IMG/VR virus record: IMGVR_UViG_3300025030_000200
Coordinates: 1-43,435 of that record
Reading direction: 5' to 3' (one strand)
Source of the DNA: a virus
Length of the DNA: 43,435 nucleotides
A program made the translations under genes and the position numbers. Of the stretch, positions 1 through 43,435 are shown one piece after another (position 1 is the stretch's first letter; each line of letters starts with the position of its first letter). The notes under the pieces were generated by a model, which saw only the letters and a list, made by a program, of their open reading frames with translations, was not told the origin of the DNA and did not search any database.

Positions 1-1
1 G

Positions 2-142
2 GGGGGGGGGTGGGGCAGTTCATCAGGATATGGGGGCGGCCCTCCTATGACGCCGCCGAGCGCTCGTCCGCCAACACAAGTTAGTGGGTTTCGGTCTCCC
101 TACGGATATCGCGGGAATGGTTCTGGCGGGAGTGCGTACTAG
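2..142 (+). CDS. C-terminal end of a Gly-rich protein (partial)
   Basis: The frame beginning at base 2 is open to a TAG at 140-142 and ends immediately before the next start codon. The translated tail is rich in Gly, Ser, Pro and Tyr and ends in GSGGSAY, in keeping with the Gly-rich proteins encoded just downstream. It would be the last 46 residues of a gene that starts outside the window. The first ten bases are all G, which may be real Gly codons or an assembly-end artefact. No function can be assigned. Confidence 0.4.
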   Translation, partial: GGGWGSSSGYGGGPPMTPPSARPPTQVSGFRSPYGYRGNGSGGSAY

Positions 143-727
143 ATGCTCGTCGCGGCCGTCGAACCCGTTGAGATCGACCGCGAACCCGTGCGGTTCCTCT
201 CCATCGTCGAGGCCCCGAAGTACCAGTTCCCGCTTCGGCCGATCCCGAATTCCTGGTGGACACCTGCCAAAATGGCACAAACGTGGGAGCGGATCTCGGG
301 GTATCCCTACATGCTCGCGGACCTCGTCAAGAAGCAGAAGGAGGCTTTCGCGAAGGGAACGGTGTCCGGAGATATCCGCTGGTTCGAACTCGGGGGCGGG
401 GCCGGCTACGCCCACGTTTTCAACCGGCAGGAGGATGGGACCGCCGACCTGAACTTCGAGTTCGTCGGGGACCACCGGGCCTTCCTGAAGAAGTACGGCG
501 ACGGGCGGGAATGTCTGGATCTGAGCGTCACGGCAATCATGCGATGGCTGAAGCTGCGGAAACTCCGGGCGTTCGTGGTTGCGGCGAACGGGGCCTCGGT
601 GGCGATGACGAAGCGGTGTGGATTCCAGCAGGAAGGGTACCTGCGGCAAGAGTGGATCGTGAACGGGCAGCCTGAAGACGTGATCGTGTTCGGGCGGCTT
701 GCGGAGGCGACATGGCAGACGAGGTGA
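143..727 (+). CDS. GNAT-like N-acetyltransferase-type phage protein
   Basis: A 194-residue protein. Its C-terminal half has the look of a GNAT fold: a segment reading FVVAANGASVAMTKRCGF, where a side chain-rich helix follows a beta strand and ends in the common 'xxGF' turn, then a strand ending VIVFGRL. GNAT proteins transfer acyl groups from acyl-CoA to amines; such proteins are common in phage structural blocks and often have unknown substrates. The N-terminal half (PNSWWTPAKMAQTWERISG) is not recognised. The start has GGGAG 13 bases upstream and lies directly after a stop. The end overlaps the next gene by 16 bases, so the two are probably translated together. Confidence 0.6.
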   Translation: MLVAAVEPVEIDREPVRFLSIVEAPKYQFPLRPIPNSWWTPAKMAQTWERISGYPYMLADLVKKQKEAFAKGTVSGDIRWFELGGGAGYAHVFNRQEDGTADLNFEFVGDHRAFLKKYGDGRECLDLSVTAIMRWLKLRKLRAFVVAANGASVAMTKRCGFQQEGYLRQEWIVNGQPEDVIVFGRLAEATWQTR

Positions 728-1068
728 CGTACACCGGCCCATCCGAAGAACTCATGGAAGCCATGATGCAGTACTACCTGGCCCGCATCGGGAAGCCAAA
801 GGACATGTACCCGGGGCAGCTCCGGGCGGGCAGGAGCCCTGCTCAGGGGATGGCTCAGGCGCTGATGATGCAGCGGTATTCGAGTGGTGGTCCGCAGTCG
901 TGGAACACCACGAGGGGGTTCTTGGACAAGTACGGGAGCGGGACGCAGCGAGGCGGTGGCGGTGGTGGCGGTCGAGGTGGCGGAGGGATTCCGCCCTGGA
1001 TGTTGCAGGCGATGATGAGCCGCGGTGGCGGACAGGGCGGACCGCAGGGCGGGCAAGGGGGGTACTAG
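712..1068 (+). CDS. Small Gly-rich hypothetical protein
   Basis: 118 residues, started at ATG 712 with GGAGG six bases upstream inside the end of the preceding gene. The N-terminal 60 residues are helical and Met-rich (EELMEAMMQYYLARIG, AQGMAQALMMQRY). The rest is a Gly/Arg run followed by PPWMLQAMMSRGG and a Gly/Gln tail. The composition matches the following larger Gly-rich protein, so a shared virion role (tail or internal protein) is an inference from context only. No domain is recognised. Confidence 0.6.
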   Translation: MADEVTYTGPSEELMEAMMQYYLARIGKPKDMYPGQLRAGRSPAQGMAQALMMQRYSSGGPQSWNTTRGFLDKYGSGTQRGGGGGGGRGGGGIPPWMLQAMMSRGGGQGGPQGGQGGY

Positions 1069-1071
1069 GTC

Positions 1072-2970
1072 ATGCAAGTCGGGCACAACCGCAGGAGAGG
1101 TGATCCGGACTTTGGTGGTAGTGCGCTGGGGTATGGGAGTCTTGAGGACATTTGGGACTGGATCGAAACTAATTCCAAGGTCGGGAACGAGCTGACCCAG
1201 TGGAACGCCAGGAAGCGGAAGGAATACCAAGACTACCTCGACAAGTGGTACGAGGAGCATCCCAACGAGCCGCCTCCCGACCCCGGTAAGGATGTGGATC
1301 CCGGGATGGGACCCGGCGAGTATGACGACCCCGCGGAGAAGCCGTGGTCGTGGAAGGATGTGCTCAGTTGGATTGCTTCGACGGGGAAAGACGTGCTCCG
1401 TGGCGACTGGCTTGGCGCCGGGGAGCAGATCTGGGACGCTATTGCTGGCGCAGACATCGACTGGGATTCCATCGAACGGGCTCTCAAGGGCAAGGGCTTG
1501 ACGCCCGAAGACATCGCGAACGCCCGCGATCAGTTTGACCAGTACAGGAAAGACTCCGACGCTCGTTTCAAAAACCGTCGCGGGAACGAGCCTGGGTCTC
1601 CTGGCGAAGAAGAGACCGATCCGAACAATCCCGGCGGTGGTGCGGGTGGTGTCGGGACACCTCGCGATGGCGGTGTTAGGCCGGATGGCGGCGGTGGTGG
1701 GAACTACGACTTCACCCCGAACTGGGATCCGAGAGACCCGTCGACATGGCCGGCTCAGATGGGCAACACCGACTACGGGTGGGGCGATGCCGCGCAGCAG
1801 TACGGCCCGATGTTGAATCTCCCCGGAATGGGAGGGGGCGGCGGAAATCCTTTCATGAACGGAGGCGGCGACATGGGCGCTGGAGGGGGCAACTACGGCG
1901 GTGGCTACGACCAGGGGGGAGGCAACTATGCTGGAGGCGGTGGCAATATGGGCTGGGGTGGTGGTGGCGGCGGTAACGCTGGTCCTGATCCTTACTACGG
2001 AGTGCCGGGAGGAGGAGACCCGCGATACCAGCAAAGGCGACCCGACTTCCGAGGATCGCGAGACCTAGACCGGCTCGCCTACTCGTCGGAGAACCGGCCG
2101 AACGCGACCATCGATTTCGAACGGAATCCGTTCTCGCAGCAGTATGGGTACGGCGGCCAGATGGTGAAGTACAACGAGATGCCGCAGTTCCAGGCGGCGT
2201 CCGCTCAGATCGACGAGCAGACCGAGCAGGAGATCGCCCAGCAGGCCGAGGATTTCGGTGGTTCCGGGATGCGCTGGTCGAGCGCCCTTGCCGACGCGAT
2301 GGGGAAGACCCGCCGAGGGGCAGCCGCGGACAAGAACAAGCTCATGCTCGACATGGACCGGGAAGAGTCTCAGAAGGCGTGGGAACGGCAGATGCAGGAA
2401 GCCGGCCAGATGCGCGAAGACTACATGGGCCAGACCGGACTCGACTGGGACGTGGCGAGAACGAAGGGCCAGCTCCAGAATCAGATGGGGAACCAGACGT
2501 TCCAGAACGTCATGGGTCTCGACGCCCAGCGCTTCGACCAGAATCGCTACTTCCAGGACAGGGACTACCGGGAGTATGTCGACCAGTATGGTCGCCAGAA
2601 CGACATGGAACAGCGGTCGTATGGGCGCTGGCTCACGAACGACCAGAACGAATTCCAGCGTCAACAGGAAGCGGCGATGCTGGCGATGCAGCTCGGAGGG
2701 CAGGAGAATCAGTACGGTCGCGACCTCTTCCAGGATCTTTGGGGGATGGGGAGGGATGAGCGTGGGATGGAGAACGCGGACAACGAGGCGCTCTATCGGG
2801 AATGGCTGCGGGCTCAGGGCGGATGGGATCAGGAGATCGGTGGTTTCACCGGCGGAGGGGCGGGTGGCCCACAGTTCAAGGCGCCGGGTGGGAAGTGGTG
2901 GGAAGATCCGAGGATTTGGGAGGCGATTGGTGGGGTCGTCGGTGGATACTTCGGAGACGAGGGAGAGTAG
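1072..2970 (+). CDS. Large Gly/Asn/Gln-rich putative virion protein
   Basis: 632 residues. The first 180 are charged and Trp/Asp-rich (EDIWDWIETN, WDAIAGADIDWDSIERALKGKG). Residues about 180-310 are a low-complexity Gly-rich linker with GGGGN, NYGGGY and GGGNM runs. The last 320 are Gln/Arg/Asp-rich and probably helical, with repeated short patterns such as QYGRQN and DQNEFQRQQEA. It ends in EAIGGVVGGYFGDEGE, which might be a short membrane-active helix. It sits between two other unassigned proteins upstream of a giant protein, an order typical of internal virion or ejection proteins in podoviruses. That role is inferred. Confidence 0.6.
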   Translation: MQVGHNRRRGDPDFGGSALGYGSLEDIWDWIETNSKVGNELTQWNARKRKEYQDYLDKWYEEHPNEPPPDPGKDVDPGMGPGEYDDPAEKPWSWKDVLSWIASTGKDVLRGDWLGAGEQIWDAIAGADIDWDSIERALKGKGLTPEDIANARDQFDQYRKDSDARFKNRRGNEPGSPGEEETDPNNPGGGAGGVGTPRDGGVRPDGGGGGNYDFTPNWDPRDPSTWPAQMGNTDYGWGDAAQQYGPMLNLPGMGGGGGNPFMNGGGDMGAGGGNYGGGYDQGGGNYAGGGGNMGWGGGGGGNAGPDPYYGVPGGGDPRYQQRRPDFRGSRDLDRLAYSSENRPNATIDFERNPFSQQYGYGGQMVKYNEMPQFQAASAQIDEQTEQEIAQQAEDFGGSGMRWSSALADAMGKTRRGAAADKNKLMLDMDREESQKAWERQMQEAGQMREDYMGQTGLDWDVARTKGQLQNQMGNQTFQNVMGLDAQRFDQNRYFQDRDYREYVDQYGRQNDMEQRSYGRWLTNDQNEFQRQQEAAMLAMQLGGQENQYGRDLFQDLWGMGRDERGMENADNEALYREWLRAQGGWDQEIGGFTGGGAGGPQFKAPGGKWWEDPRIWEAIGGVVGGYFGDEGE

Positions 2971-2973
2971 CGC

Positions 2974-3888
2974 ATGGCTCTGAAACTCCTTGGAGGTTCT
3001 TCTCCTGGGCCAATCTGGCAGGACGAGAGCCCATTCGTCGGTGCGTTCTCGGCGCTCATGAGTGGGATGACGGCGGCGGAGGAGAAGCGCTGGCGGAGGA
3101 AGATCGAGAAAGAGCGTTTGGCGATGGAAAAGGAATCGCGTCAGGCGCTCAAAGAGCAGCGCGAGGCGCAGGCGGAGGATCGGAAGTTCCAGACCGCCGA
3201 ACGCCAGCGGAAAGCGGAGGAAGAGGCGGGGCTCCAGAGAGGTATCGAGTTGTTCAACAGGGCCGAGGACCCAACCCAGATCGGCCCGACGGCAGGAACG
3301 TTCCAGAAGGCTCAGATGGGTCCCGGGATCGCTTCAAAACTCATGTTCCGCGATCAAAATCTGACCGGTCCTGAGATCGAAAATATCGAGTCTCGCTACG
3401 ATCCGGCGGCACACGTCAAACGACAGAGAGAGTCGGAGGCCAAGGCCAAGGCGGTTCGTGACGCCAAGCGCCAGGAGGCCGCAGACAAGAGCGCCGCGGG
3501 AGTGGCGGAGTACGGGCAGAAACGCCGGCTTGACGAAAGTCTGATTCGGAGTAGGCCCCTGAAGACGCCCCCCGAACTGACAAAGGCACTGGAATCACTC
3601 AACCAGCTGAAACTGCAACGAGTAAAAATTGCCGGGGCGAAACCGCCGGCTTCGGCGATGGGCGTTACTGACCCGGAAGTGAGCGCAGGCTGGATGCAGA
3701 AGTGGAACAACCAGAAGGAGACGGCCCTGCGAACAGTGGATGCAGAGATCGCAAAGGCGGCCAAGCTGGTTGAGGCCCTCAGAGGAGGGTTGCCAGCCAA
3801 CTACTCGGAGGAGACTCCGTCGGGGCCGCCGATAGAACCACCCGGCGAGTATGACGAAGAGTTGGCGAAGATCGACGCTGCTCTCTAA
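2974..3888 (+). CDS. Coiled-coil putative internal virion protein
   Basis: 304 residues, beginning four bases after the previous stop with GAGGGAGAG as ribosome binding site. After a 35-residue Gly/Pro-containing head (PGPIWQDESPFVGAFSALMSG), residues about 35-90 form a strong charged coiled coil of Lys, Glu, Arg, Gln and Ala. A second helical Lys/Arg/Glu-rich stretch follows at about 145-190. The C-terminus is acidic and Pro-rich (PIEPPGEYDEELAKIDAAL). No enzymatic motif is visible. It most likely works with its large neighbours in the virion or during DNA ejection, an inference from gene order. Confidence 0.6.
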   Translation: MALKLLGGSSPGPIWQDESPFVGAFSALMSGMTAAEEKRWRRKIEKERLAMEKESRQALKEQREAQAEDRKFQTAERQRKAEEEAGLQRGIELFNRAEDPTQIGPTAGTFQKAQMGPGIASKLMFRDQNLTGPEIENIESRYDPAAHVKRQRESEAKAKAVRDAKRQEAADKSAAGVAEYGQKRRLDESLIRSRPLKTPPELTKALESLNQLKLQRVKIAGAKPPASAMGVTDPEVSAGWMQKWNNQKETALRTVDAEIAKAAKLVEALRGGLPANYSEETPSGPPIEPPGEYDEELAKIDAAL

Positions 3889-3893
3889 AGATC

Positions 3894-6800
3894 ATGGCTG
3901 ATCCGATTCTGCTCTTCCAGGAGTACAAGGCCACCAACGATCCGGAGGTGAAGCGTCGGCTTGCCGAGTGGATGCGGGCGAACAAGGGTACGGTCAGAGG
4001 CAAGGCGTTCGATGACCTTCTCGCTGGGATGGGGAAGGATCAGATCGGCAAGACCGAAGGGCCGACGCTGAAGAGCCGCATGACCGAGGGGGCTGGGCCA
4101 ACGATGCCCACGGCGGAGTCGATGCGCGAGGGCACGAAGTCGGTTTTTGGACGGATGGCCGCCGACTATGCTCTGGAGCCATATGCGTCCGCCGCAAGTG
4201 GGCTAGGAGAGATGGCACAGCGGAGCACCCTCCCTCGCCAAGTCGGGAAGTTCCTTTCTCAGCAGGGAGACATCGCCAGGGAGCAGGCGGAGGCGATCCG
4301 AGGCGAACCACTTCCGGGGATGGTCCCCGAACTTGCGTATCAGGCGGTCTCTGGCCTTGGGGCGATGCCGGCGATTCACGCGAAGTTCCAGCCGTTGACA
4401 TCCGTCGCAACGAAGGCGTTGGGGAAGGGGCTGCCGGCTTCGATGGCTGGAGCGGGTGCCACGGAATACCTCTCTCACATAGCGGGTGGCCAGTCGGACG
4501 AAGATGCCGTTCTCGCAGGGGCTAAGGCCGCGTCCATGTTGGGACAGGTCGGGGCGGCGGCTCCACTCTCTCCCCTTCGCCGCGCGGGGACTGTCGCGCT
4601 GGGGCAAGGTGGAGAAACGTTGGCCACAGGTGGAAGCCTGGCCGAGGCCGCCGCTGCGGCCGGGATCGGGGCTGGGTTTACGGTTGATGGAGGGCAAGGG
4701 GGTTCCGGATTCAAGGACGCAATGAGGCCAGAGGCCGCGGAGAAGACGGCCCAGAAGGAGCGATTCGCTTCGCTGGAGAAGGAGCGGGTGCGCCAGCAGA
4801 AGGAGGCCGAGCAGGCCGCCAAGGAAGCGGAGGAGCAGCGGCAGGAGGCCGTCAAAGAGAGCTTGGTCGGCGATGTCGTCACGAAACTCCGTGGAGTCCC
4901 GCGGGAAGTCGATCCCCAGCAGGTGCAAACCGTTCTTGAGCAGCATGTCGCCAAGACGATGGGGGAGAACGGGCTTCCTGTGACCCCGGAGGCGGTTGGC
5001 GAGGTGCTCAGGCGGAGCATCAAGGCCAAGGAAGATGCCGATGCCGTTGCCAACCACATCGAAGCTGAGCGGACCAAGGCCGAAGAGAAGGCCCGGAAAA
5101 TCGCCGAGCGGGAGCAGAAGGCAGCCGAGAAGGAAGCCCAGAAGCAGCAGAAGCTCGCCGAGAAGATGGCTCCTGAGCCCCCGGACCCTGCTCAGGTGGC
5201 TGCGGAGAAGGGGCACAAGGTGGCCCAAGCGGCCAAGGCGAGCGTCCCGGCGAAGTCGAGGATCAAGAGCGCCACCCGTGGCAAGGGGACCAAGGTGGCG
5301 CAGCTTGGGGCGAGAGCCGCCAACGGGGACCCCGAAGCGGCTGCGACCTTGGCGAAGTCCACCGACCCAGAGATCCGGGCGGCGGTGGAAGAGGTGACGG
5401 CACCCCCCCCCCTCCCCGAAGGGATGGTCCCTCCCGTCGAAGCCCCCCCCGAAGGAGGGATGAATGCTCGACCAGTCGAAGCCGGCGCCGAGATATTGGC
5501 ACGGATGACCGAGGGGGAACTCGTAGACGCATACCAACGAGCGAAGGCCGCCGACGATGGCTTGTTGGTCGAGGTGTTCGGGGAGGATGGCGCGAAAGCC
5601 TACCGGGCGGCCAGGAGAAAATCCGAGTCACCCTTCTCTGCTGCGGCCGATCCAGAGGTAAAGCGAGCCGACGCGCTAATCGTGGAAATGGAGAGTCGCC
5701 TTAGCGAAGACCAGTACAACCGCTTTTTTGGGATTGGCCTTCGCGATGCCGACAATGTCGAAGTCCTAAAGACATATGTCGACGCACACCGCAGTGTCGC
5801 CGTGGGCCGCACTGCGGCCGAGACTGGTGATGAATTGCGCTATCTGGTCACCCGCCTTGACCCGTCCGATCCGTGGTCTCCGGAGGCCGTGACGCTACGA
5901 GAGACGATGCGTGTTGCGGCAGAACAGGGACAGGATCCGAACCAAATCTGGCAGGCCGCCCTCAGGGGATCGGCCGCGCGGTTCGGGGAAGACGCCGATT
6001 TCATGTTGCGGCGGTTCATGCGAGGTGAGAATGCTCGACCAGTCGAAGCCGATAGCGGTAGCCCACCGGGTGGCCCAAATGCAGTTGGCGGCCCTCGCCC
6101 TGGGGGTCCCCTTGGAGAGCCTGGACCCGGAGTCGGCCCAGGCGGCAGAGGCATGGGGCCTGAAGCCACCGTCGCAGGTGCTCTCCCCGAAGCAGCTCGC
6201 CCGCCGGGTGTCGAAGGTCCGCCGCAAGTTGGGCCAGAACCCCGAGGCGTACCTGAACTACCTGAAGCGCTACGGGAACAGCCCCTCCCCGACATCCCGA
6301 AAGGGGTCGGCGCAGCGGCCAAGGCGGTAGGCGCCGAAGATGCGGCCAGGATCAACAAGCATATCGACCCCGAGGGCTTGCTCAACCCAACGAAAAAAGG
6401 GATCCCTTCCCAGCAAAAGGCCGAGAACTACGCAACCATGATTCGTGCCGTCTGGAACAAACCGGAGGCCCGGGACCTGGAGATCCGCGCGACCGCCGAG
6501 ACCGACTACGTTCCGCGGTTGTACCGCAAGAGCGACGGCAAGCTCCTCTCGAAAGCGGAAGAAAACGCCATCTGGGAGGCGGGCGATCCAGAGGCGCCGA
6601 GCCCGAGCCGGCCGGTTCCGGACAACCGGAAGACCATCATGAACCAGTGGGTTGTCCCGCTGACGCGGAAGCTCATGAGGCTGTCGATGCCGGATGGTGT
6701 CCGACAACATCTTCGAGACTTCGTCGCGAGCTACGAAGCGCAGACGGGAGAAGCGCAGTCGTATCTCAAGCAGTTGCTGAAGGACCGGGCCGAGGATATG

Positions 6801-9302
6801 GGGTTCAAGAAGGGGGACATCGTCGAGATGGTGACGGCGCTGGCCCCGCCGAACATGCCCGTCTGGAAGAACCATCTCATCATCAACGTTCTCGATCAGG
6901 CAAAAGCCGGGAAGACCCTCGACGAGGCTCTTCGGAACGTTCACGATCCCAAGAGTGAATACTACGACCCGCGCATAACCCGCGACGCCGAAGTCGAGTT
7001 CCGTTCCATGGAGAACACGAACAAGCTCATCGAAACGGTGAGAGAACAAGCGTACATGCAGGACGCCGGGTATGACGCGATCGGATTGGTGACGCATCCC
7101 GATTGGCATCCTGGCAATCCCGAGGGGGCGTTCTACCTGCCATCCCTGCGTTCTCAGGAGCGTACGCCGAGTGCGTTTTCCAAGATCATGGCGTCCGTCC
7201 TGCGGAAAACTGGTGGTGGAGGGATCCCGACGAAAGCCGAGCAGGCGCACCAGAAGCAGCGGGAAGACGACATGCACGTTGTCCCGTACAAGTCACCTGG
7301 AGTAGAGGGTGGTTCACCTGGACCCGAGGGGATAGCGAAGAGAACTTTCCTCCGGAAGGCAGACGCCGATGCGTTCAGGGCGCAACTCAAGGCGAAGGGG
7401 GTCGACTCCGGCTACATCCCCCCGCGCCCGTTCCCTGTCCGCATGGCGGAGATGACGCTCAGGGAGCGCCCCGCCGAATGGCTGGCTCGCGGGTTCATCG
7501 AAAGCGAGGGGCTTCGGACCAAGGCTGTCGTGCTCACGGCGTTCGCAAAGGCGGCCAAGGAAGACTACACGGTTGCGAGAGACCGGGTTCTCGGCGACAT
7601 GGCCGGCGAAGATCCGATGATTGCCGAACCGGCGACCGCGGGCCTGTGGAAAAGCAAGTATGTCCCTGTCAAGGAAGCGATCCCGATGGCGGAGGGACTC
7701 TGGGATACGAACATCGACATGAAGGAGCTGTCCCGGCACCTGATCCGGAAGGACCTCGCCGAGACGCTTCAGGGGGCATGGTCCCCGAAATCGCCGTTCG
7801 AGTCGTTCGTCAACATGGGGGGGGTCGAAGGATTCCTGAAGAAGGGTGTCACGGCGTGGTATTTGCCGCGCCACCCGAAGCAGGTGCTCGTAGAGAACGC
7901 GCTCCAGACGTTCGGGGACGGTGGTTTCCCGATGCTCTATGCGTACCAGAAGGAAGTCCCTGGCCTGTCATACGCACTGGTGCAGACGATGAAGGGCAAG
8001 GTCCCCAACGGGAAGAGCCTCGGAGCGCAGATGCTCCGGGCGCTGCACCTACGCGATGCTGGCGGGAAATGGACTGACGGAAAAGCCACCTTCCCGAAGG
8101 GGCAGAAGTGGCTGGAGGCAGGGATCGACGAGCAGATCGTCAAACTGCTTCTCATCGCGGAGGATGCCGGGTTCCACCGTTCGACGTTTGTCGGGGCGCA
8201 GCTTGGCGGGACGAAGCGTATCCATGGTGGCGCTGGCGGCGGGCGGCTTGGGGAAATCGGCGGGTTCGAGCGGACGTTTGTGGACGCAGCCAAAGAGAAG
8301 GTCGGTCGCCTCCCCGGGGCTGAGAAAGTCTTCGATCTCGCCAGCAACCTGGAGTTGGCTTACCACGCGGAAGACTTCTTCGCGAAAGTGCATGCGCTGA
8401 AGTACCACATGGAGCATGGGGTGTCCGAAGCGGAGGCTATCGCGCGGGCGAAAGAATTCTACATGGATTTTGCCGACATTCCGGACGGGGCGAGGAGCGG
8501 TGTGGCGAAGATGGTGCCGTTCCTGCCGTCGTTGTACTACAACTGGCAGCGGATCTTTGCCGCGCATACGTGGCATTTTGGGAAAAAGCACCAGCAGCAG
8601 TTTCAGATCCGCATGGGGCTGCTCGCCGCCGGGGCGCTGGGGATCCCGGCAGCGATGCGGCAGGCGTTCTTCTCGGACGAGGAGAAGCGAAAGCTCGGGC
8701 GCTTCAAGCCTGGCTGGTTCGAAGTCCCGATCCCGATCCCCGGCTCGGACGGAAAGTATCTGACCTTCGACCTTGGGAAGTTCATCCCAATGTCGGAGTT
8801 GTCGAACCTGTTCCAGAAACCGCGAGGCGGTTGGGTCGATCTTCCGAAACAGACCGCACGGAACCTGACGCCGATGTGGACGCAGTTCCCGCAGGCGCTG
8901 TTCACGGGCAAGGATCGATGGGGCTCTGATCTGTACTCCCCGGAAACGGCCGGGATGACGAAGGCGCAAATCCTCGCGAAGGAAGCCGCGAAGAACTACC
9001 TGCCGGCGATGCTGGGGTCGTACACGCTGGGGGCTTACGACAACGCGGTCAAGGACGCGAAGCTCCGGAAGCCATGGGCGGCGCAGTTGGCCCCGATACT
9101 CCCGAGTCGCGTGGTGAGCAAAGAGGTCCATCCCAAGATGGAGAAGAGTCTTCGAAAGCGCGAGATCCGGGGGAGTCAGGCGGCCAAGGGCCGCGCAAGA
9201 ACAGAGGCCGCCAAGGAGCGACAGGACCGGGAGACGCGAGCGCTACAGAAGGCGTACTACCGTTACCTTTCCGGACGTGACGACGAGGAAGAGGAGGAGT
9301 GA
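3894..9302 (+). CDS. Giant internal virion / large polyvalent-type protein
   Basis: 1802 residues, the largest gene here. In order: a head (MADPILLFQEYKATNDPEVKRRL); an Ala/Gly-rich section to about 275; a long Lys/Glu/Gln coiled coil about 280-470; Pro/Gly-rich linkers about 495-530 and 720-800; and a folded C-terminal 950 residues with Trp/Tyr-rich parts (DFADIPDGARSGVAKMVPFL, YYNWQRIFAAHTWHFGKKHQ). The tail is highly charged and ends in DDEEEEE. Mosaic multidomain proteins of this size between structural and lysis genes are typical of podoviral ejection or large polyvalent proteins. No catalytic motif is certain. The phrase NARPVEA occurs twice (near 5464 and 6030), encoded by an identical 22-base stretch. 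The region 6031-6330 is also open in another frame with protein-like composition. Confidence 0.65.
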   Translation: MADPILLFQEYKATNDPEVKRRLAEWMRANKGTVRGKAFDDLLAGMGKDQIGKTEGPTLKSRMTEGAGPTMPTAESMREGTKSVFGRMAADYALEPYASAASGLGEMAQRSTLPRQVGKFLSQQGDIAREQAEAIRGEPLPGMVPELAYQAVSGLGAMPAIHAKFQPLTSVATKALGKGLPASMAGAGATEYLSHIAGGQSDEDAVLAGAKAASMLGQVGAAAPLSPLRRAGTVALGQGGETLATGGSLAEAAAAAGIGAGFTVDGGQGGSGFKDAMRPEAAEKTAQKERFASLEKERVRQQKEAEQAAKEAEEQRQEAVKESLVGDVVTKLRGVPREVDPQQVQTVLEQHVAKTMGENGLPVTPEAVGEVLRRSIKAKEDADAVANHIEAERTKAEEKARKIAEREQKAAEKEAQKQQKLAEKMAPEPPDPAQVAAEKGHKVAQAAKASVPAKSRIKSATRGKGTKVAQLGARAANGDPEAAATLAKSTDPEIRAAVEEVTAPPPLPEGMVPPVEAPPEGGMNARPVEAGAEILARMTEGELVDAYQRAKAADDGLLVEVFGEDGAKAYRAARRKSESPFSAAADPEVKRADALIVEMESRLSEDQYNRFFGIGLRDADNVEVLKTYVDAHRSVAVGRTAAETGDELRYLVTRLDPSDPWSPEAVTLRETMRVAAEQGQDPNQIWQAALRGSAARFGEDADFMLRRFMRGENARPVEADSGSPPGGPNAVGGPRPGGPLGEPGPGVGPGGRGMGPEATVAGALPEAARPPGVEGPPQVGPEPRGVPELPEALREQPLPDIPKGVGAAAKAVGAEDAARINKHIDPEGLLNPTKKGIPSQQKAENYATMIRAVWNKPEARDLEIRATAETDYVPRLYRKSDGKLLSKAEENAIWEAGDPEAPSPSRPVPDNRKTIMNQWVVPLTRKLMRLSMPDGVRQHLRDFVASYEAQTGEAQSYLKQLLKDRAEDMGFKKGDIVEMVTALAPPNMPVWKNHLIINVLDQAKAGKTLDEALRNVHDPKSEYYDPRITRDAEVEFRSMENTNKLIETVREQAYMQDAGYDAIGLVTHPDWHPGNPEGAFYLPSLRSQERTPSAFSKIMASVLRKTGGGGIPTKAEQAHQKQREDDMHVVPYKSPGVEGGSPGPEGIAKRTFLRKADADAFRAQLKAKGVDSGYIPPRPFPVRMAEMTLRERPAEWLARGFIESEGLRTKAVVLTAFAKAAKEDYTVARDRVLGDMAGEDPMIAEPATAGLWKSKYVPVKEAIPMAEGLWDTNIDMKELSRHLIRKDLAETLQGAWSPKSPFESFVNMGGVEGFLKKGVTAWYLPRHPKQVLVENALQTFGDGGFPMLYAYQKEVPGLSYALVQTMKGKVPNGKSLGAQMLRALHLRDAGGKWTDGKATFPKGQKWLEAGIDEQIVKLLLIAEDAGFHRSTFVGAQLGGTKRIHGGAGGGRLGEIGGFERTFVDAAKEKVGRLPGAEKVFDLASNLELAYHAEDFFAKVHALKYHMEHGVSEAEAIARAKEFYMDFADIPDGARSGVAKMVPFLPSLYYNWQRIFAAHTWHFGKKHQQQFQIRMGLLAAGALGIPAAMRQAFFSDEEKRKLGRFKPGWFEVPIPIPGSDGKYLTFDLGKFIPMSELSNLFQKPRGGWVDLPKQTARNLTPMWTQFPQALFTGKDRWGSDLYSPETAGMTKAQILAKEAAKNYLPAMLGSYTLGAYDNAVKDAKLRKPWAAQLAPILPSRVVSKEVHPKMEKSLRKREIRGSQAAKGRARTEAAKERQDRETRALQKAYYRYLSGRDDEEEEE
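6031..6330 (+). CDS. Possible overlapping gene inside the giant protein gene
   Basis: In the +1 frame relative to the giant protein, ATG 6031 is preceded by GAGGTGAGA, a good ribosome binding site, and opens 99 residues with normal composition. It is helix-forming and Lys/Arg/Leu/Gln-rich, for example QLARRVSKVRRKLGQ and PEAYLNYLKRYGNS. The host frame here is only Pro/Gly linker. Either a genuine overlapping gene exists, or an ancestral domain was shifted out of frame by two compensating indels. The short stretch MLDQSKP also occurs in this frame at 5463, behind AAGGAGGG, but stops after 14 residues. Function unknown. Confidence 0.3.
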   Translation: MLDQSKPIAVAHRVAQMQLAALALGVPLESLDPESAQAAEAWGLKPPSQVLSPKQLARRVSKVRRKLGQNPEAYLNYLKRYGNSPSPTSRKGSAQRPRR

Positions 9303-9661
9303 TGGTTGGCGAGAACGGGTGGGAGAAGTGGGGAACGCTGGTGCTCTCGAAGCTCGACGAGCATTCCGCCGAGATGAAAGAAACCCGGCAGGATCTCGCT
9401 GAGATCAGAGAGACTCTTGCGGTAAACGGGATGAACGAACAGAACCACTCGAAGATGCTGGGCGACCGCGTCAGCCGTGTGGAACGGGCCGTCACCGACG
9501 TGACATCCCGTGTGCAGTCAACCGAGATTCAGATCGACCGTGTCAAGGTCGGGACGGGTGCCGTGAAGACCGCCGTCGTGGCAACGGCTTCCATCGTCGG
9601 GACTCTGGCCGCCGCGTGGGCGTGGGTCGAGAGTCACCTTTCCATTAGTCGGCTGAAGTAG
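9302..9661 (+). CDS. Coiled-coil protein with C-terminal membrane anchor (XhlA-like, lysis-associated)
   Basis: 119 residues. The start ATG overlaps the stop of the giant gene (TGATG) with GAGGAGGAG just upstream; a GTG three bases earlier is possible. Residues about 20-80 form an amphipathic coiled coil, followed by a hydrophobic segment about 85-110 (VKTAVVATASIVGTLAAAWAWV) and a short polar tail. This arrangement resembles the hemolysin XhlA family and other holin-associated membrane proteins. The gene stands at the head of the lysis block, so a role in membrane permeabilisation or endolysin positioning is likely but not shown. Confidence 0.55.
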   Translation: MVGENGWEKWGTLVLSKLDEHSAEMKETRQDLAEIRETLAVNGMNEQNHSKMLGDRVSRVERAVTDVTSRVQSTEIQIDRVKVGTGAVKTAVVATASIVGTLAAAWAWVESHLSISRLK

Positions 9662-9669
9662 GAGGGATC

Positions 9670-10128
9670 ATGGCGCAGCCAAACAAGAAGAGAAGGATCA
9701 TAGCGCCGCCAAACAAGAACGTTGGTGGGGCGACGGCGCAGGATGCCGTCCGAGAAGAGTTGGAAGCTGCCGGCGCCAGCTACGGGAAAGGTGCGACCAG
9801 CGCCATGTATGACCCGACGCATGGCGGGGCGCAATCGGGAGGCCCCGAAGTCGGGGCGGCTGGGTTGGAAGAGGACATGGCGGATTACAAGGACCAGAGC
9901 CCCGATCTCCTCATCAACCTGAAGCTGAAGATCGATCACCTGACCAAGCAGATTCCGCGGACTCGCAGCATGGAGAAGAAGAAGGCTCTTCGGGCAGAGA
10001 GGAACCAACTGATGACCGAGATCGAGAATGTTCGGATGGGCACCCGCGGGAAACCTCCGGCCGACTACAAGTACAAGACTTCCCCGTGGAAAGCTCGGGA
10101 GAAGTGGGAAGACTCGGATCTGCTCTGA
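9670..10128 (+). CDS. Hypothetical charged protein
   Basis: 152 residues behind a strong GGAGGG site. The N-terminus is basic and has a short duplication (KKRRIIAPPNKN after QPNKK). The centre is Gly/Ala-rich and the C-terminal 80 residues are Lys/Arg/Glu-rich and helical (LINLKLKIDHLTKQIPRTRS, KALRAERNQLMTEIENVR), ending in an aromatic acidic tail. Its stop overlaps the start of the endolysin gene (TGATG). No family is recognised; co-translation with the endolysin is likely. Confidence 0.55.
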   Translation: MAQPNKKRRIIAPPNKNVGGATAQDAVREELEAAGASYGKGATSAMYDPTHGGAQSGGPEVGAAGLEEDMADYKDQSPDLLINLKLKIDHLTKQIPRTRSMEKKKALRAERNQLMTEIENVRMGTRGKPPADYKYKTSPWKAREKWEDSDLL

Positions 10129-10538
10129 TGGAACATCTCCGGTTCAAAAGCGAGCGCGAAGAGCGCGAGTGGGCGATGGAAGGGAAGCTCTGCCCGAAGC
10201 TCATCGTGGTGCTCGCCGATCTCGTGGAGCGGCGCTGGACGCTCCTCAAGCAGGAGAGCGTCGTCACTTGCATCTTTCGGTCGTTTGCGGAGAATCGTGG
10301 GATTGGCGGGACGAGCAACACTCACTGCGAATGGCGAGCCGTGGACATCCGAGTGGATCCGACGCAGTTGTTCGTCGAGATGGCGATCCGGGTGGCGCTG
10401 AACGAGAGGTGGCCGACGGGTGTGGCGAAGATGCCGAGGATTCCGCCGTTGGATCATGGGACCGCGCTTCACTACCATGTTCAGGTGACGAGAGACGAAG
10501 GTCGTGCTAGACTTTCCACAAGAAAGGAGACCACATGA
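10128..10538 (+). CDS. Peptidase M15-like endolysin (D-Ala-D-Ala carboxypeptidase / L-Ala-D-Glu endopeptidase type)
   Basis: 136 residues. It carries the zinc peptidase M15 signature: S-N-T-H66-C-E-W-R-A-V-D73, matching SxxHxxxxAxD, and later H115-Y-H117, matching the HxH motif. His66, Asp73 and His117 are the expected zinc ligands. Enzymes of this family cut peptide cross-bridges or stem peptides of peptidoglycan and serve as endolysins in many phages. There is no signal peptide, so release would depend on a holin; candidate membrane proteins flank it. The start ATG at 10128 overlaps the previous stop, and its own stop overlaps the next start (ATGA). Confidence 0.75.
   Translation: MEHLRFKSEREEREWAMEGKLCPKLIVVLADLVERRWTLLKQESVVTCIFRSFAENRGIGGTSNTHCEWRAVDIRVDPTQLFVEMAIRVALNERWPTGVAKMPRIPPLDHGTALHYHVQVTRDEGRARLSTRKETT
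10485..10513 (+). promoter_or_regulatory. Possible sigma70-type promoter before the lipoprotein genes
   Basis: GTGACG, a 17-base spacer, then TAGACT. Both hexamers match the consensus at four of six positions and the spacing is ideal. It lies inside the end of the endolysin gene, about 20 bases before the lipoprotein start. It could give the lysis lipoproteins and the membrane protein extra expression. Weak evidence by sequence alone. Confidence 0.3.
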
Positions 10539-10951
10539 AGAGAACCCTCATCGCCCTGTTGCTGGTCCTTGGCGCCTTCGCCATGGCGTGCAACACCAAA
10601 GACTCCCCGACCGGACCTTCCGACAAGGCCCGGATGTACCTCGACGTTTACGTCTACTATGAGGCCGGCATCAACATCGGCAAGGGTTACCAGGGCGCCC
10701 GGGTCACGGTTCGCGACGATGCCCAGAACTTCGTCTATCAGTGTACGACGGGAGCTGATGGGTACTGCCCGAGGAAGGAGCTTTTCGCCGAGCTGGGGCC
10801 GCTGAACATCTACTCTCAGCCTGCGGTAATCGACACCTTCATGGGGACGTACAGCGCTTCCGGCGTGTTGGCATCATGGGTCTCGGACCCGGCTCACAAC
10901 CACGACAAGATCTACACCTTGCGGATTGCGCAGCCGCCGGCCAAGAGCTGA
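10535..10951 (+). CDS. Lipoprotein with carboxypeptidase-regulatory-like fold
   Basis: 138 residues with a clear lipoprotein signal: MKRT, a hydrophobic run LIALLLVLGAFAMA, then Cys19. The mature part has GARVTVRDD and TTGADGYC, the pattern of a small beta-sandwich (carboxypeptidase regulatory or prealbumin-like domain). It would be exported and lipid-anchored in the host envelope. Position between endolysin and a second lipoprotein suggests a role in lysis (outer-membrane disruption) or superinfection control; the sequence does not decide which. AAAGGAG precedes the start. Confidence 0.6.
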   Translation: MKRTLIALLLVLGAFAMACNTKDSPTGPSDKARMYLDVYVYYEAGINIGKGYQGARVTVRDDAQNFVYQCTTGADGYCPRKELFAELGPLNIYSQPAVIDTFMGTYSASGVLASWVSDPAHNHDKIYTLRIAQPPAKS

Positions 10952-10953
10952 CC

Positions 10954-11295
10954 ATGAAGGGCCTCGTGATTCTTCCGCTGCTGTTTCTCGTGGGCTGTGC
11001 CGCGATGAACCCGTGGGCATCGCATCCCGTCTCGGAGCTTGGGAAGGATGTCAACATCGTGGCGGCCCGAATCCAGACCTTGCAGGCCGAGGTCGCGGCG
11101 AGTCACATGCTCTCGCCCCCGAGGAAAGAGAACCTGGGCAAGACGCTGGACATCGCCAAGGCCGAGGCCGGGGAGGCGTTGGATCTCCTGACGATGGCCG
11201 GGACGGCAGACCCGAATGTCGAGAAGATCAAGACTCTCATCAAGTCGAGCAACTACCGCTGCGATGCTGTCCGCGCGGTGCTCGACAACAACTAA
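10954..11295 (+). CDS. Small lipoprotein, outer-spanin-like candidate
   Basis: 113 residues. N-terminus MKGLVILPLLFLVGC fits a lipobox (L-V-G-C15), so the mature protein would begin at Cys15. The remainder is helical and ends in SNYRCDAVRAVLDNN. Small lipoproteins next to endolysins in phages of Gram-negative hosts are often o-spanins, which link to an inner-membrane partner. The proposed role is inferred from signal, size and place. It starts two bases after the previous stop. Confidence 0.55.
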   Translation: MKGLVILPLLFLVGCAAMNPWASHPVSELGKDVNIVAARIQTLQAEVAASHMLSPPRKENLGKTLDIAKAEAGEALDLLTMAGTADPNVEKIKTLIKSSNYRCDAVRAVLDNN

Positions 11296-11307
11296 GGAGG
11301 TGGTAGG

Positions 11308-11592
11308 GTGCAGGTGCCTGTAGACATCCTCAAGTTGGCGGCTCTGGTGTATGCCGGAGTCCAAGCGGTGAAGAAGTCCCCCTGGTTGGAGGGCCTTCTC
11401 GAAAAGTTCGGGGGACCGTGGGTAGGGATTGCGCTTGCCATCATCGCCGGTTGTGTTGGCGGATTCGTCGAGTACGGCGGAGATGGAGTGATCACCTGGA
11501 ATGAGGCGGGCAACATCGTCGCTGCGATTCTCGCAGCCATGGGGACCCACATCGGGCTTTCCAAGGTGGAGACGGCGACTCAGAAGAGATAA
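11308..11592 (+). CDS. Small membrane protein, holin candidate
   Basis: 94 residues from GTG 11308 behind TAAGGAGGTGG, one of the best ribosome binding sites in the window. It has an N-terminal amphipathic helix, a hydrophobic segment about residues 36-55 (WVGIALAIIAGCVGGFV), a short acidic loop, and a second segment about 67-82 (GNIVAAILAAMGTHIGL). Size and two membrane segments fit a class II holin or a phage envelope protein. It is the last gene before a strong terminator. Confidence 0.55.
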   Translation: MQVPVDILKLAALVYAGVQAVKKSPWLEGLLEKFGGPWVGIALAIIAGCVGGFVEYGGDGVITWNEAGNIVAAILAAMGTHIGLSKVETATQKR

Positions 11593-11617
11593 GTAACCCG
11601 TCCTCTCGTAGTCCAGG

Positions 11618-11647
11618 ACGGCCCCCTCCGGGGGGCCGTTTTGTTTT
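11618..11647 (+). terminator. Rho-independent terminator after the lysis block
   Basis: A perfect 9-bp stem (ACGGCCCCC pairing with GGGGGCCGT) with tetraloop TCCG, followed by TTTGTTTT. It ends plus-strand transcription of the structural/lysis block. On the other strand no T-run follows, so it should act in one direction only. Confidence 0.85.
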
Positions 11648-11773
11648 ACACTTGGTGGTGCCCCGGGAGGATCGTTCTTTCAACAGGTCTCTCGTTCAAG
11701 AGGAGTCTCGTTAGCCTGGATCCCCACGACCTTGGCCGCGCGCCGGCCTCCCGGGGCACGAGGAGGAGAGCGC

Positions 11774-12346
11774 ATGAAGTGGAAGGCAGAAGAGTTGGAA
11801 CCGTTGAATGGGAAGCTGATCGTGAAGCGGGATCCACCTCCCGAAGAGCTTGGCGGGATCGCGGTGCCGAAGATCGCGGTTGTTCGTCGGCCGTGCAAGG
11901 ACTGTCATGGGGGTGGGTGTTTCATCCGTCCGATCTACGAGGAGGATGGGATCTGGATCAGCCGCCACGAGGAGATCCGCTGTGAACGCTGCGACGGGAG
12001 GGGGTACCGGGAGGCTGTCTACGACCCGAGGCCGAAGGTGACGCAGTGGACGGCTACGGTCGTTTCGGTAGGCCCGGGTAAGCCGCGACGGAAGTTCCGG
12101 CTTTCGGACGCCCGGACCCTTTGGTGGAAGCCTGGACGAGAGACGCTCCCTGTCTCGGCTGGCGACCGCGTCGTCGTGGCTCCTTGGTCAGGAGTAACCG
12201 CGGGAGGTTGTGAGCTTGGTGACGGGTACTGGTTGATTCAGAGCTGGGAAGTGCTAGCAGTTCTGGGTCGGGTTGCCACGGTGCCCCCGCTGCCGGCGGG
12301 TTGTCTTCCAGAACCAGCCACGCACCCACGGGCGTGCCTGATTTAG
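11774..12346 (+). CDS. GroES-like co-chaperonin with inserted DnaJ-type cysteine motif
   Basis: 190 residues from ATG 11774 behind AGGAGGAGAG. The GroES frame is clear: PLNGKLIVKRD, a mobile-loop-like ELGGIAVPK (the GG-hydrophobic triplet that docks on GroEL), then VVSVGPGKP, AGDRVVVAPWSG and a last strand WEVLAVLG. Between loop and core lies an insert with Cys41-x2-Cys44-HGGG-Cys49 and Cys70-x2-Cys73-DGRG, like the CxxCxGxG repeats of the DnaJ zinc centre. It probably binds zinc. The last 25 residues lie antisense to the RusA gene and look like run-on sequence. A second, standard GroES is encoded on the other strand. A distinct role in capsid or host GroEL folding is inference. Confidence 0.7.
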   Translation: MKWKAEELEPLNGKLIVKRDPPPEELGGIAVPKIAVVRRPCKDCHGGGCFIRPIYEEDGIWISRHEEIRCERCDGRGYREAVYDPRPKVTQWTATVVSVGPGKPRRKFRLSDARTLWWKPGRETLPVSAGDRVVVAPWSGVTAGGCELGDGYWLIQSWEVLAVLGRVATVPPLPAGCLPEPATHPRACLI

Positions 12347-12668
12347 CCGGGGTCCAGACGCAGGATTTGATCTGGGCGTCGTCGGCGAGGATGTTGGATT
12401 TTTCGAGAAGGTGGCAGATGGCGTCGAGGATCCCCGGGAGATCCCGGCGCCGCTTATCTCCGGTGGCATAGACGACGGCTAGCGAGACGTCGCACGTGAC
12501 GAGGGCCACGTCGCGATGGCCACCGAGCTGGAGCCGGATCGCCGTGAGCGCAACGTCTCGCCAGGCGGTGAATCGTTTCTTGGGAAAGCGGAGTCCTGTT
12601 CTGGTGACGATGACGGCGTTTTTCCCGCTGGGCAGTTGTCCCGGAAGGAAGAGGCTAGCGAGAATCAC
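12054..12668 (-). CDS. rusA: RusA-like Holliday junction resolvase (altered active site)
   Basis: 204 residues from GTG 12668, coupled to the preceding microgene by a GTGA overlap. LPSGKNA at the N-terminus and KRRRD76LPGILD82AICHLLE followed by D96-D97AQI fit RusA-family endonucleases, which cut Holliday junctions as dimers. The three catalytic aspartates of E. coli RusA (70, 72, 91) align with Asp76, Pro78 and Asp97. The middle one is therefore replaced, so activity may be lowered or a different acidic residue (Asp82) used. Residues after about 125 run antisense across the GroES-like gene and look non-native. It is the last gene of the minus-strand block. Confidence 0.65.
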   Translation of the reverse strand: MILASLFLPGQLPSGKNAVIVTRTGLRFPKKRFTAWRDVALTAIRLQLGGHRDVALVTCDVSLAVVYATGDKRRRDLPGILDAICHLLEKSNILADDAQIKSCVWTPAKSGTPVGAWLVLEDNPPAAGAPWQPDPELLALPSSESTSTRHQAHNLPRLLLTKEPRRRGRQPRQGASLVQASTKGSGRPKAGTSVAAYPGLPKRP

Positions 12669-12979
12669 GACTCCTCCTCCAGGCGGTCCCTGACGCTGTC
12701 CCTGACGCTGTCCCAGAAGCTGTCCCTGACGCTGTCCCAGACGCGGGCATCGACGCTGGCCCAGACGCTGTCCCCGACGCTGGCCCAGGCGCTGGCCCAG
12801 GCGCTGTTCCTGACGCTGTTCCTGACGCTGGCCCAGACGCGGGCATCGACGCTGTACCAGACGCTGGCCGTGACGCTGGCCCAGACGCGGTCACTGGCGC
12901 TGCCCCTGACGCTGGTCCTGCCGCCGGCCCCGACGCGATCCTTGACGCGGGCCTTGACGCACGGTCCCGGGTCGATCAC
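12665..12979 (-). CDS. Tetrapeptide-repeat microgene IV-7 (last of array IV)
   Basis: 104 residues (26 tetrads), the longest complete member. It starts at GTG 12979, overlapping the stop of IV-6 as GTGA. Head VIDPGPCV, then tetrads of the V-[W/R/G]-[D/A/T/N]-[S/R] type, tail RLEEES whose codons give GGAGGAGGAG before the RusA start. The segment GAGGRTSVRGSASDRVW is shared with II-3, and the head VKARVKDRV with IV-6. Function unknown. Confidence 0.6.
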   Translation of the reverse strand: MIDPGPCVKARVKDRVGAGGRTSVRGSASDRVWASVTASVWYSVDARVWASVRNSVRNSAWASAWASVGDSVWASVDARVWDSVRDSFWDSVRDSVRDRLEEES

Positions 12980-13242
12980 GGCTCCTCCTCCAAGCTGGCC
13001 CCGACGCTGTCCCAGACGCTGTCCACGACGCGGGACCAGACTCTGGCCCCGACGCGGTCCCCGACGCCGGCCGTGACGCTGTCCCAGACGCGGGCATCGG
13101 CGCTGGCCCAGACGCTGTACCAGACGCTGTGCCGGACGCCGGCCGTGACGCGGTCCCAGCCGCTGGTCCAGACGCTGGTCACGGCGCTGGTCCTGACGCG
13201 ATCCTTGACGCGGGCCTTGACGCACGGTCCCGGGTCGATCAT
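12976..13242 (-). CDS. Tetrapeptide-repeat microgene IV-6
   Basis: 88 residues (22 tetrads) from ATG 13242. Head MIDPGPCV, tail SLEEEP. The C-terminal part (VTAGVGDRVGARVW and what follows) is nearly the same as in III-2, about 7.7 kb away, and VWYSVWASADARV recurs in III-3. This makes it a mosaic of segments seen elsewhere. Start and stop are both in overlaps with neighbours. No known fold is recognised. Confidence 0.6.
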   Translation of the reverse strand: MIDPGPCVKARVKDRVRTSAVTSVWTSGWDRVTAGVRHSVWYSVWASADARVWDSVTAGVGDRVGARVWSRVVDSVWDSVGASLEEEP

Positions 13243-13433
13243 GACTCCTCCTCCAAGCTGGCCCAGACGCGGTCCCCGACGCCGAACCAGACGCGGTCCC
13301 AGACGCTGTTCCTGACGCTGGCCCAGACGCGGGCATCGGCGCCGAACCAGACGCGGTCCCAGACGCTGGCCCCGACGCGGTCACTGGCGCCGCCCCTGAC
13401 GCTGGCCAAGACACACTCCCCGGGGTCGATCAT
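13239..13433 (-). CDS. Tetrapeptide-repeat microgene IV-5
   Basis: 64 residues (16 tetrads). Head MIDPGECV (Glu in place of the usual Pro), a variant also found in IV-3 and IV-4. The first 28 residues match those of IV-4 almost exactly (CVLASVRGGA-[S/G]-DRVGASVWDRV), so the two are recent tandem copies. Tail SLEEES supplies the ribosome binding site of IV-6. Confidence 0.6.
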   Translation of the reverse strand: MIDPGECVLASVRGGASDRVGASVWDRVWFGADARVWASVRNSVWDRVWFGVGDRVWASLEEES

Positions 13434-13660
13434 GACTCCTCCTCCAAGCTGGCCCAGAGGCTGTCCCAGACGCTGGTCCAGACGCTGCGCCAGACGCGAT
13501 CCCTGACGCTGAACCAGACGCCGAACCCGACGCTGGTCCTGCCGCCGGCCCTGACGCGGTCCCTGACGCTGTCCCCGACGCGGTCCCAGACGCTGGCCCC
13601 GACGCGGTCACCGGCGCCGCCCCTGACGCTGGCCAAGACACACTCCCCGGGGTCGATCAC
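13430..13660 (-). CDS. Tetrapeptide-repeat microgene IV-4
   Basis: 76 residues (19 tetrads) from GTG 13660. It contains a 94-bp stretch (13478-13571) identical to 23783-23876 in member II-2, more than 10 kb away. That stretch encodes the GGRTSVGFGVWFSV segment. Head VIDPGECV, tail SLEEES. A GTG start is used where the last tail codon before TGA ends in G. Confidence 0.6.
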   Translation of the reverse strand: MIDPGECVLASVRGGAGDRVGASVWDRVGDSVRDRVRAGGRTSVGFGVWFSVRDRVWRSVWTSVWDSLWASLEEES

Positions 13661-13875
13661 GACTCCTCCTCCAAGCTGTCCCTGGCGCTGGCCCAGACGC
13701 TGTCCCAGACGCTGGCCCTGACGCTGGTCCCGACGCTGGCCCAGGCGCTGCCCCTGACGCTGGTCCTGACGCTGGTCCAGACGCCGGCCCCGACCCTGGC
13801 CCTGACGCGGGTCCCGACGCCGGCCCAGACGCTGCCCCTGACGCTGTCCCTGACACACTCCCCCGGGTCGATCAT
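13657..13875 (-). CDS. Tetrapeptide-repeat microgene IV-3
   Basis: 72 residues (18 tetrads) from ATG 13875. Head MIDPGECV. The body is rich in Arg, Gly and Thr tetrads (VRGSVWAGVGTRV, VRTSVRGSAWASV) and poorer in Asp than its neighbours. Tail SLEEES. Coupled on both sides by four-base overlaps. Confidence 0.6.
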   Translation of the reverse strand: MIDPGECVRDSVRGSVWAGVGTRVRARVGAGVWTSVRTSVRGSAWASVGTSVRASVWDSVWASARDSLEEES

Positions 13876-14030
13876 GACTCCTCCTCCAGGCTGTCCCCGA
13901 CGCTGGTCCAGACGCTGTCCCGGAAGCTGTCCCAGACGCGGTCCCAGGCGCTGTCCCAGACGCTGACCCAGACGCGGCCACTGACGCTGGCCAAGACGCG
14001 GGCATCGACGCACGGCCCGGGGTCGATCAT
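13872..14030 (-). CDS. Tetrapeptide-repeat microgene IV-2
   Basis: The shortest member, 52 residues (13 tetrads). Head MIDPGPCVDARV, body with VWVSVWDSAWDRV, one Phe replacing the tetrad Val (DSFRDSV), tail SLEEES. The minimum size suggests that head, tail and about ten tetrads are enough for whatever is selected. Confidence 0.6.
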   Translation of the reverse strand: MIDPGPCVDARVLASVSGRVWVSVWDSAWDRVWDSFRDSVWTSVGDSLEEES

Positions 14031-14221
14031 GACTCTTCCTCCAGGCTGTTCCAGACGCGGTCCCCGACGCTGGTCCAGACGCTGGCCAAGACGCCGAACC
14101 AGACGCTGTCCCTGACGCGGTTCCAGACGCGGTCCCCGGCGCTGTCCCAGACGCTGACCCAGACGCGGCTCCCGACGCCGATCCTGACGCTGTCCCTGGC
14201 GCACGGCCCCGGGTCGATCAT
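14027..14221 (-). CDS. Tetrapeptide-repeat microgene IV-1 (first of array IV)
   Basis: 64 residues (16 tetrads). It follows the DUF6745-like gene, its ATG 14221 starting just before the end of that gene's TAG (14224-14226), and lacks the ATGA overlap on this side. Its head MIDPGPCARDSVRIGVGSRV matches that of II-4 except for one Ala/Val change. Here the tail codons read GAGGAAGAG, still a usable ribosome binding site for IV-2. Confidence 0.6.
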   Translation of the reverse strand: MIDPGPCARDSVRIGVGSRVWVSVWDSAGDRVWNRVRDSVWFGVLASVWTSVGDRVWNSLEEES

Positions 14222-14223
14222 GA

Positions 14224-15120
14224 CTACGTTTCGGCCACGTATTCGATTGAATCCTCCCTGAACGTCCAGGCCCGAGCGCTCTCGCATGTCGTCACCGTAG
14301 TGGGTACTCGCAGCGTGTAGAAGGCCCCCGTCGAGGGGCAAACCACCTTCAGCAGCCGAACGGGCTCCACGTCGATGGCTGCCGGGATCTCGCAGAGTTC
14401 CATGTCGCCGTCCGCATGGATCTGTTTCGCTCCCAGGTCGAGCAGCGCACGAGAGTAGCCGATCTCCCGCAGGAGCACGCGACGCAGCTCCGCATTCGTC
14501 TCCGACAGCAACCACTCGCTCTTCCATTCCGAGCGCTTGACCGCCCCGATGTAGTCGGGCAGACGGGTCCCATGGATCGCGTAGACGCCCCACCCGTCGG
14601 GGTATTCGATGGCGTGGCGACCGTCCGCGTCCAAGCGGCCCTCCGCGTCCCGCAGAAGAACCGTCGGCCGCTCGGACACCCAGCAGACGTTCTGATGGGG
14701 CAGGATCCACCCGGCGCTTTTGGCCAGTTCCCAAAGACCATCGAGCGCTTTCGTCTCCTCGCGCAGCCCGCAGACCTCTGCGAAGTAGGCGTAGAACGCG
14801 AGCCATTCCGCGTCGTGCTGCCCGTAGCCGCAATCATGGACGCCCGCCTTGAGTGCGGCCTCGCGAGCGCGGGTTCGCTCCTTCGCCGGGGCAAACTGAG
14901 CGACCACATCGGCACGCCGCCGAAGCATGGCGTGCGGCGAATCGCACCATTCGATCAGTTTGGGCGGCTCCAGGCCGGCGCGTTCGTAGACGAGACGGAT
15001 GGCGGCCTCGGCCCGCGGTCGGTCTGCGGGCTCGGTGGACAGCCCGATGGCCGTCCACTCCGTCACGTAGTCCGGCATCCGGGCTTCCTGCTCGGGTGTC
15101 AGCGATTCAATCCGCGACAT
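14224..15120 (-). CDS. DUF6745-like protein
   Basis: 298 residues. The opening LTPEQEARMPDYVTEWTAIGLSTEPADRPRAEAAI and the later RHAIEYPDGWGVYAIHGTRLP fit a widespread uncharacterised family that I recognise as DUF6745. Members occur in phages, plasmids and bacteria, often beside a small protein like the one just upstream. The role is unknown. The start overlaps the upstream gene by 14 bases, so the pair is co-translated. It has normal composition, unlike the array that follows it. Confidence 0.6.
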   Translation of the reverse strand: MSRIESLTPEQEARMPDYVTEWTAIGLSTEPADRPRAEAAIRLVYERAGLEPPKLIEWCDSPHAMLRRRADVVAQFAPAKERTRAREAALKAGVHDCGYGQHDAEWLAFYAYFAEVCGLREETKALDGLWELAKSAGWILPHQNVCWVSERPTVLLRDAEGRLDADGRHAIEYPDGWGVYAIHGTRLPDYIGAVKRSEWKSEWLLSETNAELRRVLLREIGYSRALLDLGAKQIHADGDMELCEIPAAIDVEPVRLLKVVCPSTGAFYTLRVPTTVTTCESARAWTFREDSIEYVAET

Positions 15121-15445
15121 TGCGCCACCCCTCCGGCTCGTACTCCCGCTGGATGACCACCCGGTACTTCCCGGCGGGGAGTTCGATGTCTGCGTGCTCT
15201 TCGTGCCGCAGCGCGGACTTTTCGAGCACTTCGATGAAGCGGGAGACCTCGGCCATCGGAGCGGTGATCTCGTAGTCCATCACGGCCGCTCCAACGTCGA
15301 AGCGGTGGGCGTGCCCCGTGATCTCCCCCAACGCGAGCGTCACCTGGCCCGGGGCCTTGGCGACCGCGCCCGCCGGGATCGACGCAACGGGGAAGAGCCC
15401 CACGTCTCCCTGCCGGTACATCCTGATCTTCTTGGTTCGTGACAT
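15107..15445 (-). CDS. Small conserved phage protein paired with the DUF6745-like gene
   Basis: 112 residues from ATG 15445, chosen because GGAGGT lies six bases upstream; an ATG at 15457 is possible but has a poorer site. Recognisable pattern: MYRQGDVGLFPV, GEITGHAHRF, LRHEEHADIELPAGKYRVVIQREYEP. The HxH and RHEEH clusters are conserved in this family and could bind metal. No reaction is known. It is the first gene after a strong promoter and a 100-base leader. Confidence 0.6.
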   Translation of the reverse strand: MSRTKKIRMYRQGDVGLFPVASIPAGAVAKAPGQVTLALGEITGHAHRFDVGAAVMDYEITAPMAEVSRFIEVLEKSALRHEEHADIELPAGKYRVVIQREYEPEGWRNVAD

Positions 15446-15480
15446 GTCGACCTCCATCGTTTTCGGAGAAAGAACGCGAC

Positions 15481-15517
15481 CAGCCGGAGCGGCTTTGCAG
15501 GAGGAACGTTCCGGCTG
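15481..15517 (-). promoter_or_regulatory. Inverted repeat in the leader of the DUF6745 pair
   Basis: A perfect 8-bp inverted repeat, CAGCCGGA and TCCGGCTG, separated by 21 bases, lies in the transcribed leader between the promoter and the start codon. It could form an RNA hairpin or bind a regulator. No known riboswitch was recognised in this short leader. Confidence 0.3.
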
Positions 15518-15558
15518 ATCGCTTCCGAGATCAAAGGCTCCCGGTGGGCCTAGACTGA

Positions 15559-15587
15559 AAGATAGGCTCCGCTCGCTTCGCTGTCAA
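15559..15587 (-). promoter_or_regulatory. Sigma70-type promoter P4
   Basis: On the minus strand: TTGACA (15587-15582), 17-bp spacer, TATCTT (15564-15559). The -35 is perfect and the -10 matches four of six. It overlaps the stop codon of the upstream gene and drives the 15445 gene, the DUF6745-like gene, array IV and rusA. TATCTT also occurs as the -10 of two other minus-strand promoters here. Confidence 0.75.
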
Positions 15588-15913
15588 GCGGTTTCCTCGC
15601 GAAACTTGAAATCGGACAGGATGTCGTCCGCGGCGTCGACGATCATGTCCATGTCGCCGCCGGTACGGAGAAGGTCGAAGAGCAGCCCCACGGCCCGCTC
15701 TCCGGCGTAACGGTCGCGGTAGGCCGGGCAATCATCGTGGCGGTGCGAGTCCTGGTGCCGCTTGCAGTAGTCCTTCAGGTAGGATCCGCAGAGCGGGCAA
15801 TTCGGGAAATCCTCTTCGTAGTAGTGCTTCTGTGCGCATCCGCGCGAGGTGCACAGGACGAAGTCTCCTTCGGCAAGACACTGGGCGTCGATTTCGCGAT
15901 CTTCCTTGCTCAC
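15584..15913 (-). CDS. Small Cys/His-rich protein, zinc-binding candidate
   Basis: 109 residues. Cys and His residues are spaced as in zinc ribbons: C-x7-C early on, then CPLCGSYLKDYCKRHQDSHRHDDC. The C-terminal third is helical and acidic (LLFDLLRTGGDMDMIVDAADDIL). The start overlaps the previous stop (ATGA). One of several small CxxC proteins in this block. Specific function unknown. Confidence 0.6.
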   Translation of the reverse strand: MSKEDREIDAQCLAEGDFVLCTSRGCAQKHYYEEDFPNCPLCGSYLKDYCKRHQDSHRHDDCPAYRDRYAGERAVGLLFDLLRTGGDMDMIVDAADDILSDFKFREETA

Positions 15914-16233
15914 GGGTGAAGCCTCCCTTCCAGCCCGACGATCAACTCCGCCGCCTCATCATACTGCCCCTGCCGGGCTGCCACGAAAGCGGCCAGGGCG
16001 AGCCGGAGGGTCTGCGGGATGTCTTCCTCGTCCGGCCCGGAGGGCTGGAGGAGGGGGAGCGCGAGGCGGATGGCCGCGATCAGGACGGTTCCGACTTCGT
16101 AGTCCGTCTCCTCGTCGGACCACGCCTTCTGGTATTCCTCCGGGGATTCGAGCCCCTTGAGAACCGCCTGTTCCTTGGCGTCGTAGTGTTCGATGGCTTC
16201 GGTCAGCCCTCGAAATACGTCGATATTCTGCAT
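15910..16233 (-). CDS. Hypothetical acidic helical protein
   Basis: 107 residues, rich in Glu, Ala and Leu, predicted all-helical (FRGLTEAIEHYDAKEQAVL, LRLALAAFVAARQGQYDEAA). No motif recognised. AGGAGGACATC precedes the start. It lies between the SSB-like gene and a zinc-type protein in one transcription unit. Confidence 0.55.
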   Translation of the reverse strand: MQNIDVFRGLTEAIEHYDAKEQAVLKGLESPEEYQKAWSDEETDYEVGTVLIAAIRLALPLLQPSGPDEEDIPQTLRLALAAFVAARQGQYDEAAELIVGLEGRLHP

Positions 16234-16242
16234 GATGTCCTC

Positions 16243-16773
16243 CTAGAAAGGGACGGGGTCGTTTTCGGTGGGCGGGGTCTCCTGGTGGTCCGGTGTGTCG
16301 CTGATGCGATCCTTCACGCGGACGTACGGCTGAGGCGTGAACATTGGATAGGGGCTGCCGTCCGGGAGCTTGGGGACCGGGAGCGCCGAAACGACATTCG
16401 CCCAAATCTGCCCTTCCCGTCCTGCGCGGTGGACAATCTGAAGTTGACAGGGGACCCCGATCACCGATTCGATGTCGAATCGCCGCTCTTCGGCGGGCGT
16501 GAAGTCGCGCCCCCTCCATGGAACCAGAAACTTGCGGAGGTTCGAGTTGAATTTGAGGGTCGACGGAAAGTTCCGCCGCGGCCTGAAATTCTCCTCGGGC
16601 CTGCGGGGTAGTGGGACGGGGATTTCCCAAACGAGTTGGACCTCCCGAACCAGCGTCACCACCCCCTTGTAGGTTTTTTCGACCATCCCCCGGTCGATAG
16701 TGTCGATACTCCAGGCGAGGTGTATTCCCTCGGGCGCGGGGTCAAAGTCTTTCCCGACAATCCACAGTGGCAT
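16243..16773 (-). CDS. Phage ssDNA-binding-protein-like
   Basis: 176 residues. The order of features fits a family of phage single-stranded DNA binding proteins: a beta-rich start (MPLWIVGKDFDPAPEGIHLA), a central segment RRFDIESVIGVPCQLQIVH, then WANVVSALPVPKLPDG and a Pro/acidic C-terminus ending PTENDPVPF. An acidic tail ending in aromatic/Pro residues is typical of SSBs and recruits partners. It probably protects ssDNA during replication with DnaB. I assign it by resemblance only; a decisive profile search was not possible. Confidence 0.5.
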   Translation of the reverse strand: MPLWIVGKDFDPAPEGIHLAWSIDTIDRGMVEKTYKGVVTLVREVQLVWEIPVPLPRRPEENFRPRRNFPSTLKFNSNLRKFLVPWRGRDFTPAEERRFDIESVIGVPCQLQIVHRAGREGQIWANVVSALPVPKLPDGSPYPMFTPQPYVRVKDRISDTPDHQETPPTENDPVPF

Positions 16774-16774
16774 T

Positions 16775-16963
16775 TCAATTCCTCCTTACGTCCACGTCTG
16801 CTTTGTGCTTTGACAGGTAGCAGCAGAGGGCGCAGACAATGCCGACTCCGCTGACATGGTAGGCCGAGGCCTCCGGCCGTTCGTGACAGAGAACGCATTC
16901 GACGGGTGTTGGCTGCTCGGCTTGGCGCCGATACCCTCGAAGTGCATCGAGGTAGGTCTTCAT
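16775..16963 (-). CDS. Small zinc-ribbon-like protein
   Basis: 62 residues with CVLCHERPEAS and CALCCYLSKH, two CxxC pairs about 20 residues apart, as in a minimal zinc ribbon. It overlaps the upstream gene by ATGA and is spaced one base from the SSB-like gene. Likely a small nucleic-acid or protein-binding factor; the target is unknown. Confidence 0.55.
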   Translation of the reverse strand: MKTYLDALRGYRRQAEQPTPVECVLCHERPEASAYHVSGVGIVCALCCYLSKHKADVDVRRN

Positions 16964-17151
16964 GCTTCCCCCTTTCTGGCTTTGTTCCATGCCCGGGTCA
17001 CGGCGCGGCGCCGAGCCAGGCAGATTTCGCAGCATGTGCGACCGGTAACGGCCTTCCGCTGCCAGCAGCCAACACAAACGCCGTCCGCCCGGGCCTGCTT
17101 GTATCGCCGGGCGTCGTACCGTAACTCTCGCGGCTTCCGTTTTCTCGTCAT
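16960..17151 (-). CDS. Small basic zinc-finger-like protein
   Basis: 63 residues, very rich in Arg and Lys, with CVGCWQRKAVTGRTCCEICLARRRA, that is two CxxC pairs. It begins only about 12 bases from the predicted transcription start of P3, with GGGAGA as ribosome binding site inside the palindromic operator. Its layout resembles the N-terminal half of the 26876-27208 protein. Likely DNA or RNA binding. Confidence 0.55.
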   Translation of the reverse strand: MTRKRKPRELRYDARRYKQARADGVCVGCWQRKAVTGRTCCEICLARRRAVTRAWNKARKGEA

Positions 17152-17154
17152 GAG

Positions 17155-17168
17155 ATCTCCCGGGAGAT
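17155..17168. promoter_or_regulatory. Perfect palindromic operator ATCTCCCGGGAGAT
   Basis: A 14-bp perfect palindrome covering the predicted start of transcription of P3 and ending four bases before the start codon of the first gene. Its half TATCTCCC recurs in promoter P2 and five times at 20021-20106, so it is probably the binding site of a phage regulator. Confidence 0.6.
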
Positions 17169-17169
17169 A

Positions 17170-17198
17170 AGTATAGGCTCCGGGCTAGCCTTTGTCAA
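17170..17198 (-). promoter_or_regulatory. Sigma70-type promoter P3
   Basis: TTGACA (17198-17193), 17-bp spacer, TATACT (17175-17170). This is the strongest promoter by consensus in the window. It overlaps the end of the upstream nuclease gene and serves the small zinc-type genes and the SSB-like gene. A palindromic operator sits over the start site. Confidence 0.85.
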
Positions 17199-18159
17199 AC
17201 GGAAAGCAGGCGTTCCACCAGGGGCAATAGTTGCAGGGATACCCCTTTCCTGTGTACCCCGCCGGGATCCCCGGGTCCTGCTCTGATCGCGCCGCCTTGG
17301 CCAGTTCAGCGAGCCGCGCGAGCCCTTCGAGAGCCTTCGACTGATCGTACAAAACCTCGAAGGGGAAAACGAACGGTTCGCCCTTTGTGGCATCCTTCAC
17401 GACGTAGACCAGAAACGCGACAGCCGTTCCCGTGGCGTGCATGTACAGGTTCAACTGCGCCCGGTGCTCGTCGCGGCCGGGCTCGTTCCGCTTCAGCATC
17501 CAGCCCATGGCCCGGGAATTGATCGTCTTCAATTCCATCATTCCGACCCCTCGGAGGTGAAGGATCAGGTCGATTCGGCCGGTGATCTTCTCGCCGTCGT
17601 GCTCGATTTCGACGGGGACTTCCCGTTCAATCTCGGCGCCGAGTGTTTCGAGAATCCCGGCGAGCCAGTCTTCGGCCGCATGACCGAGGCCAAAGGACAT
17701 GAGGCTATCCGGCGTCGGCGGGTTCGTGGGGGGCACGTTCCTGAGCGAGTAGTAAACTGCCCTCTGACATTTTCCCACATCGGAAACGGACGGGTTTCGT
17801 TTGATGAGATCGCCGCGGACCTTGGCGCGTTCCTCCTTCTTGCGTCGTTCTGCTTCGGTCAGGGCTGCTTCGAAAATTGCACGGATTTGCTCCGCGCGTG
17901 GGGCGCCCGGGTAGCGATCCAGAACGTCTTTCAGATGCATCGCGTCTCCTTTTCGGTTATGCGAGATTTTCGAGGGAAAACCACCAGGCTTCCGACGCTT
18001 CCTTTCTGCGGATTCCGTCCCACCGGTTGATTTGCTTCTGGATCGGCCGAGCCCTGCGCGCGGTTTCGAATCTGTCTCGAAGTACTTCTCCATCTGTTTC
18101 CAAAGGGTGAGCGCTTCCCGGACTGCCTCGAGGTACTGCGGGAGTTCTCTGGAGTCCAT
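17185..18159 (-). CDS. Cas4/RecB-like PD-(D/E)XK nuclease with Fe-S cysteine set
   Basis: 324 residues from ATG 18159 (GGAGGAAAGAG upstream). Nuclease core: GRID197LI, then MME209LK211TIN, then the QLNLY motif around Gln235. Four cysteines, Cys131 (GKC) and Cys309, Cys312, Cys318 (CNYCPWWNAC), match the 4Fe-4S cluster arrangement of Cas4/AddB-type nucleases. Such enzymes resect DNA ends in recombination or replication. Residues 1-73 are a charged extension outside the usual domain. An internal ATG at 17940 with AAGGAGACGCG in front would give a 251-residue form holding the full domain, so two products are possible. Confidence 0.75.
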   Translation of the reverse strand: MDSRELPQYLEAVREALTLWKQMEKYFETDSKPRAGLGRSRSKSTGGTESAERKRRKPGGFPSKISHNRKGDAMHLKDVLDRYPGAPRAEQIRAIFEAALTEAERRKKEERAKVRGDLIKRNPSVSDVGKCQRAVYYSLRNVPPTNPPTPDSLMSFGLGHAAEDWLAGILETLGAEIEREVPVEIEHDGEKITGRIDLILHLRGVGMMELKTINSRAMGWMLKRNEPGRDEHRAQLNLYMHATGTAVAFLVYVVKDATKGEPFVFPFEVLYDQSKALEGLARLAELAKAARSEQDPGIPAGYTGKGYPCNYCPWWNACFPFDKG

Positions 18160-18172
18160 CTCTTTCCTCCTT

Positions 18173-18236
18173 GGCGCGGTCGCGCCTGTCAACGAAAGGG
18201 GCGGGAGTAACCCCCGCCCCCCCGTTCGCAGGGCGA
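18173..18236 (-). repeat. Intergenic element copy A (hairpin before the nuclease gene)
   Basis: About 64 bases nearly identical to 19472-19532. On the minus strand it has a GGGGCGGG/CCCGCCCC hairpin with a 7-base loop (18220-18198) followed by TTTCG, then TTGACA, then GGCGCG-AC-CGCGCC (18186-18173) directly before the ribosome binding site. It may act as an attenuator or processing site. Confidence 0.7.
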
Positions 18237-18239
18237 AAG

Positions 18240-18587
18240 CTATCGGATTGGAATGATGTCCGCGAAGTCAGTCAGGAGAGCGACGAGTTCGCGTTCCGTG
18301 ATGAGAAGTCGCCGGAGGGCCGCGTTTGCAGCGCGGGGCCCGCAAACCTTCGCGATGAGCGTCAAGGTTTCGCCAAGGGAACCACCGCCGGCGGATTCGT
18401 CGGGGTCCATCCGCTTTCCCCCGCGCAAGAAGGTTACTCCGTAAATTCGCGTTTTTGCGTCGAAGAGTCCGGATCCGCTCGACAGTTCGAACGCTACGCC
18501 GTTTCCGCGTCCGTAGCATTCGACTTCGGGAGTCATGAAATTGGTTCCACGGAAAGCCTTGCGGAATTCTTTCTGAGGGTTCGGCAT
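18240..18587 (-). CDS. Hypothetical protein with RRLL-ERELV C-terminal motif
   Basis: 115 residues from ATG 18587 behind GAGGAGGAGC. The body is beta-rich with Gly and Ser (YGRGNGVAFELSSGSGLFD). The last 24 residues, RRLLITERELVALLTDFADI, match the C-terminus of the protein at 19538-19747 (RRLLAGPISERELVSLLDSL). The two look like paralogues or sharers of a docking helix, and each is followed by one of the two intergenic elements. Function unknown. Confidence 0.55.
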   Translation of the reverse strand: MPNPQKEFRKAFRGTNFMTPEVECYGRGNGVAFELSSGSGLFDAKTRIYGVTFLRGGKRMDPDESAGGGSLGETLTLIAKVCGPRAANAALRRLLITERELVALLTDFADIIPIR

Positions 18588-18607
18588 ATTGCTCCTCCTC
18601 CTTCGCG

Positions 18608-18880
18608 TTAGACGGATTCGCCGAAGGCCGTATGGTTTTTCCGGTACTTGTACGGACAGAATTCGATTTCCCCCTCGTTCGGGCCGAGATTGTCCGCTTG
18701 CATCAAAAAGCCCGTAACGGTTTTTCCGTTTGCTTTCAGTCGCGCCGGAATGAAAAACCAAGTGTTAGGGAGCCCACAACGGCCTGCCCTGATCTTTCCA
18801 TCGGGGCAGAATGCCCGAAACCGCCTGAGCATTCGGCCGGAGGGATAACAGACTGCCTCCGGGTCGATTGATGTCCGCAT
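18608..18880 (-). CDS. Hypothetical protein
   Basis: 90 residues, started at ATG 18880 behind AAGGAGAAGC. It is basic and aromatic-rich with three scattered cysteines (AVCYPSG, AFCPDGKIRAGRCGLP, EFCPYKYRKN). It seems a compact beta-rich fold. No family recognised. Confidence 0.5.
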   Translation of the reverse strand: MRTSIDPEAVCYPSGRMLRRFRAFCPDGKIRAGRCGLPNTWFFIPARLKANGKTVTGFLMQADNLGPNEGEIEFCPYKYRKNHTAFGESV

Positions 18881-18910
18881 GTTGCTTCTCCTTTCGATGG
18901 ACGCGGCCGG

Positions 18911-19450
18911 TCAGAAGATTCCACGTTCCGCGAGAATTCCGAGCGGTTCTTCGTCGCTTGCGTCACATGCCGAAATTGCAGCGCGCAAATCGGAACCCTC
19001 GGCGACGCGCAGGCGCCCGTCTCCGTTGCACCACCGGCACGGTTCTGCTTGCGGCGCACAATCGGGACAGACGAATGCGTGGGTGACAACGGGACCTTGC
19101 TTCGAGCCGCTGAGTCCGACATTCCGCCCCTTTGTGGCAACGGCAATCCACTCCGGGGGAATTGGTCGCCAGTCCGGAAGGAAGCCTACCATCCACGGGT
19201 TGGCCGTCTGTCCCGTGAGAAGGCGTCGCGCATAGACGAGCACGCGCCCTTGACACCAAAAACAATTCCGACTCCCGGTCTCCTGATCGAATCCGGAACC
19301 GGAACACTGCACGCAGCGGGTCGCGAACCCGCATGCGGGGCAACCGTCGCCCCTGTGGAAGCGTGCAGCCTCATGTGGCTCCATGTCACCATGGCTGACC
19401 CCCCAAGAATCCCACGGTTCCTCGCATTTTGCGCAAAGAATGTCGCTCAT
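18911..19450 (-). CDS. Multi-CxxC zinc-ribbon protein (DnaJ-zinc-finger-like)
   Basis: 179 residues with five Cys pairs: CAKCEEPW, CPACGFATRCVQCSGSGF, CFWCQGRV, CPDCAPQAEPCRWCNGDG. CxxCxGxG units (CVQCSGSG, CRWCNGDG) are as in the DnaJ zinc domain. It lacks a J domain. It probably binds two or more zinc ions and could act in folding or as a nucleic-acid binding factor. ATG 19450 has a long GGAGGAGGAGGAG site. Confidence 0.6.
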   Translation of the reverse strand: MSDILCAKCEEPWDSWGVSHGDMEPHEAARFHRGDGCPACGFATRCVQCSGSGFDQETGSRNCFWCQGRVLVYARRLLTGQTANPWMVGFLPDWRPIPPEWIAVATKGRNVGLSGSKQGPVVTHAFVCPDCAPQAEPCRWCNGDGRLRVAEGSDLRAAISACDASDEEPLGILAERGIF

Positions 19451-19471
19451 GTTACTCCTCCTCCTCCTTGT

Positions 19472-19532
19472 GGCGCGGTCGCGCCTGTCAACAAAGGGGC
19501 GGGAGTGACCCCCGCCCCCCGTTCGCAGTGCG
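19472..19532 (-). repeat. Intergenic element copy B
   Basis: Second copy of the element at 18173-18236, differing by a few bases. Hairpin at 19518-19496 and GGCGCG-AC-CGCGCC at 19485-19472. It lies between the 19747 gene and the zinc-ribbon gene, again directly in front of the ribosome binding site. TTGACA occurs but no -10 follows at the right distance. Confidence 0.7.
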
Positions 19533-19537
19533 ACGGC

Positions 19538-19747
19538 CTAGAGGACGTATCGCGGGGTCCGCCCCCCTTGGGGGGGCTTGGTTCGCAGGGCTCCGGTCGG
19601 CAGGATCTCGGCCAAGCTGTCCAAGAGGGAAACTAGTTCCCTCTCCGAGATCGGCCCGGCCAGAAGGCGCCGAACCACGTACTGCTTCGCGATGCGATGC
19701 GTGAGCACGTCACTATCGTGGACTAGTGCCCAAGTTGCTGTGGTCAT
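19538..19747 (-). CDS. Small protein, first gene after promoter P2
   Basis: 69 residues from ATG 19747 with GGAGGATACGACC upstream. N-terminal half TWALVHDSDVLTHRIAKQYV, then RRLLAGPISERELVSLLDSLAEILP, a helix pair shared with the 18240-18587 protein. The first position after a regulated promoter suggests an early or regulatory role, but no DNA-binding motif is certain. Confidence 0.55.
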   Translation of the reverse strand: MTTATWALVHDSDVLTHRIAKQYVVRRLLAGPISERELVSLLDSLAEILPTGALRTKPPQGGRTPRYVL

Positions 19748-19792
19748 GGTCGTATCCTCCCGTTTGCTGGCCGGTCCATCCGGCCTACAGAC

Positions 19793-19821
19793 AAGATATA
19801 TCTCCCGTGTCTGATTGTCAA
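19793..19821 (-). promoter_or_regulatory. Sigma70-type promoter P2 with TATCTCCC half-site
   Basis: TTGACA (19821-19816), 17-bp spacer, TATCTT (19798-19793). The spacer and -10 contain the half-site TATCTCCCG (19798-19806 on the plus strand), so a regulator bound there would block RNA polymerase. It drives the 19747 gene and those after it. Confidence 0.8.
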
Positions 19822-20311
19822 GGGCCCTCGCCGTGTCTACCCCTCGCACTGATAGCCCATACCGCATAGTTCATTCGGACTGTAATCAAATCTTTACACT
19901 GTCTCACGTGAGACACCGCAAGCTCTCATTTCTGAGAGCCCTACCGCCCGCCCGCCTGCCTACGACAGAGAGCCAACACTCCCCAACTACCACACGTACG
20001 GTCCCACGCCTCCTCCCGCGTATCTCCCATGATAACCCAGTATCTCCCACGAATAGACTAATTCTCCCATTCCCTCCATATCTCCCATCCCATACCGTAT
20101 CTCCCATCTTATGCCCCTCTAGCATACGAGGGGGGGCCCCAGAATATGCGCAGAGAGGGTAGTTACCTCTCTTCTTTCTTTCGCAGAAAAATAGTTAAGT
20201 TTTACATTCGCACGTGCGCGCGTTGTATTGAACGTGTACGCGCGGGGGTGGGAGGTACTTTTGTGTTCTTGGGGTTTGGCGAGGCCTAGGCGGGGTTAGG
20301 TGCGGTTTTGG
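19822..20311. other. Non-coding control region, possible replication origin
   Basis: About 490 bases without a credible gene. It holds a 14-bp perfect palindrome GTCTCACGTGAGAC (19901-19914), a perfect 7-bp hairpin GCTCTCA-TTTC-TGAGAGC (19922-19939), five TATCTCCCA-type repeats (20021-20106), an AGAGAGG/CCTCTCT hairpin (20152-20172), and AT-richer patches near 19881-19900 and 20173-20205, in contrast to the GC-rich surroundings. It separates two halves of the minus-strand block. An origin, a main operator region or a transcription end are all possible. Confidence 0.5.
20021..20106 (+). repeat. Five direct repeats of TATCTCCCA, about 20 bp apart
   Basis: Copies start at 20021, 20041, 20061 (ATTCTCCCA), 20079 and 20098, so spacing is 20, 20, 18 and 19 bp, close to two helical turns. 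Regular phasing fits cooperative protein binding on one face of DNA, as with iterons or multi-site operators. The same sequence is the half-site of the palindrome at P3. Confidence 0.7.
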
Positions 20312-20692
20312 CTAGTGCGGGATGGCCTTGGGGGAGATGTGGCTTTTTATGGGCGTCATACGCTTCTTGGGGGCCCTTCTAGTTTGGTTGGCGACGCGGT
20401 CCCAGACGCTGCGCCAGACGATGGTCCTGACGCTGAACCAAACGCTGGCATCGACGCCGGCCCTGGCGCTGGCCAAGACGCTGCCCCTGACGCTGTTCCA
20501 GGCGCTGGCCTCGACGCTGTTCCAGACGCTGTCCCTGACGCGGTCCCTGACGCGGGCATCGGCGCTGGCCCAGACGCTGTACCAGACGCTGTCCCAGGCG
20601 CTGGCCTCGACGCTGTTCCAGACGCTGTCCCTGACGCGGTCCCTGACGCGGTCCCTGACGCGGTTCCAGACGCACGGTCCCGGGTCGATCAT
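20312..20692 (-). CDS. Tetrapeptide-repeat microgene III-3 (terminal, no SD tail)
   Basis: 126 residues. Head MIDPGPCV and 24 or so tetrads, then it runs into a basic non-repeat tail ending KSHISPKAIPH instead of LEEE. It is the only member without the tail and the only one with no gene behind it. This supports the idea that the tail exists to serve the next gene. It contains an internal duplication of about 60 bp (near 20497-20557 and 20594-20654), so recent growth is visible. Confidence 0.55.
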   Translation of the reverse strand: MIDPGPCVWNRVRDRVRDRVRDSVWNSVEASAWDSVWYSVWASADARVRDRVRDSVWNSVEASAWNSVRGSVLASARAGVDASVWFSVRTIVWRSVWDRVANQTRRAPKKRMTPIKSHISPKAIPH

Positions 20693-20919
20693 AACTCCTC
20701 CTCCAAGCTGTCCCCGGCGCTGTCCACGACGCGGTCCCAGACTCTGGCCCCGACGCGGTCCCCGACGCCGGCCGTGACGCTGTCCCAGACGCGGTCCCCG
20801 ACGCCGGCCCCGACGCGGTTCCAGACGCGGTCCCCGGCGCTGGTCACGACGCCGAACCAGACGCTGTCCCTGACGCGGTCCCTGACGCTGTTCCTGACGC
20901 ACGGCCCGGGGTCGATCAT
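20689..20919 (-). CDS. Tetrapeptide-repeat microgene III-2
   Basis: 76 residues (19 tetrads) from ATG 20919. Tail SLEEEL: the final codon is TTA before TGA. The part VTAGVGDRVGARVW is shared with IV-6, and about 75 bases around 20713-20790 are almost identical to 13021-13095. Coupled by ATGA on both sides. Confidence 0.6.
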   Translation of the reverse strand: MIDPGPCVRNSVRDRVRDSVWFGVVTSAGDRVWNRVGAGVGDRVWDSVTAGVGDRVGARVWDRVVDSAGDSLEEEL

Positions 20920-21122
20920 AACTCCTCCTCCAAGCTGTCCCCGACGCTGGTCCAGACGCGGTCCCAGACGCCGAACCAGACGCGGTCCCAGACGCGGTCC
21001 CTGACGCTGGCCAAGACGCCTAACCAGACGCTGGTCCTGCCGCTGGCCCCGACGCGGTTCCAGACGCGGTCCCCGGCGCTGTCACTGACGCTGGCCTTGA
21101 CGCACGGTCCCGGGTCGATCAT
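20916..21122 (-). CDS. Tetrapeptide-repeat microgene III-1 (first of array III)
   Basis: 68 residues (17 tetrads) from ATG 21122, overlapping the stop of the 21439 gene. The segment ASGRTSVWLGVLASV combines pieces seen in IV-1 and II-3. Tail SLEEEL. Unlike arrays II and IV, this array follows rather than precedes the replication genes. Confidence 0.6.
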   Translation of the reverse strand: MIDPGPCVKASVSDSAGDRVWNRVGASGRTSVWLGVLASVRDRVWDRVWFGVWDRVWTSVGDSLEEEL

Positions 21123-21439
21123 TTGCCCGGAGTTGTCGGAACGACCCCGGTCCATGACCCGGTCGCAGACAACACAATGGCCGGGACGGCGTTCGGTTCG
21201 AGCGGACCGGCCTGGTGAAACAAACGATCTGCGCCAATCATCGCCAACGATGACCAAAGATCCCGCGTGTCCTGCCACGTGTGGTCCTCCCCATGAAGGT
21301 CCACCAACAGCGCGTGAAGGCAAGCGAGCGGAGACTGCTTCAACTGCTCCACCCGGTCCTTCTCCGTCATCCAGCGCTCCCGCGCAAGGCTGCGCTCGAC
21401 GATCTCATCATCCGTCATGGGGTTCGCTTTCACTCTCAT
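21119..21439 (-). CDS. Hypothetical protein
   Basis: 106 residues from ATG 21439 (GAGGCCAC upstream, overlap with previous stop). The N-terminal half is charged and helical (MTDDEIVERSLARERWMTEK), and a central part CLHALLVDLHGEDHTWQDTR is His/Asp-rich. The end GSWTGVVPTTPGK looks like a beta hairpin. No family recognised. It is followed directly by array III. Confidence 0.55.
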   Translation of the reverse strand: MRVKANPMTDDEIVERSLARERWMTEKDRVEQLKQSPLACLHALLVDLHGEDHTWQDTRDLWSSLAMIGADRLFHQAGPLEPNAVPAIVLSATGSWTGVVPTTPGK

Positions 21440-21636
21440 GTGGCCTCCTCGATGGTGGTCTGTCTCGCATCCTGCTCCAGCGGCGGTTTCCGTTTCCGGC
21501 GTGGCAGCCGAATCGTCTCGACATTGTCCTTCGTGATCCGGTAGAACTGGCGCATCCCTCGATCCCAGATGACCACCTTCCACCCATCGGCGTCCATTTC
21601 GAAATCGACGACCTTGAAGCGAGCAGTCGTCGTCAT
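21436..21636 (-). CDS. Small hypothetical protein
   Basis: 66 residues from ATG 21636, overlapping the GroES stop (TGATG). Beta-rich start (ARFKVVDFEMDADGWKVVIW), then a basic patch (RLPRRKRKPPLEQDARQ). A GTG 24 bases upstream would extend it. No known family. Confidence 0.5.
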   Translation of the reverse strand: MTTTARFKVVDFEMDADGWKVVIWDRGMRQFYRITKDNVETIRLPRRKRKPPLEQDARQTTIEEAT

Positions 21637-21938
21637 CACCCGGCCCGTTTGGTCACGCACAAAATCTCCTCCTCACGAAGAATCGTCACTCGTTCGCCAT
21701 CGAACTCCAGATCCGTTCCGCCCCACTTCGAAATCAACACCCGATCCCCCGAAAACACCGCGAGCGGAATGATCGTCCCACGATCGGTGAACCGACCAGC
21801 ACCAACGGCGAGAACGATTGCCTCCTGCGGCTTCTCCTTGGCCGTCTCCGGGATCACGATCCCACCATCCGTCACTTCCAACGCTTCGATCCTGCGCACG
21901 ATGACGCGGTCATGCAGCGGTGTCACGTCGAGCTTCAT
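21636..21938 (-). CDS. groES: GroES-type co-chaperonin
   Basis: 100 residues, the normal length of GroES. PLHDRVIVRRIEA starts the fold; the mobile loop VTDGGIVIPETAKEKP carries the GGIVI segment that binds GroEL. VLAVGAGRF and AVFSGDRVLISKWGGTDLEFDGERVTILREEEILCV complete the barrel. Phages carrying GroES use it with host GroEL to fold their own proteins, mainly capsid. GGAGGCCACATG is the start site, eight bases after DnaB. A second, Cys-containing GroES-like protein is encoded at 11774-12346. Confidence 0.9.
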   Translation of the reverse strand: MKLDVTPLHDRVIVRRIEALEVTDGGIVIPETAKEKPQEAIVLAVGAGRFTDRGTIIPLAVFSGDRVLISKWGGTDLEFDGERVTILREEEILCVTKRAG

Positions 21939-21946
21939 GTGGCCTC

Positions 21947-23260
21947 CTACTTGTTGGTCCGCCGACTCGTCGGCAGAAATTTCTGCGTCTCGAACTTGTG
22001 CTCCAGGAAGATCCGCCCGGTCGGTCCCTGCCGGTTCTTCGCGACGGCAAGCTCGGAGAGCCCCTGGTTGTCCGGTGTCACCTCGTAGTAGTCGTCGCGG
22101 TGAAGAAGCAACACCACGTCGGCGTCCTGCTCGATACTCCCGGAATCCCGAAGATCCGAAAGAGCCGGCCGTTTCTCGCTGCGAAGCTCGGACTGCCGGT
22201 TGAGCTGAGCCGCACAAAGAACCGCACAGTCGAGTTCCTTCGCCAGATTCTTCATCGCCTGTGAGGCGAACGAAACCTCGGCAGTCCTGTTCTCGAAACC
22301 ACGCTCGGAACGGATCATCCCGAGGTAATCCACGACGACGAGATCCGGTTTCCACTCCCCCGCCGAGTGCGCTCGGCAAAGATCGACGAGCTGGTCTACC
22401 GTGAGCGACTGATCGTAGAACATGAACGCCGCTTCCCGGAGCCGGCTCCGCGCTTGTCCCACTTTCTCCCAGGGGACGTTGATGTTGTGTTCGAGCTGCG
22501 CCATCGTCGTCCCCGTCATCGCCGAAAGCAGCCGGAGCTGAAGCTGCTCCTGCGACATCTCCAGAGAAATGAACGCGACCCGCTTCTTCTGCGACATCGC
22601 GGCGTGACCGGCAATCTGAAGACAAAGCACCGTCTTCCCCATCGACGGACGAGCCCCAAGGACGATGAGCTGCTGCCGCTTGAGCCCGAACAGAATGGCA
22701 TCGAGATCCGGAAGTCCCGTCTCTACGGCCAACCGCTTGCCGAATTCGCCAATCTCGATGTCGCGAAGCAGGTCGTCGATACCGGAATCCATCGGGCGCA
22801 ACGTCCGCAGAAACCCACCGGCGTCCACCAGATCCAACGCTCTTCGAAGAGTCTTGCCAATCGTTCCGAGTTCCTGACCCTCCTTCGCTCGCTCGTGCGC
22901 CACGAGCGTCGTCTCGGCGATCTGCTTCCGCGCATGATCCGCCCGGATCGCCTTCATGAAACCTTCCGTGTGAACAGCCGAGGGCGAAGATTTGGCAATC
23001 GCGTCGATCATCGCCGCTTGCACGAGATTCGTCCCCATGAGTTCGAGTTCTCGCCGAACGAGATTCGGCTCGCCCGCCAGAGGCCCAACCCGCAGGAGCG
23101 CTTCCCAGAGCATCCCATGGTCCCGAAACCGGAAATGCTCGGCGAGAAACCCGAGCCGCCGGGCAAGATTGATGGTCTCCTGGGGGAAGGCCATGCAGGC
23201 GGCCAACACCTCTTGCTCGGTCTGCTTCTGCCGCAATTCGACAACTGCCGGATCGATCAT
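21947..23260 (-). CDS. dnaB: DnaB-type replicative helicase
   Basis: 437 residues. N-terminal helical domain (residues 12-110), linker helix, then a RecA-like motor: Walker A GARPSMGKT (202-210), the ISLEMSQEQL segment, Walker B DLVVVDYLG (306-314), a sensor region CAAQLNRQSELR with RPALSDLRDSGSIEQDAD, and the arginine finger region AKNRQGPTG. It unwinds DNA at the fork. No primase or polymerase gene was seen, so host enzymes probably complete the fork. Its first codons, ATGATCGATCCGG, match the head of the repeat microgenes that precede it (one mismatch in 13 bases). Confidence 0.93.
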   Translation of the reverse strand: MIDPAVVELRQKQTEQEVLAACMAFPQETINLARRLGFLAEHFRFRDHGMLWEALLRVGPLAGEPNLVRRELELMGTNLVQAAMIDAIAKSSPSAVHTEGFMKAIRADHARKQIAETTLVAHERAKEGQELGTIGKTLRRALDLVDAGGFLRTLRPMDSGIDDLLRDIEIGEFGKRLAVETGLPDLDAILFGLKRQQLIVLGARPSMGKTVLCLQIAGHAAMSQKKRVAFISLEMSQEQLQLRLLSAMTGTTMAQLEHNINVPWEKVGQARSRLREAAFMFYDQSLTVDQLVDLCRAHSAGEWKPDLVVVDYLGMIRSERGFENRTAEVSFASQAMKNLAKELDCAVLCAAQLNRQSELRSEKRPALSDLRDSGSIEQDADVVLLLHRDDYYEVTPDNQGLSELAVAKNRQGPTGRIFLEHKFETQKFLPTSRRTNK

Positions 23261-23463
23261 GGCTCCTCCTGCAAGCTGACACAGACGCTGGCTCTGACGC
23301 TGATTCTCGCGCCCTCCCCGACGCTTGCCCAGACGCGGCGCCCGACGCTGTCCCAGACGCTGCCCCTGACGCCGTTCAAGACGCCGTCCTCGACGCCGCG
23401 CGCGACGCGGCTCCCGACGCCGATCCTGACGCTGTCCCTGACGCACGGCCCCGGGTCGATCAT
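23257..23463 (-). CDS. Tetrapeptide-repeat microgene II-4 (before dnaB)
   Basis: 68 residues (17 tetrads). Head MIDPGPCVRDSVRIGVGSRV shared with IV-1. It has the most diverged body (VARGVEDGVLNGV, GEGARISVRASVCVS) and the tail is LQEEP, with CAGGAGGAG serving as ribosome binding site for DnaB. The overlap with dnaB is ATGA. Confidence 0.6.
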   Translation of the reverse strand: MIDPGPCVRDSVRIGVGSRVARGVEDGVLNGVRGSVWDSVGRRVWASVGEGARISVRASVCVSLQEEP

Positions 23464-23726
23464 GACTCTTCCTCCAGGCTGTCCCTGACGCTGGTCCAAA
23501 CGCTGTTCCAGACGCTGGTCCAGACGCGGTTCCTGACGCGGACCGCGACGGGTGCCCAGACGCTGTTCCAGACGCGGTCCACGACGCGGTCCCCGACGCG
23601 GGTCCAGACGCCGATCCAGACGCGGTCCCAGACGCGGTCACTGGCGCTGCCCCTGACGCTGGTCCTGCCGCCGGCCCCGACCCTGGCCCTGACGCCGCCC
23701 CTGACGCACGGTCCCGGGTCGATCAC
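23460..23726 (-). CDS. Tetrapeptide-repeat microgene II-3
   Basis: 88 residues (22 tetrads) from GTG 23726. It shares GAGGRTSVRGSASDRVW with IV-7 (an identical stretch of about 53 bases) and the VRNRVWTSV part with the single member at 27.4 kb. Tail SLEEES. Confidence 0.6.
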   Translation of the reverse strand: MIDPGPCVRGGVRARVGAGGRTSVRGSASDRVWDRVWIGVWTRVGDRVVDRVWNSVWAPVAVRVRNRVWTSVWNSVWTSVRDSLEEES

Positions 23727-23917
23727 GGCTCCTCCTCCAAGCTGGCCCAGACGCGGTCCCAGACGCTGTCCCCGACGCGGTCCCAGACGCTGCGCCAGAC
23801 GCGATCCCTGACGCTGAACCAGACGCCGAACCCGACGCTGGTCCTGCCGCCGGCCCTGACGCGGTCCCTGACGCTGGCCGTGACGCGGGCCTTGACGCAC
23901 GGTCCCGGGTCGATCAC
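23723..23917 (-). CDS. Tetrapeptide-repeat microgene II-2
   Basis: 64 residues (16 tetrads). It carries the 94-bp stretch 23783-23876 that is identical to part of IV-4. Tail SLEEEP, where the codon CCG before TGA makes a GTG start for the next member. Confidence 0.6.
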   Translation of the reverse strand: MIDPGPCVKARVTASVRDRVRAGGRTSVGFGVWFSVRDRVWRSVWDRVGDSVWDRVWASLEEEP

Positions 23918-24108
23918 GACTCCTCCTCCAGGCTGTCAATGACGCTGTGCCTGACGCGGGTCCCGACGCCGTACCTGACGCTGGCCGCGACGCGGTCCCC
24001 GACGCGGTCCCAGACGCTGGCCTCGACGCTGGCCTCGACGCTGTCCCAGACGCTGTACCTGACGCTGTTCCCGACACTGTCCCCGACCCACGGCCCGGGA
24101 TCGATCAT
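23914..24108 (-). CDS. Tetrapeptide-repeat microgene II-1 (first of array II)
   Basis: 64 residues (16 tetrads) from ATG 24108, overlapping the stop of the small membrane protein gene. Head MIDPGPWV (Trp replaces Cys), as in the single member at 27.4 kb. Tetrads include VEASVEASV and VRYGVGTRV. Tail SLEEES. Confidence 0.6.
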   Translation of the reverse strand: MIDPGPWVGDSVGNSVRYSVWDSVEASVEASVWDRVGDRVAASVRYGVGTRVRHSVIDSLEEES

Positions 24109-24224
24109 TCATCCCCCTCGTCGGATAACCATCCGTCGATCTGCAACAGCACATACCCGATGAGGCAGGATGCCGCAAGGATCTTGAGTACCTGCCAGTC
24201 CTCGGGCGTCATCGCGGGACTCAT
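24105..24224 (-). CDS. Tiny single-span membrane protein
   Basis: 39 residues. MSPAMTPEDWQ is followed by a hydrophobic helix VLKILAASCLIGYVLLQI and an acidic end DGWLSDEGDE. Starts at ATG 24224 in an ATGA overlap. The pair with the next tiny membrane protein suggests an envelope function; both begin with MSPA. Confidence 0.5.
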   Translation of the reverse strand: MSPAMTPEDWQVLKILAASCLIGYVLLQIDGWLSDEGDE

Positions 24225-24328
24225 CGCCAGCGTCGCCCAATCGTCACGAATGCCGCCACGGCTCCGAGGAAAAACCCGACGGCAAGGCCAACGAGCGCCC
24301 CCCACATGCCAACCACCGCGGGACTCAT
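24221..24328 (-). CDS. Tiny Gly-rich membrane protein
   Basis: 35 residues: MSPAVVGM, a Gly/Ala-rich transmembrane segment (GALVGLAVGFFLGAVAAFV), and a basic end TIGRRWR. The positive tail puts the C-terminus inside the cell. Its stop overlaps the next start. The shared MSPA start with its neighbour hints at a duplication of the start region. Confidence 0.5.
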   Translation of the reverse strand: MSPAVVGMWGALVGLAVGFFLGAVAAFVTIGRRWR

Positions 24329-24344
24329 TTGCTCACCTGTGTGT

Positions 24345-24719
24345 TCATTCCCATAGGTGCGTACCACTTCGCAACTCGGCCCTCGCTCGGCACGGCTCTT
24401 TCTCCGCGCTCGGCTGAATCATCTCGCACTTCCGCATCTGCGCCACCGCCTGCTTCACCGCCTCGCGGATGATCTCGTCACGAACCAAGGGGCTTATCGA
24501 ACACGGCGTGTGTGTCCAGGTCAGAGAAGGCGCTCCGGGAGGCAATTCGCCCACCTGAACAAATGGCGCCTGGACCACGTCCGTCGCGATACGAAGGTCC
24601 TCGAACTCGGCGGCGATGATCTTGGCGTGCTTGGTGAGGTATTCATCAAGCATGGGGTATTCATCACACGTGAAGAGTCGCCTCGCCGCCGCCAGGGCCC
24701 GTTCCTCGATAGTTCTCAT
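24345..24719 (-). CDS. Hypothetical helical protein
   Basis: 124 residues from ATG 24719 with GGAGGACATCG upstream; it replaces a longer open frame that would run antisense-like through the previous gene. Helical start (RTIEERALAAARRLF), a central EYLTKHAKIIAAEFEDLRIA, and a region with two Cys (TPCSIS, KCEMIQ). No family recognised. Confidence 0.5.
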   Translation of the reverse strand: MRTIEERALAAARRLFTCDEYPMLDEYLTKHAKIIAAEFEDLRIATDVVQAPFVQVGELPPGAPSLTWTHTPCSISPLVRDEIIREAVKQAVAQMRKCEMIQPSAEKEPCRARAELRSGTHLWE

Positions 24720-24733
24720 CGATGTCCTCCCAA

Positions 24734-25018
24734 CTAGTTCTCCACGTCCAACACGACTCCTGCAACCCAGCCAACACCCTTGCAGGAAGCGCACGGACCC
24801 CATTTCCGTGCGCTCTGCGTGTACGCAACCATCTGCTCCTTCGCGATCTCCAACGCAATCGTCAGCATCCGCGCGGATTCCTCCATGCACTTCTCGGTCC
24901 GCGCCTCTGCAAATTGCGCCGGGTTCAACCAGAGTGACCCGCAGTCGAACAACACTCCCGTCGCCGGCTGAATTGTCCGCTGTCCCCGCGAACACGAAGG
25001 GCACGTTCTTGGCGTCAT
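24734..25018 (-). CDS. Zinc-ribbon-like protein
   Basis: 94 residues from ATG 25018 (ATGA overlap with the previous gene). CPSCSRGQ near the start and CASCKGVGWV near the end are two CxxC pairs, the second with the CxxCxGxG form; between them lies a helical segment (MEESARMLTIALEIAKEQMV). Likely zinc binding. Role unknown. Confidence 0.55.
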   Translation of the reverse strand: MTPRTCPSCSRGQRTIQPATGVLFDCGSLWLNPAQFAEARTEKCMEESARMLTIALEIAKEQMVAYTQSARKWGPCASCKGVGWVAGVVLDVEN

Positions 25019-25335
25019 TCGGTACCACCTTCCGCGGCATCCGTTGCTTGTTCGAACGTCACTGGGCGCTCCGTTGGTCGGACACAAGCGACAAGCTCCC
25101 ACACGCGAGCTGCTGCGCCAGGAAACGGAGGGTTCCGTTCCCGTAATCCAAGCCGACCGCGAGCCACAATCCATGATTCACTCATCCCGGTCGCTTCGTT
25201 CACCTCCTCGCCGCGGATACGGACGAAAACTTGGGCGCCGTCTCCTTCGTCCGAGTCGCCAACGTTCTCGGCCATCAGCTCACACACGTAGACCGTTTTC
25301 CCTTTGCGAAACGAAATTGTCGACTGGTGCTTCAT
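25015..25335 (-). CDS. Hypothetical beta-rich protein
   Basis: 106 residues from ATG 25335 behind AAGGAGCGGCG. TISFRKGKTVYVCELMAENV, then DGAQVFVRIRGEEVNEATG and RVWELVACVRPTERPVTF suggest alternating beta strands. No known motif. Its stop overlaps the start of the zinc-ribbon gene. Confidence 0.55.
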   Translation of the reverse strand: MKHQSTISFRKGKTVYVCELMAENVGDSDEGDGAQVFVRIRGEEVNEATGMSESWIVARGRLGLRERNPPFPGAAARVWELVACVRPTERPVTFEQATDAAEGGTE

Positions 25336-25344
25336 CGCCGCTCC

Positions 25345-25518
25345 TTATCCCCGTTCTCCTTCCGTGAAACGCTGCCATTCCCGAACCGTCCGGTAGATCC
25401 GCTCGAACCCCGGCTCCTTGTCGAGCCGGAACAGCTCGACCAGCTCCGCGAGCCGCCGAAGAAGCTGAAGCTCCTTCTGCACGCACGCCTCACAGTGACA
25501 GCGCCGGTCGTGACTCAT
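25345..25518 (-). CDS. Small Cys/His protein
   Basis: 57 residues. MSHDRRCHCEACVQKE gives a Cys/His cluster at the N-terminus, followed by a leucine-rich helix (LQLLRRLAELVELFRLDKE) and a basic end. It starts at ATG 25518 in an ATGA overlap and ends with TAA nine bases before the next start. It may be a small regulator with a metal-binding head. Confidence 0.5.
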   Translation of the reverse strand: MSHDRRCHCEACVQKELQLLRRLAELVELFRLDKEPGFERIYRTVREWQRFTEGERG

Positions 25519-25751
25519 GACTTCACCTTCGCGGCTTCGATCTCCTGCTTCCGTTTCACCATCATCCGCTGAACATCCATCGGGACCTTACCCGTGTGAG
25601 GCGCGATGTTGAGCGAGATGATCTTCGACGTGAACGTGTGGTCGTCCACGATCCCGGGACAAACGAAGAGCGACTGAATGTGCTTCGCCGCGTCCCCCTG
25701 GGTCGGCGCATCCATGAAGAGTTCGAGCTTCAACGCAACGACAAGTCGCAT
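25515..25751 (-). CDS. Hypothetical protein
   Basis: 78 residues from ATG 25751 (TGATG overlap); GTG codons three and six bases upstream are alternatives. LVVALKLELFMDAPTQGDAAKHIQSLF, then DDHTFTSKIISLNIAPH and a basic helix (QRMMVKRKQEIEAAKVKS). No family recognised. Confidence 0.5.
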   Translation of the reverse strand: MRLVVALKLELFMDAPTQGDAAKHIQSLFVCPGIVDDHTFTSKIISLNIAPHTGKVPMDVQRMMVKRKQEIEAAKVKS

Positions 25752-25960
25752 CACCACCCTCCTTCGCGGGCAAGGTCATGAACCTCTTGCGCAATGGTCA
25801 TGGAGTCCATCGGCCTCGTCGCCGCCTCCGCCATCGCGACGGCGAAGAGGGCGAGGCGAATGATCTCGGACACCTCTGCTTGGCCGAGTATCACTTTCCT
25901 TGGAGCCCATTCGTAGCAGGAGTACTCTTCCGCAATCTCCCTCACGCTGCGCTCGGTCAT
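25751..25960 (-). CDS. Hypothetical helical protein
   Basis: 69 residues from ATG 25960, overlapping the Lar-like stop. It is nearly all helix (SVREIAEEYSCYEW, VSEIIRLALFAVAMAEAATR, TIAQEVHDLAREGGW). Small size and place suggest an accessory early protein. Confidence 0.5.
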   Translation of the reverse strand: MTERSVREIAEEYSCYEWAPRKVILGQAEVSEIIRLALFAVAMAEAATRPMDSMTIAQEVHDLAREGGW

Positions 25961-26199
25961 TCTGGCCTCCGGTTCCACCACGCCCTGATTTCGGCACGCG
26001 GTCCGCTGTGAGGCGTGGCGGCGCCGCAGAACACGCCAACGTCGCCCCAGTCATCGACCACGCTCGAGCACTCGACGACGCTCGAGCACTCGACGACGTA
26101 GGTTGTGGTCCCGTACATCGCGACTGGCGAGTATCGCGCCTTCCGGCCGCAGAAGGGGCAGGGTAGCAGCTTCTTCGGCTTCGGCTTCGGCTTCGTCAT
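25957..26199 (-). CDS. Lar-like restriction alleviation protein with split zinc knuckle
   Basis: 80 residues. A Lys/Pro repeat (KPKPKPKK) precedes LLPCPFCGRKA, the hallmark of the Lar family, and the end AEIRAWWNRRP is the usual closing motif. Lar-type proteins reduce host restriction of unmodified phage DNA; most phage members are untested. The second zinc pair normally reads CxxCG. Here ECSS is followed by a repeat VVECSS and about 11 further residues before CGA, so the pair is separated. The 18-bp direct repeat near 26063-26098 explains the duplication. Confidence 0.65.
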   Translation of the reverse strand: MTKPKPKPKKLLPCPFCGRKARYSPVAMYGTTTYVVECSSVVECSSVVDDWGDVGVFCGAATPHSGPRAEIRAWWNRRPE

Positions 26200-26220
26200 G
26201 GCTTCACCTCGCGGTTCATG

Positions 26221-26598
26221 TCATTCCTTTCCGTCCAACGCGGCATAGAGTTTTACGATCAGCCCCTCCGTCTCGCCCTTGCGGACGGCGATGGCGGCAG
26301 CCTCGATTCGCCGCAGGCGCCGTAGTTCCGTGAGCAGCGCGGGCGCCGCGTTGCGGAGGGCGACGATGAAGACGGCGTCTTCGTCCGCGCCGCCTCCCAT
26401 TTCGCTCGCGTGGATGTGGTCTGTCGTGACGTCGCGGATCTTCCCGTCGTCGCCGGCGCCGAACGCTCCAACCACCCAATCCTCTCCGAATGGGCGATCG
26501 TCCGGCCCCTTTCGATCGGGGACGTTGACTCGCCACGGTCCCGGCGTCGCCTCCGCTTCGAGATTCGCCAGCGCGTCGAGGTCAACGATGGCGTTCAC
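26221..26598 (-). CDS. Ead/Ea22-like phage protein
   Basis: 125 residues from GTG 26598, overlapping the previous stop as GTGA. DLDALANLEAEATPGPWRV near the start and DAVFIVALRNAAPALLTELRR in the second half are the hallmarks of the ead/Ea22-like family of lambdoid and related phages. The role of the family is unclear; members are early genes. A longer ATG-started form would overlap the previous gene and is less likely. Confidence 0.7.
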   Translation of the reverse strand: MNAIVDLDALANLEAEATPGPWRVNVPDRKGPDDRPFGEDWVVGAFGAGDDGKIRDVTTDHIHASEMGGGADEDAVFIVALRNAAPALLTELRRLRRIEAAAIAVRKGETEGLIVKLYAALDGKE

Positions 26599-26879
26599 CA
26601 GACACCCAACATGCGCTGAAGCGCGAGGCTGCACGATTGCCATGAGTATTGTCCGTATTTCGTGAGTAGTCCGAGTCCTATCAGCCGCTCGCGAACGGCA
26701 TCGCGTGCAGCGCGCAGTTCCGCCTCCATCGCTCGCAGTCGTTCGAGTTCGGCGAACGTTTCGGCCACAATGCTCGCGTCACCGGGCTGCATGGTCGACA
26801 GTTCGAGAGCGGCGTTCGCGAGATGCTTACGCGCTCGCAATAGTCGTGACGAACTCGATCTTTCCCCCTTCGCCTTCAT
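26595..26879 (-). CDS. Hypothetical helical protein
   Basis: 94 residues from ATG 26879 (ATGA overlap). SSSSRLLRARKHLANAALEL, then AETFAELERLRAMEAELRAA and RERLIGLGLL form a coiled coil. The end WQSCSLALQRMLGVW is unusual. No family recognised. Confidence 0.5.
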   Translation of the reverse strand: MKAKGERSSSSRLLRARKHLANAALELSTMQPGDASIVAETFAELERLRAMEAELRAARDAVRERLIGLGLLTKYGQYSWQSCSLALQRMLGVW

Positions 26880-27208
26880 CGCTTTTTCCCCCTTCTCTGC
26901 TTTTTCTTGTAGCCGCTGATCCATGCAGCCGCGTACGCCAGACACCGGATACACCGCGTCGCCGACTTGCCATCCAGCGCGGCCCCGCAACGGCCACAAC
27001 GGTGAGCGGACATGTAGTCCTGTGATCTGGCACGACGCCGGTCCCTGTTCTTCGCAAGACACAAGAGGCACCGCAGGCGCTCGGAAGACTCCTTCTGCTT
27101 GCCACACTCGTAGCAACGCCCAGATTCCACATACCTGCGTTTTCGGGAATACACCGCACACGTTGGGCAGGAAGCGCGATGCCCGCATGGGAACTTCAAG
27201 TCGCTCAT
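26876..27208 (-). CDS. Multi-zinc-finger protein
   Basis: 110 residues with CGHRASCPTC, CYECGKQKE, CLLCLAKN, CGRCGAALDG and CIRCLAYA: nine or ten Cys in CxxC pairs, with Arg/Lys-rich spacing and a very basic end (KKKQRRGKKR). Likely binds two zinc ions and nucleic acid. It resembles the smaller 16960-17151 and 16775-16963 proteins, which may have arisen from the same family. Confidence 0.6.
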   Translation of the reverse strand: MSDLKFPCGHRASCPTCAVYSRKRRYVESGRCYECGKQKESSERLRCLLCLAKNRDRRRARSQDYMSAHRCGRCGAALDGKSATRCIRCLAYAAAWISGYKKKQRRGKKR

Positions 27209-27402
27209 CTCATTTCGATCCCTTCCACCAGGTCGACGAGTTCCCTGGCTTTTCGCGTGGCTTCTTCCGGCGAAAGGCCCTCGTCGATGTACATCGCGTA
27301 TGCCCGGTCGAAGAGCGGTTCCGGAGTCAACGTCGCGGCGATGACTTCGGCGGGCGTGTTGTTCGGAATCTGCGGCGGCGGCGGAATGAACATCTCGATC
27401 AT
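27205..27402 (-). CDS. Small hypothetical protein after the single repeat microgene
   Basis: 65 residues. MIEMFIPPPPQIPNN, then a helical part ending EEATRKARELVDLVEGIEMR. ATG 27402 overlaps the stop of the upstream microgene, and its first eight bases (ATGATCGA) equal the microgene head. No family recognised. Confidence 0.55.
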   Translation of the reverse strand: MIEMFIPPPPQIPNNTPAEVIAATLTPEPLFDRAYAMYIDEGLSPEEATRKARELVDLVEGIEMR

Positions 27403-27617
27403 GACTCTTCCTCCAGGCTGTTCCAGACGCGGTCCACGACGTTGGCCCTGACGCTGGTCCAGACGCGGTTCCTGACGCGGTCCGCGACGGGTGCCCAGAC
27501 GCTGGCCCAGACGCGGTCCGCGGCGCTGGCCCCGACGCTGGTCAAGACGCTGTCCCTGACGCGGCCCCCGACCCACGGTCCCGGATAGAGCTTCCTAGAA
27601 TGCAGGCTCGTCGTCAT
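27399..27617 (-). CDS. Tetrapeptide-repeat microgene I (single copy)
   Basis: 72 residues (18 tetrads), with a modified head: MTTSLHSRKLYPGPWV, where KLYPGPWV takes the place of MIDPGPWV. ATG 27617 lies inside the end of the upstream gene, overlapping it by 23 bases. The segment VWAPVADRVRNRVWTSV is shared with II-3, and the tail SLEEES precedes the next gene in the usual way. It shows how a member enters an operon: the downstream start region is kept and the old start is lost. Confidence 0.55.
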   Translation of the reverse strand: MTTSLHSRKLYPGPWVGGRVRDSVLTSVGASAADRVWASVWAPVADRVRNRVWTSVRANVVDRVWNSLEEES

Positions 27618-28422
27618 GTGTCTCCTCGCGCTTTGCCAGAATTTCTTCGACCCCAGGAAGCACCTTGGTCTTCTGTTCGGGGCGCCCCCCCCGTTTCCCC
27701 CACCCCTCCGCTTGCTGGCGCACGGCTAAAGATAGGCGCGTCCTTATCCAGTTGTCAAGTCCTACGAATGGGCGCCCCCCGGGACAGAGGCGCCGGAACT
27801 CCACGTCGAACATCGCAAGCAGCCCATCGAAGTCGGCAGCAAGTTCCGGGAACGACGCCAGGAGCGTCACCCGGGCCGGCGACCCGGACGGGTAGGCTTC
27901 GGCCGGGTGGTACTTCTTCGGGGCCTTGCGTTCCTTCGCCGAACTCCCCGGAGCCTTCGCGACGGGGTCTTTGCTTTTAGAGCCAGAGCCAGAGTCAGAG
28001 TCAGAGGCCATCGTCCTGCTATCGCTTGCCATCCGGCTGCTATCGTTGTTGCATGGCAACCGCATAGCAGCCGCATGGTTCGTTGCCGTCACGTTACCGT
28101 CGCGGTGCCACCTGGCGTGAGCACCGACTTTCCCGGCGATGGACTTGTTGAGGAGCCAGCGGATTGCCTCGGAGGCCCCCTTCACCCGGTACGTCCCATC
28201 GGAAAGTTTCTCGGCAAGCTCAGTTTCAACGAGACGGTCGCAGAATCCCGTCACCCTGGCGGATCCATCAAGTTCCGTCCGGCTCAAGATGTCAGATCTG
28301 CGGTTGCTGCACTGGTGCCATACTCGCGCCAACGGACCGAGGGCGTCATGCCCAAGCTCGTGGGATAGGCATTCGATCCGAGGATCCGTGAACGCCCTCT
28401 CCTCGATGTTGATCCTTGGCAC
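27595..28422 (-). CDS. Putative phage replication initiation protein
   Basis: 275 residues from GTG 28422; upstream TTG starts are possible. The N-terminal half (VPRINIEERAFTDPRI, CLSHELGHDALGPLARVWHQC, CDRLVETELAEKLSDGTYRV) looks like a winged-helix domain as in phage initiators and replisome organisers. A Ser/Asp/Lys linker about residues 130-170 follows, then a C-terminal region PELAADFDGLLAMFDVEFRRL that may recruit helicase. It is the first gene of the block that includes DnaB, which fits an initiator. The assignment rests on architecture only. Confidence 0.5.
   Translation of the reverse strand: MPRINIEERAFTDPRIECLSHELGHDALGPLARVWHQCSNRRSDILSRTELDGSARVTGFCDRLVETELAEKLSDGTYRVKGASEAIRWLLNKSIAGKVGAHARWHRDGNVTATNHAAAMRLPCNNDSSRMASDSRTMASDSDSGSGSKSKDPVAKAPGSSAKERKAPKKYHPAEAYPSGSPARVTLLASFPELAADFDGLLAMFDVEFRRLCPGGRPFVGLDNWIRTRLSLAVRQQAEGWGKRGGRPEQKTKVLPGVEEILAKREETHDDEPAF
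27729..27758 (-). promoter_or_regulatory. Sigma70-type promoter P1, internal to the initiator gene
   Basis: TTGACA (27758-27753), 18-bp spacer, TATCTT (27734-27729). It lies inside the putative initiator gene and would drive the repeat microgene and the accessory genes behind it. Same -10 as P2 and P4, so probably the same sigma factor. Confidence 0.65.
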
Positions 28423-28648
28423 GTCACTACCCCCGAAAATGGTGCCAACCCCCCGCCGGGTGTGACGAGCCGAAGCCAAAGGCTGGGCTCCCGGCAGGGG
28501 GCCGACTCACTAGCTGTTCATGTGCGGAGGCAACTCCGACTCGTCACGCCCCAAAGATACGGCTCGGGTTCTACGATGTCAACGCGCCAACGTGGCACAC
28601 TTGACGCAAGTTTGCCAAAACGGCACACCGGGTGTACCCTCGTTCCTC
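28423..28648. promoter_or_regulatory. Divergent intergenic region with two inverted repeats
   Basis: About 225 bases between the start of the minus block and the terminase genes. It contains GCCA-ACG-TGGC (28586-28596) and TGCC-AAAAC-GGCA (28613-28625), inverted repeats that may be operators. A weak plus promoter TTGCCA-N17-TACCCT (28612-28640) would place transcription start almost at the GTG 28649. No clear minus promoter was found. No gene is supported here. Confidence 0.35.
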
Positions 28649-29011
28649 GTGAGCAACGTCCGCCTGCCTATAGCGGCTCCGCCAGGCGACCCCGCGCCAC
28701 CGGACACGAACCCGGGAGCGGCCCTCCCAGCCATCGGAGAACTCATCGGGGACGACGACCGCGAGCCTCTTTTTCAGGAGGCGATGACGGCTCTTCATCA
28801 GGCCCTCACCGAGAACGATGTCAACAAAGCCCGCATCGCCACGATGCTTGTTCAGGCCATCCGCAAGGCCGGGAAGCAGGACGACGGCGTCAAGATCAAA
28901 ACCGACGAGCGTTTCGTCGACTCCGTCGCGTTGATGGTGAAATCCGAGTTCGCCATCCCATCGCAACTCGCCGAGTTCGAGGAAGCCCTCGTTGAACCAA
29001 GCGATAGCTGA
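28649..29011 (+). CDS. Putative terminase small subunit
   Basis: 120 residues from GTG 28649, with no clear ribosome binding site; a leaderless transcript is possible. A Pro-rich start (LPIAAPPGDPAPPDTNPG) is followed by an all-helical, acidic/basic body (PLFQEAMTALHQALTENDVN, KARIATMLVQAIRKAGKQDD). Position directly before, and overlapping by 20 bases, the large terminase subunit is the main evidence. Small terminase subunits recognise the packaging site on concatemeric DNA. Confidence 0.5.
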   Translation: MSNVRLPIAAPPGDPAPPDTNPGAALPAIGELIGDDDREPLFQEAMTALHQALTENDVNKARIATMLVQAIRKAGKQDDGVKIKTDERFVDSVALMVKSEFAIPSQLAEFEEALVEPSDS

Positions 29012-30644
29012 AGCGAAGAGGGCCCTCCGGCGACGCCACCAGCTCAAGGTGCTGCCGCCAGAAGACCTCGACTGGATTCGGGCCGCCAGCGTCGCCGACA
29101 CATACTGGTCTCTGTACTTTTTCTGCAAGATCGTCCTGCGGTACTGCGAAATCAAACCCGACATCCACCTGCTCTACACGGAGTTCCTCGAATCCAAAGC
29201 GAGCAACTACAAGCTCGCCATGATGCCGCGAGGATTCGTCAAGTCGTGGATCCTCTACGCGAAAGCCATCCGGGATTACTTGCGCGACAACAACGTCCGT
29301 GTTCTCCTCGCGATGTCCACGGAAGAGAACGCACGCAAAGCCTCCGAATTCATCTCGAACCAGTTCACGCGGAACCAACTGATCCGCTACCTCTGGCCGG
29401 AAAACGTCCCGACCGATCAGTCCGGAGACCGCTGGACGATGAAGGCGCGGACACTCCCGCGAACCATCGACGCCCCGGAACCCACGTACACCTTCGCCGG
29501 AGTGAAAACGGAGCTGGTCTCCGGGCACTACGACAAGATCTTCCTCGACGATGTCTTCGCGAAAGAGGCATCCGAATCCGAAGAAGTCGCGAACAAGGTC
29601 TTCTCCTTCATCGCATCCTGTGCCCCGCTCCGTGCGGACCCCGCAACGTCGGAAATCGTTCAGACATGCACCCGTTGGGCCGTCGACGACCCGGCCGGAA
29701 AGATCATGGGGTTCGAGAAGCAGAACACAGACGAACTCGTTTTTCGGGCTCTCGGTGATCCGCAGTACATCTGTCTCAAACGGGCCGCCATCGAACACGG
29801 AAAACCGATCTGGCCGGAACGGTACCCGGAGAAAGAGCTGGCCGCGCTGGAACGAGGATTCGAGTCGTCAGGACAGGGACACTTCTTCGCGTTTCAGTAT
29901 CTCAACAACCCCGTGGATGCCCGCGTCGTCGAGTTCCCGCTCCCGCGGTACTGGGACCGGGACAAGTCCGGAGACATCCTGCTCCGTCAGCCAGACGGGC
30001 AGGACATCGTCATCCAGGAGCGACACCTCTACCGAACCATGACCATCGACCCCGCCTACAAGACGAAGAAGAGCCATGACGATGCGGCGATCTGTGTGCT
30101 CGGGACACACCAGGAGGGGTACATCGTCAATCTGTTCTCGTGGGTAGGTAAGCTGGGTCCATCGGACCTCGCCGAAAAGATCGTCCAGACCGTCAAGGAG
30201 TCTTTCGACAAGGGATTCCCCCTCGCGGCTGTTGGGCTCGAAACCAACGCCCAGCAGCTCGCCTTCAAGATCCTCGTTGGGAAGGCCGCCGACCGAGCCG
30301 GCGTCCACATCCCATGGCGCGACCTGAAGACTGGGCCGGAAACGACGAAATACACGCGGATTCGTCACATGGTTGGGCACGTCGCATCCGGGGCGTACTA
30401 CACGAGTTCGCGATTCGTGATGCCAAACCGGGAGATGAAGATGTTCCCGGCAAGTCGGAAACTGAACTGGCTCGATGCGTTCGCGTATCAGCCGCAACTC
30501 TGGCCGCAGTTCCACCTGGAGCCGGTGGAGATCCCAGAGGAGGACCGTCTGCCATGGCGAGCGTTCACCCCGTCGGATATGGATCCGAACCACCCCCTGC
30601 TCCGGTCGGCGAACCCGTCGGAAGTCGAAGGCTACGGAGGGTAA
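28992..30644 (+). CDS. terL: Terminase large subunit
   Basis: 550 residues from TTG 28992 (GAGGAAG upstream). ATPase: Walker A-like MMPRGFVKSW (about residues 77-86), Walker B KIFLDDVF (182-189), coupling motif TCTRWAVDDPAG (about 225). Nuclease: an RNase H-like fold with MTIDPAYKTKKSHDDAAI (about 350) supplying Asp residues, and GLETNAQQLAF (about 415). It cuts and translocates DNA into the prohead through the portal. The TTG start in an overlap with terS implies translational coupling. Confidence 0.9.
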   Translation: MNQAIAEAKRALRRRHQLKVLPPEDLDWIRAASVADTYWSLYFFCKIVLRYCEIKPDIHLLYTEFLESKASNYKLAMMPRGFVKSWILYAKAIRDYLRDNNVRVLLAMSTEENARKASEFISNQFTRNQLIRYLWPENVPTDQSGDRWTMKARTLPRTIDAPEPTYTFAGVKTELVSGHYDKIFLDDVFAKEASESEEVANKVFSFIASCAPLRADPATSEIVQTCTRWAVDDPAGKIMGFEKQNTDELVFRALGDPQYICLKRAAIEHGKPIWPERYPEKELAALERGFESSGQGHFFAFQYLNNPVDARVVEFPLPRYWDRDKSGDILLRQPDGQDIVIQERHLYRTMTIDPAYKTKKSHDDAAICVLGTHQEGYIVNLFSWVGKLGPSDLAEKIVQTVKESFDKGFPLAAVGLETNAQQLAFKILVGKAADRAGVHIPWRDLKTGPETTKYTRIRHMVGHVASGAYYTSSRFVMPNREMKMFPASRKLNWLDAFAYQPQLWPQFHLEPVEIPEEDRLPWRAFTPSDMDPNHPLLRSANPSEVEGYGG

Positions 30645-31093
30645 GTGCCGTCCATGCGCTCCTGCTCGTGTTTCGATACTGGGAAGAAAAAGCACGGGAT
30701 CTCCAGTGTGACGAGCTGTACCTGCTTTCCAAGGTCGCCCGACTGGCAGTCATCGACTTCCTGCGTGAGCCCGAAGACTTCGACCAACGTGGACAAAACC
30801 TCGTCCCGGCCCACCATCGCAGCAGTGCCTACGGGTGGTTGTTCGAAGACCACTACCGCGGAGTCCCGCTCTCGGATCTCTGTGCCGCAGTGGGTCCGGA
30901 CATCGTCTGGTTACGACAAGTCATCATGGAGGCGGCACTCTTCCACGAAATGATACCGATGGACGATTTCCACCTCGACCGATACGCAACCGTAAACCCA
31001 GCCGCGGTGGTCTGGGACATCGGCAACGAGCGCCAACCCGGCGCTCACAACGAAGAAGGAGAGGACGATGGCGACGAAGAAGGGACTTGGTAA
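30554..31093 (+). CDS. Hypothetical protein between terminase and portal
   Basis: 179 residues from ATG 30554 (GAGGAGGACC upstream), overlapping terL by 91 bases; a GTG near 30668 is an alternative. The N-terminal 40 residues, which lie in the overlap, look like linker sequence. From ALLLVFRYWEEKARDLQCDELY onward it is a normal protein with helices (LYLLSKVARLAVIDFL, IVWLRQVIMEAALFHEM) and an acidic end. No family recognised; possibly a head-assembly factor. Confidence 0.5.
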   Translation: MASVHPVGYGSEPPPAPVGEPVGSRRLRRVSAVHALLLVFRYWEEKARDLQCDELYLLSKVARLAVIDFLREPEDFDQRGQNLVPAHHRSSAYGWLFEDHYRGVPLSDLCAAVGPDIVWLRQVIMEAALFHEMIPMDDFHLDRYATVNPAAVVWDIGNERQPGAHNEEGEDDGDEEGTW

Positions 31094-31184
31094 CGCGGGA
31101 AAGGCTGGTTCGGCTACGATTCGAGGAGGATCGCCGTATTCGATCAGCCCGAAGTCCGGCCCGAAGATGGGCGGGAAGAAGTAA
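31068..31184 (+). CDS. Very small basic protein
   Basis: 38 residues: MATKKGLGNAGKAGSATIRG, then GSPYSISPKSGPKMGGKK. AAGGAGAGGACG precedes ATG 31068, the start overlaps the preceding gene, and TAA is followed one base later by the portal start. Small Lys/Gly-rich proteins like this occur in virion blocks, perhaps binding DNA. Unverified. Confidence 0.45.
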   Translation: MATKKGLGNAGKAGSATIRGGSPYSISPKSGPKMGGKK

Positions 31185-31185
31185 C

Positions 31186-33531
31186 GTGGCCCTTGATCCG
31201 CGGATGATGATGGGCCCCCCGGACGGCATGATGCCCCCGGGGGGCCCCCCGCCGGGAATGGAGCCTCCCGGGGCCCCACCTCCCTCCCCACAGATGGGTA
31301 TGCCAGAGCAAGGAGGTCTGCCAGTCATCACGCCCCCGGAACCGGAACCGGACTGGTCTCGTCTCGAAGATCAGGCCCTCGTCCGCGACATCAACCTGAG
31401 CGAGAAAGAAGAGCTTCGGATCAAGGACATCCTGCATACTGAAATCGCTCGGGCAACTCGCTCGCTGAAGACGCGCAATGAAGAGCTGACCAAGTGGCGG
31501 AAGCAGTACAAGGAAGTTCGAGAGACCAAGACCTACCCGTTCAAGAACTGCTCGAACGTGTGCGTACCGTTGACGCCGTCAGATGCCGACCAGATCACGG
31601 CGCGGACCGTTCGCGTGCTCTCCTGTACGGAGCCGCAGTACGTGGTCGAACCGGCGTTGGACCAGGAGATTCCCATCGAAGAGCTGCACTCCGTACAGCA
31701 GTACATGAAGGGAAAGCTCTCGGATCCGCGGATGGGTTTCGACAGGGCGAAGGAAGAGTTCGTCCATTCCATGGTTGTCACGGGCCTCGGCCTCGGCAAG
31801 GTCAAGTGGGACACGAAGACCCGGAACGTCAGCCGGTACGAAATCATCCCGGATGCGGAGATGACCGGCAATGCCCTCAAGGGAACGCCAAAGATCATCT
31901 CCAAGGACGAGGTGGTCTACGAAGGCAACGTCTTCGAGGTGGTGCGCCCGGAGGACTTCTTCTATCCGCCCGAGTGCCACCAAGATCCGGACCTGGTCTT
32001 CAACGCCTACTGGGTCGGTCATCGTTTCCTCGAACGCCTCGGCGAGATGCAAAAGAAAGCGAAGGCCGGCGTCTATCGAGAAGACGCCGTCAAGCGAATC
32101 GCCGACGCCGACGAACGGGACTACTCGCAGAACGAGCTGTCTGCGATGGTCGACCGGGACACGCTCGTTGCCGAGGGCTTGGATGATGCGCCCGTAGACA
32201 AGAACGCGAATCAGCTCACGAACTTCGAAATCTACATCCGTGTTGCGCTGGAAGACAGCAAGAAGGGGAAACAGCCGGAACGAGATTGCGTTTTCGTCTA
32301 CAACTACGAGACGAAAGAGATCCTGTCGGCCAAGTACCTGTTCTTCTTCCACGGACGGAGACCGTTCGTGCGGGCGCCGTTCAAGGAGAATGGCGAGTTT
32401 TTCGGCATCGGCGTTCCGCAACAGCTCCAGCACCTGCAACGGGCCGCGAACGATCTCGTGAACCAGGGGATCGACGCCGGGACCTATGCGAATCTCCCCG
32501 TGATCGCGAAACGGAAAGATTCGGTGCTTGGGCGTGGGAAGCAGGACGACATCTACCCCGGCAAGATCATCGAAATGGACGACGTGTCGCAGCTCCAGAA
32601 GATCGACCTCGGGGATACGTCTGCATCGGTGTTCCAGTTCCTTCCGATGATCCGGGAGTTCGCTCAGAAGCGGACCGGCGTGACCGACTTTCTGTCCGGG
32701 ATGGAGGGCGAGCGTGGGAATCGGGAGTCCGCCGCTGGGGCCGGGCAACGGACGGGCAACTCGTCGCCGTTGTTCGATGTCGTGCTCGGGTGCGTTCGGC
32801 GAGCGCTGGAAGATGCCGCCGATCTCATGTTCTGGAATTGCTGGCAGTTCAAGCCGGATGGCGACGAATACCAGGAACAGAATCCCAAGGGCGATTTCGT
32901 CAAGAAGCTGTTCACGATGCCGCCACAGGCCGGAGGAAGGTATCGCTTTCGAATCATGGCGTCTTCGGTCGCGGCGAACCCGGAAGTCCGGAAGCAGACG
33001 ATCCAGCATCTCTCCGGGATTCTCGATCCACTCGACCAACAGCTCATCCAGACGGCCGGGCAGATCGGCAGTCCCGATACCCCGCCCCTGATTCGCGAGC
33101 TGTTGGTGAGTGCGATGGGACGAAAAACACGGCTCATGCGCCAAACGGCCGAAGCCTTCGATCTCCCAGGAGCCGGCCGGCTCGTTCCGGACTGGGACGA
33201 GATGTGGCAGGCGAAGCAGGGCGAAGTCATGCAGATGGTTCAGCAGGCGCAGCAGCAGCCCAAACCCATCGACGAAACGATTCTCAGGAAGATCGGGCCG
33301 AGCTGGGCAGAGATGCCACCGGAAGTCCAAGCGTGGGTCTACACCGGAATGGGAGCCCCGATTCCGCCTGACCTTCAACGGGAAATCGAGATGCGGGCGC
33401 AGCAGTTCGCGCCGCCACCGCAGCCAGGACAAGGAGACCAAAATGCTGGAGATCAGACCGCCGGTGACCCCATGGGAGGGGTTGGAGCAGGACCAGAAAT
33501 TGGAGCTGCTCCGGCACCTCCTGGAGTCTGA
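31186..33531 (+). CDS. Portal protein (P22/podovirus-type)
   Basis: 781 residues from GTG 31186. A Met/Pro/Gly-rich head (residues 5-45) precedes the body: helical stem (KDILHTEIARATRSLKTRNE), wing (YPFKNCSNVCVPLTPSDADQ, VRVLSCTEPQYVVEP), LGLGKVKWDTKTRNVSRYEI, and AANDLVNQGIDAGTYANLPV typical of podoviral portals. The C-terminus is Gln/Pro/Gly-rich. Portals form the 12-mer vertex for DNA entry. An unusually Pro/Met-rich N-terminus is the only oddity. Confidence 0.8.
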   Translation: MALDPRMMMGPPDGMMPPGGPPPGMEPPGAPPPSPQMGMPEQGGLPVITPPEPEPDWSRLEDQALVRDINLSEKEELRIKDILHTEIARATRSLKTRNEELTKWRKQYKEVRETKTYPFKNCSNVCVPLTPSDADQITARTVRVLSCTEPQYVVEPALDQEIPIEELHSVQQYMKGKLSDPRMGFDRAKEEFVHSMVVTGLGLGKVKWDTKTRNVSRYEIIPDAEMTGNALKGTPKIISKDEVVYEGNVFEVVRPEDFFYPPECHQDPDLVFNAYWVGHRFLERLGEMQKKAKAGVYREDAVKRIADADERDYSQNELSAMVDRDTLVAEGLDDAPVDKNANQLTNFEIYIRVALEDSKKGKQPERDCVFVYNYETKEILSAKYLFFFHGRRPFVRAPFKENGEFFGIGVPQQLQHLQRAANDLVNQGIDAGTYANLPVIAKRKDSVLGRGKQDDIYPGKIIEMDDVSQLQKIDLGDTSASVFQFLPMIREFAQKRTGVTDFLSGMEGERGNRESAAGAGQRTGNSSPLFDVVLGCVRRALEDAADLMFWNCWQFKPDGDEYQEQNPKGDFVKKLFTMPPQAGGRYRFRIMASSVAANPEVRKQTIQHLSGILDPLDQQLIQTAGQIGSPDTPPLIRELLVSAMGRKTRLMRQTAEAFDLPGAGRLVPDWDEMWQAKQGEVMQMVQQAQQQPKPIDETILRKIGPSWAEMPPEVQAWVYTGMGAPIPPDLQREIEMRAQQFAPPPQPGQGDQNAGDQTAGDPMGGVGAGPEIGAAPAPPGV

Positions 33532-33733
33532 GGGCTTTCTGTACCTGATTCATTTCGCGCGGATGTCGAAGCTCGCCGCGCTGCAAAACCTGGCCCGGGA
33601 AGGGAACTCCCGAGACCAGGACTTGTTCCTGAAGGGGTACATCTCAGGGCTTGAGTTCTGTGAGGGGTCCATCTCGCAGACGGTCGATTCCCTCCGTGGG
33701 GATCAGAAACAGGAGGTCGCAAATGGGGGATGA
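33443..33733 (+). CDS. Small hypothetical head-region protein
   Basis: 96 residues from ATG 33443 (AAGGAGACC upstream) within the end of the portal gene, overlapping it by 89 bases in another frame. It is helical (KLELLRHLLESEGFLYLIHF, ARMSKLAALQNLAREGNSRD) and of normal composition, while the portal frame there is low-complexity. The size and location fit a small head accessory protein. Confidence 0.55.
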   Translation: MLEIRPPVTPWEGLEQDQKLELLRHLLESEGFLYLIHFARMSKLAALQNLAREGNSRDQDLFLKGYISGLEFCEGSISQTVDSLRGDQKQEVANGG

Positions 33734-34547
33734 CTACAGTCGCGTGGAAACGCAAGAGCCGAAAGAAGTCGGAATCGAGGAGGAACGCCCATCGACGATG
33801 GTCGACGATGAGGTCGAATACCCGGATTCGCTTCCGGAAGATGAGCCGGAAGAGCCCGAAGCCGCCGCCGGCAGAGACGAGATCCCGGAGTACGACGAGG
33901 GGGCGATCCTCGGACACCTGAACCGTTTCGCGGATGAAGCGGCGTACCAGACGGTTGGCGGCAAGGCAGCCGAAGTCAACCGCGAACTCCAGTGGCTTCA
34001 GCAGAAGCTGGCGCCGCAGTCCGAAGAGCAACTTCTCCGGATGTCGGAAACGGAACGACTCGCCTATCAGCAGGGGCTGACGCGGCGGCAGCAGCTCCAG
34101 GACTACCGTGATCGCATCCTCCCGATGGAAGCGAATCGCCTTCGGGACATGAATCGCCAGAAGGCCAACACCATCGTCCAGATGCAGCATGGGCTTCAGG
34201 CGAAGTACCCGGGGTACTGGCACAAGATCCTCGACCGGGTGCGGCAGATGGTCGATTCTCGCGAAAGCGGGATCAGTGCCGATCATCTCGCCAACCCCAT
34301 GACCTACGACATCGTCTACCGCAACATCCGCGGCGAAGAGGCCATCGAAAAAGAAGGCCGCTCCAAGCTCAGGAAGATGGCGGCGGGCGCCCAGACGGTG
34401 GGCCGCGGCGTGGGAGAAGAGGGGGGGCAGAAGAATTTTCGTGAGGCCGATGGGCTAACCCCTAGACAGGTTGCAGAGCGATACCGCAAGATGAATTTTA
34501 GCGAAGGTGAGATCAAGGCGACCCTTCGCAGAATGTTTGGAGACTGA
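33723..34547 (+). CDS. Scaffold-like protein
   Basis: 274 residues from ATG 33723. Strongly acidic N-terminus (VGIEEERPSTMVDDEVEYPD, EDEPEEPEAAAGRDEIPEYD), then Gln/Arg/Leu-rich coiled-coil helices (LQWLQQKLAPQSEEQLLRMS), and a basic C-terminus (NFSEGEIKATLRRMFGD). This charge layout and its place between portal and capsid are typical of internal scaffolds. Scaffolds guide capsid assembly and then leave. Confidence 0.6.
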   Translation: MGDDYSRVETQEPKEVGIEEERPSTMVDDEVEYPDSLPEDEPEEPEAAAGRDEIPEYDEGAILGHLNRFADEAAYQTVGGKAAEVNRELQWLQQKLAPQSEEQLLRMSETERLAYQQGLTRRQQLQDYRDRILPMEANRLRDMNRQKANTIVQMQHGLQAKYPGYWHKILDRVRQMVDSRESGISADHLANPMTYDIVYRNIRGEEAIEKEGRSKLRKMAAGAQTVGRGVGEEGGQKNFREADGLTPRQVAERYRKMNFSEGEIKATLRRMFGD

Positions 34548-34549
34548 GA

Positions 34550-35176
34550 ATGAGTTCGGATCGTATCGCAGACGGTAGCAAGATCACTTCCAGCGGGATG
34601 TCCGCTGCCGATTTCTTCGCAGAAGATGGTTACCGCTCGGCCCCGCTCGGCGGGAGCAACCCGTATTCGGCTGACTGTACGCAGGTGCTCAACCTCCCGA
34701 ACTGCCCCTCGGACTGTGCCTGTGGCGGGAAAAACACGATGGTGGCCTGCTGGCCACCGCAGTCGAACATCGAATACTGCCGCAGACAGGGCATCCTGCC
34801 GATTCCGGTGTATGCGTTTCTGCCGGAGTTCAACGGCGGGAAGCCCGTGACGCCGGTTCGCAACGCGAAGATCCTCCGCGACGGCGTGATGATCGGCGAT
34901 CCCGGGACCTACGAGGTCGTTCTCTGCTGGACGACCTGCGAAAACGACGCACGCTTGTCCAAGAACGATGCGGATGCGTGCGAAGCCCTCATGAACGGAC
35001 GCCCCGCGAGGGGGATCTCGACGCAGGCCGCAACGAGTGGCGATGACGGCGAGCTGCGGAAAAGTGGACTCATCCCAGAGGAAGAGTCGAGCTACACGAA
35101 ACAGGGTATCGAGCGGACTGGTAAGGGCCAGTTCGTTGCGAAAGACCGGCGGCCCATGGTTACCGTGCCGGGCTAG
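34550..35176 (+). CDS. Cys-rich putative structural protein
   Basis: 208 residues. Eight cysteines in the first two thirds (DCTQVLNLPNCPSDCACGG, ACWPP, EYCRR) and LCWTTCENDARLSKNDADAC. It may bind a metal or be disulfide-rich. It lies between scaffold and the decoration-like protein, so a head or connector part is likely. No family recognised. Confidence 0.5.
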   Translation: MSSDRIADGSKITSSGMSAADFFAEDGYRSAPLGGSNPYSADCTQVLNLPNCPSDCACGGKNTMVACWPPQSNIEYCRRQGILPIPVYAFLPEFNGGKPVTPVRNAKILRDGVMIGDPGTYEVVLCWTTCENDARLSKNDADACEALMNGRPARGISTQAATSGDDGELRKSGLIPEEESSYTKQGIERTGKGQFVAKDRRPMVTVPG

Positions 35177-35201
35177 CCACAAAAGACTTTAGGAGGAGAA
35201 C

Positions 35202-35690
35202 ATGGCAAAGACGGCACCGACTATCGCGATGCGGGTCGCCCGCACGATGGGCTCGTCCCCTTTCAATCCGGTGTTGGAGTTCCCGGAGAAGGCGGGACCC
35301 GAAACGTTCGTGGCTGGCGACCTCGTCGAGTACACGAGCGGTTACCTCTGCATCCAGACCGTTAGCGGTGCCGACGATGTCGTGTGCGGCATCGCTCAGG
35401 TTGGCGCAAGCGGGACCGTCAACACCATGATCCCGGTCGAGGTGTTCGACCAGAGCACCCACATCATCGCCAATCTCAAGAACGGCGGTGCCGATTACGT
35501 TCTGCTCGCTACGGACCTCGGGGCCGTGTATGGACCGCGCAGAGATGCTGCGGGGATCTGGAGTCTCGACAAGGCAGAGACGACCGGGCCGCTGTTCCGG
35601 GTTCTCGGAGTCCATCCCGACTACGCCGTTGACGACACGAACGCCTGGGTCTACGCAGTGCCGGTGCCCGGCGACTACTTCGTCGAGTAA
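35202..35690 (+). CDS. Putative head decoration protein
   Basis: 162 residues behind AGGAGGAGAAC. Beta-rich, with FVAGDLVEYTSGYLCIQTVS, ADDVVCGIAQVGASGTVNTM and a close resemblance in plan to small decoration proteins that fold as a beta barrel (GDLV ... GIA ... IPVEV). Such proteins stabilise the expanded capsid. It directly precedes the capsid gene. Confidence 0.6.
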   Translation: MAKTAPTIAMRVARTMGSSPFNPVLEFPEKAGPETFVAGDLVEYTSGYLCIQTVSGADDVVCGIAQVGASGTVNTMIPVEVFDQSTHIIANLKNGGADYVLLATDLGAVYGPRRDAAGIWSLDKAETTGPLFRVLGVHPDYAVDDTNAWVYAVPVPGDYFVE

Positions 35691-35714
35691 ACGATAGGGA
35701 AGAGGAGATAGATC

Positions 35715-36686
35715 ATGAACAGGCCGAACTACACTTCTTCGCCTATCGCAACCGCGGCAGCGAACAGTCGCATGCTCGTGGAGGGGTTCCACACGGTCTT
35801 CTACGAAGAGATGAAGCGTGCGAAGCCCAAGTACGAAGAGTTTTTCGAGATGCAGAAGTCCGACAAGCTCTCCGAAGCCTACATGTCGGCCGCGGGGCTG
35901 GGTCTTGCGGTTCAGACTCCGGACGGGACGCCAGTCGAGTACGAGGACATCTACAACGGCGAGGTCAAGGAGATCCGGAACTTCACGTACACGAAGGGCT
36001 ACCGGGTCATGCAGTCGACGCTGGAGGACGAGCTTTACGGGATCAATCGCAAGGCCCTGAAGGCTCTTCCGAAGTCGATGGAGTACAAGGCCGAGTCGAC
36101 GGCCGCCGCTCTCATGGGCGCTTCGTTCACCACGACCTACGGGTTCGACCCGAGTTCCGCGGTTATGCCCATCGTCGCGACGAACCACAACTACATCTCC
36201 GGGAAGTACGACCTCACGTCGACGACGCCGACCACGACGTGGTCGAATCGGCTGGCTAGCAACTCCGCCCCGACGCCGGAGACGGTTTCGCAAATGTACG
36301 TTCTCTCGAACCAGGCTCGTGATCGCGAAGGGTTCCCTATCGAGTTCGGCGAGAAGTTCATCGTGTGCCAGGTCGACAAGGAACCCGTGTTCTGGGCGAT
36401 CATGAACTCGGTCAACAGGGCGTTCGAGTTCTCGAACACCAAGGGGATCTTCGGACCGCAGGGGCCGTGGAACATGAAGGTGAAGGTTTGGAAGTGGCTC
36501 CCGTCGGCCATCGCGTGGTTCATGCTTCAGCCGGAGAACACGCCGTTCGTTCACCAGTGGCGCATCAAGCCGAACATCACCGAAGACTACGCGAAGAACA
36601 ACTTCGTCCAGTACGTCAATGCCCGGATGCGCTACGGCCAGGGCGCCATCGAGCCGCGCGGGATCTGGGGAACGGTCGGAGCGTAA
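35715..36686 (+). CDS. Major capsid protein
   Basis: 323 residues. Sequence such as LVEGFHTVFYEEMKRAKPKY, EYEDIYNGEVKEIRNFTYTK, GYRVMQSTLEDELYGINRKA and the middle AALMGASFTTTYGFDPSSAV fits the HK97-fold capsid proteins of Mu gpT-like type. The position after scaffold and decoration genes supports it. The coat would be processed or expanded after packaging; the start has GAAGAGGAGATAGATC. Confidence 0.75.
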   Translation: MNRPNYTSSPIATAAANSRMLVEGFHTVFYEEMKRAKPKYEEFFEMQKSDKLSEAYMSAAGLGLAVQTPDGTPVEYEDIYNGEVKEIRNFTYTKGYRVMQSTLEDELYGINRKALKALPKSMEYKAESTAAALMGASFTTTYGFDPSSAVMPIVATNHNYISGKYDLTSTTPTTTWSNRLASNSAPTPETVSQMYVLSNQARDREGFPIEFGEKFIVCQVDKEPVFWAIMNSVNRAFEFSNTKGIFGPQGPWNMKVKVWKWLPSAIAWFMLQPENTPFVHQWRIKPNITEDYAKNNFVQYVNARMRYGQGAIEPRGIWGTVGA

Positions 36687-36696
36687 GGAGGCCACA

Positions 36697-36906
36697 ATGG
36701 CGAGTGCTGTGATCCAACTCGTGTGCAGCCATCCGGACTGCAACGAAACCTCGGGTAAGCTGTCTGTCGATTGCGAACGCGACATGACCGAGGACGGTTT
36801 TCTGCGAGCCGAAGGAAGCAAGCATCTTCCCGGCGGCTGGTCGCTGAAACTTCGACGGGATCGTCCCGGCGGGAATGTCTTCTGCTCGGAACACTCGGAG
36901 GGCTAG
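36697..36906 (+). CDS. Small Cys-rich protein after capsid
   Basis: 69 residues from ATG 36697 behind AAGGAGGCCAC. Four Cys (LVCSHPDC, VDCERDM, VFCSEHSEG) and His at C/H spacings that fit a zinc ribbon. Function unknown; possibly a small head accessory. Confidence 0.5.
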   Translation: MASAVIQLVCSHPDCNETSGKLSVDCERDMTEDGFLRAEGSKHLPGGWSLKLRRDRPGGNVFCSEHSEG

Positions 36907-36907
36907 G

Positions 36908-38356
36908 ATGAACAAGCGAACGGTGACGAGTGTTCTCGCTGCCGCCACCCTCTTCGTGGGGGTGGCGGCGTTTGGTGCGAGCACGCTCCCTGACAACCTC
37001 GTGGTTCAGGGGAGTGTGACTTGCACGTCCATCACGAATACGGGTAGCACCGACTACACGGAGGTCAACGCGGCCAACGGATCGGCTGACGTGCTCGACT
37101 ACACGGGAACGCTCGGGATCATGAACGGTTCCGACACGTTCCAGCTCTTCGACATCAACATCACGAACGCGAACCACACGGGGGGCTCGAACTTCGTCTA
37201 TGTGTTCGACATCGCCGGGATCACTCAGGATGCCCAGGCGAGAGAGACGGCGATCCTCATTGGTACCGGATGGGACTACGCTCTCGACATCGGGGCGAAC
37301 CCAATCCTCGGTGGTGCGGCGGATGCGATCACGATTGGTGGGTCGGACGCTACGTTCACGTTCACGCGCAACGATGCCGGGGCGGTGACGTTCTCGGGCG
37401 CAGACGACGCCGGAGCCGCGGACACCATCTATGACACCACGGGGACGGGTGCGGTCACCGTCGGGTCGGCTGACGTGACTGGGGTGACGCTGTCGTCTGA
37501 TGGTGGGACTCTCGACACGGCAACCGCCAACACGCTGACGCTCACAGCCCTGACTACGAACGCGGCGACGTTCATCGGTGCGGATGCGGCTTCGCCGGCC
37601 GATACGGTGTTCGACACAACCGGGGCTGGAGCCATCACGGTTGGGTCGGCTGATGTTACGTCGATCACGCTCACGACCGACGGAACCGGGACTGGAGAGG
37701 TCGTTCTTCCGCTTCAGTCCGTTGCCGGCGCAGAGATGGTCAACGATACTGTCGGTGGTGACCAGCTCGCGGATTCCATCACGCTGGATGCCGCTACTAC
37801 CATTTCCGGGTCGTACGATTTTACGGCCGGCACTGCGGGCAACGAAGCTGCGGTCGGGAATGTCGCCGTCGAGCGTTGCATGGGGGCGATCTGCCAGACG
37901 GTGATGACGCTCACCGCCGTCAACGTCGTCATCACCGACCCCGGCGCCGCGGCCGCGTATGGCGGGACGTTGATCTACGACTTCCCCGAGGGGCGGATCC
38001 TCGCGCTCGGAGTCGTCGCGGATCTCACGGCAACCGAGGCTTCGGCAACCATCGTGGACGACTGGGATGGGGACATCGCGTTCGGCACGGACGATGCGGA
38101 CGCAGGAGCCGGTCTTGCGGGCGATGAGGTTGACTGGGTTCCGAGCACGGCGACCACTCAGGCTGTAGGGAGCGTCGCGGCGACCGACTGCGCGAGTATC
38201 ATCACCGACCAGATTTACCACGACGGGCACACGACCGCGATCGACCTGTACGTGAACTTCGAGATCGACGACGCCGACATCTCGACCGGCGGAGCCGACG
38301 CCATCACGGTCAGCGGGACTGTCACGGTGACGTGGATCAATCTCGGCGACAACTAA
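36908..38356 (+). CDS. Secreted Thr/Gly-rich protein with internal repeats
   Basis: 482 residues with a classical signal peptide: MNKRTVTSVLAAATLFVGVAAFGAS (Lys/Arg start, hydrophobic core, small residues before the cut). The mature part is Thr/Gly/Asp/Ala-rich and beta-strand-like. A unit DTTG-x-GA-[V/I]-TVGSADVT occurs at about residues 178 and 238. The same kind of beta-helical composition occurs in fibres. A signal peptide is rare in virion proteins, so this may be an exported or surface-displayed product, or a virion protein with a mimicry signal. The start is two bases after the previous stop. Confidence 0.5.
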   Translation: MNKRTVTSVLAAATLFVGVAAFGASTLPDNLVVQGSVTCTSITNTGSTDYTEVNAANGSADVLDYTGTLGIMNGSDTFQLFDINITNANHTGGSNFVYVFDIAGITQDAQARETAILIGTGWDYALDIGANPILGGAADAITIGGSDATFTFTRNDAGAVTFSGADDAGAADTIYDTTGTGAVTVGSADVTGVTLSSDGGTLDTATANTLTLTALTTNAATFIGADAASPADTVFDTTGAGAITVGSADVTSITLTTDGTGTGEVVLPLQSVAGAEMVNDTVGGDQLADSITLDAATTISGSYDFTAGTAGNEAAVGNVAVERCMGAICQTVMTLTAVNVVITDPGAAAAYGGTLIYDFPEGRILALGVVADLTATEASATIVDDWDGDIAFGTDDADAGAGLAGDEVDWVPSTATTQAVGSVAATDCASIITDQIYHDGHTTAIDLYVNFEIDDADISTGGADAITVSGTVTVTWINLGDN

Positions 38357-38370
38357 CGGACAAGCCGAAA

Positions 38371-38390
38371 GGGGGGCCGCAAGGCCCCCT
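38371..38390 (+). terminator. GC hairpin with GNRA loop after the secreted-protein gene
   Basis: GGGGGCC-GCAA-GGCCCCC forms a 7-bp stem with a very stable GCAA tetraloop. No T-run follows, so it is more likely a stabilising or processing hairpin than an efficient terminator. Confidence 0.5.
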
Positions 38391-38409
38391 GATCGCATAG
38401 GGTGATTCC

Positions 38410-38811
38410 ATGCCGATGATTACAGCGGTGCGGCCGGTCGGCTCAGAGTGGGTCATGGGGACGACGGCCGCGACGCCCGTCACGGTGTCGGCGGCTGCGA
38501 CGATCAGCTCCTACGGCCACCCGACGCAGTTCGGTGGAGACGGCCATACGCTCTACCTGAAGCTCGACGCGACTTCCGTCGGAACCGATGTCTTGGTGGC
38601 GGCGTACGCTCATGCGGCCGGATCGGCTACGACAGCGGCGAACTACGCGGCGATCAGTCCGGCAGTCGTTCCCGATCCGACTGTGCTGACGACGAGTTGG
38701 CAGGCGTTCGACTTCTCTCCCCCGTGTACTGATTACGTGGGGTTTGTTCTGACAAACCGAGAAGTTGCGGATGCGGTGAAGGTCCACGCCGTTTACGTCC
38801 ACGGGGGTTAG
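38410..38811 (+). CDS. Small appendage-type beta protein, paralogue of the next
   Basis: 133 residues: beta-rich, Thr/Ala/Val-rich, with PVGSEWVMGT near the start and FGGDGHTLYLKLDA. The same two patterns occur in the next gene (PVGSAWVSGT and FGGDGYALYLYA), so the pair arose by duplication. Probably a tail or fibre-associated protein. Confidence 0.5.
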   Translation: MPMITAVRPVGSEWVMGTTAATPVTVSAAATISSYGHPTQFGGDGHTLYLKLDATSVGTDVLVAAYAHAAGSATTAANYAAISPAVVPDPTVLTTSWQAFDFSPPCTDYVGFVLTNREVADAVKVHAVYVHGG

Positions 38812-38813
38812 CC

Positions 38814-39425
38814 ATGGTGGCAACGGTTTTGAACCCTGTCGGGTCGGCGTGGGTTAGCGGAACGCCGACGACGAACGCCCAGATTGAGACAGGGTCGGGC
38901 GCCCTGGCGACGGAACTATTCCCGGTTGCGTTCGGAGGAGATGGCTACGCGCTTTATCTGTACGCGAAGCGAGAAATGACCACGACGATTACGGCGTACG
39001 CGCGGGCCGCGACCACGGGAAGCGGGTTTTTCGGGGCGGACTTCGCGAGTGTAGGCTCGATTTATAGCGCGGTTGCGAAGGTTGGCTGGACGGCTATCCC
39101 ATTCACGCCGCCTGCGACGGTTGCGCTGGCGTTCGACGTTACGAACGGCGACGCTTCGTTCGCGTCGGTAGATCGTGCGTGTAACGCGAACATCGCGACG
39201 ATAACCACATCCGCGGCACACGGGATGTCGGCTGGGGACACGGTCACCATTTGGGGGATGACCGACGGGACGTATGACGTGTCCAACGCCACGGTGTTGA
39301 GCGTCCCGCTTATCACGACGTTCACGTATGCGTTGACACACGCGGATGAGCTGGTGATTGCGGATGCGCTGGGAACGATCACACCATTCTTCCAGTACAA
39401 GTTGCTTCTCAAGTGGGGTGGCTAG
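38814..39425 (+). CDS. Appendage-type protein, paralogue of the previous
   Basis: 203 residues, starting two bases after the previous stop. The first half aligns with the previous protein; the second half adds a small beta domain with GDTVTIWGMTDGTYDVSNAT and TFTYALTHAD, which recurs in the last gene of the window (VSGMTDGALNGTFEIS and YALVHGD). Likely modular fibre parts. Confidence 0.5.
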   Translation: MVATVLNPVGSAWVSGTPTTNAQIETGSGALATELFPVAFGGDGYALYLYAKREMTTTITAYARAATTGSGFFGADFASVGSIYSAVAKVGWTAIPFTPPATVALAFDVTNGDASFASVDRACNANIATITTSAAHGMSAGDTVTIWGMTDGTYDVSNATVLSVPLITTFTYALTHADELVIADALGTITPFFQYKLLLKWGG

Positions 39426-40352
39426 ATGTTCGGACTCGGAGGGTTCTCTAAAGTCGCGCACTGGCTCGGGAAGAGCTTCGGATTCGTCTCGGGAGCGGCG
39501 CAGTCCGGACGGCCGTCGCTGTGGTGGGACGGAACTGCGGGTGGACCGCTGAAGTTCACCACGGATACCGGCGTCACGGGCAACGTGGCGAGTTCGACGA
39601 CACTGTCGTTCGACGACCTTGCGACCGGAACGAATACCGGCGCAACGATGGTTGTGGGAACCGGGGCGAGCTTGGCGGCGAGCGGAACCGGAACGATTGC
39701 GGCAACGTCCGTTACCGGAACGGTGCCTGTTGCGAATGGCGGGACGGGGCGAGCCTCGACGACGGCGTATGCCGTTCAGTGCGGCGGCACGACCGCAACG
39801 GGTGGTCACCAGCCGATTGCGGCACTCGGGGCGCTCGGGCAGGTTCTCACGTCGGGTGGGGCCGGAGTCCTGCCGACCTTCCAGGATGCGTCCGTGGCGG
39901 GAGGGACCGCCCAGTTCGACGTGAACGTGACGCCGGCTACGACCGCGGGCACGGCCACCTGGGAGGACCTCTGCGTCATCGCGTTGGACGCGGGCAAGAT
40001 GGCGAGCAACGGGGACAAGCTCAAGATTACCGCGTCCGGGGTTCTGGCGGCGAATGCGAACACGAAGTACGTCAGGATGAGAATCGGGTTCACGGACATC
40101 TGCTCGTGGAACGATGCCGGCAGCGGCTACAAGTGGCAGTTCGACACGGAGGTTATTCGCACGGGAGCAGCTACCGGGATTTGGAAGGGGTTCTCGTTCG
40201 CGGCGAATTTCGTCAAAAATCCCGAGACGGTTGCTATCGGTGAAACGTGGGCGAACGCTCTCGACATCAAGATCCAGGCGTACACGCCGACGACGGCCGG
40301 TGATGTGACGAACAACGCCCTCTCCGTGGAGTACTACCCGGCGCCTACGTGA
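39426..40352 (+). CDS. Tail-fibre-like protein
   Basis: 308 residues. After a hydrophobic head (FGLGGFSKVAHWLGKSFGFV) come Thr/Gly repeats and the phage fibre signature VPVANGGTGRASTTAYAVQC, followed by GVLPTFQDAS; the C-terminal half is a Trp/Phe-containing beta domain ending NALSVEYYPAPT. NGGTG motifs are common in trimeric fibres. It ends in TGA, four bases before the SGNH-like start. Confidence 0.65.
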   Translation: MFGLGGFSKVAHWLGKSFGFVSGAAQSGRPSLWWDGTAGGPLKFTTDTGVTGNVASSTTLSFDDLATGTNTGATMVVGTGASLAASGTGTIAATSVTGTVPVANGGTGRASTTAYAVQCGGTTATGGHQPIAALGALGQVLTSGGAGVLPTFQDASVAGGTAQFDVNVTPATTAGTATWEDLCVIALDAGKMASNGDKLKITASGVLAANANTKYVRMRIGFTDICSWNDAGSGYKWQFDTEVIRTGAATGIWKGFSFAANFVKNPETVAIGETWANALDIKIQAYTPTTAGDVTNNALSVEYYPAPT

Positions 40353-40355
40353 CTG

Positions 40356-40895
40356 GTGGCGTTGGGCGACAGCAAGACCTGGCTGGAGGGCTGGCAGCCG
40401 ACACTCCTTTCAGGGCTTGTTGCCGCAGGGACCAACTACCGGAAAACGGCAAGCAGCGGGGTCAACGGGGCGACGGTTGCGTCGTATGCCGCGGACATCG
40501 CTGCGAACCTGTCCGGGATCAATCCGGACGTTCCCGTGCCTGCGGTGCTCATCAACCTCGGGGTCAACGAGATTGGGGCGCCGCCGGCCAGCGCGACATG
40601 GAGAGCGAACTACCAGACGATCATCGACGCGGTTCATGCGAAGTGGGCGATAGCGGTGATCTACATCGCGTACCCATGGCGGCAGGGGTTCGACGCAAAC
40701 GCGGCAGTGCTTCATGGGTACATCGATCAGCTTCTAACCGACAACGTTGGCTTGTGTGTTGCTGGTCCGGACGAGGTTGCGGTCATCCAACCGCCTGACG
40801 ACGGGGCAACGAACACTACGGATGGGATCCACTATTCCGCGGCCGGAAATGTCGCATGGGCTTCGGCGTGGGAAACGACGTTACTGGGGACCTAA
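40356..40895 (+). CDS. SGNH/GDSL hydrolase-like protein
   Basis: 179 residues from GTG 40356, with no ribosome binding site. GDSKT is block I with the Ser; LINLGVNE is block III (G-x-N); DGIHYS carries the Asp/His pair of block V. SGNH enzymes deacetylate or de-esterify sugars; in phages they are usually parts of fibres that trim host glycans. Because it begins within three bases of the fibre stop, it may be reached by reinitiation or by frameshift as a fibre domain. Confidence 0.65.
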   Translation: MALGDSKTWLEGWQPTLLSGLVAAGTNYRKTASSGVNGATVASYAADIAANLSGINPDVPVPAVLINLGVNEIGAPPASATWRANYQTIIDAVHAKWAIAVIYIAYPWRQGFDANAAVLHGYIDQLLTDNVGLCVAGPDEVAVIQPPDDGATNTTDGIHYSAAGNVAWASAWETTLLGT

Positions 40896-40904
40896 GGAGG
40901 TAGC

Positions 40905-41333
40905 ATGGCAGCTTCAACGTGGGCATTCACTAACGGCGCGAGGACGAAACTTCTCGACGGGACGTTCGACATCGACAGCGACACATGGAAGATGGCGCTC
41001 TTCACGGACGGTTCCGATATCGGAGCGGCTTCGACGACGTATGCGCTGGTCACGAACGAGGTGGCGCACGCCCCCGCGACGACCGGCTATTCGACCGGCG
41101 GGATCGCGGTCACCTTGAATCTGTCCGGGACGACAACCGTGACCGTCGACATCGCGACCGATCCCGTCTGGACGACTGTTTCCGCGTCGCTCATTTGCCG
41201 CTACGCCGTGATCTACGAGGTCGGTGGCAGCGTCCTGTGCTGGTCCGATCTCGACGTGGCGAGCATCACCGTCACGGCAGGGAACACCCTCACGGTTGCG
41301 GCCCACACGTCCGGGGTGTTCACGCTCGCCTAA
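40905..41333 (+). CDS. Conserved phage appendage protein
   Basis: 142 residues behind AAGGAGGTAGC. WAFTNGARTKLLDGTFDIDS, then DTWKMALFTDGSD and ALVTNEVAHAPATTGYSTGG fit a family of small phage structural proteins seen in fibre regions. Its beta-rich plan suggests a collar or fibre protein. Confidence 0.55.
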   Translation: MAASTWAFTNGARTKLLDGTFDIDSDTWKMALFTDGSDIGAASTTYALVTNEVAHAPATTGYSTGGIAVTLNLSGTTTVTVDIATDPVWTTVSASLICRYAVIYEVGGSVLCWSDLDVASITVTAGNTLTVAAHTSGVFTLA

Positions 41334-41348
41334 GCACGAACCCAGGCC

Positions 41349-42758
41349 ATGGCGCTGACGGTCACGAGTCGCGGGACGGGGACTCACAACACCGGAGCAA
41401 CGACGCTCGTCCCGGGCGGAAGAACCGCGACGCTGGCCGTTGGATCCATGGGTGTTCTTTGCATCGCCCTCGACAACGCCGGATCGGCCGGGTCGGCCAT
41501 CATCGCGCCAACGTCGTGGACCGACGCGAAATCAAACGTCTGGACGCGCCGAACGAGTCGCCTCTACGACAACGGCGCGGCAAGCGCCGGGATCGAGATG
41601 GTGTTCTACACCGCTCCTATCACCACGGCGCTCCTGACGACGGATCTCGGAACGATCACGTGGAACCCCAGTGCTTCTCCTGTGGCGAAGGTGTGGACCT
41701 GGTACGAGGTCATTCCGTCGGGGGCGAACACCGTCGGGTATTCGACCGGCGGTGACATCGCCGGTGCGACGGCCGCAAACGCCCAGGTGACGACGGGCAG
41801 CGTTGTAGTCGGGGACGCGGTGATCGCGGGGTATTTCTCCGAGAACGTCAACGCGGTTACCGGCGATTCCGACACCACCAACGGAACGTGGACCGCTCAG
41901 CAAACGACGACAGTAGGAAGCGGCACTTCTGGCGTCCGCATCGCGACGCAGCAGAAGGTGCAGACGACGACCCCCAGCACTCAGTCCTACGATGTCACCG
42001 TCGCCTCGCAGGACCGCATCGCCGGCTACATCATGCTGCACGAAGTCGTCGACACGACGTTGACGCCGGGTGTGTTGGCGACCGCGACGACGAAGTTCGC
42101 GCCAACCGCGACGGCCACGACGAACCAGACGCTGACGCCTCCGGTGGTGGCAACGACCACGGCGACCTTCGCCCCGACGGCCACGAAGACGGAGAACCAG
42201 ACGCTGACGCCTCCGGTGGTGGCAACGACCACGGCGACCTTCGTCCCGACGGCCACGAAGACGGAGAACCAGACGCTGACGCCTCCGGTGGTGGCAACGA
42301 CCACGGCGACCTTCGTCCCGACGGCGACGATCTCTGGAAGCGTGGTGCTGACGCCGCCGGTGGTGGAGACCACGACGGCGACTTTCGTTCCGACGGTGGC
42401 CGCCACGGAGAACTGGCTGCTGACACCGCCGGTGGTGGCGACCGCGACGGAGACCTTCGTCCCGACTGCCATGATCTCGGGAAGCGCGGTACTGACGCCG
42501 CCGGCTGTGGCGACCGCGACGGAGACCTTCGTCCCGACGGTGGTTGCCTCGGCGCATCAGACGCTGACGCCGGGCGCGGTGGCGACGACGACAACCGGAT
42601 TCGCGCCGACGACGAATCTGACGGTGATTCCTGGAGAATTCAAACTGGAGTTCGAAGGGTTCGAGCCGGAGGTGCTGACGCAACTGAGGATCATCGTTCC
42701 GAAAGTAGGCAAAATGGTCGAATATCGCCCGGCGTACCTGTCGCGATGGTTGGCCTAA
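41349..42758 (+). CDS. Tail appendage protein with eight 21-residue repeats
   Basis: 469 residues. The first 230 form a beta-rich domain (GGRTATLAVGSMGVLCIALD). Residues about 235-430 hold eight or nine units, each LTPP[V/A]VAT-x-T-x-TF[A/V]PT then a variable part (ATKTENQT, ATISGSVV, AATENWL). The DNA repeats are 63 bp, with adjacent copies nearly identical at 42129-42320. It ends with a normal domain (EFKLEFEGFEPEVLTQLRII). Thr/Pro/Val units of this sort form spacer rods. All reading frames are open through the repeat because its length is a multiple of three. Confidence 0.6.
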   Translation: MALTVTSRGTGTHNTGATTLVPGGRTATLAVGSMGVLCIALDNAGSAGSAIIAPTSWTDAKSNVWTRRTSRLYDNGAASAGIEMVFYTAPITTALLTTDLGTITWNPSASPVAKVWTWYEVIPSGANTVGYSTGGDIAGATAANAQVTTGSVVVGDAVIAGYFSENVNAVTGDSDTTNGTWTAQQTTTVGSGTSGVRIATQQKVQTTTPSTQSYDVTVASQDRIAGYIMLHEVVDTTLTPGVLATATTKFAPTATATTNQTLTPPVVATTTATFAPTATKTENQTLTPPVVATTTATFVPTATKTENQTLTPPVVATTTATFVPTATISGSVVLTPPVVETTTATFVPTVAATENWLLTPPVVATATETFVPTAMISGSAVLTPPAVATATETFVPTVVASAHQTLTPGAVATTTTGFAPTTNLTVIPGEFKLEFEGFEPEVLTQLRIIVPKVGKMVEYRPAYLSRWLA

Positions 42759-42776
42759 TCAGGTAGGATTGGGAAC

Positions 42777-43435
42777 ATGAGCCACGGGAAAAAAACAAAG
42801 TACGCGCCGAAGGCGCTCAAGATCGCAAAGACGGTCAAGAGCAAGCAGCCCCATGCGTTGGCAGAGTGGGAGAGCACAGTCGGGATCACGGTGTCGGCGG
42901 ACGCATGGACGCCCGGGTTCGACTACTACTGGTTGAACATCCCCGACACGGCCGGGGATCCTTCGACGGTGTTCCCGCTGGCGACGCAGTATGCGACGCT
43001 GAGCTACACGGTTAGCGGAAATGTCGTCACGATCACAGTGGACGGGAGGTATGACTTCTTCGCCGATCAGACGATCATCGTGTCTGGGATGACGGATGGA
43101 GCACTCAACGGGACGTTCGAAATCTCCGGGAGTTCGGCAGCGGACCAGATCTCGTATGCCCTTGTCCATGGAGACATCCCGGCGACGGCGGATACGGGTG
43201 GTTCCGTGGCGTTTTCGTCGGATCGCGGGAACGTCTACGGTGACTTCGTTGGAGCCGCGACAGGTGCCCCGTTCAACGTCGAGGCCCAGGTGAGGTATGG
43301 GAAGTACAAGGGCGGGACGTATTCGCTTCGCGTAGAAGGATGCGGTGTGCGGGAGGTCTGCACGTCGACGAGTATCGGACTTGTCGTGGAGCTTGATCCC
43401 TATGCCTTCTCTGATATCTCGTGGTGGACCAGTGC
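42777..43435 (+). CDS. Appendage protein, cut by the window end
   Basis: At least 219 residues from ATG 42777, no stop before the end. A basic start (SHGKKTKYAPKALKIAKTVK) is followed by beta domains, one with VSGMTDGALNGTFEIS and YALVHGD, which also occurs in the 38814 gene. The GTG-G-T strand pattern (DTGGSVAFSSDRGNVYGDF) fits a fibre component. The function of the missing part is unknown. Confidence 0.55.
   Translation, partial: MSHGKKTKYAPKALKIAKTVKSKQPHALAEWESTVGITVSADAWTPGFDYYWLNIPDTAGDPSTVFPLATQYATLSYTVSGNVVTITVDGRYDFFADQTIIVSGMTDGALNGTFEISGSSAADQISYALVHGDIPATADTGGSVAFSSDRGNVYGDFVGAATGAPFNVEAQVRYGKYKGGTYSLRVEGCGVREVCTSTSIGLVVELDPYAFSDISWWTS

Follow-up and report, generated by a model that had tools for sequence, protein, structure and literature searches.

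The window, a stretch of viral DNA of 43,435 nucleotides (IMG/VR record IMGVR_UViG_3300025030_000200), carries four arrays of tandem micro-genes in its early block. Fifteen minus-strand micro-genes in four arrays had been described in a sequence-only reading, and all 15 open reading frames were recovered in place. The same reading set them in one operon with DnaB, GroES and RusA, and profile matches confirm this company, the last as a RusA-like gene. The arrays and their neighbours are as follows:

27399..27617, minus strand: micro-gene of 72 aa, sole member of array 1, with an odd head and an LEEES tail
27205..27402, minus strand: ordinary gene with a start overlapping array 1; nothing matched in Pfam or PHROGs
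23914..24108, minus strand: micro-gene, array 2, first
23723..23917, minus strand: micro-gene, array 2, AGGAGG 4 nt upstream of its GTG
23460..23726, minus strand: micro-gene, array 2
23257..23463, minus strand: final micro-gene of array 2, LQEEP tail, shares 4 nt with the start of dnaB
21947..23260, minus strand: dnaB helicase gene, also starts MIDP (PF03796, E 1.4e-75), ribosome-binding site in preceding micro-gene tail
21636..21938, minus strand: groES (Cpn10; PF00166, E 3.3e-29)
20916..21122, minus strand: micro-gene, array 3, first, no Shine-Dalgarno-like site found
20689..20919, minus strand: micro-gene, array 3
20312..20692, minus strand: micro-gene, array 3, last, without LEEE tail
15107..15457, minus strand: GHAH-type gene, RQGDV..GHAH..HEEH (label coined in this analysis; phrog_27831, E 5.8e-11)
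14224..15120, minus strand: tetrad-free DUF6745 gene immediately upstream of array 4 (PF20530, E 5e-34)
14027..14221, minus strand: micro-gene, array 4, first, abuts DUF6745 gene, no Shine-Dalgarno-like site found
13872..14030, minus strand: micro-gene, array 4
13657..13875, minus strand: micro-gene, array 4
13430..13660, minus strand: micro-gene, array 4
13239..13433, minus strand: micro-gene, array 4
12976..13242, minus strand: micro-gene, array 4
12665..12979, minus strand: final micro-gene of array 4, shares 4 nt with the start of the RusA-like gene
12054..12668, minus strand: RusA-like gene (phrog_34, E 9.4e-5; no Pfam match), ribosome-binding site in preceding tail

The 12-bp repeats of these arrays were detected independently by TRF. 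A shared head and tail had been proposed for the family. The head, M/VIDPG, is found in 14 of the 15 micro-genes, the exception being the 27.4-kb gene, which starts MTTSLHSRKLYPGPWV; the LEEE tail is found in 13, with LQEEP at 23257-23463 and no such tail at 20312-20692. No micro-gene has an internal stop in its gene frame, and the other five frames contain stops in 2, 8, 8, 15 and 15 of the 15. Because 12-bp units keep several frames open, the open gene frame is weak coding evidence on its own.

Arrays 2 and 4 have a 94-bp exact repeat in common. The contig L001/L040 is without ~13.8-23.6 kb of the window (~9.8 kb) and is otherwise identical over the 15,046 bases tested; given the 94-bp repeat, either a genuine deletion or a collapse during assembly could account for this gap, and it is not counted as evidence.

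Coupled starts and cassette ends

The micro-genes are joined by their starts. Each of the 14 junctions behind a tail (11 within arrays, three into the next ordinary gene) has a 4-nt overlap of the two frames (ATGA or GTGA), and the LEEE[SPL] tail doubles as the Shine-Dalgarno site for the next start. In this way the array tails supply the ribosome-binding sites of three ordinary genes: AGGAGG lies 4 nt ahead of the dnaB start, in the tail of 23257-23463, and 4 nt ahead of the RusA-like start, in the tail of 12665-12979, while the array 1 tail places GGAGG 7 nt before the start at 27402. Shine-Dalgarno-like sites were not found at two micro-gene starts, 21122 and 14221.

Coupled starts with AGGAGG or GGAGG occur in the window phage and in the phage records L002 and L117. 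What other phages have in common with the window is the tetrad and the 4-nt overlap, together with, clearly in L002 and L117, the ribosome-binding site in the tail. The ends differ by phage (MMKRL..RRLP in L002, VRSVRDRV..SLGRVS in L117). The expectation that unrelated phages would carry the same head and tail thus failed, as the other phages examined have heads and tails of their own, and these segments are therefore cassette ends rather than family signatures. The idea of an operon-resident cassette gains partial support, since the window phage and the L002 phage each repeat one cassette across separate arrays.

Tetrads in the window and in DUF6745 proteins

The window arrays consist of S/R-V-[W/G/R]-[D/A] tetrads in which each invariant residue has a single fixed codon. 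Among the 221 units counted, a count that left out near-end units and units whose first residue is not V, I, A, G, F or L, V is kept in 190 and the third residue (X) is W, R or G in 178; the fourth residue (Z) and the S position are looser. Third codon positions are nearly invariant inside the arrays, and first and second positions vary. With third positions near-fixed, the window arrays give no ordinary signature of purifying selection, and the evidence lies between phages.

Tetrads of the form S-V-[W/G/R]-[D/A] are also the hypervariable insert inside DUF6745 (PF20530) proteins of many phages. The sequence-only reading was right to see a real family of repeat proteins here; its remark that it could name no family with this design does not hold, given this insert and the same kind of repeat in mycobacteriophage Tweety gp54. 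The PF20530 matches fall outside the repeats. The window gene at 14224-15120 passes the PF20530 gathering cut-off (117.8 bits vs 27), yet alignment finds no tetrad array between its N part and the YGQHDA motif, where ~35 non-repeat residues stand. None of the ten micro-proteins tested, of 15, matches PF20530; their likeness is to the repeat insert only, outside the matched part. The GHAH-type gene is a frequent neighbour of DUF6745, lying on the same strand within 3.5 kb at 106 of 160 loci in a redundant set, as found with an HMM built from four sequences, the window's own included.

DUF6745 loci were gathered by a search that did not use the repeats, and the best 80 of 197 relatives were kept. 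By rule, 71 of these 80 carry tetrads inside the protein. The other nine, judged by eye, comprise three with Q for S, three in which the array is frame-broken, two at a contig edge, which show one or two tetrad-like units, and one with tetrads outside the protein. At the 5' side, 29 of the 80 open reading frames run into a contig edge; in 27 the break falls in or at the array, and in two the N part is in view.

The tetrad alphabet was counted in 60 loci with 1482 units, after 20 of the 80 were dropped because they showed no array by rule, had fewer than 10 units or were identical; close relatives remain in this set. X is R, G or W in 1338 of 1482 units and Z is D or A in 1332; the window tetrads are looser than these. 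The fixed S codon differs by locus (AGC in 34, TCC in 11, TCG in nine, TCT in three, AGT in two, with Q in one), as does the fixed V codon (GTC in 37, GTG in 17, GTT in five, GTA in one), and R at X uses a single codon in 54 of the 60. Between phages, the conservation of the tetrad is at the amino-acid level, not the base level. Within the 12-bp unit, minor alleles of at least 10% occur at position 7 in 60/60 loci, and at position 11 in 59/60. No other position varies in this way in more than 15 loci, and in 36 loci the variation is confined to positions 7 and 11, both of them amino-acid-changing. An earlier set of 77 arrays, which includes two ends of one contig and close relatives, was found with a base pattern that fixes or restricts the second bases of X, Z (to A/C) and S, and others, in 3.5 matched units. 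Because that pattern partly imposes the alphabet statistics, the 60-locus recount is relied on instead.

Stand-alone tetrad genes were found in nine phages, and in six of these a tetrad-free DUF6745 gene accompanies them: the window phage, L022, L041, L071, L106 and L233, the last short, with about 5 tetrads. In the L002 phage record, tetrad genes are present and DUF6745 was not found. For L236, the 10-kb stretch yields a DUF6745 match and a GHAH gene, and the rule detects no tetrads there; nor were tetrads found in eight more distant partial matches of unsure DUF6745 identity (L235, L237-L239, L241-L243, L245). Microcystis phage Ma-LMM01 carries a DUF6745 gene without tetrads, and its genome gave no significant match to a window micro-gene. 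A quick tree of 45 of the 71 cis loci (array inside the protein), two Q-type loci, three named phages and six trans loci (stand-alone tetrads) needs four changes between cis and trans, with 18 of 51 forks open. The row nearest to the window DUF6745 protein is a cis protein, L152 (59%).

Searches for named relatives returned little. Ten of the 15 micro-proteins gave nothing over the cut-off in Pfam and a best E of 0.0044 in PHROGs; one micro-protein had no tblastn match in 50,697 phage records. NCBIfam, searched with five proteins, had no match for the window's, and PADLOC, with six, weakly matched one DUF6745 protein (E 0.078). In the library searched, no paper contains the word DUF6745 and none any of six tetrad strings. 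AlphaFold gives the in-protein DUF6745 array a pLDDT below 50 and models a micro-protein as a long helix that is not confident (pTM 0.30). Foldseek had no match at E 0.001, and the best VIA score, Z 3.8 for the DUF6745 body, was not convincing. Pizza designs among PDB sequences match the DUF6745 body with E down to 4e-9; these were set aside as summed repeats, with at most two stretches significant alone.

Array turnover and the proposed role of the micro-genes

Inside the DUF6745 protein, array order can change completely between close relatives. L012 and L090 are 98.6/96.8% identical in their flanks, and their array order agrees no better than shuffled order (p 0.64). Two further pairs, L054/L112 and L024/L100, retain part of the order, so turnover is not always total. 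In the 77 arrays, identical neighbours show no enrichment (264 vs 262), and plain slippage as the sole process was set aside; there is a mild excess at lags 4 and 5 (z 2.2, 2.4), and repeated blocks are longer than in shuffles in 18 of 77 (p<0.05). Phage hypervariable proteins are mostly known from retroelement mutagenesis or phase variation. A retroelement origin was set aside here, as no reverse transcriptase family match was obtained in 22 phage records (some of them fragments), with controls positive in 3 of 14 genomes.

Taken together, the window micro-genes are real, and they are a variant form of a little-known repeat type that is broader than the first reading knew. We consider it about an even call that they are the trans-encoded, multiplied tetrad part of a phage DUF6745 system, with a counter-defence role suggested by precedent. 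The tetrads would have become detached from the DUF6745 protein and coupled beside its gene, and also at three other places in the early operon. The micro-proteins would be made and act together with the DUF6745 protein. Within an early counter-defence protein acting inside the cell, the array would be a spacer or a variable surface for contacts. Specificity could then shift with tetrad number and order, number being what the gp54 precedent covers, and fifteen copies might give one phage a repertoire as well as spare templates for recombination. A more specific form of this proposal is possible, though doubtful: recognition might be 'digital', the order of mostly six letters (W/G/R x D/A), reshuffled faster than the flanking DNA, specifying a target such as a host or prophage defence protein, with 15 exchangeable trans micro-proteins serving one DUF6745 protein and swapped between arrays by recombination.

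The arrays could also be a minisatellite cassette, neutral or selfish, that recombination spreads and that is retained because it keeps frames open and supplies the next ribosome-binding site, its peptides having no task. Consistent with this, the same cassette ends stand at several places within a genome, other frames are often open, third positions are invariant within a genome, arrays 2 and 4 share the 94-bp repeat, and a near-identical contig lacks the ~9.8 kb between them. A purely parasitic repeat nevertheless predicts neither amino acids kept between phages while codons change, nor a two-position, mostly six-unit alphabet that recurs across phages, nor the link with DUF6745, whether inside that protein or next to its gene; this reading is unlikely. 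Somewhat less likely still is a structural or other intracellular role outside defence, as a repeat rod or replication-protein partner with DUF6745 as an assembly factor. The early-block position with dnaB, groES and the RusA-like gene would suit it, as would, weakly, the predicted long helix, but the total difference in array order between the near-identical L012 and L090 is left unexplained.

The ribosome-binding sites that array tails provide for dnaB, the gene at 27402 and the RusA-like gene would fit a role in operon spacing or translation control, coupled re-initiation setting the levels of dnaB and rusA, with the peptide as a by-product. This is improbable, as most relatives carry the tetrads within a protein, where no following start depends on them. 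The opposite strand might instead be the coding one, as antisense P-D-A-V/G repeats; the variable first positions of the minus strand are third positions of the plus strand, so most variation would be synonymous. Against this very improbable reading, 8 of the 15 micro-genes, taken with head and tail, have stops in the codon-aligned plus frame, and starts, overlaps and Shine-Dalgarno sites are all on the minus strand. Moreover, conserved domains on either side fix the V-x-x-S frame in DUF6745 proteins, and the use of mainly GTG for V in L041 and L117 would change D to H on the other strand.

Comparison with known systems

Pentapeptide and hexapeptide solenoids are also built from short-period repeats; the period here is four, and no Pfam match, pentapeptide repeats included, exceeded the cut-off for the ten of 15 micro-proteins searched. 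Diversity-generating retroelements likewise focus variation on fixed codon positions in phage genes, but they mutate A to N, unlike the T/G/(A or C) and A/C variation seen here. Bordetella phage BMP-1 bbp36 VR2, as cited in PMC2884959, is likewise a variable-number repeat in a phage gene; its element is 24 bp. DUF6745 proteins with an internal array have the same tetrads and the same codon logic, and a DUF6745 gene adjoins window array 4; unlike in those proteins, the window tetrads form separate coupled micro-genes and the window DUF6745 protein is without them.

The closest precedent is mycobacteriophage Tweety gp54, with the function of the window system suggested by comparison. In PMC2884959, gp54 is described as having 12-bp tetrads with invariant third positions, in an array that varies between near-identical ends; PMC9262239 and PMC8549241 report that its repeat-number mutants escape a prophage defence and that repeat number tunes counter-defence. 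The window arrays show the same 12-bp unit, with invariant third positions and variation at the first and second. They also resemble gp54, Che8 gp57 and PMC gp51 in their four-residue period, two variable residues and small alphabets that include G and W. No Pfam or DUF6745-HMM match was found for gp54, nor a match in the Tweety genome for one window micro-protein, and the functional link therefore rests on analogy.

Across many phages a small, four-residue alphabet is retained, while near-identical phages can carry it in scrambled order; some phages have the repeats as separate genes. Should the analogy with Tweety hold, the tetrads would form a widespread, tunable counter-defence module, one that escapes notice because Pfam matches omit the repeats and contigs often break in the arrays. 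It raises the testable question of whether repeat number and order encode target choice. Tweety gp54 is one larger protein with the tetrad A-A-[G/W/Q]-[S/Y], whereas the window carries S/R-V-[W/G/R]-[D/A] in micro-genes.

Micro-genes of the window and their coupled starts

The window, a virus record of 43,435 bases, contains 15 short minus-strand ORFs (micro-genes) in four arrays, as the sequence-only reading said, and family matches bear out the block they share with DnaB (PF03796), GroES (PF00166) and a RusA-like gene. The common head and tail proposed for nearly all of them hold with exceptions: M/VIDPG opens 14 of the 15 and is missing from one, and LEEE[S/P/L] closes 13 and is missing from two. 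The body between consists of tetrads, best written V-X-Z-S. Among 221 kept units, V is found in 190; X is chiefly W (83), R (56) or G (39); Z is chiefly D (77) or A (57); and the S position holds S (120), R (67) or G (29). This pattern is not due to chance and is not ordinary.

Window features
12.7-14.2 kb (-), array 4, seven micro-genes
14224-15120, DUF6745 (PF20530) protein, E 5e-34, directly upstream of array 4
15107-15457 (-), GHAH gene (our label, from RQGDV..GHAH..HEEH), matching phrog_27831
20.3-21.1 kb (-), array 3
23.3-24.1 kb (-), array 2
~27.4 kb (-), array 1

Translation of the following gene accounts for the conserved tail, because SD-like sites lie in the tails. Tail codons contain GGAGGAGGAG or a variant of it, and the stop overlaps the next start as ATGA or GTGA at every one of the 14 junctions found after a tail. 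Each of the 11 internal micro-gene starts has an SD-like site in the preceding tail (AGGAGG at 4 nt in nine, GGAGG at 7 nt in two). The same holds for dnaB, the RusA-like gene and the gene that begins at 27402; among the first genes of the four arrays the site is present in two and absent in two. The dnaB start (23260) reads MIDP, and its first 12 bases are nearly those of the micro-gene head. Of the dnaB start and the cassette head, either may be the source of the other.

The start of IMG/VR 3300025012_000185 (stretch L257), a contig of the same phage, overlaps the window end (42199-43435) at 99.8%, which makes the genome, ~49 kb, circular or permuted; the rest of that contig has no further tetrad arrays by rule. 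The ORF at 41349-42758, possibly encoding a tail or surface protein, includes 72-bp tandem repeats of TPPVVATTTATFVPTAT units (42056-42592).

Tetrads within and beside DUF6745 proteins

Scanning viral contigs by pattern yielded 111 stretches (L-numbers denote relatives' contig stretches), 96 with arrays by rule, seven of which are stand-alone. In most of the others the tetrads, as S-V-X-Z, lie within long proteins; in DUF6745 proteins the array sits between 'IVWCGSPLSQGLTRAIVLD' and 'YGQHDANWLAFY'. Genome contigs gave 25 stretches, of which 11 passed the tetrad rule, nine of these being DUF6745-like by eye. A second family, with an MC..FS start and an FDGK.WRLH end, has tetrads at the same kind of place (L037 815-1636, L062 138-965 and others); two of its proteins tested gave no Pfam match.

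A repeat-free search with the DUF6745 C part found 197 relatives; among the best 80, which were kept, 71 have tetrads within the protein by rule. Inspection by eye sorts the other nine: L153, L187 and L220 have in-protein tetrads with Q replacing S; L154, L184 and L208 have an array whose reading frame is broken; L207 and L221 run off the contig with one or two tetrad-like units still in view; and in L211, from the L041 phage, the tetrads lie outside the DUF6745 protein. Frame-broken in-protein arrays, found in some contigs (also L015), may reflect assembly error or real frame switching.

The window's DUF6745 protein has ~35 ordinary residues at the expected array place. A tetrad-free DUF6745 gene lies beside stand-alone tetrads in six of nine phages (the window, L022, L041, L071, L106, L233), and the records of the other three contain no DUF6745: L002 (39 kb), L117 (contig begins in the array) and L086 (contig ends at the GHAH gene). 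The GHAH gene, a frequent DUF6745 neighbour, precedes DUF6745 in the window and lies within 3.5 kb on the same strand at 106 of 160 DUF6745 loci in a redundant set. Exceptions to the pairing are Microcystis phage Ma-LMM01, whose DUF6745 gene is without tetrads and whose 162-kb genome gave no significant match to a window micro-gene; L236, with DUF6745 and GHAH matches and no tetrads by rule within ~10 kb; eight further distant partial matches that tested tetrad-free; and L002, with tetrads and no DUF6745.

Micro-gene heads and tails are phage-specific: MMKRL...RRLP in both arrays of L002 (IMG/VR 3300007764_000003), VRSVRDRV...SLGRVS in L117, and further versions in L071 and L086. All four have GTGA or ATGA overlaps; L002 (4/4 starts looked at) and L117 (8/8) have a clear SD-like site, which is partial in L071 and L086. 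The stretches seen hold one stand-alone tetrad gene each in L022, L106 and L233 (~5 tetrads in the last) and three in L041.

Unit alphabet and array turnover

Some bases are constrained by the pattern scan itself, so the fair set is the 80 loci from the repeat-free search; 60 of them, each with a distinct array of at least 10 units, supply the statistics (1482 units). At X, 1338 units have R, G or W; at Z, 1332 have D or A; unit types are WD 172, WA 188, GD 191, GA 241, RD 280 and RA 170 (sum 1242). Each constant residue has one codon per locus, different between loci. The main S codon is AGC at 34 loci, TCC at 11, TCG at 9, TCT at 3 and AGT at 2, one locus having Q; the main V codon is GTC at 37, GTG at 17, GTT at 5 and GTA at 1. 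R at X has a single codon at 54 loci (AGG 35, CGG 18, CGC 1) and two at 6. That residues are kept while codons differ between loci argues that selection acts on the tetrad amino acids.

Unit base positions 7 and 11, both residue-changing, vary in 60/60 and 59/60 loci, and they alone vary in 36; the next most variable position does so in 15. A larger pattern-derived set (77 arrays, 1643 units), some of whose bases the pattern restricts, agrees. Tetrads with other constants occur in the named phage MW202476, S-L-[G/E/W/R]-S, and a Mycobacterium prophage, Q-L-[G/R/W]-[D/G].

Comparison of close relatives shows fast array turnover. L012 and L090 have flanks 98.6% and 96.8% identical, and their arrays (30 and 28 units) align no better than shuffled (p 0.64), with positions 7 and 11 the only variable ones in 58 units. 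L016 and L037, 95.7% identical in the 3' flank, likewise have array order no better than shuffled (p 0.46); L054/L112 and L024/L100 still have order partly in common. No reverse transcriptase was found in 22 phage records searched, some of them fragments.

Among the best 80 of 197 relatives, 29 DUF6745 ORFs are truncated on their 5' side by the contig edge; the break falls in or at the array in 27, and in two the N part is in view. Such breaks fit mixed populations; they may also be circular contigs opened there, or plain repeat trouble.

IMG/VR 3300025012_000185 (39,155 bases) is the same phage as the window, 100% identical over 15,046 flank bases tested. It is without ~9.8 kb between arrays 2 and 4 (window 13.8-23.6 kb), the join forming an in-frame chimeric micro-gene, and window arrays 2 and 4 have a 94-bp exact repeat in common. 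The absence may be a deletion or an assembly collapse.

Proposed working and comparison with Tweety gp54

AlphaFold predicts one micro-protein as a long helix, with low confidence overall (pLDDT 70.6, pTM 0.30), and places array residues 82-149 of a DUF6745 protein below pLDDT 50; a structure search with the body of the latter gave no convincing PDB match. Judged from sequence, the window micro-genes are most likely a hypervariable tetrapeptide-repeat module in a form that is encoded in trans and in multiple copies. The micro-proteins would supply the variable part in trans to the DUF6745 protein, and the fifteen copies could serve as repertoire and recombination partners.

Searches of open-licence papers turned up neither the micro-gene form, nor the pairing with DUF6745, nor the two-position alphabet in DUF6745. 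Phage tetrapeptide-repeat proteins with variable arrays are already in print for one mycobacteriophage group. According to Pham et al. (PMC2884959), Tweety gp54 has 12-bp, four-residue repeats, A-A-[G/W/Q]-[S/Y], with invariant third positions and 48, 26 and 15 copies in three phages, a pattern called 'consistent with selection for variation'. Two reviews (PMC9262239, PMC8549241) state that a change in repeat number, up or down, lets Tweety mutants overcome a prophage defence, and that gp54 is therefore a tunable counter-defence protein. By analogy, DUF6745 arrays may be another variable part of the gp54 kind. By the models used gp54 is not DUF6745, unlike the window's system; in kind, it is the nearest experimentally touched relative.

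Follow-up and report, generated by a model that had tools for sequence, protein, structure and literature searches.

A candidate iteron-type origin whose repeated word recurs at two early promoters of a phage

A non-coding gap of 564 bp (19748..20311) in the early part of the window (the whole stretch of 43,435 nucleotides analysed here) was found to hold five direct repeats resembling the iterons of a replication origin, and the word on which they are built, TATCTCCC, recurs at two early promoters named P3 and P2. We tentatively propose, at a little under an even chance, that this gap is an iteron-type origin and control region whose binding protein would also repress P2 and P3. A phage-encoded DNA-binding protein would occupy the five same-strand TATCTCCC repeats, which lie roughly two helical turns apart, and would help to melt the adjoining AT-rich DNA, on which the DnaB helicase of the phage could then load. 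The same protein may also sit on an inverted copy of the word between P3 and its first gene and on a single copy at the -10 box of P2; on accumulating, it would turn down both P3, which serves small zinc proteins and an SSB, and P2, which serves a nuclease. What the sequence shows are the sites with their spacing, orientation and promoter overlap, a stretch of DNA predicted to be of low stability, and replication genes on either flank; one protein on all sites, DNA opening and repression are inferred.

Distribution of the word and its two promoter sites

With both strands counted, six exact copies of TATCTCCC were identified in the 43.4 kb window, at positions 17162 (minus strand), 19799, 20021, 20041, 20079 and 20098. 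One is part of a palindrome at P3, one adjoins the P2 -10 box, and the array accounts for the other four; a motif search of the whole window, proposed with the original prediction as a guard against random scatter, returned no exact copy in the remaining ~40 kb. Under an order-2 Markov model of the window minus its long tandem repeats, approximately 0.5 copies were expected against the six seen, with a maximum of three across 200 simulated runs, and no 8-mer of any kind occurred four or more times without overlap within 100 bp in the simulated windows (0/200). When one mismatch was allowed there was no enrichment (28 occurrences in the window against 25 expected), so what stands out is the word in its exact form and where it is placed. 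The TATCTCCC sites are a real, non-random set, bound most likely by a single phage protein.

The early part of the window (~28.5 to 12.7 kb) is transcribed leftward and contains five credible predicted promoters of the sigma70-like type (TTGACA with TATCTT or TATACT), all on the minus strand. Two of the five carry the word, these being P3 (17170..17198; TTGACA-17-TATACT, 11/12 matches) and P2 (19793..19821; TTGACA-17-TATCTT, 10/12 matches). It was not found at the promoters at 15587 (P4), 27758 and 28582, and it is thus not a general early-promoter operator.

At the start of P3, where a perfect palindrome had been predicted at 17155-17168, the sequence ATCTCCCGGGAGAT is indeed symmetric over all 14 bp and forms the inner part of an inverted repeat of TATCTCCC and GGGAGATC (17154..17169, minus strand). 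This inverted copy fills the space from the -10 box to the ATG at 17151. Such a palindrome is not rare in itself, as six perfect ones of 14 bp are present in the window, that of P3 included. Its right arm doubles as a Shine-Dalgarno-like GGGAG before the ATG, while its left arm is accounted for by neither promoter nor Shine-Dalgarno-like signal. The half-site foreseen in P2 is present as TATCTCCC at 19799..19806 (plus strand); along transcription it reads GGGAGATA and immediately precedes the -10 box. Both sites therefore touch the promoter core, that of P3 following the -10 box and that of P2 abutting it. The match at P2 is partly expected, since a GGAG immediately preceding the -10 box is common to P2, P3 and P4. 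The chance that both non-array copies would fall inside the 250 bp taken by the five promoters was calculated as ~3e-5, a figure obtained before allowing for this shared GGAG and consequently too favourable for P2. P3 is taken as the stronger case of the two.

The non-coding gap and the genes around it

The gap is the longest of the early region, the runner-up measuring 236 bp, and no credible gene was identified in it. Its iteron-like array (20021..20105, plus strand) bears out the prediction of five half-sites 18-20 bp apart, being made up of four copies of TATCTCCC at 20021, 20041, 20079 and 20098 and a variant, ATTCTCCC, at 20061. The start-to-start spacings are 20, 20, 18 and 19 bp, with one strand used throughout. 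Counted upstream from the -35 box of P2, the array occupies the stretch at 200 to 290 bp, and the search for sigma70-like promoters found none inside it. A coding origin of the array was rejected, the minus-strand ORF over it being unsupported and the 18-20 bp spacing being out of frame. Also rejected was an RNA element, given that the minus-strand fold was no better than that of shuffled sequences (z 0.35); no Rfam match was obtained for the array region.

Duplex stability was examined by nearest-neighbour calculation over segments of 30, 40, 60 and 100 bp, and with each size the three lowest-stability places of the whole 43 kb were all located inside the gap. The lowest-stability 40 bp found anywhere in the window (20169..20208), a candidate unwinding element, begins ~60 bp to the right of the last repeat and is 72% AT, against a window that is 63% GC. 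Low stability is common in long non-coding gaps of GC-rich phages and genomes; that of the gap DNA supports an origin without proving one. Of perfect 16-bp palindromes the window has just one, TGTCTCACGTGAGACA (19900..19915), and it too lies in the gap; it may have a functional role, its halves matching TATCTCCC at 6 of 8 positions. No DnaA box (TTWTNCACA) was found in the gap, the only one of the window lying at ~7.65 kb. GC skew at fourfold sites did not favour an origin at 20 kb, the replication component having, if anything, the wrong sign.

Profile searches identified a DnaB-type replicative helicase (21947..23260, minus strand) ~1.6 kb from the gap, a GroES-like protein (21636..21938) and, downstream of P2, a PD-(D/E)XK or Cas4-like nuclease (17185..18159, minus strand). 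The first gene of P2 (19538..19747, minus strand; 69 aa) has no family match. The first gene of P3 (16960..17151, minus strand) encodes a basic protein of 63 aa with two CxxC pairs, a candidate binder for which no Pfam and no confident PHROG match was obtained. No recognisable initiator was found among the genes behind P3 or P2, and none of the proteins scanned resembled ParA or TubZ. In agreement with the original prediction, which had found no repressor gene with a certain helix-turn-helix, the early proteins scanned gave no Pfam, PHROG or NCBIfam match to such a repressor, although one of an unfamiliar type may be encoded.

The third gene of P3 (16243..16773, minus strand) scored 101.9 bits, against a cut-off of 75, to NCBIfam NF046043, 'phage replication initiation protein, NGO0469 family'. 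Among the relatives of its product in IMG/VR, 75 of 80 end in an acidic stretch followed by PF, the commonest tails being DDDIPF, DSDIPF and DEDIPF. An acidic PF tail is the means by which bacterial SSB proteins recruit their partners. A structure model of the protein (50 sequences, pLDDT 84) contains five strands, the fourth of them preceded by a helix, an order that in our own reading would be that of the OB fold, and a Foldseek search with this model ranked RPA and SSB chains high among its matches, none of which was significant. From its acidic PF tail and predicted fold the protein is probably an SSB, and the same features ruled it out as an initiator that would complete the analogy with plasmids. 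The DDIPF-like SSB tails of the relatives also make the NF046043 family name doubtful. NGO0469 was listed under replication initiation in a 2007 prophage paper on the basis of local similarities of 26-32%, the text of the same annotation calling it probably a primase (PMC1931599). If confirmed, the SSB features of the NGO0469 family would correct the NCBI family name. The 80 loci of this SSB family showed no synteny with the window, save for a distant helicase in five, and none held an array of TATCTCCC.

The sole close relative in IMG/VR was a sister contig, IMGVR_UViG_3300025012_000185 (39,155 bp, 98-100% identical). It is circularly permuted with respect to the window, its left end overlapping the right end of the window and adding 5.9 kb, and the two together describe a circle of ~49.4 kb. 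The sister contig is without window positions 13572-23876 (10.3 kb), and so without the helicase and the array, and has no copy of TATCTCCC. The missing segment is bounded exactly by two identical stretches of 94 bp (13478-13571 and 23783-23876). Assembly collapse at this repeat and real recombination both fit, with collapse the more likely because the helicase is lost from the sister contig. With the nuclease, the helicase, the terminase, the portal and a possible initiator as queries, IMG/VR yielded nothing beyond the sister contig and distant genes; these queries and a DUF6745 protein brought up no further phage with this region, and the helicase had no match in GTDB genomes. An IMG/VR scan for two array words at the array spacing identified 11 contigs, none of which was similar to the window at the DNA level or had more than three tandem copies of the word.

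The possible initiator, or replisome organiser, is a gene at 27595..28479 (minus strand) recognised by its layout only. It contains two weak 18-bp repeats 21 bp apart (28007-28045), as well as an inverted copy, the whole set spanning 28007-28078. Its product had no match among Pfam, PHROG or NCBIfam profiles, and its structure model was too poor to use (pLDDT 41). It resembles in plan a gene of the phage contig L053, which carries the same SSB family as the window and a helicase 41% identical to that of the window over 249 residues. The L053 gene lies just upstream of this helicase, matches a replication initiation profile (phrog_270, E 2e-23) and holds four internal TGTCACAG repeats 21 bp apart; repeats inside the initiator gene are a layout found in phage lambda too. 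The repeats at 28.0 kb are a possible rival origin.

Competing explanations of the sites

The origin reading is supported by the six exact copies against 0.5 expected, all at the array, P2 or P3, by the same-strand direct repeats at 18-20 bp, by the location of the three least stable places of the window in this gap, by its being longer than any other non-coding gap of the early region, and by the DnaB helicase, nuclease and SSB-type protein encoded around it. It is weakened because the genes behind P3 and P2 show no recognisable initiator, because low stability is to be expected of any long gap in a GC-rich phage, because there is no DnaA box near the gap and no support from skew, because the L053 array lies inside an initiator gene and the gene at 27595-28479 has similar weak repeats, and because the P2 copy overlaps the consensus of its promoter family. 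The original prediction was of a network of operators, in which one regulator acts on both promoters and on the control region. Its single regulator fits the placement of the sites; a pure operator network fits less well, for direct repeats spaced by two turns beside the easiest-melting DNA have the anatomy of an iteron origin and not of an operator alone. An operator network and nothing more is rather unlikely. An early-made repressor would then bind the array and both promoters to shut off early transcription, with the array as a cooperative upstream block or stoperator-like sink and replication starting elsewhere, for example in the gene at 27595-28479. That the sites overlap core elements of two strong sigma70-like promoters agrees with this, as do the 21-bp-spaced repeats of that gene and the position of the L053 array inside an initiator gene. 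Against it stand the distance of the array from the -35 box of P2 (200 to 290 bp on the upstream side) and the lack of any promoter found within the array, the failure to find a helix-turn-helix repressor in the early proteins scanned, and the placement of the array where the window melts most easily.

It is less probable again, and unlikely, that the array alone is functional, the matches at P2 and P3 being coincidences of promoter and ribosome-binding-site sequence. The GGAG common to P2, P3 and P4, the Shine-Dalgarno-like right arm at P3 and the six 14-bp palindromes of the window would be explained in this way, but the absence of TATCTCCC from the other 40 kb and the left arm at P3 would not, nor would the joint chance of ~3e-5, calculated before the shared GGAG was allowed for. 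A small zinc-binding early protein, neither a classical initiator nor a classical repressor, might mark the origin by way of half-site iterons and also repress the nuclease and SSB operons; this is improbable, and if true it would tie replication and the supply of recombination functions to origin occupancy. Most improbable is a site for packaging or for partition, in the manner of a centromere, whose small DNA-binding protein doubles as a transcriptional regulator. In Gram-positive plasmids the omega proteins act in this way on tandem heptads, and tandem direct sites together with promoter sites for one small regulator would be a layout of the omega type, with the basic CxxC protein available as the first gene of P3; however, the proteins scanned included nothing like ParA or TubZ, and the genes seen give no sign of a plasmid-like lifestyle.

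Comparison with known systems

The gap gives a phage without close sequenced relatives beyond its sister contig a concrete candidate for an origin and for a regulator site, and illustrates that an origin candidate can be located without a recognisable initiator. In mycobacteriophage L5, sites of one repressor are present at promoters and elsewhere, scattered singly through the genome. The repetition of one repressor-type site at promoters and elsewhere is shared with this stoperator network; the difference is that five sites here are in tandem, with none elsewhere and no repressor gene found.

DnaA boxes belong to plasmid iteron origins. The initiator RepE of the F plasmid has direct iterons in its origin, oriS, and an inverted repeat between the promoter and the initiator gene (PMC13028717). 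The window likewise has direct repeats in an AT-rich candidate origin and a same-word inverted repeat between promoter and first gene, but the gene behind that repeat is no recognised initiator, no DnaA box was seen near the gap and the setting is a phage instead of a plasmid. The lambda origin is defined by iterons beside an AT-rich tract, and DnaA boxes are no feature of it as described (PMC7466680). The O-protein origins of lambda and Stx phages resemble the gap in their four to six iterons adjoining an AT-rich tract and, probably, in the use of a DnaB-type helicase, and differ in that the lambda iterons are inside gene O, whereas the present array is non-coding and its word recurs at two promoters. 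By analogy, the kind of system would be one already known, iteron control as in the F plasmid, with lambda as the counterpart for the origin part, and the present case would be a new example of it.

SSB-type gene and other early-region genes

The SSB-type gene (16243-16773, minus strand) was assigned to NCBIfam family NF046043, 'phage replication initiation protein, NGO0469 family', a name that is probably wrong. Acidic PF tails of the SSB type were identified in 75 of the 80 IMG/VR relatives of its product. A gene for a phage-encoded GroES-like co-chaperonin (21636-21938, minus strand; Cpn10, E 3e-29) was found immediately after the DnaB helicase gene. Furthermore, the product of the ORF at 25957-26199 (minus strand), possibly a counter-restriction gene, resembles Lar restriction alleviation proteins (TIGR03655 and PF14354, both below curated cut-offs).

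Hairpin in the non-coding gap

The hairpin AGAGAGGGTAGTTACCTCTCT (20152-20172, plus strand), followed by a T/C-rich tail, is terminator-like on the plus strand. No plus-strand gene leads into it, and such hairpins as a class showed no excess over chance.

Repeats and small repeat-built ORFs

An exact repeat of 94 bp (13478-13571 and 23783-23876) bounds a 10.3-kb segment absent from the otherwise near-identical contig IMGVR_UViG_3300025012_000185, an absence reflecting either assembly collapse or a deletion between repeat modules.

Approximately 14 small overlapping ORFs were observed on the minus strand in four clusters (12683-14225, 20312-21130, 23257-24108 and 27399-27617). These are built from a 12-bp repeat, most having the form MIDPGP..(xSVx)n..SLEEE, with ATGA as the stop-to-start junction between successive ORFs. 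The DUF6745 gene of the window (14224-15120) does not contain this repeat and is directly followed by an array of it; in unrelated phage contigs (L024 and L032), the repeat is located within the DUF6745 genes.
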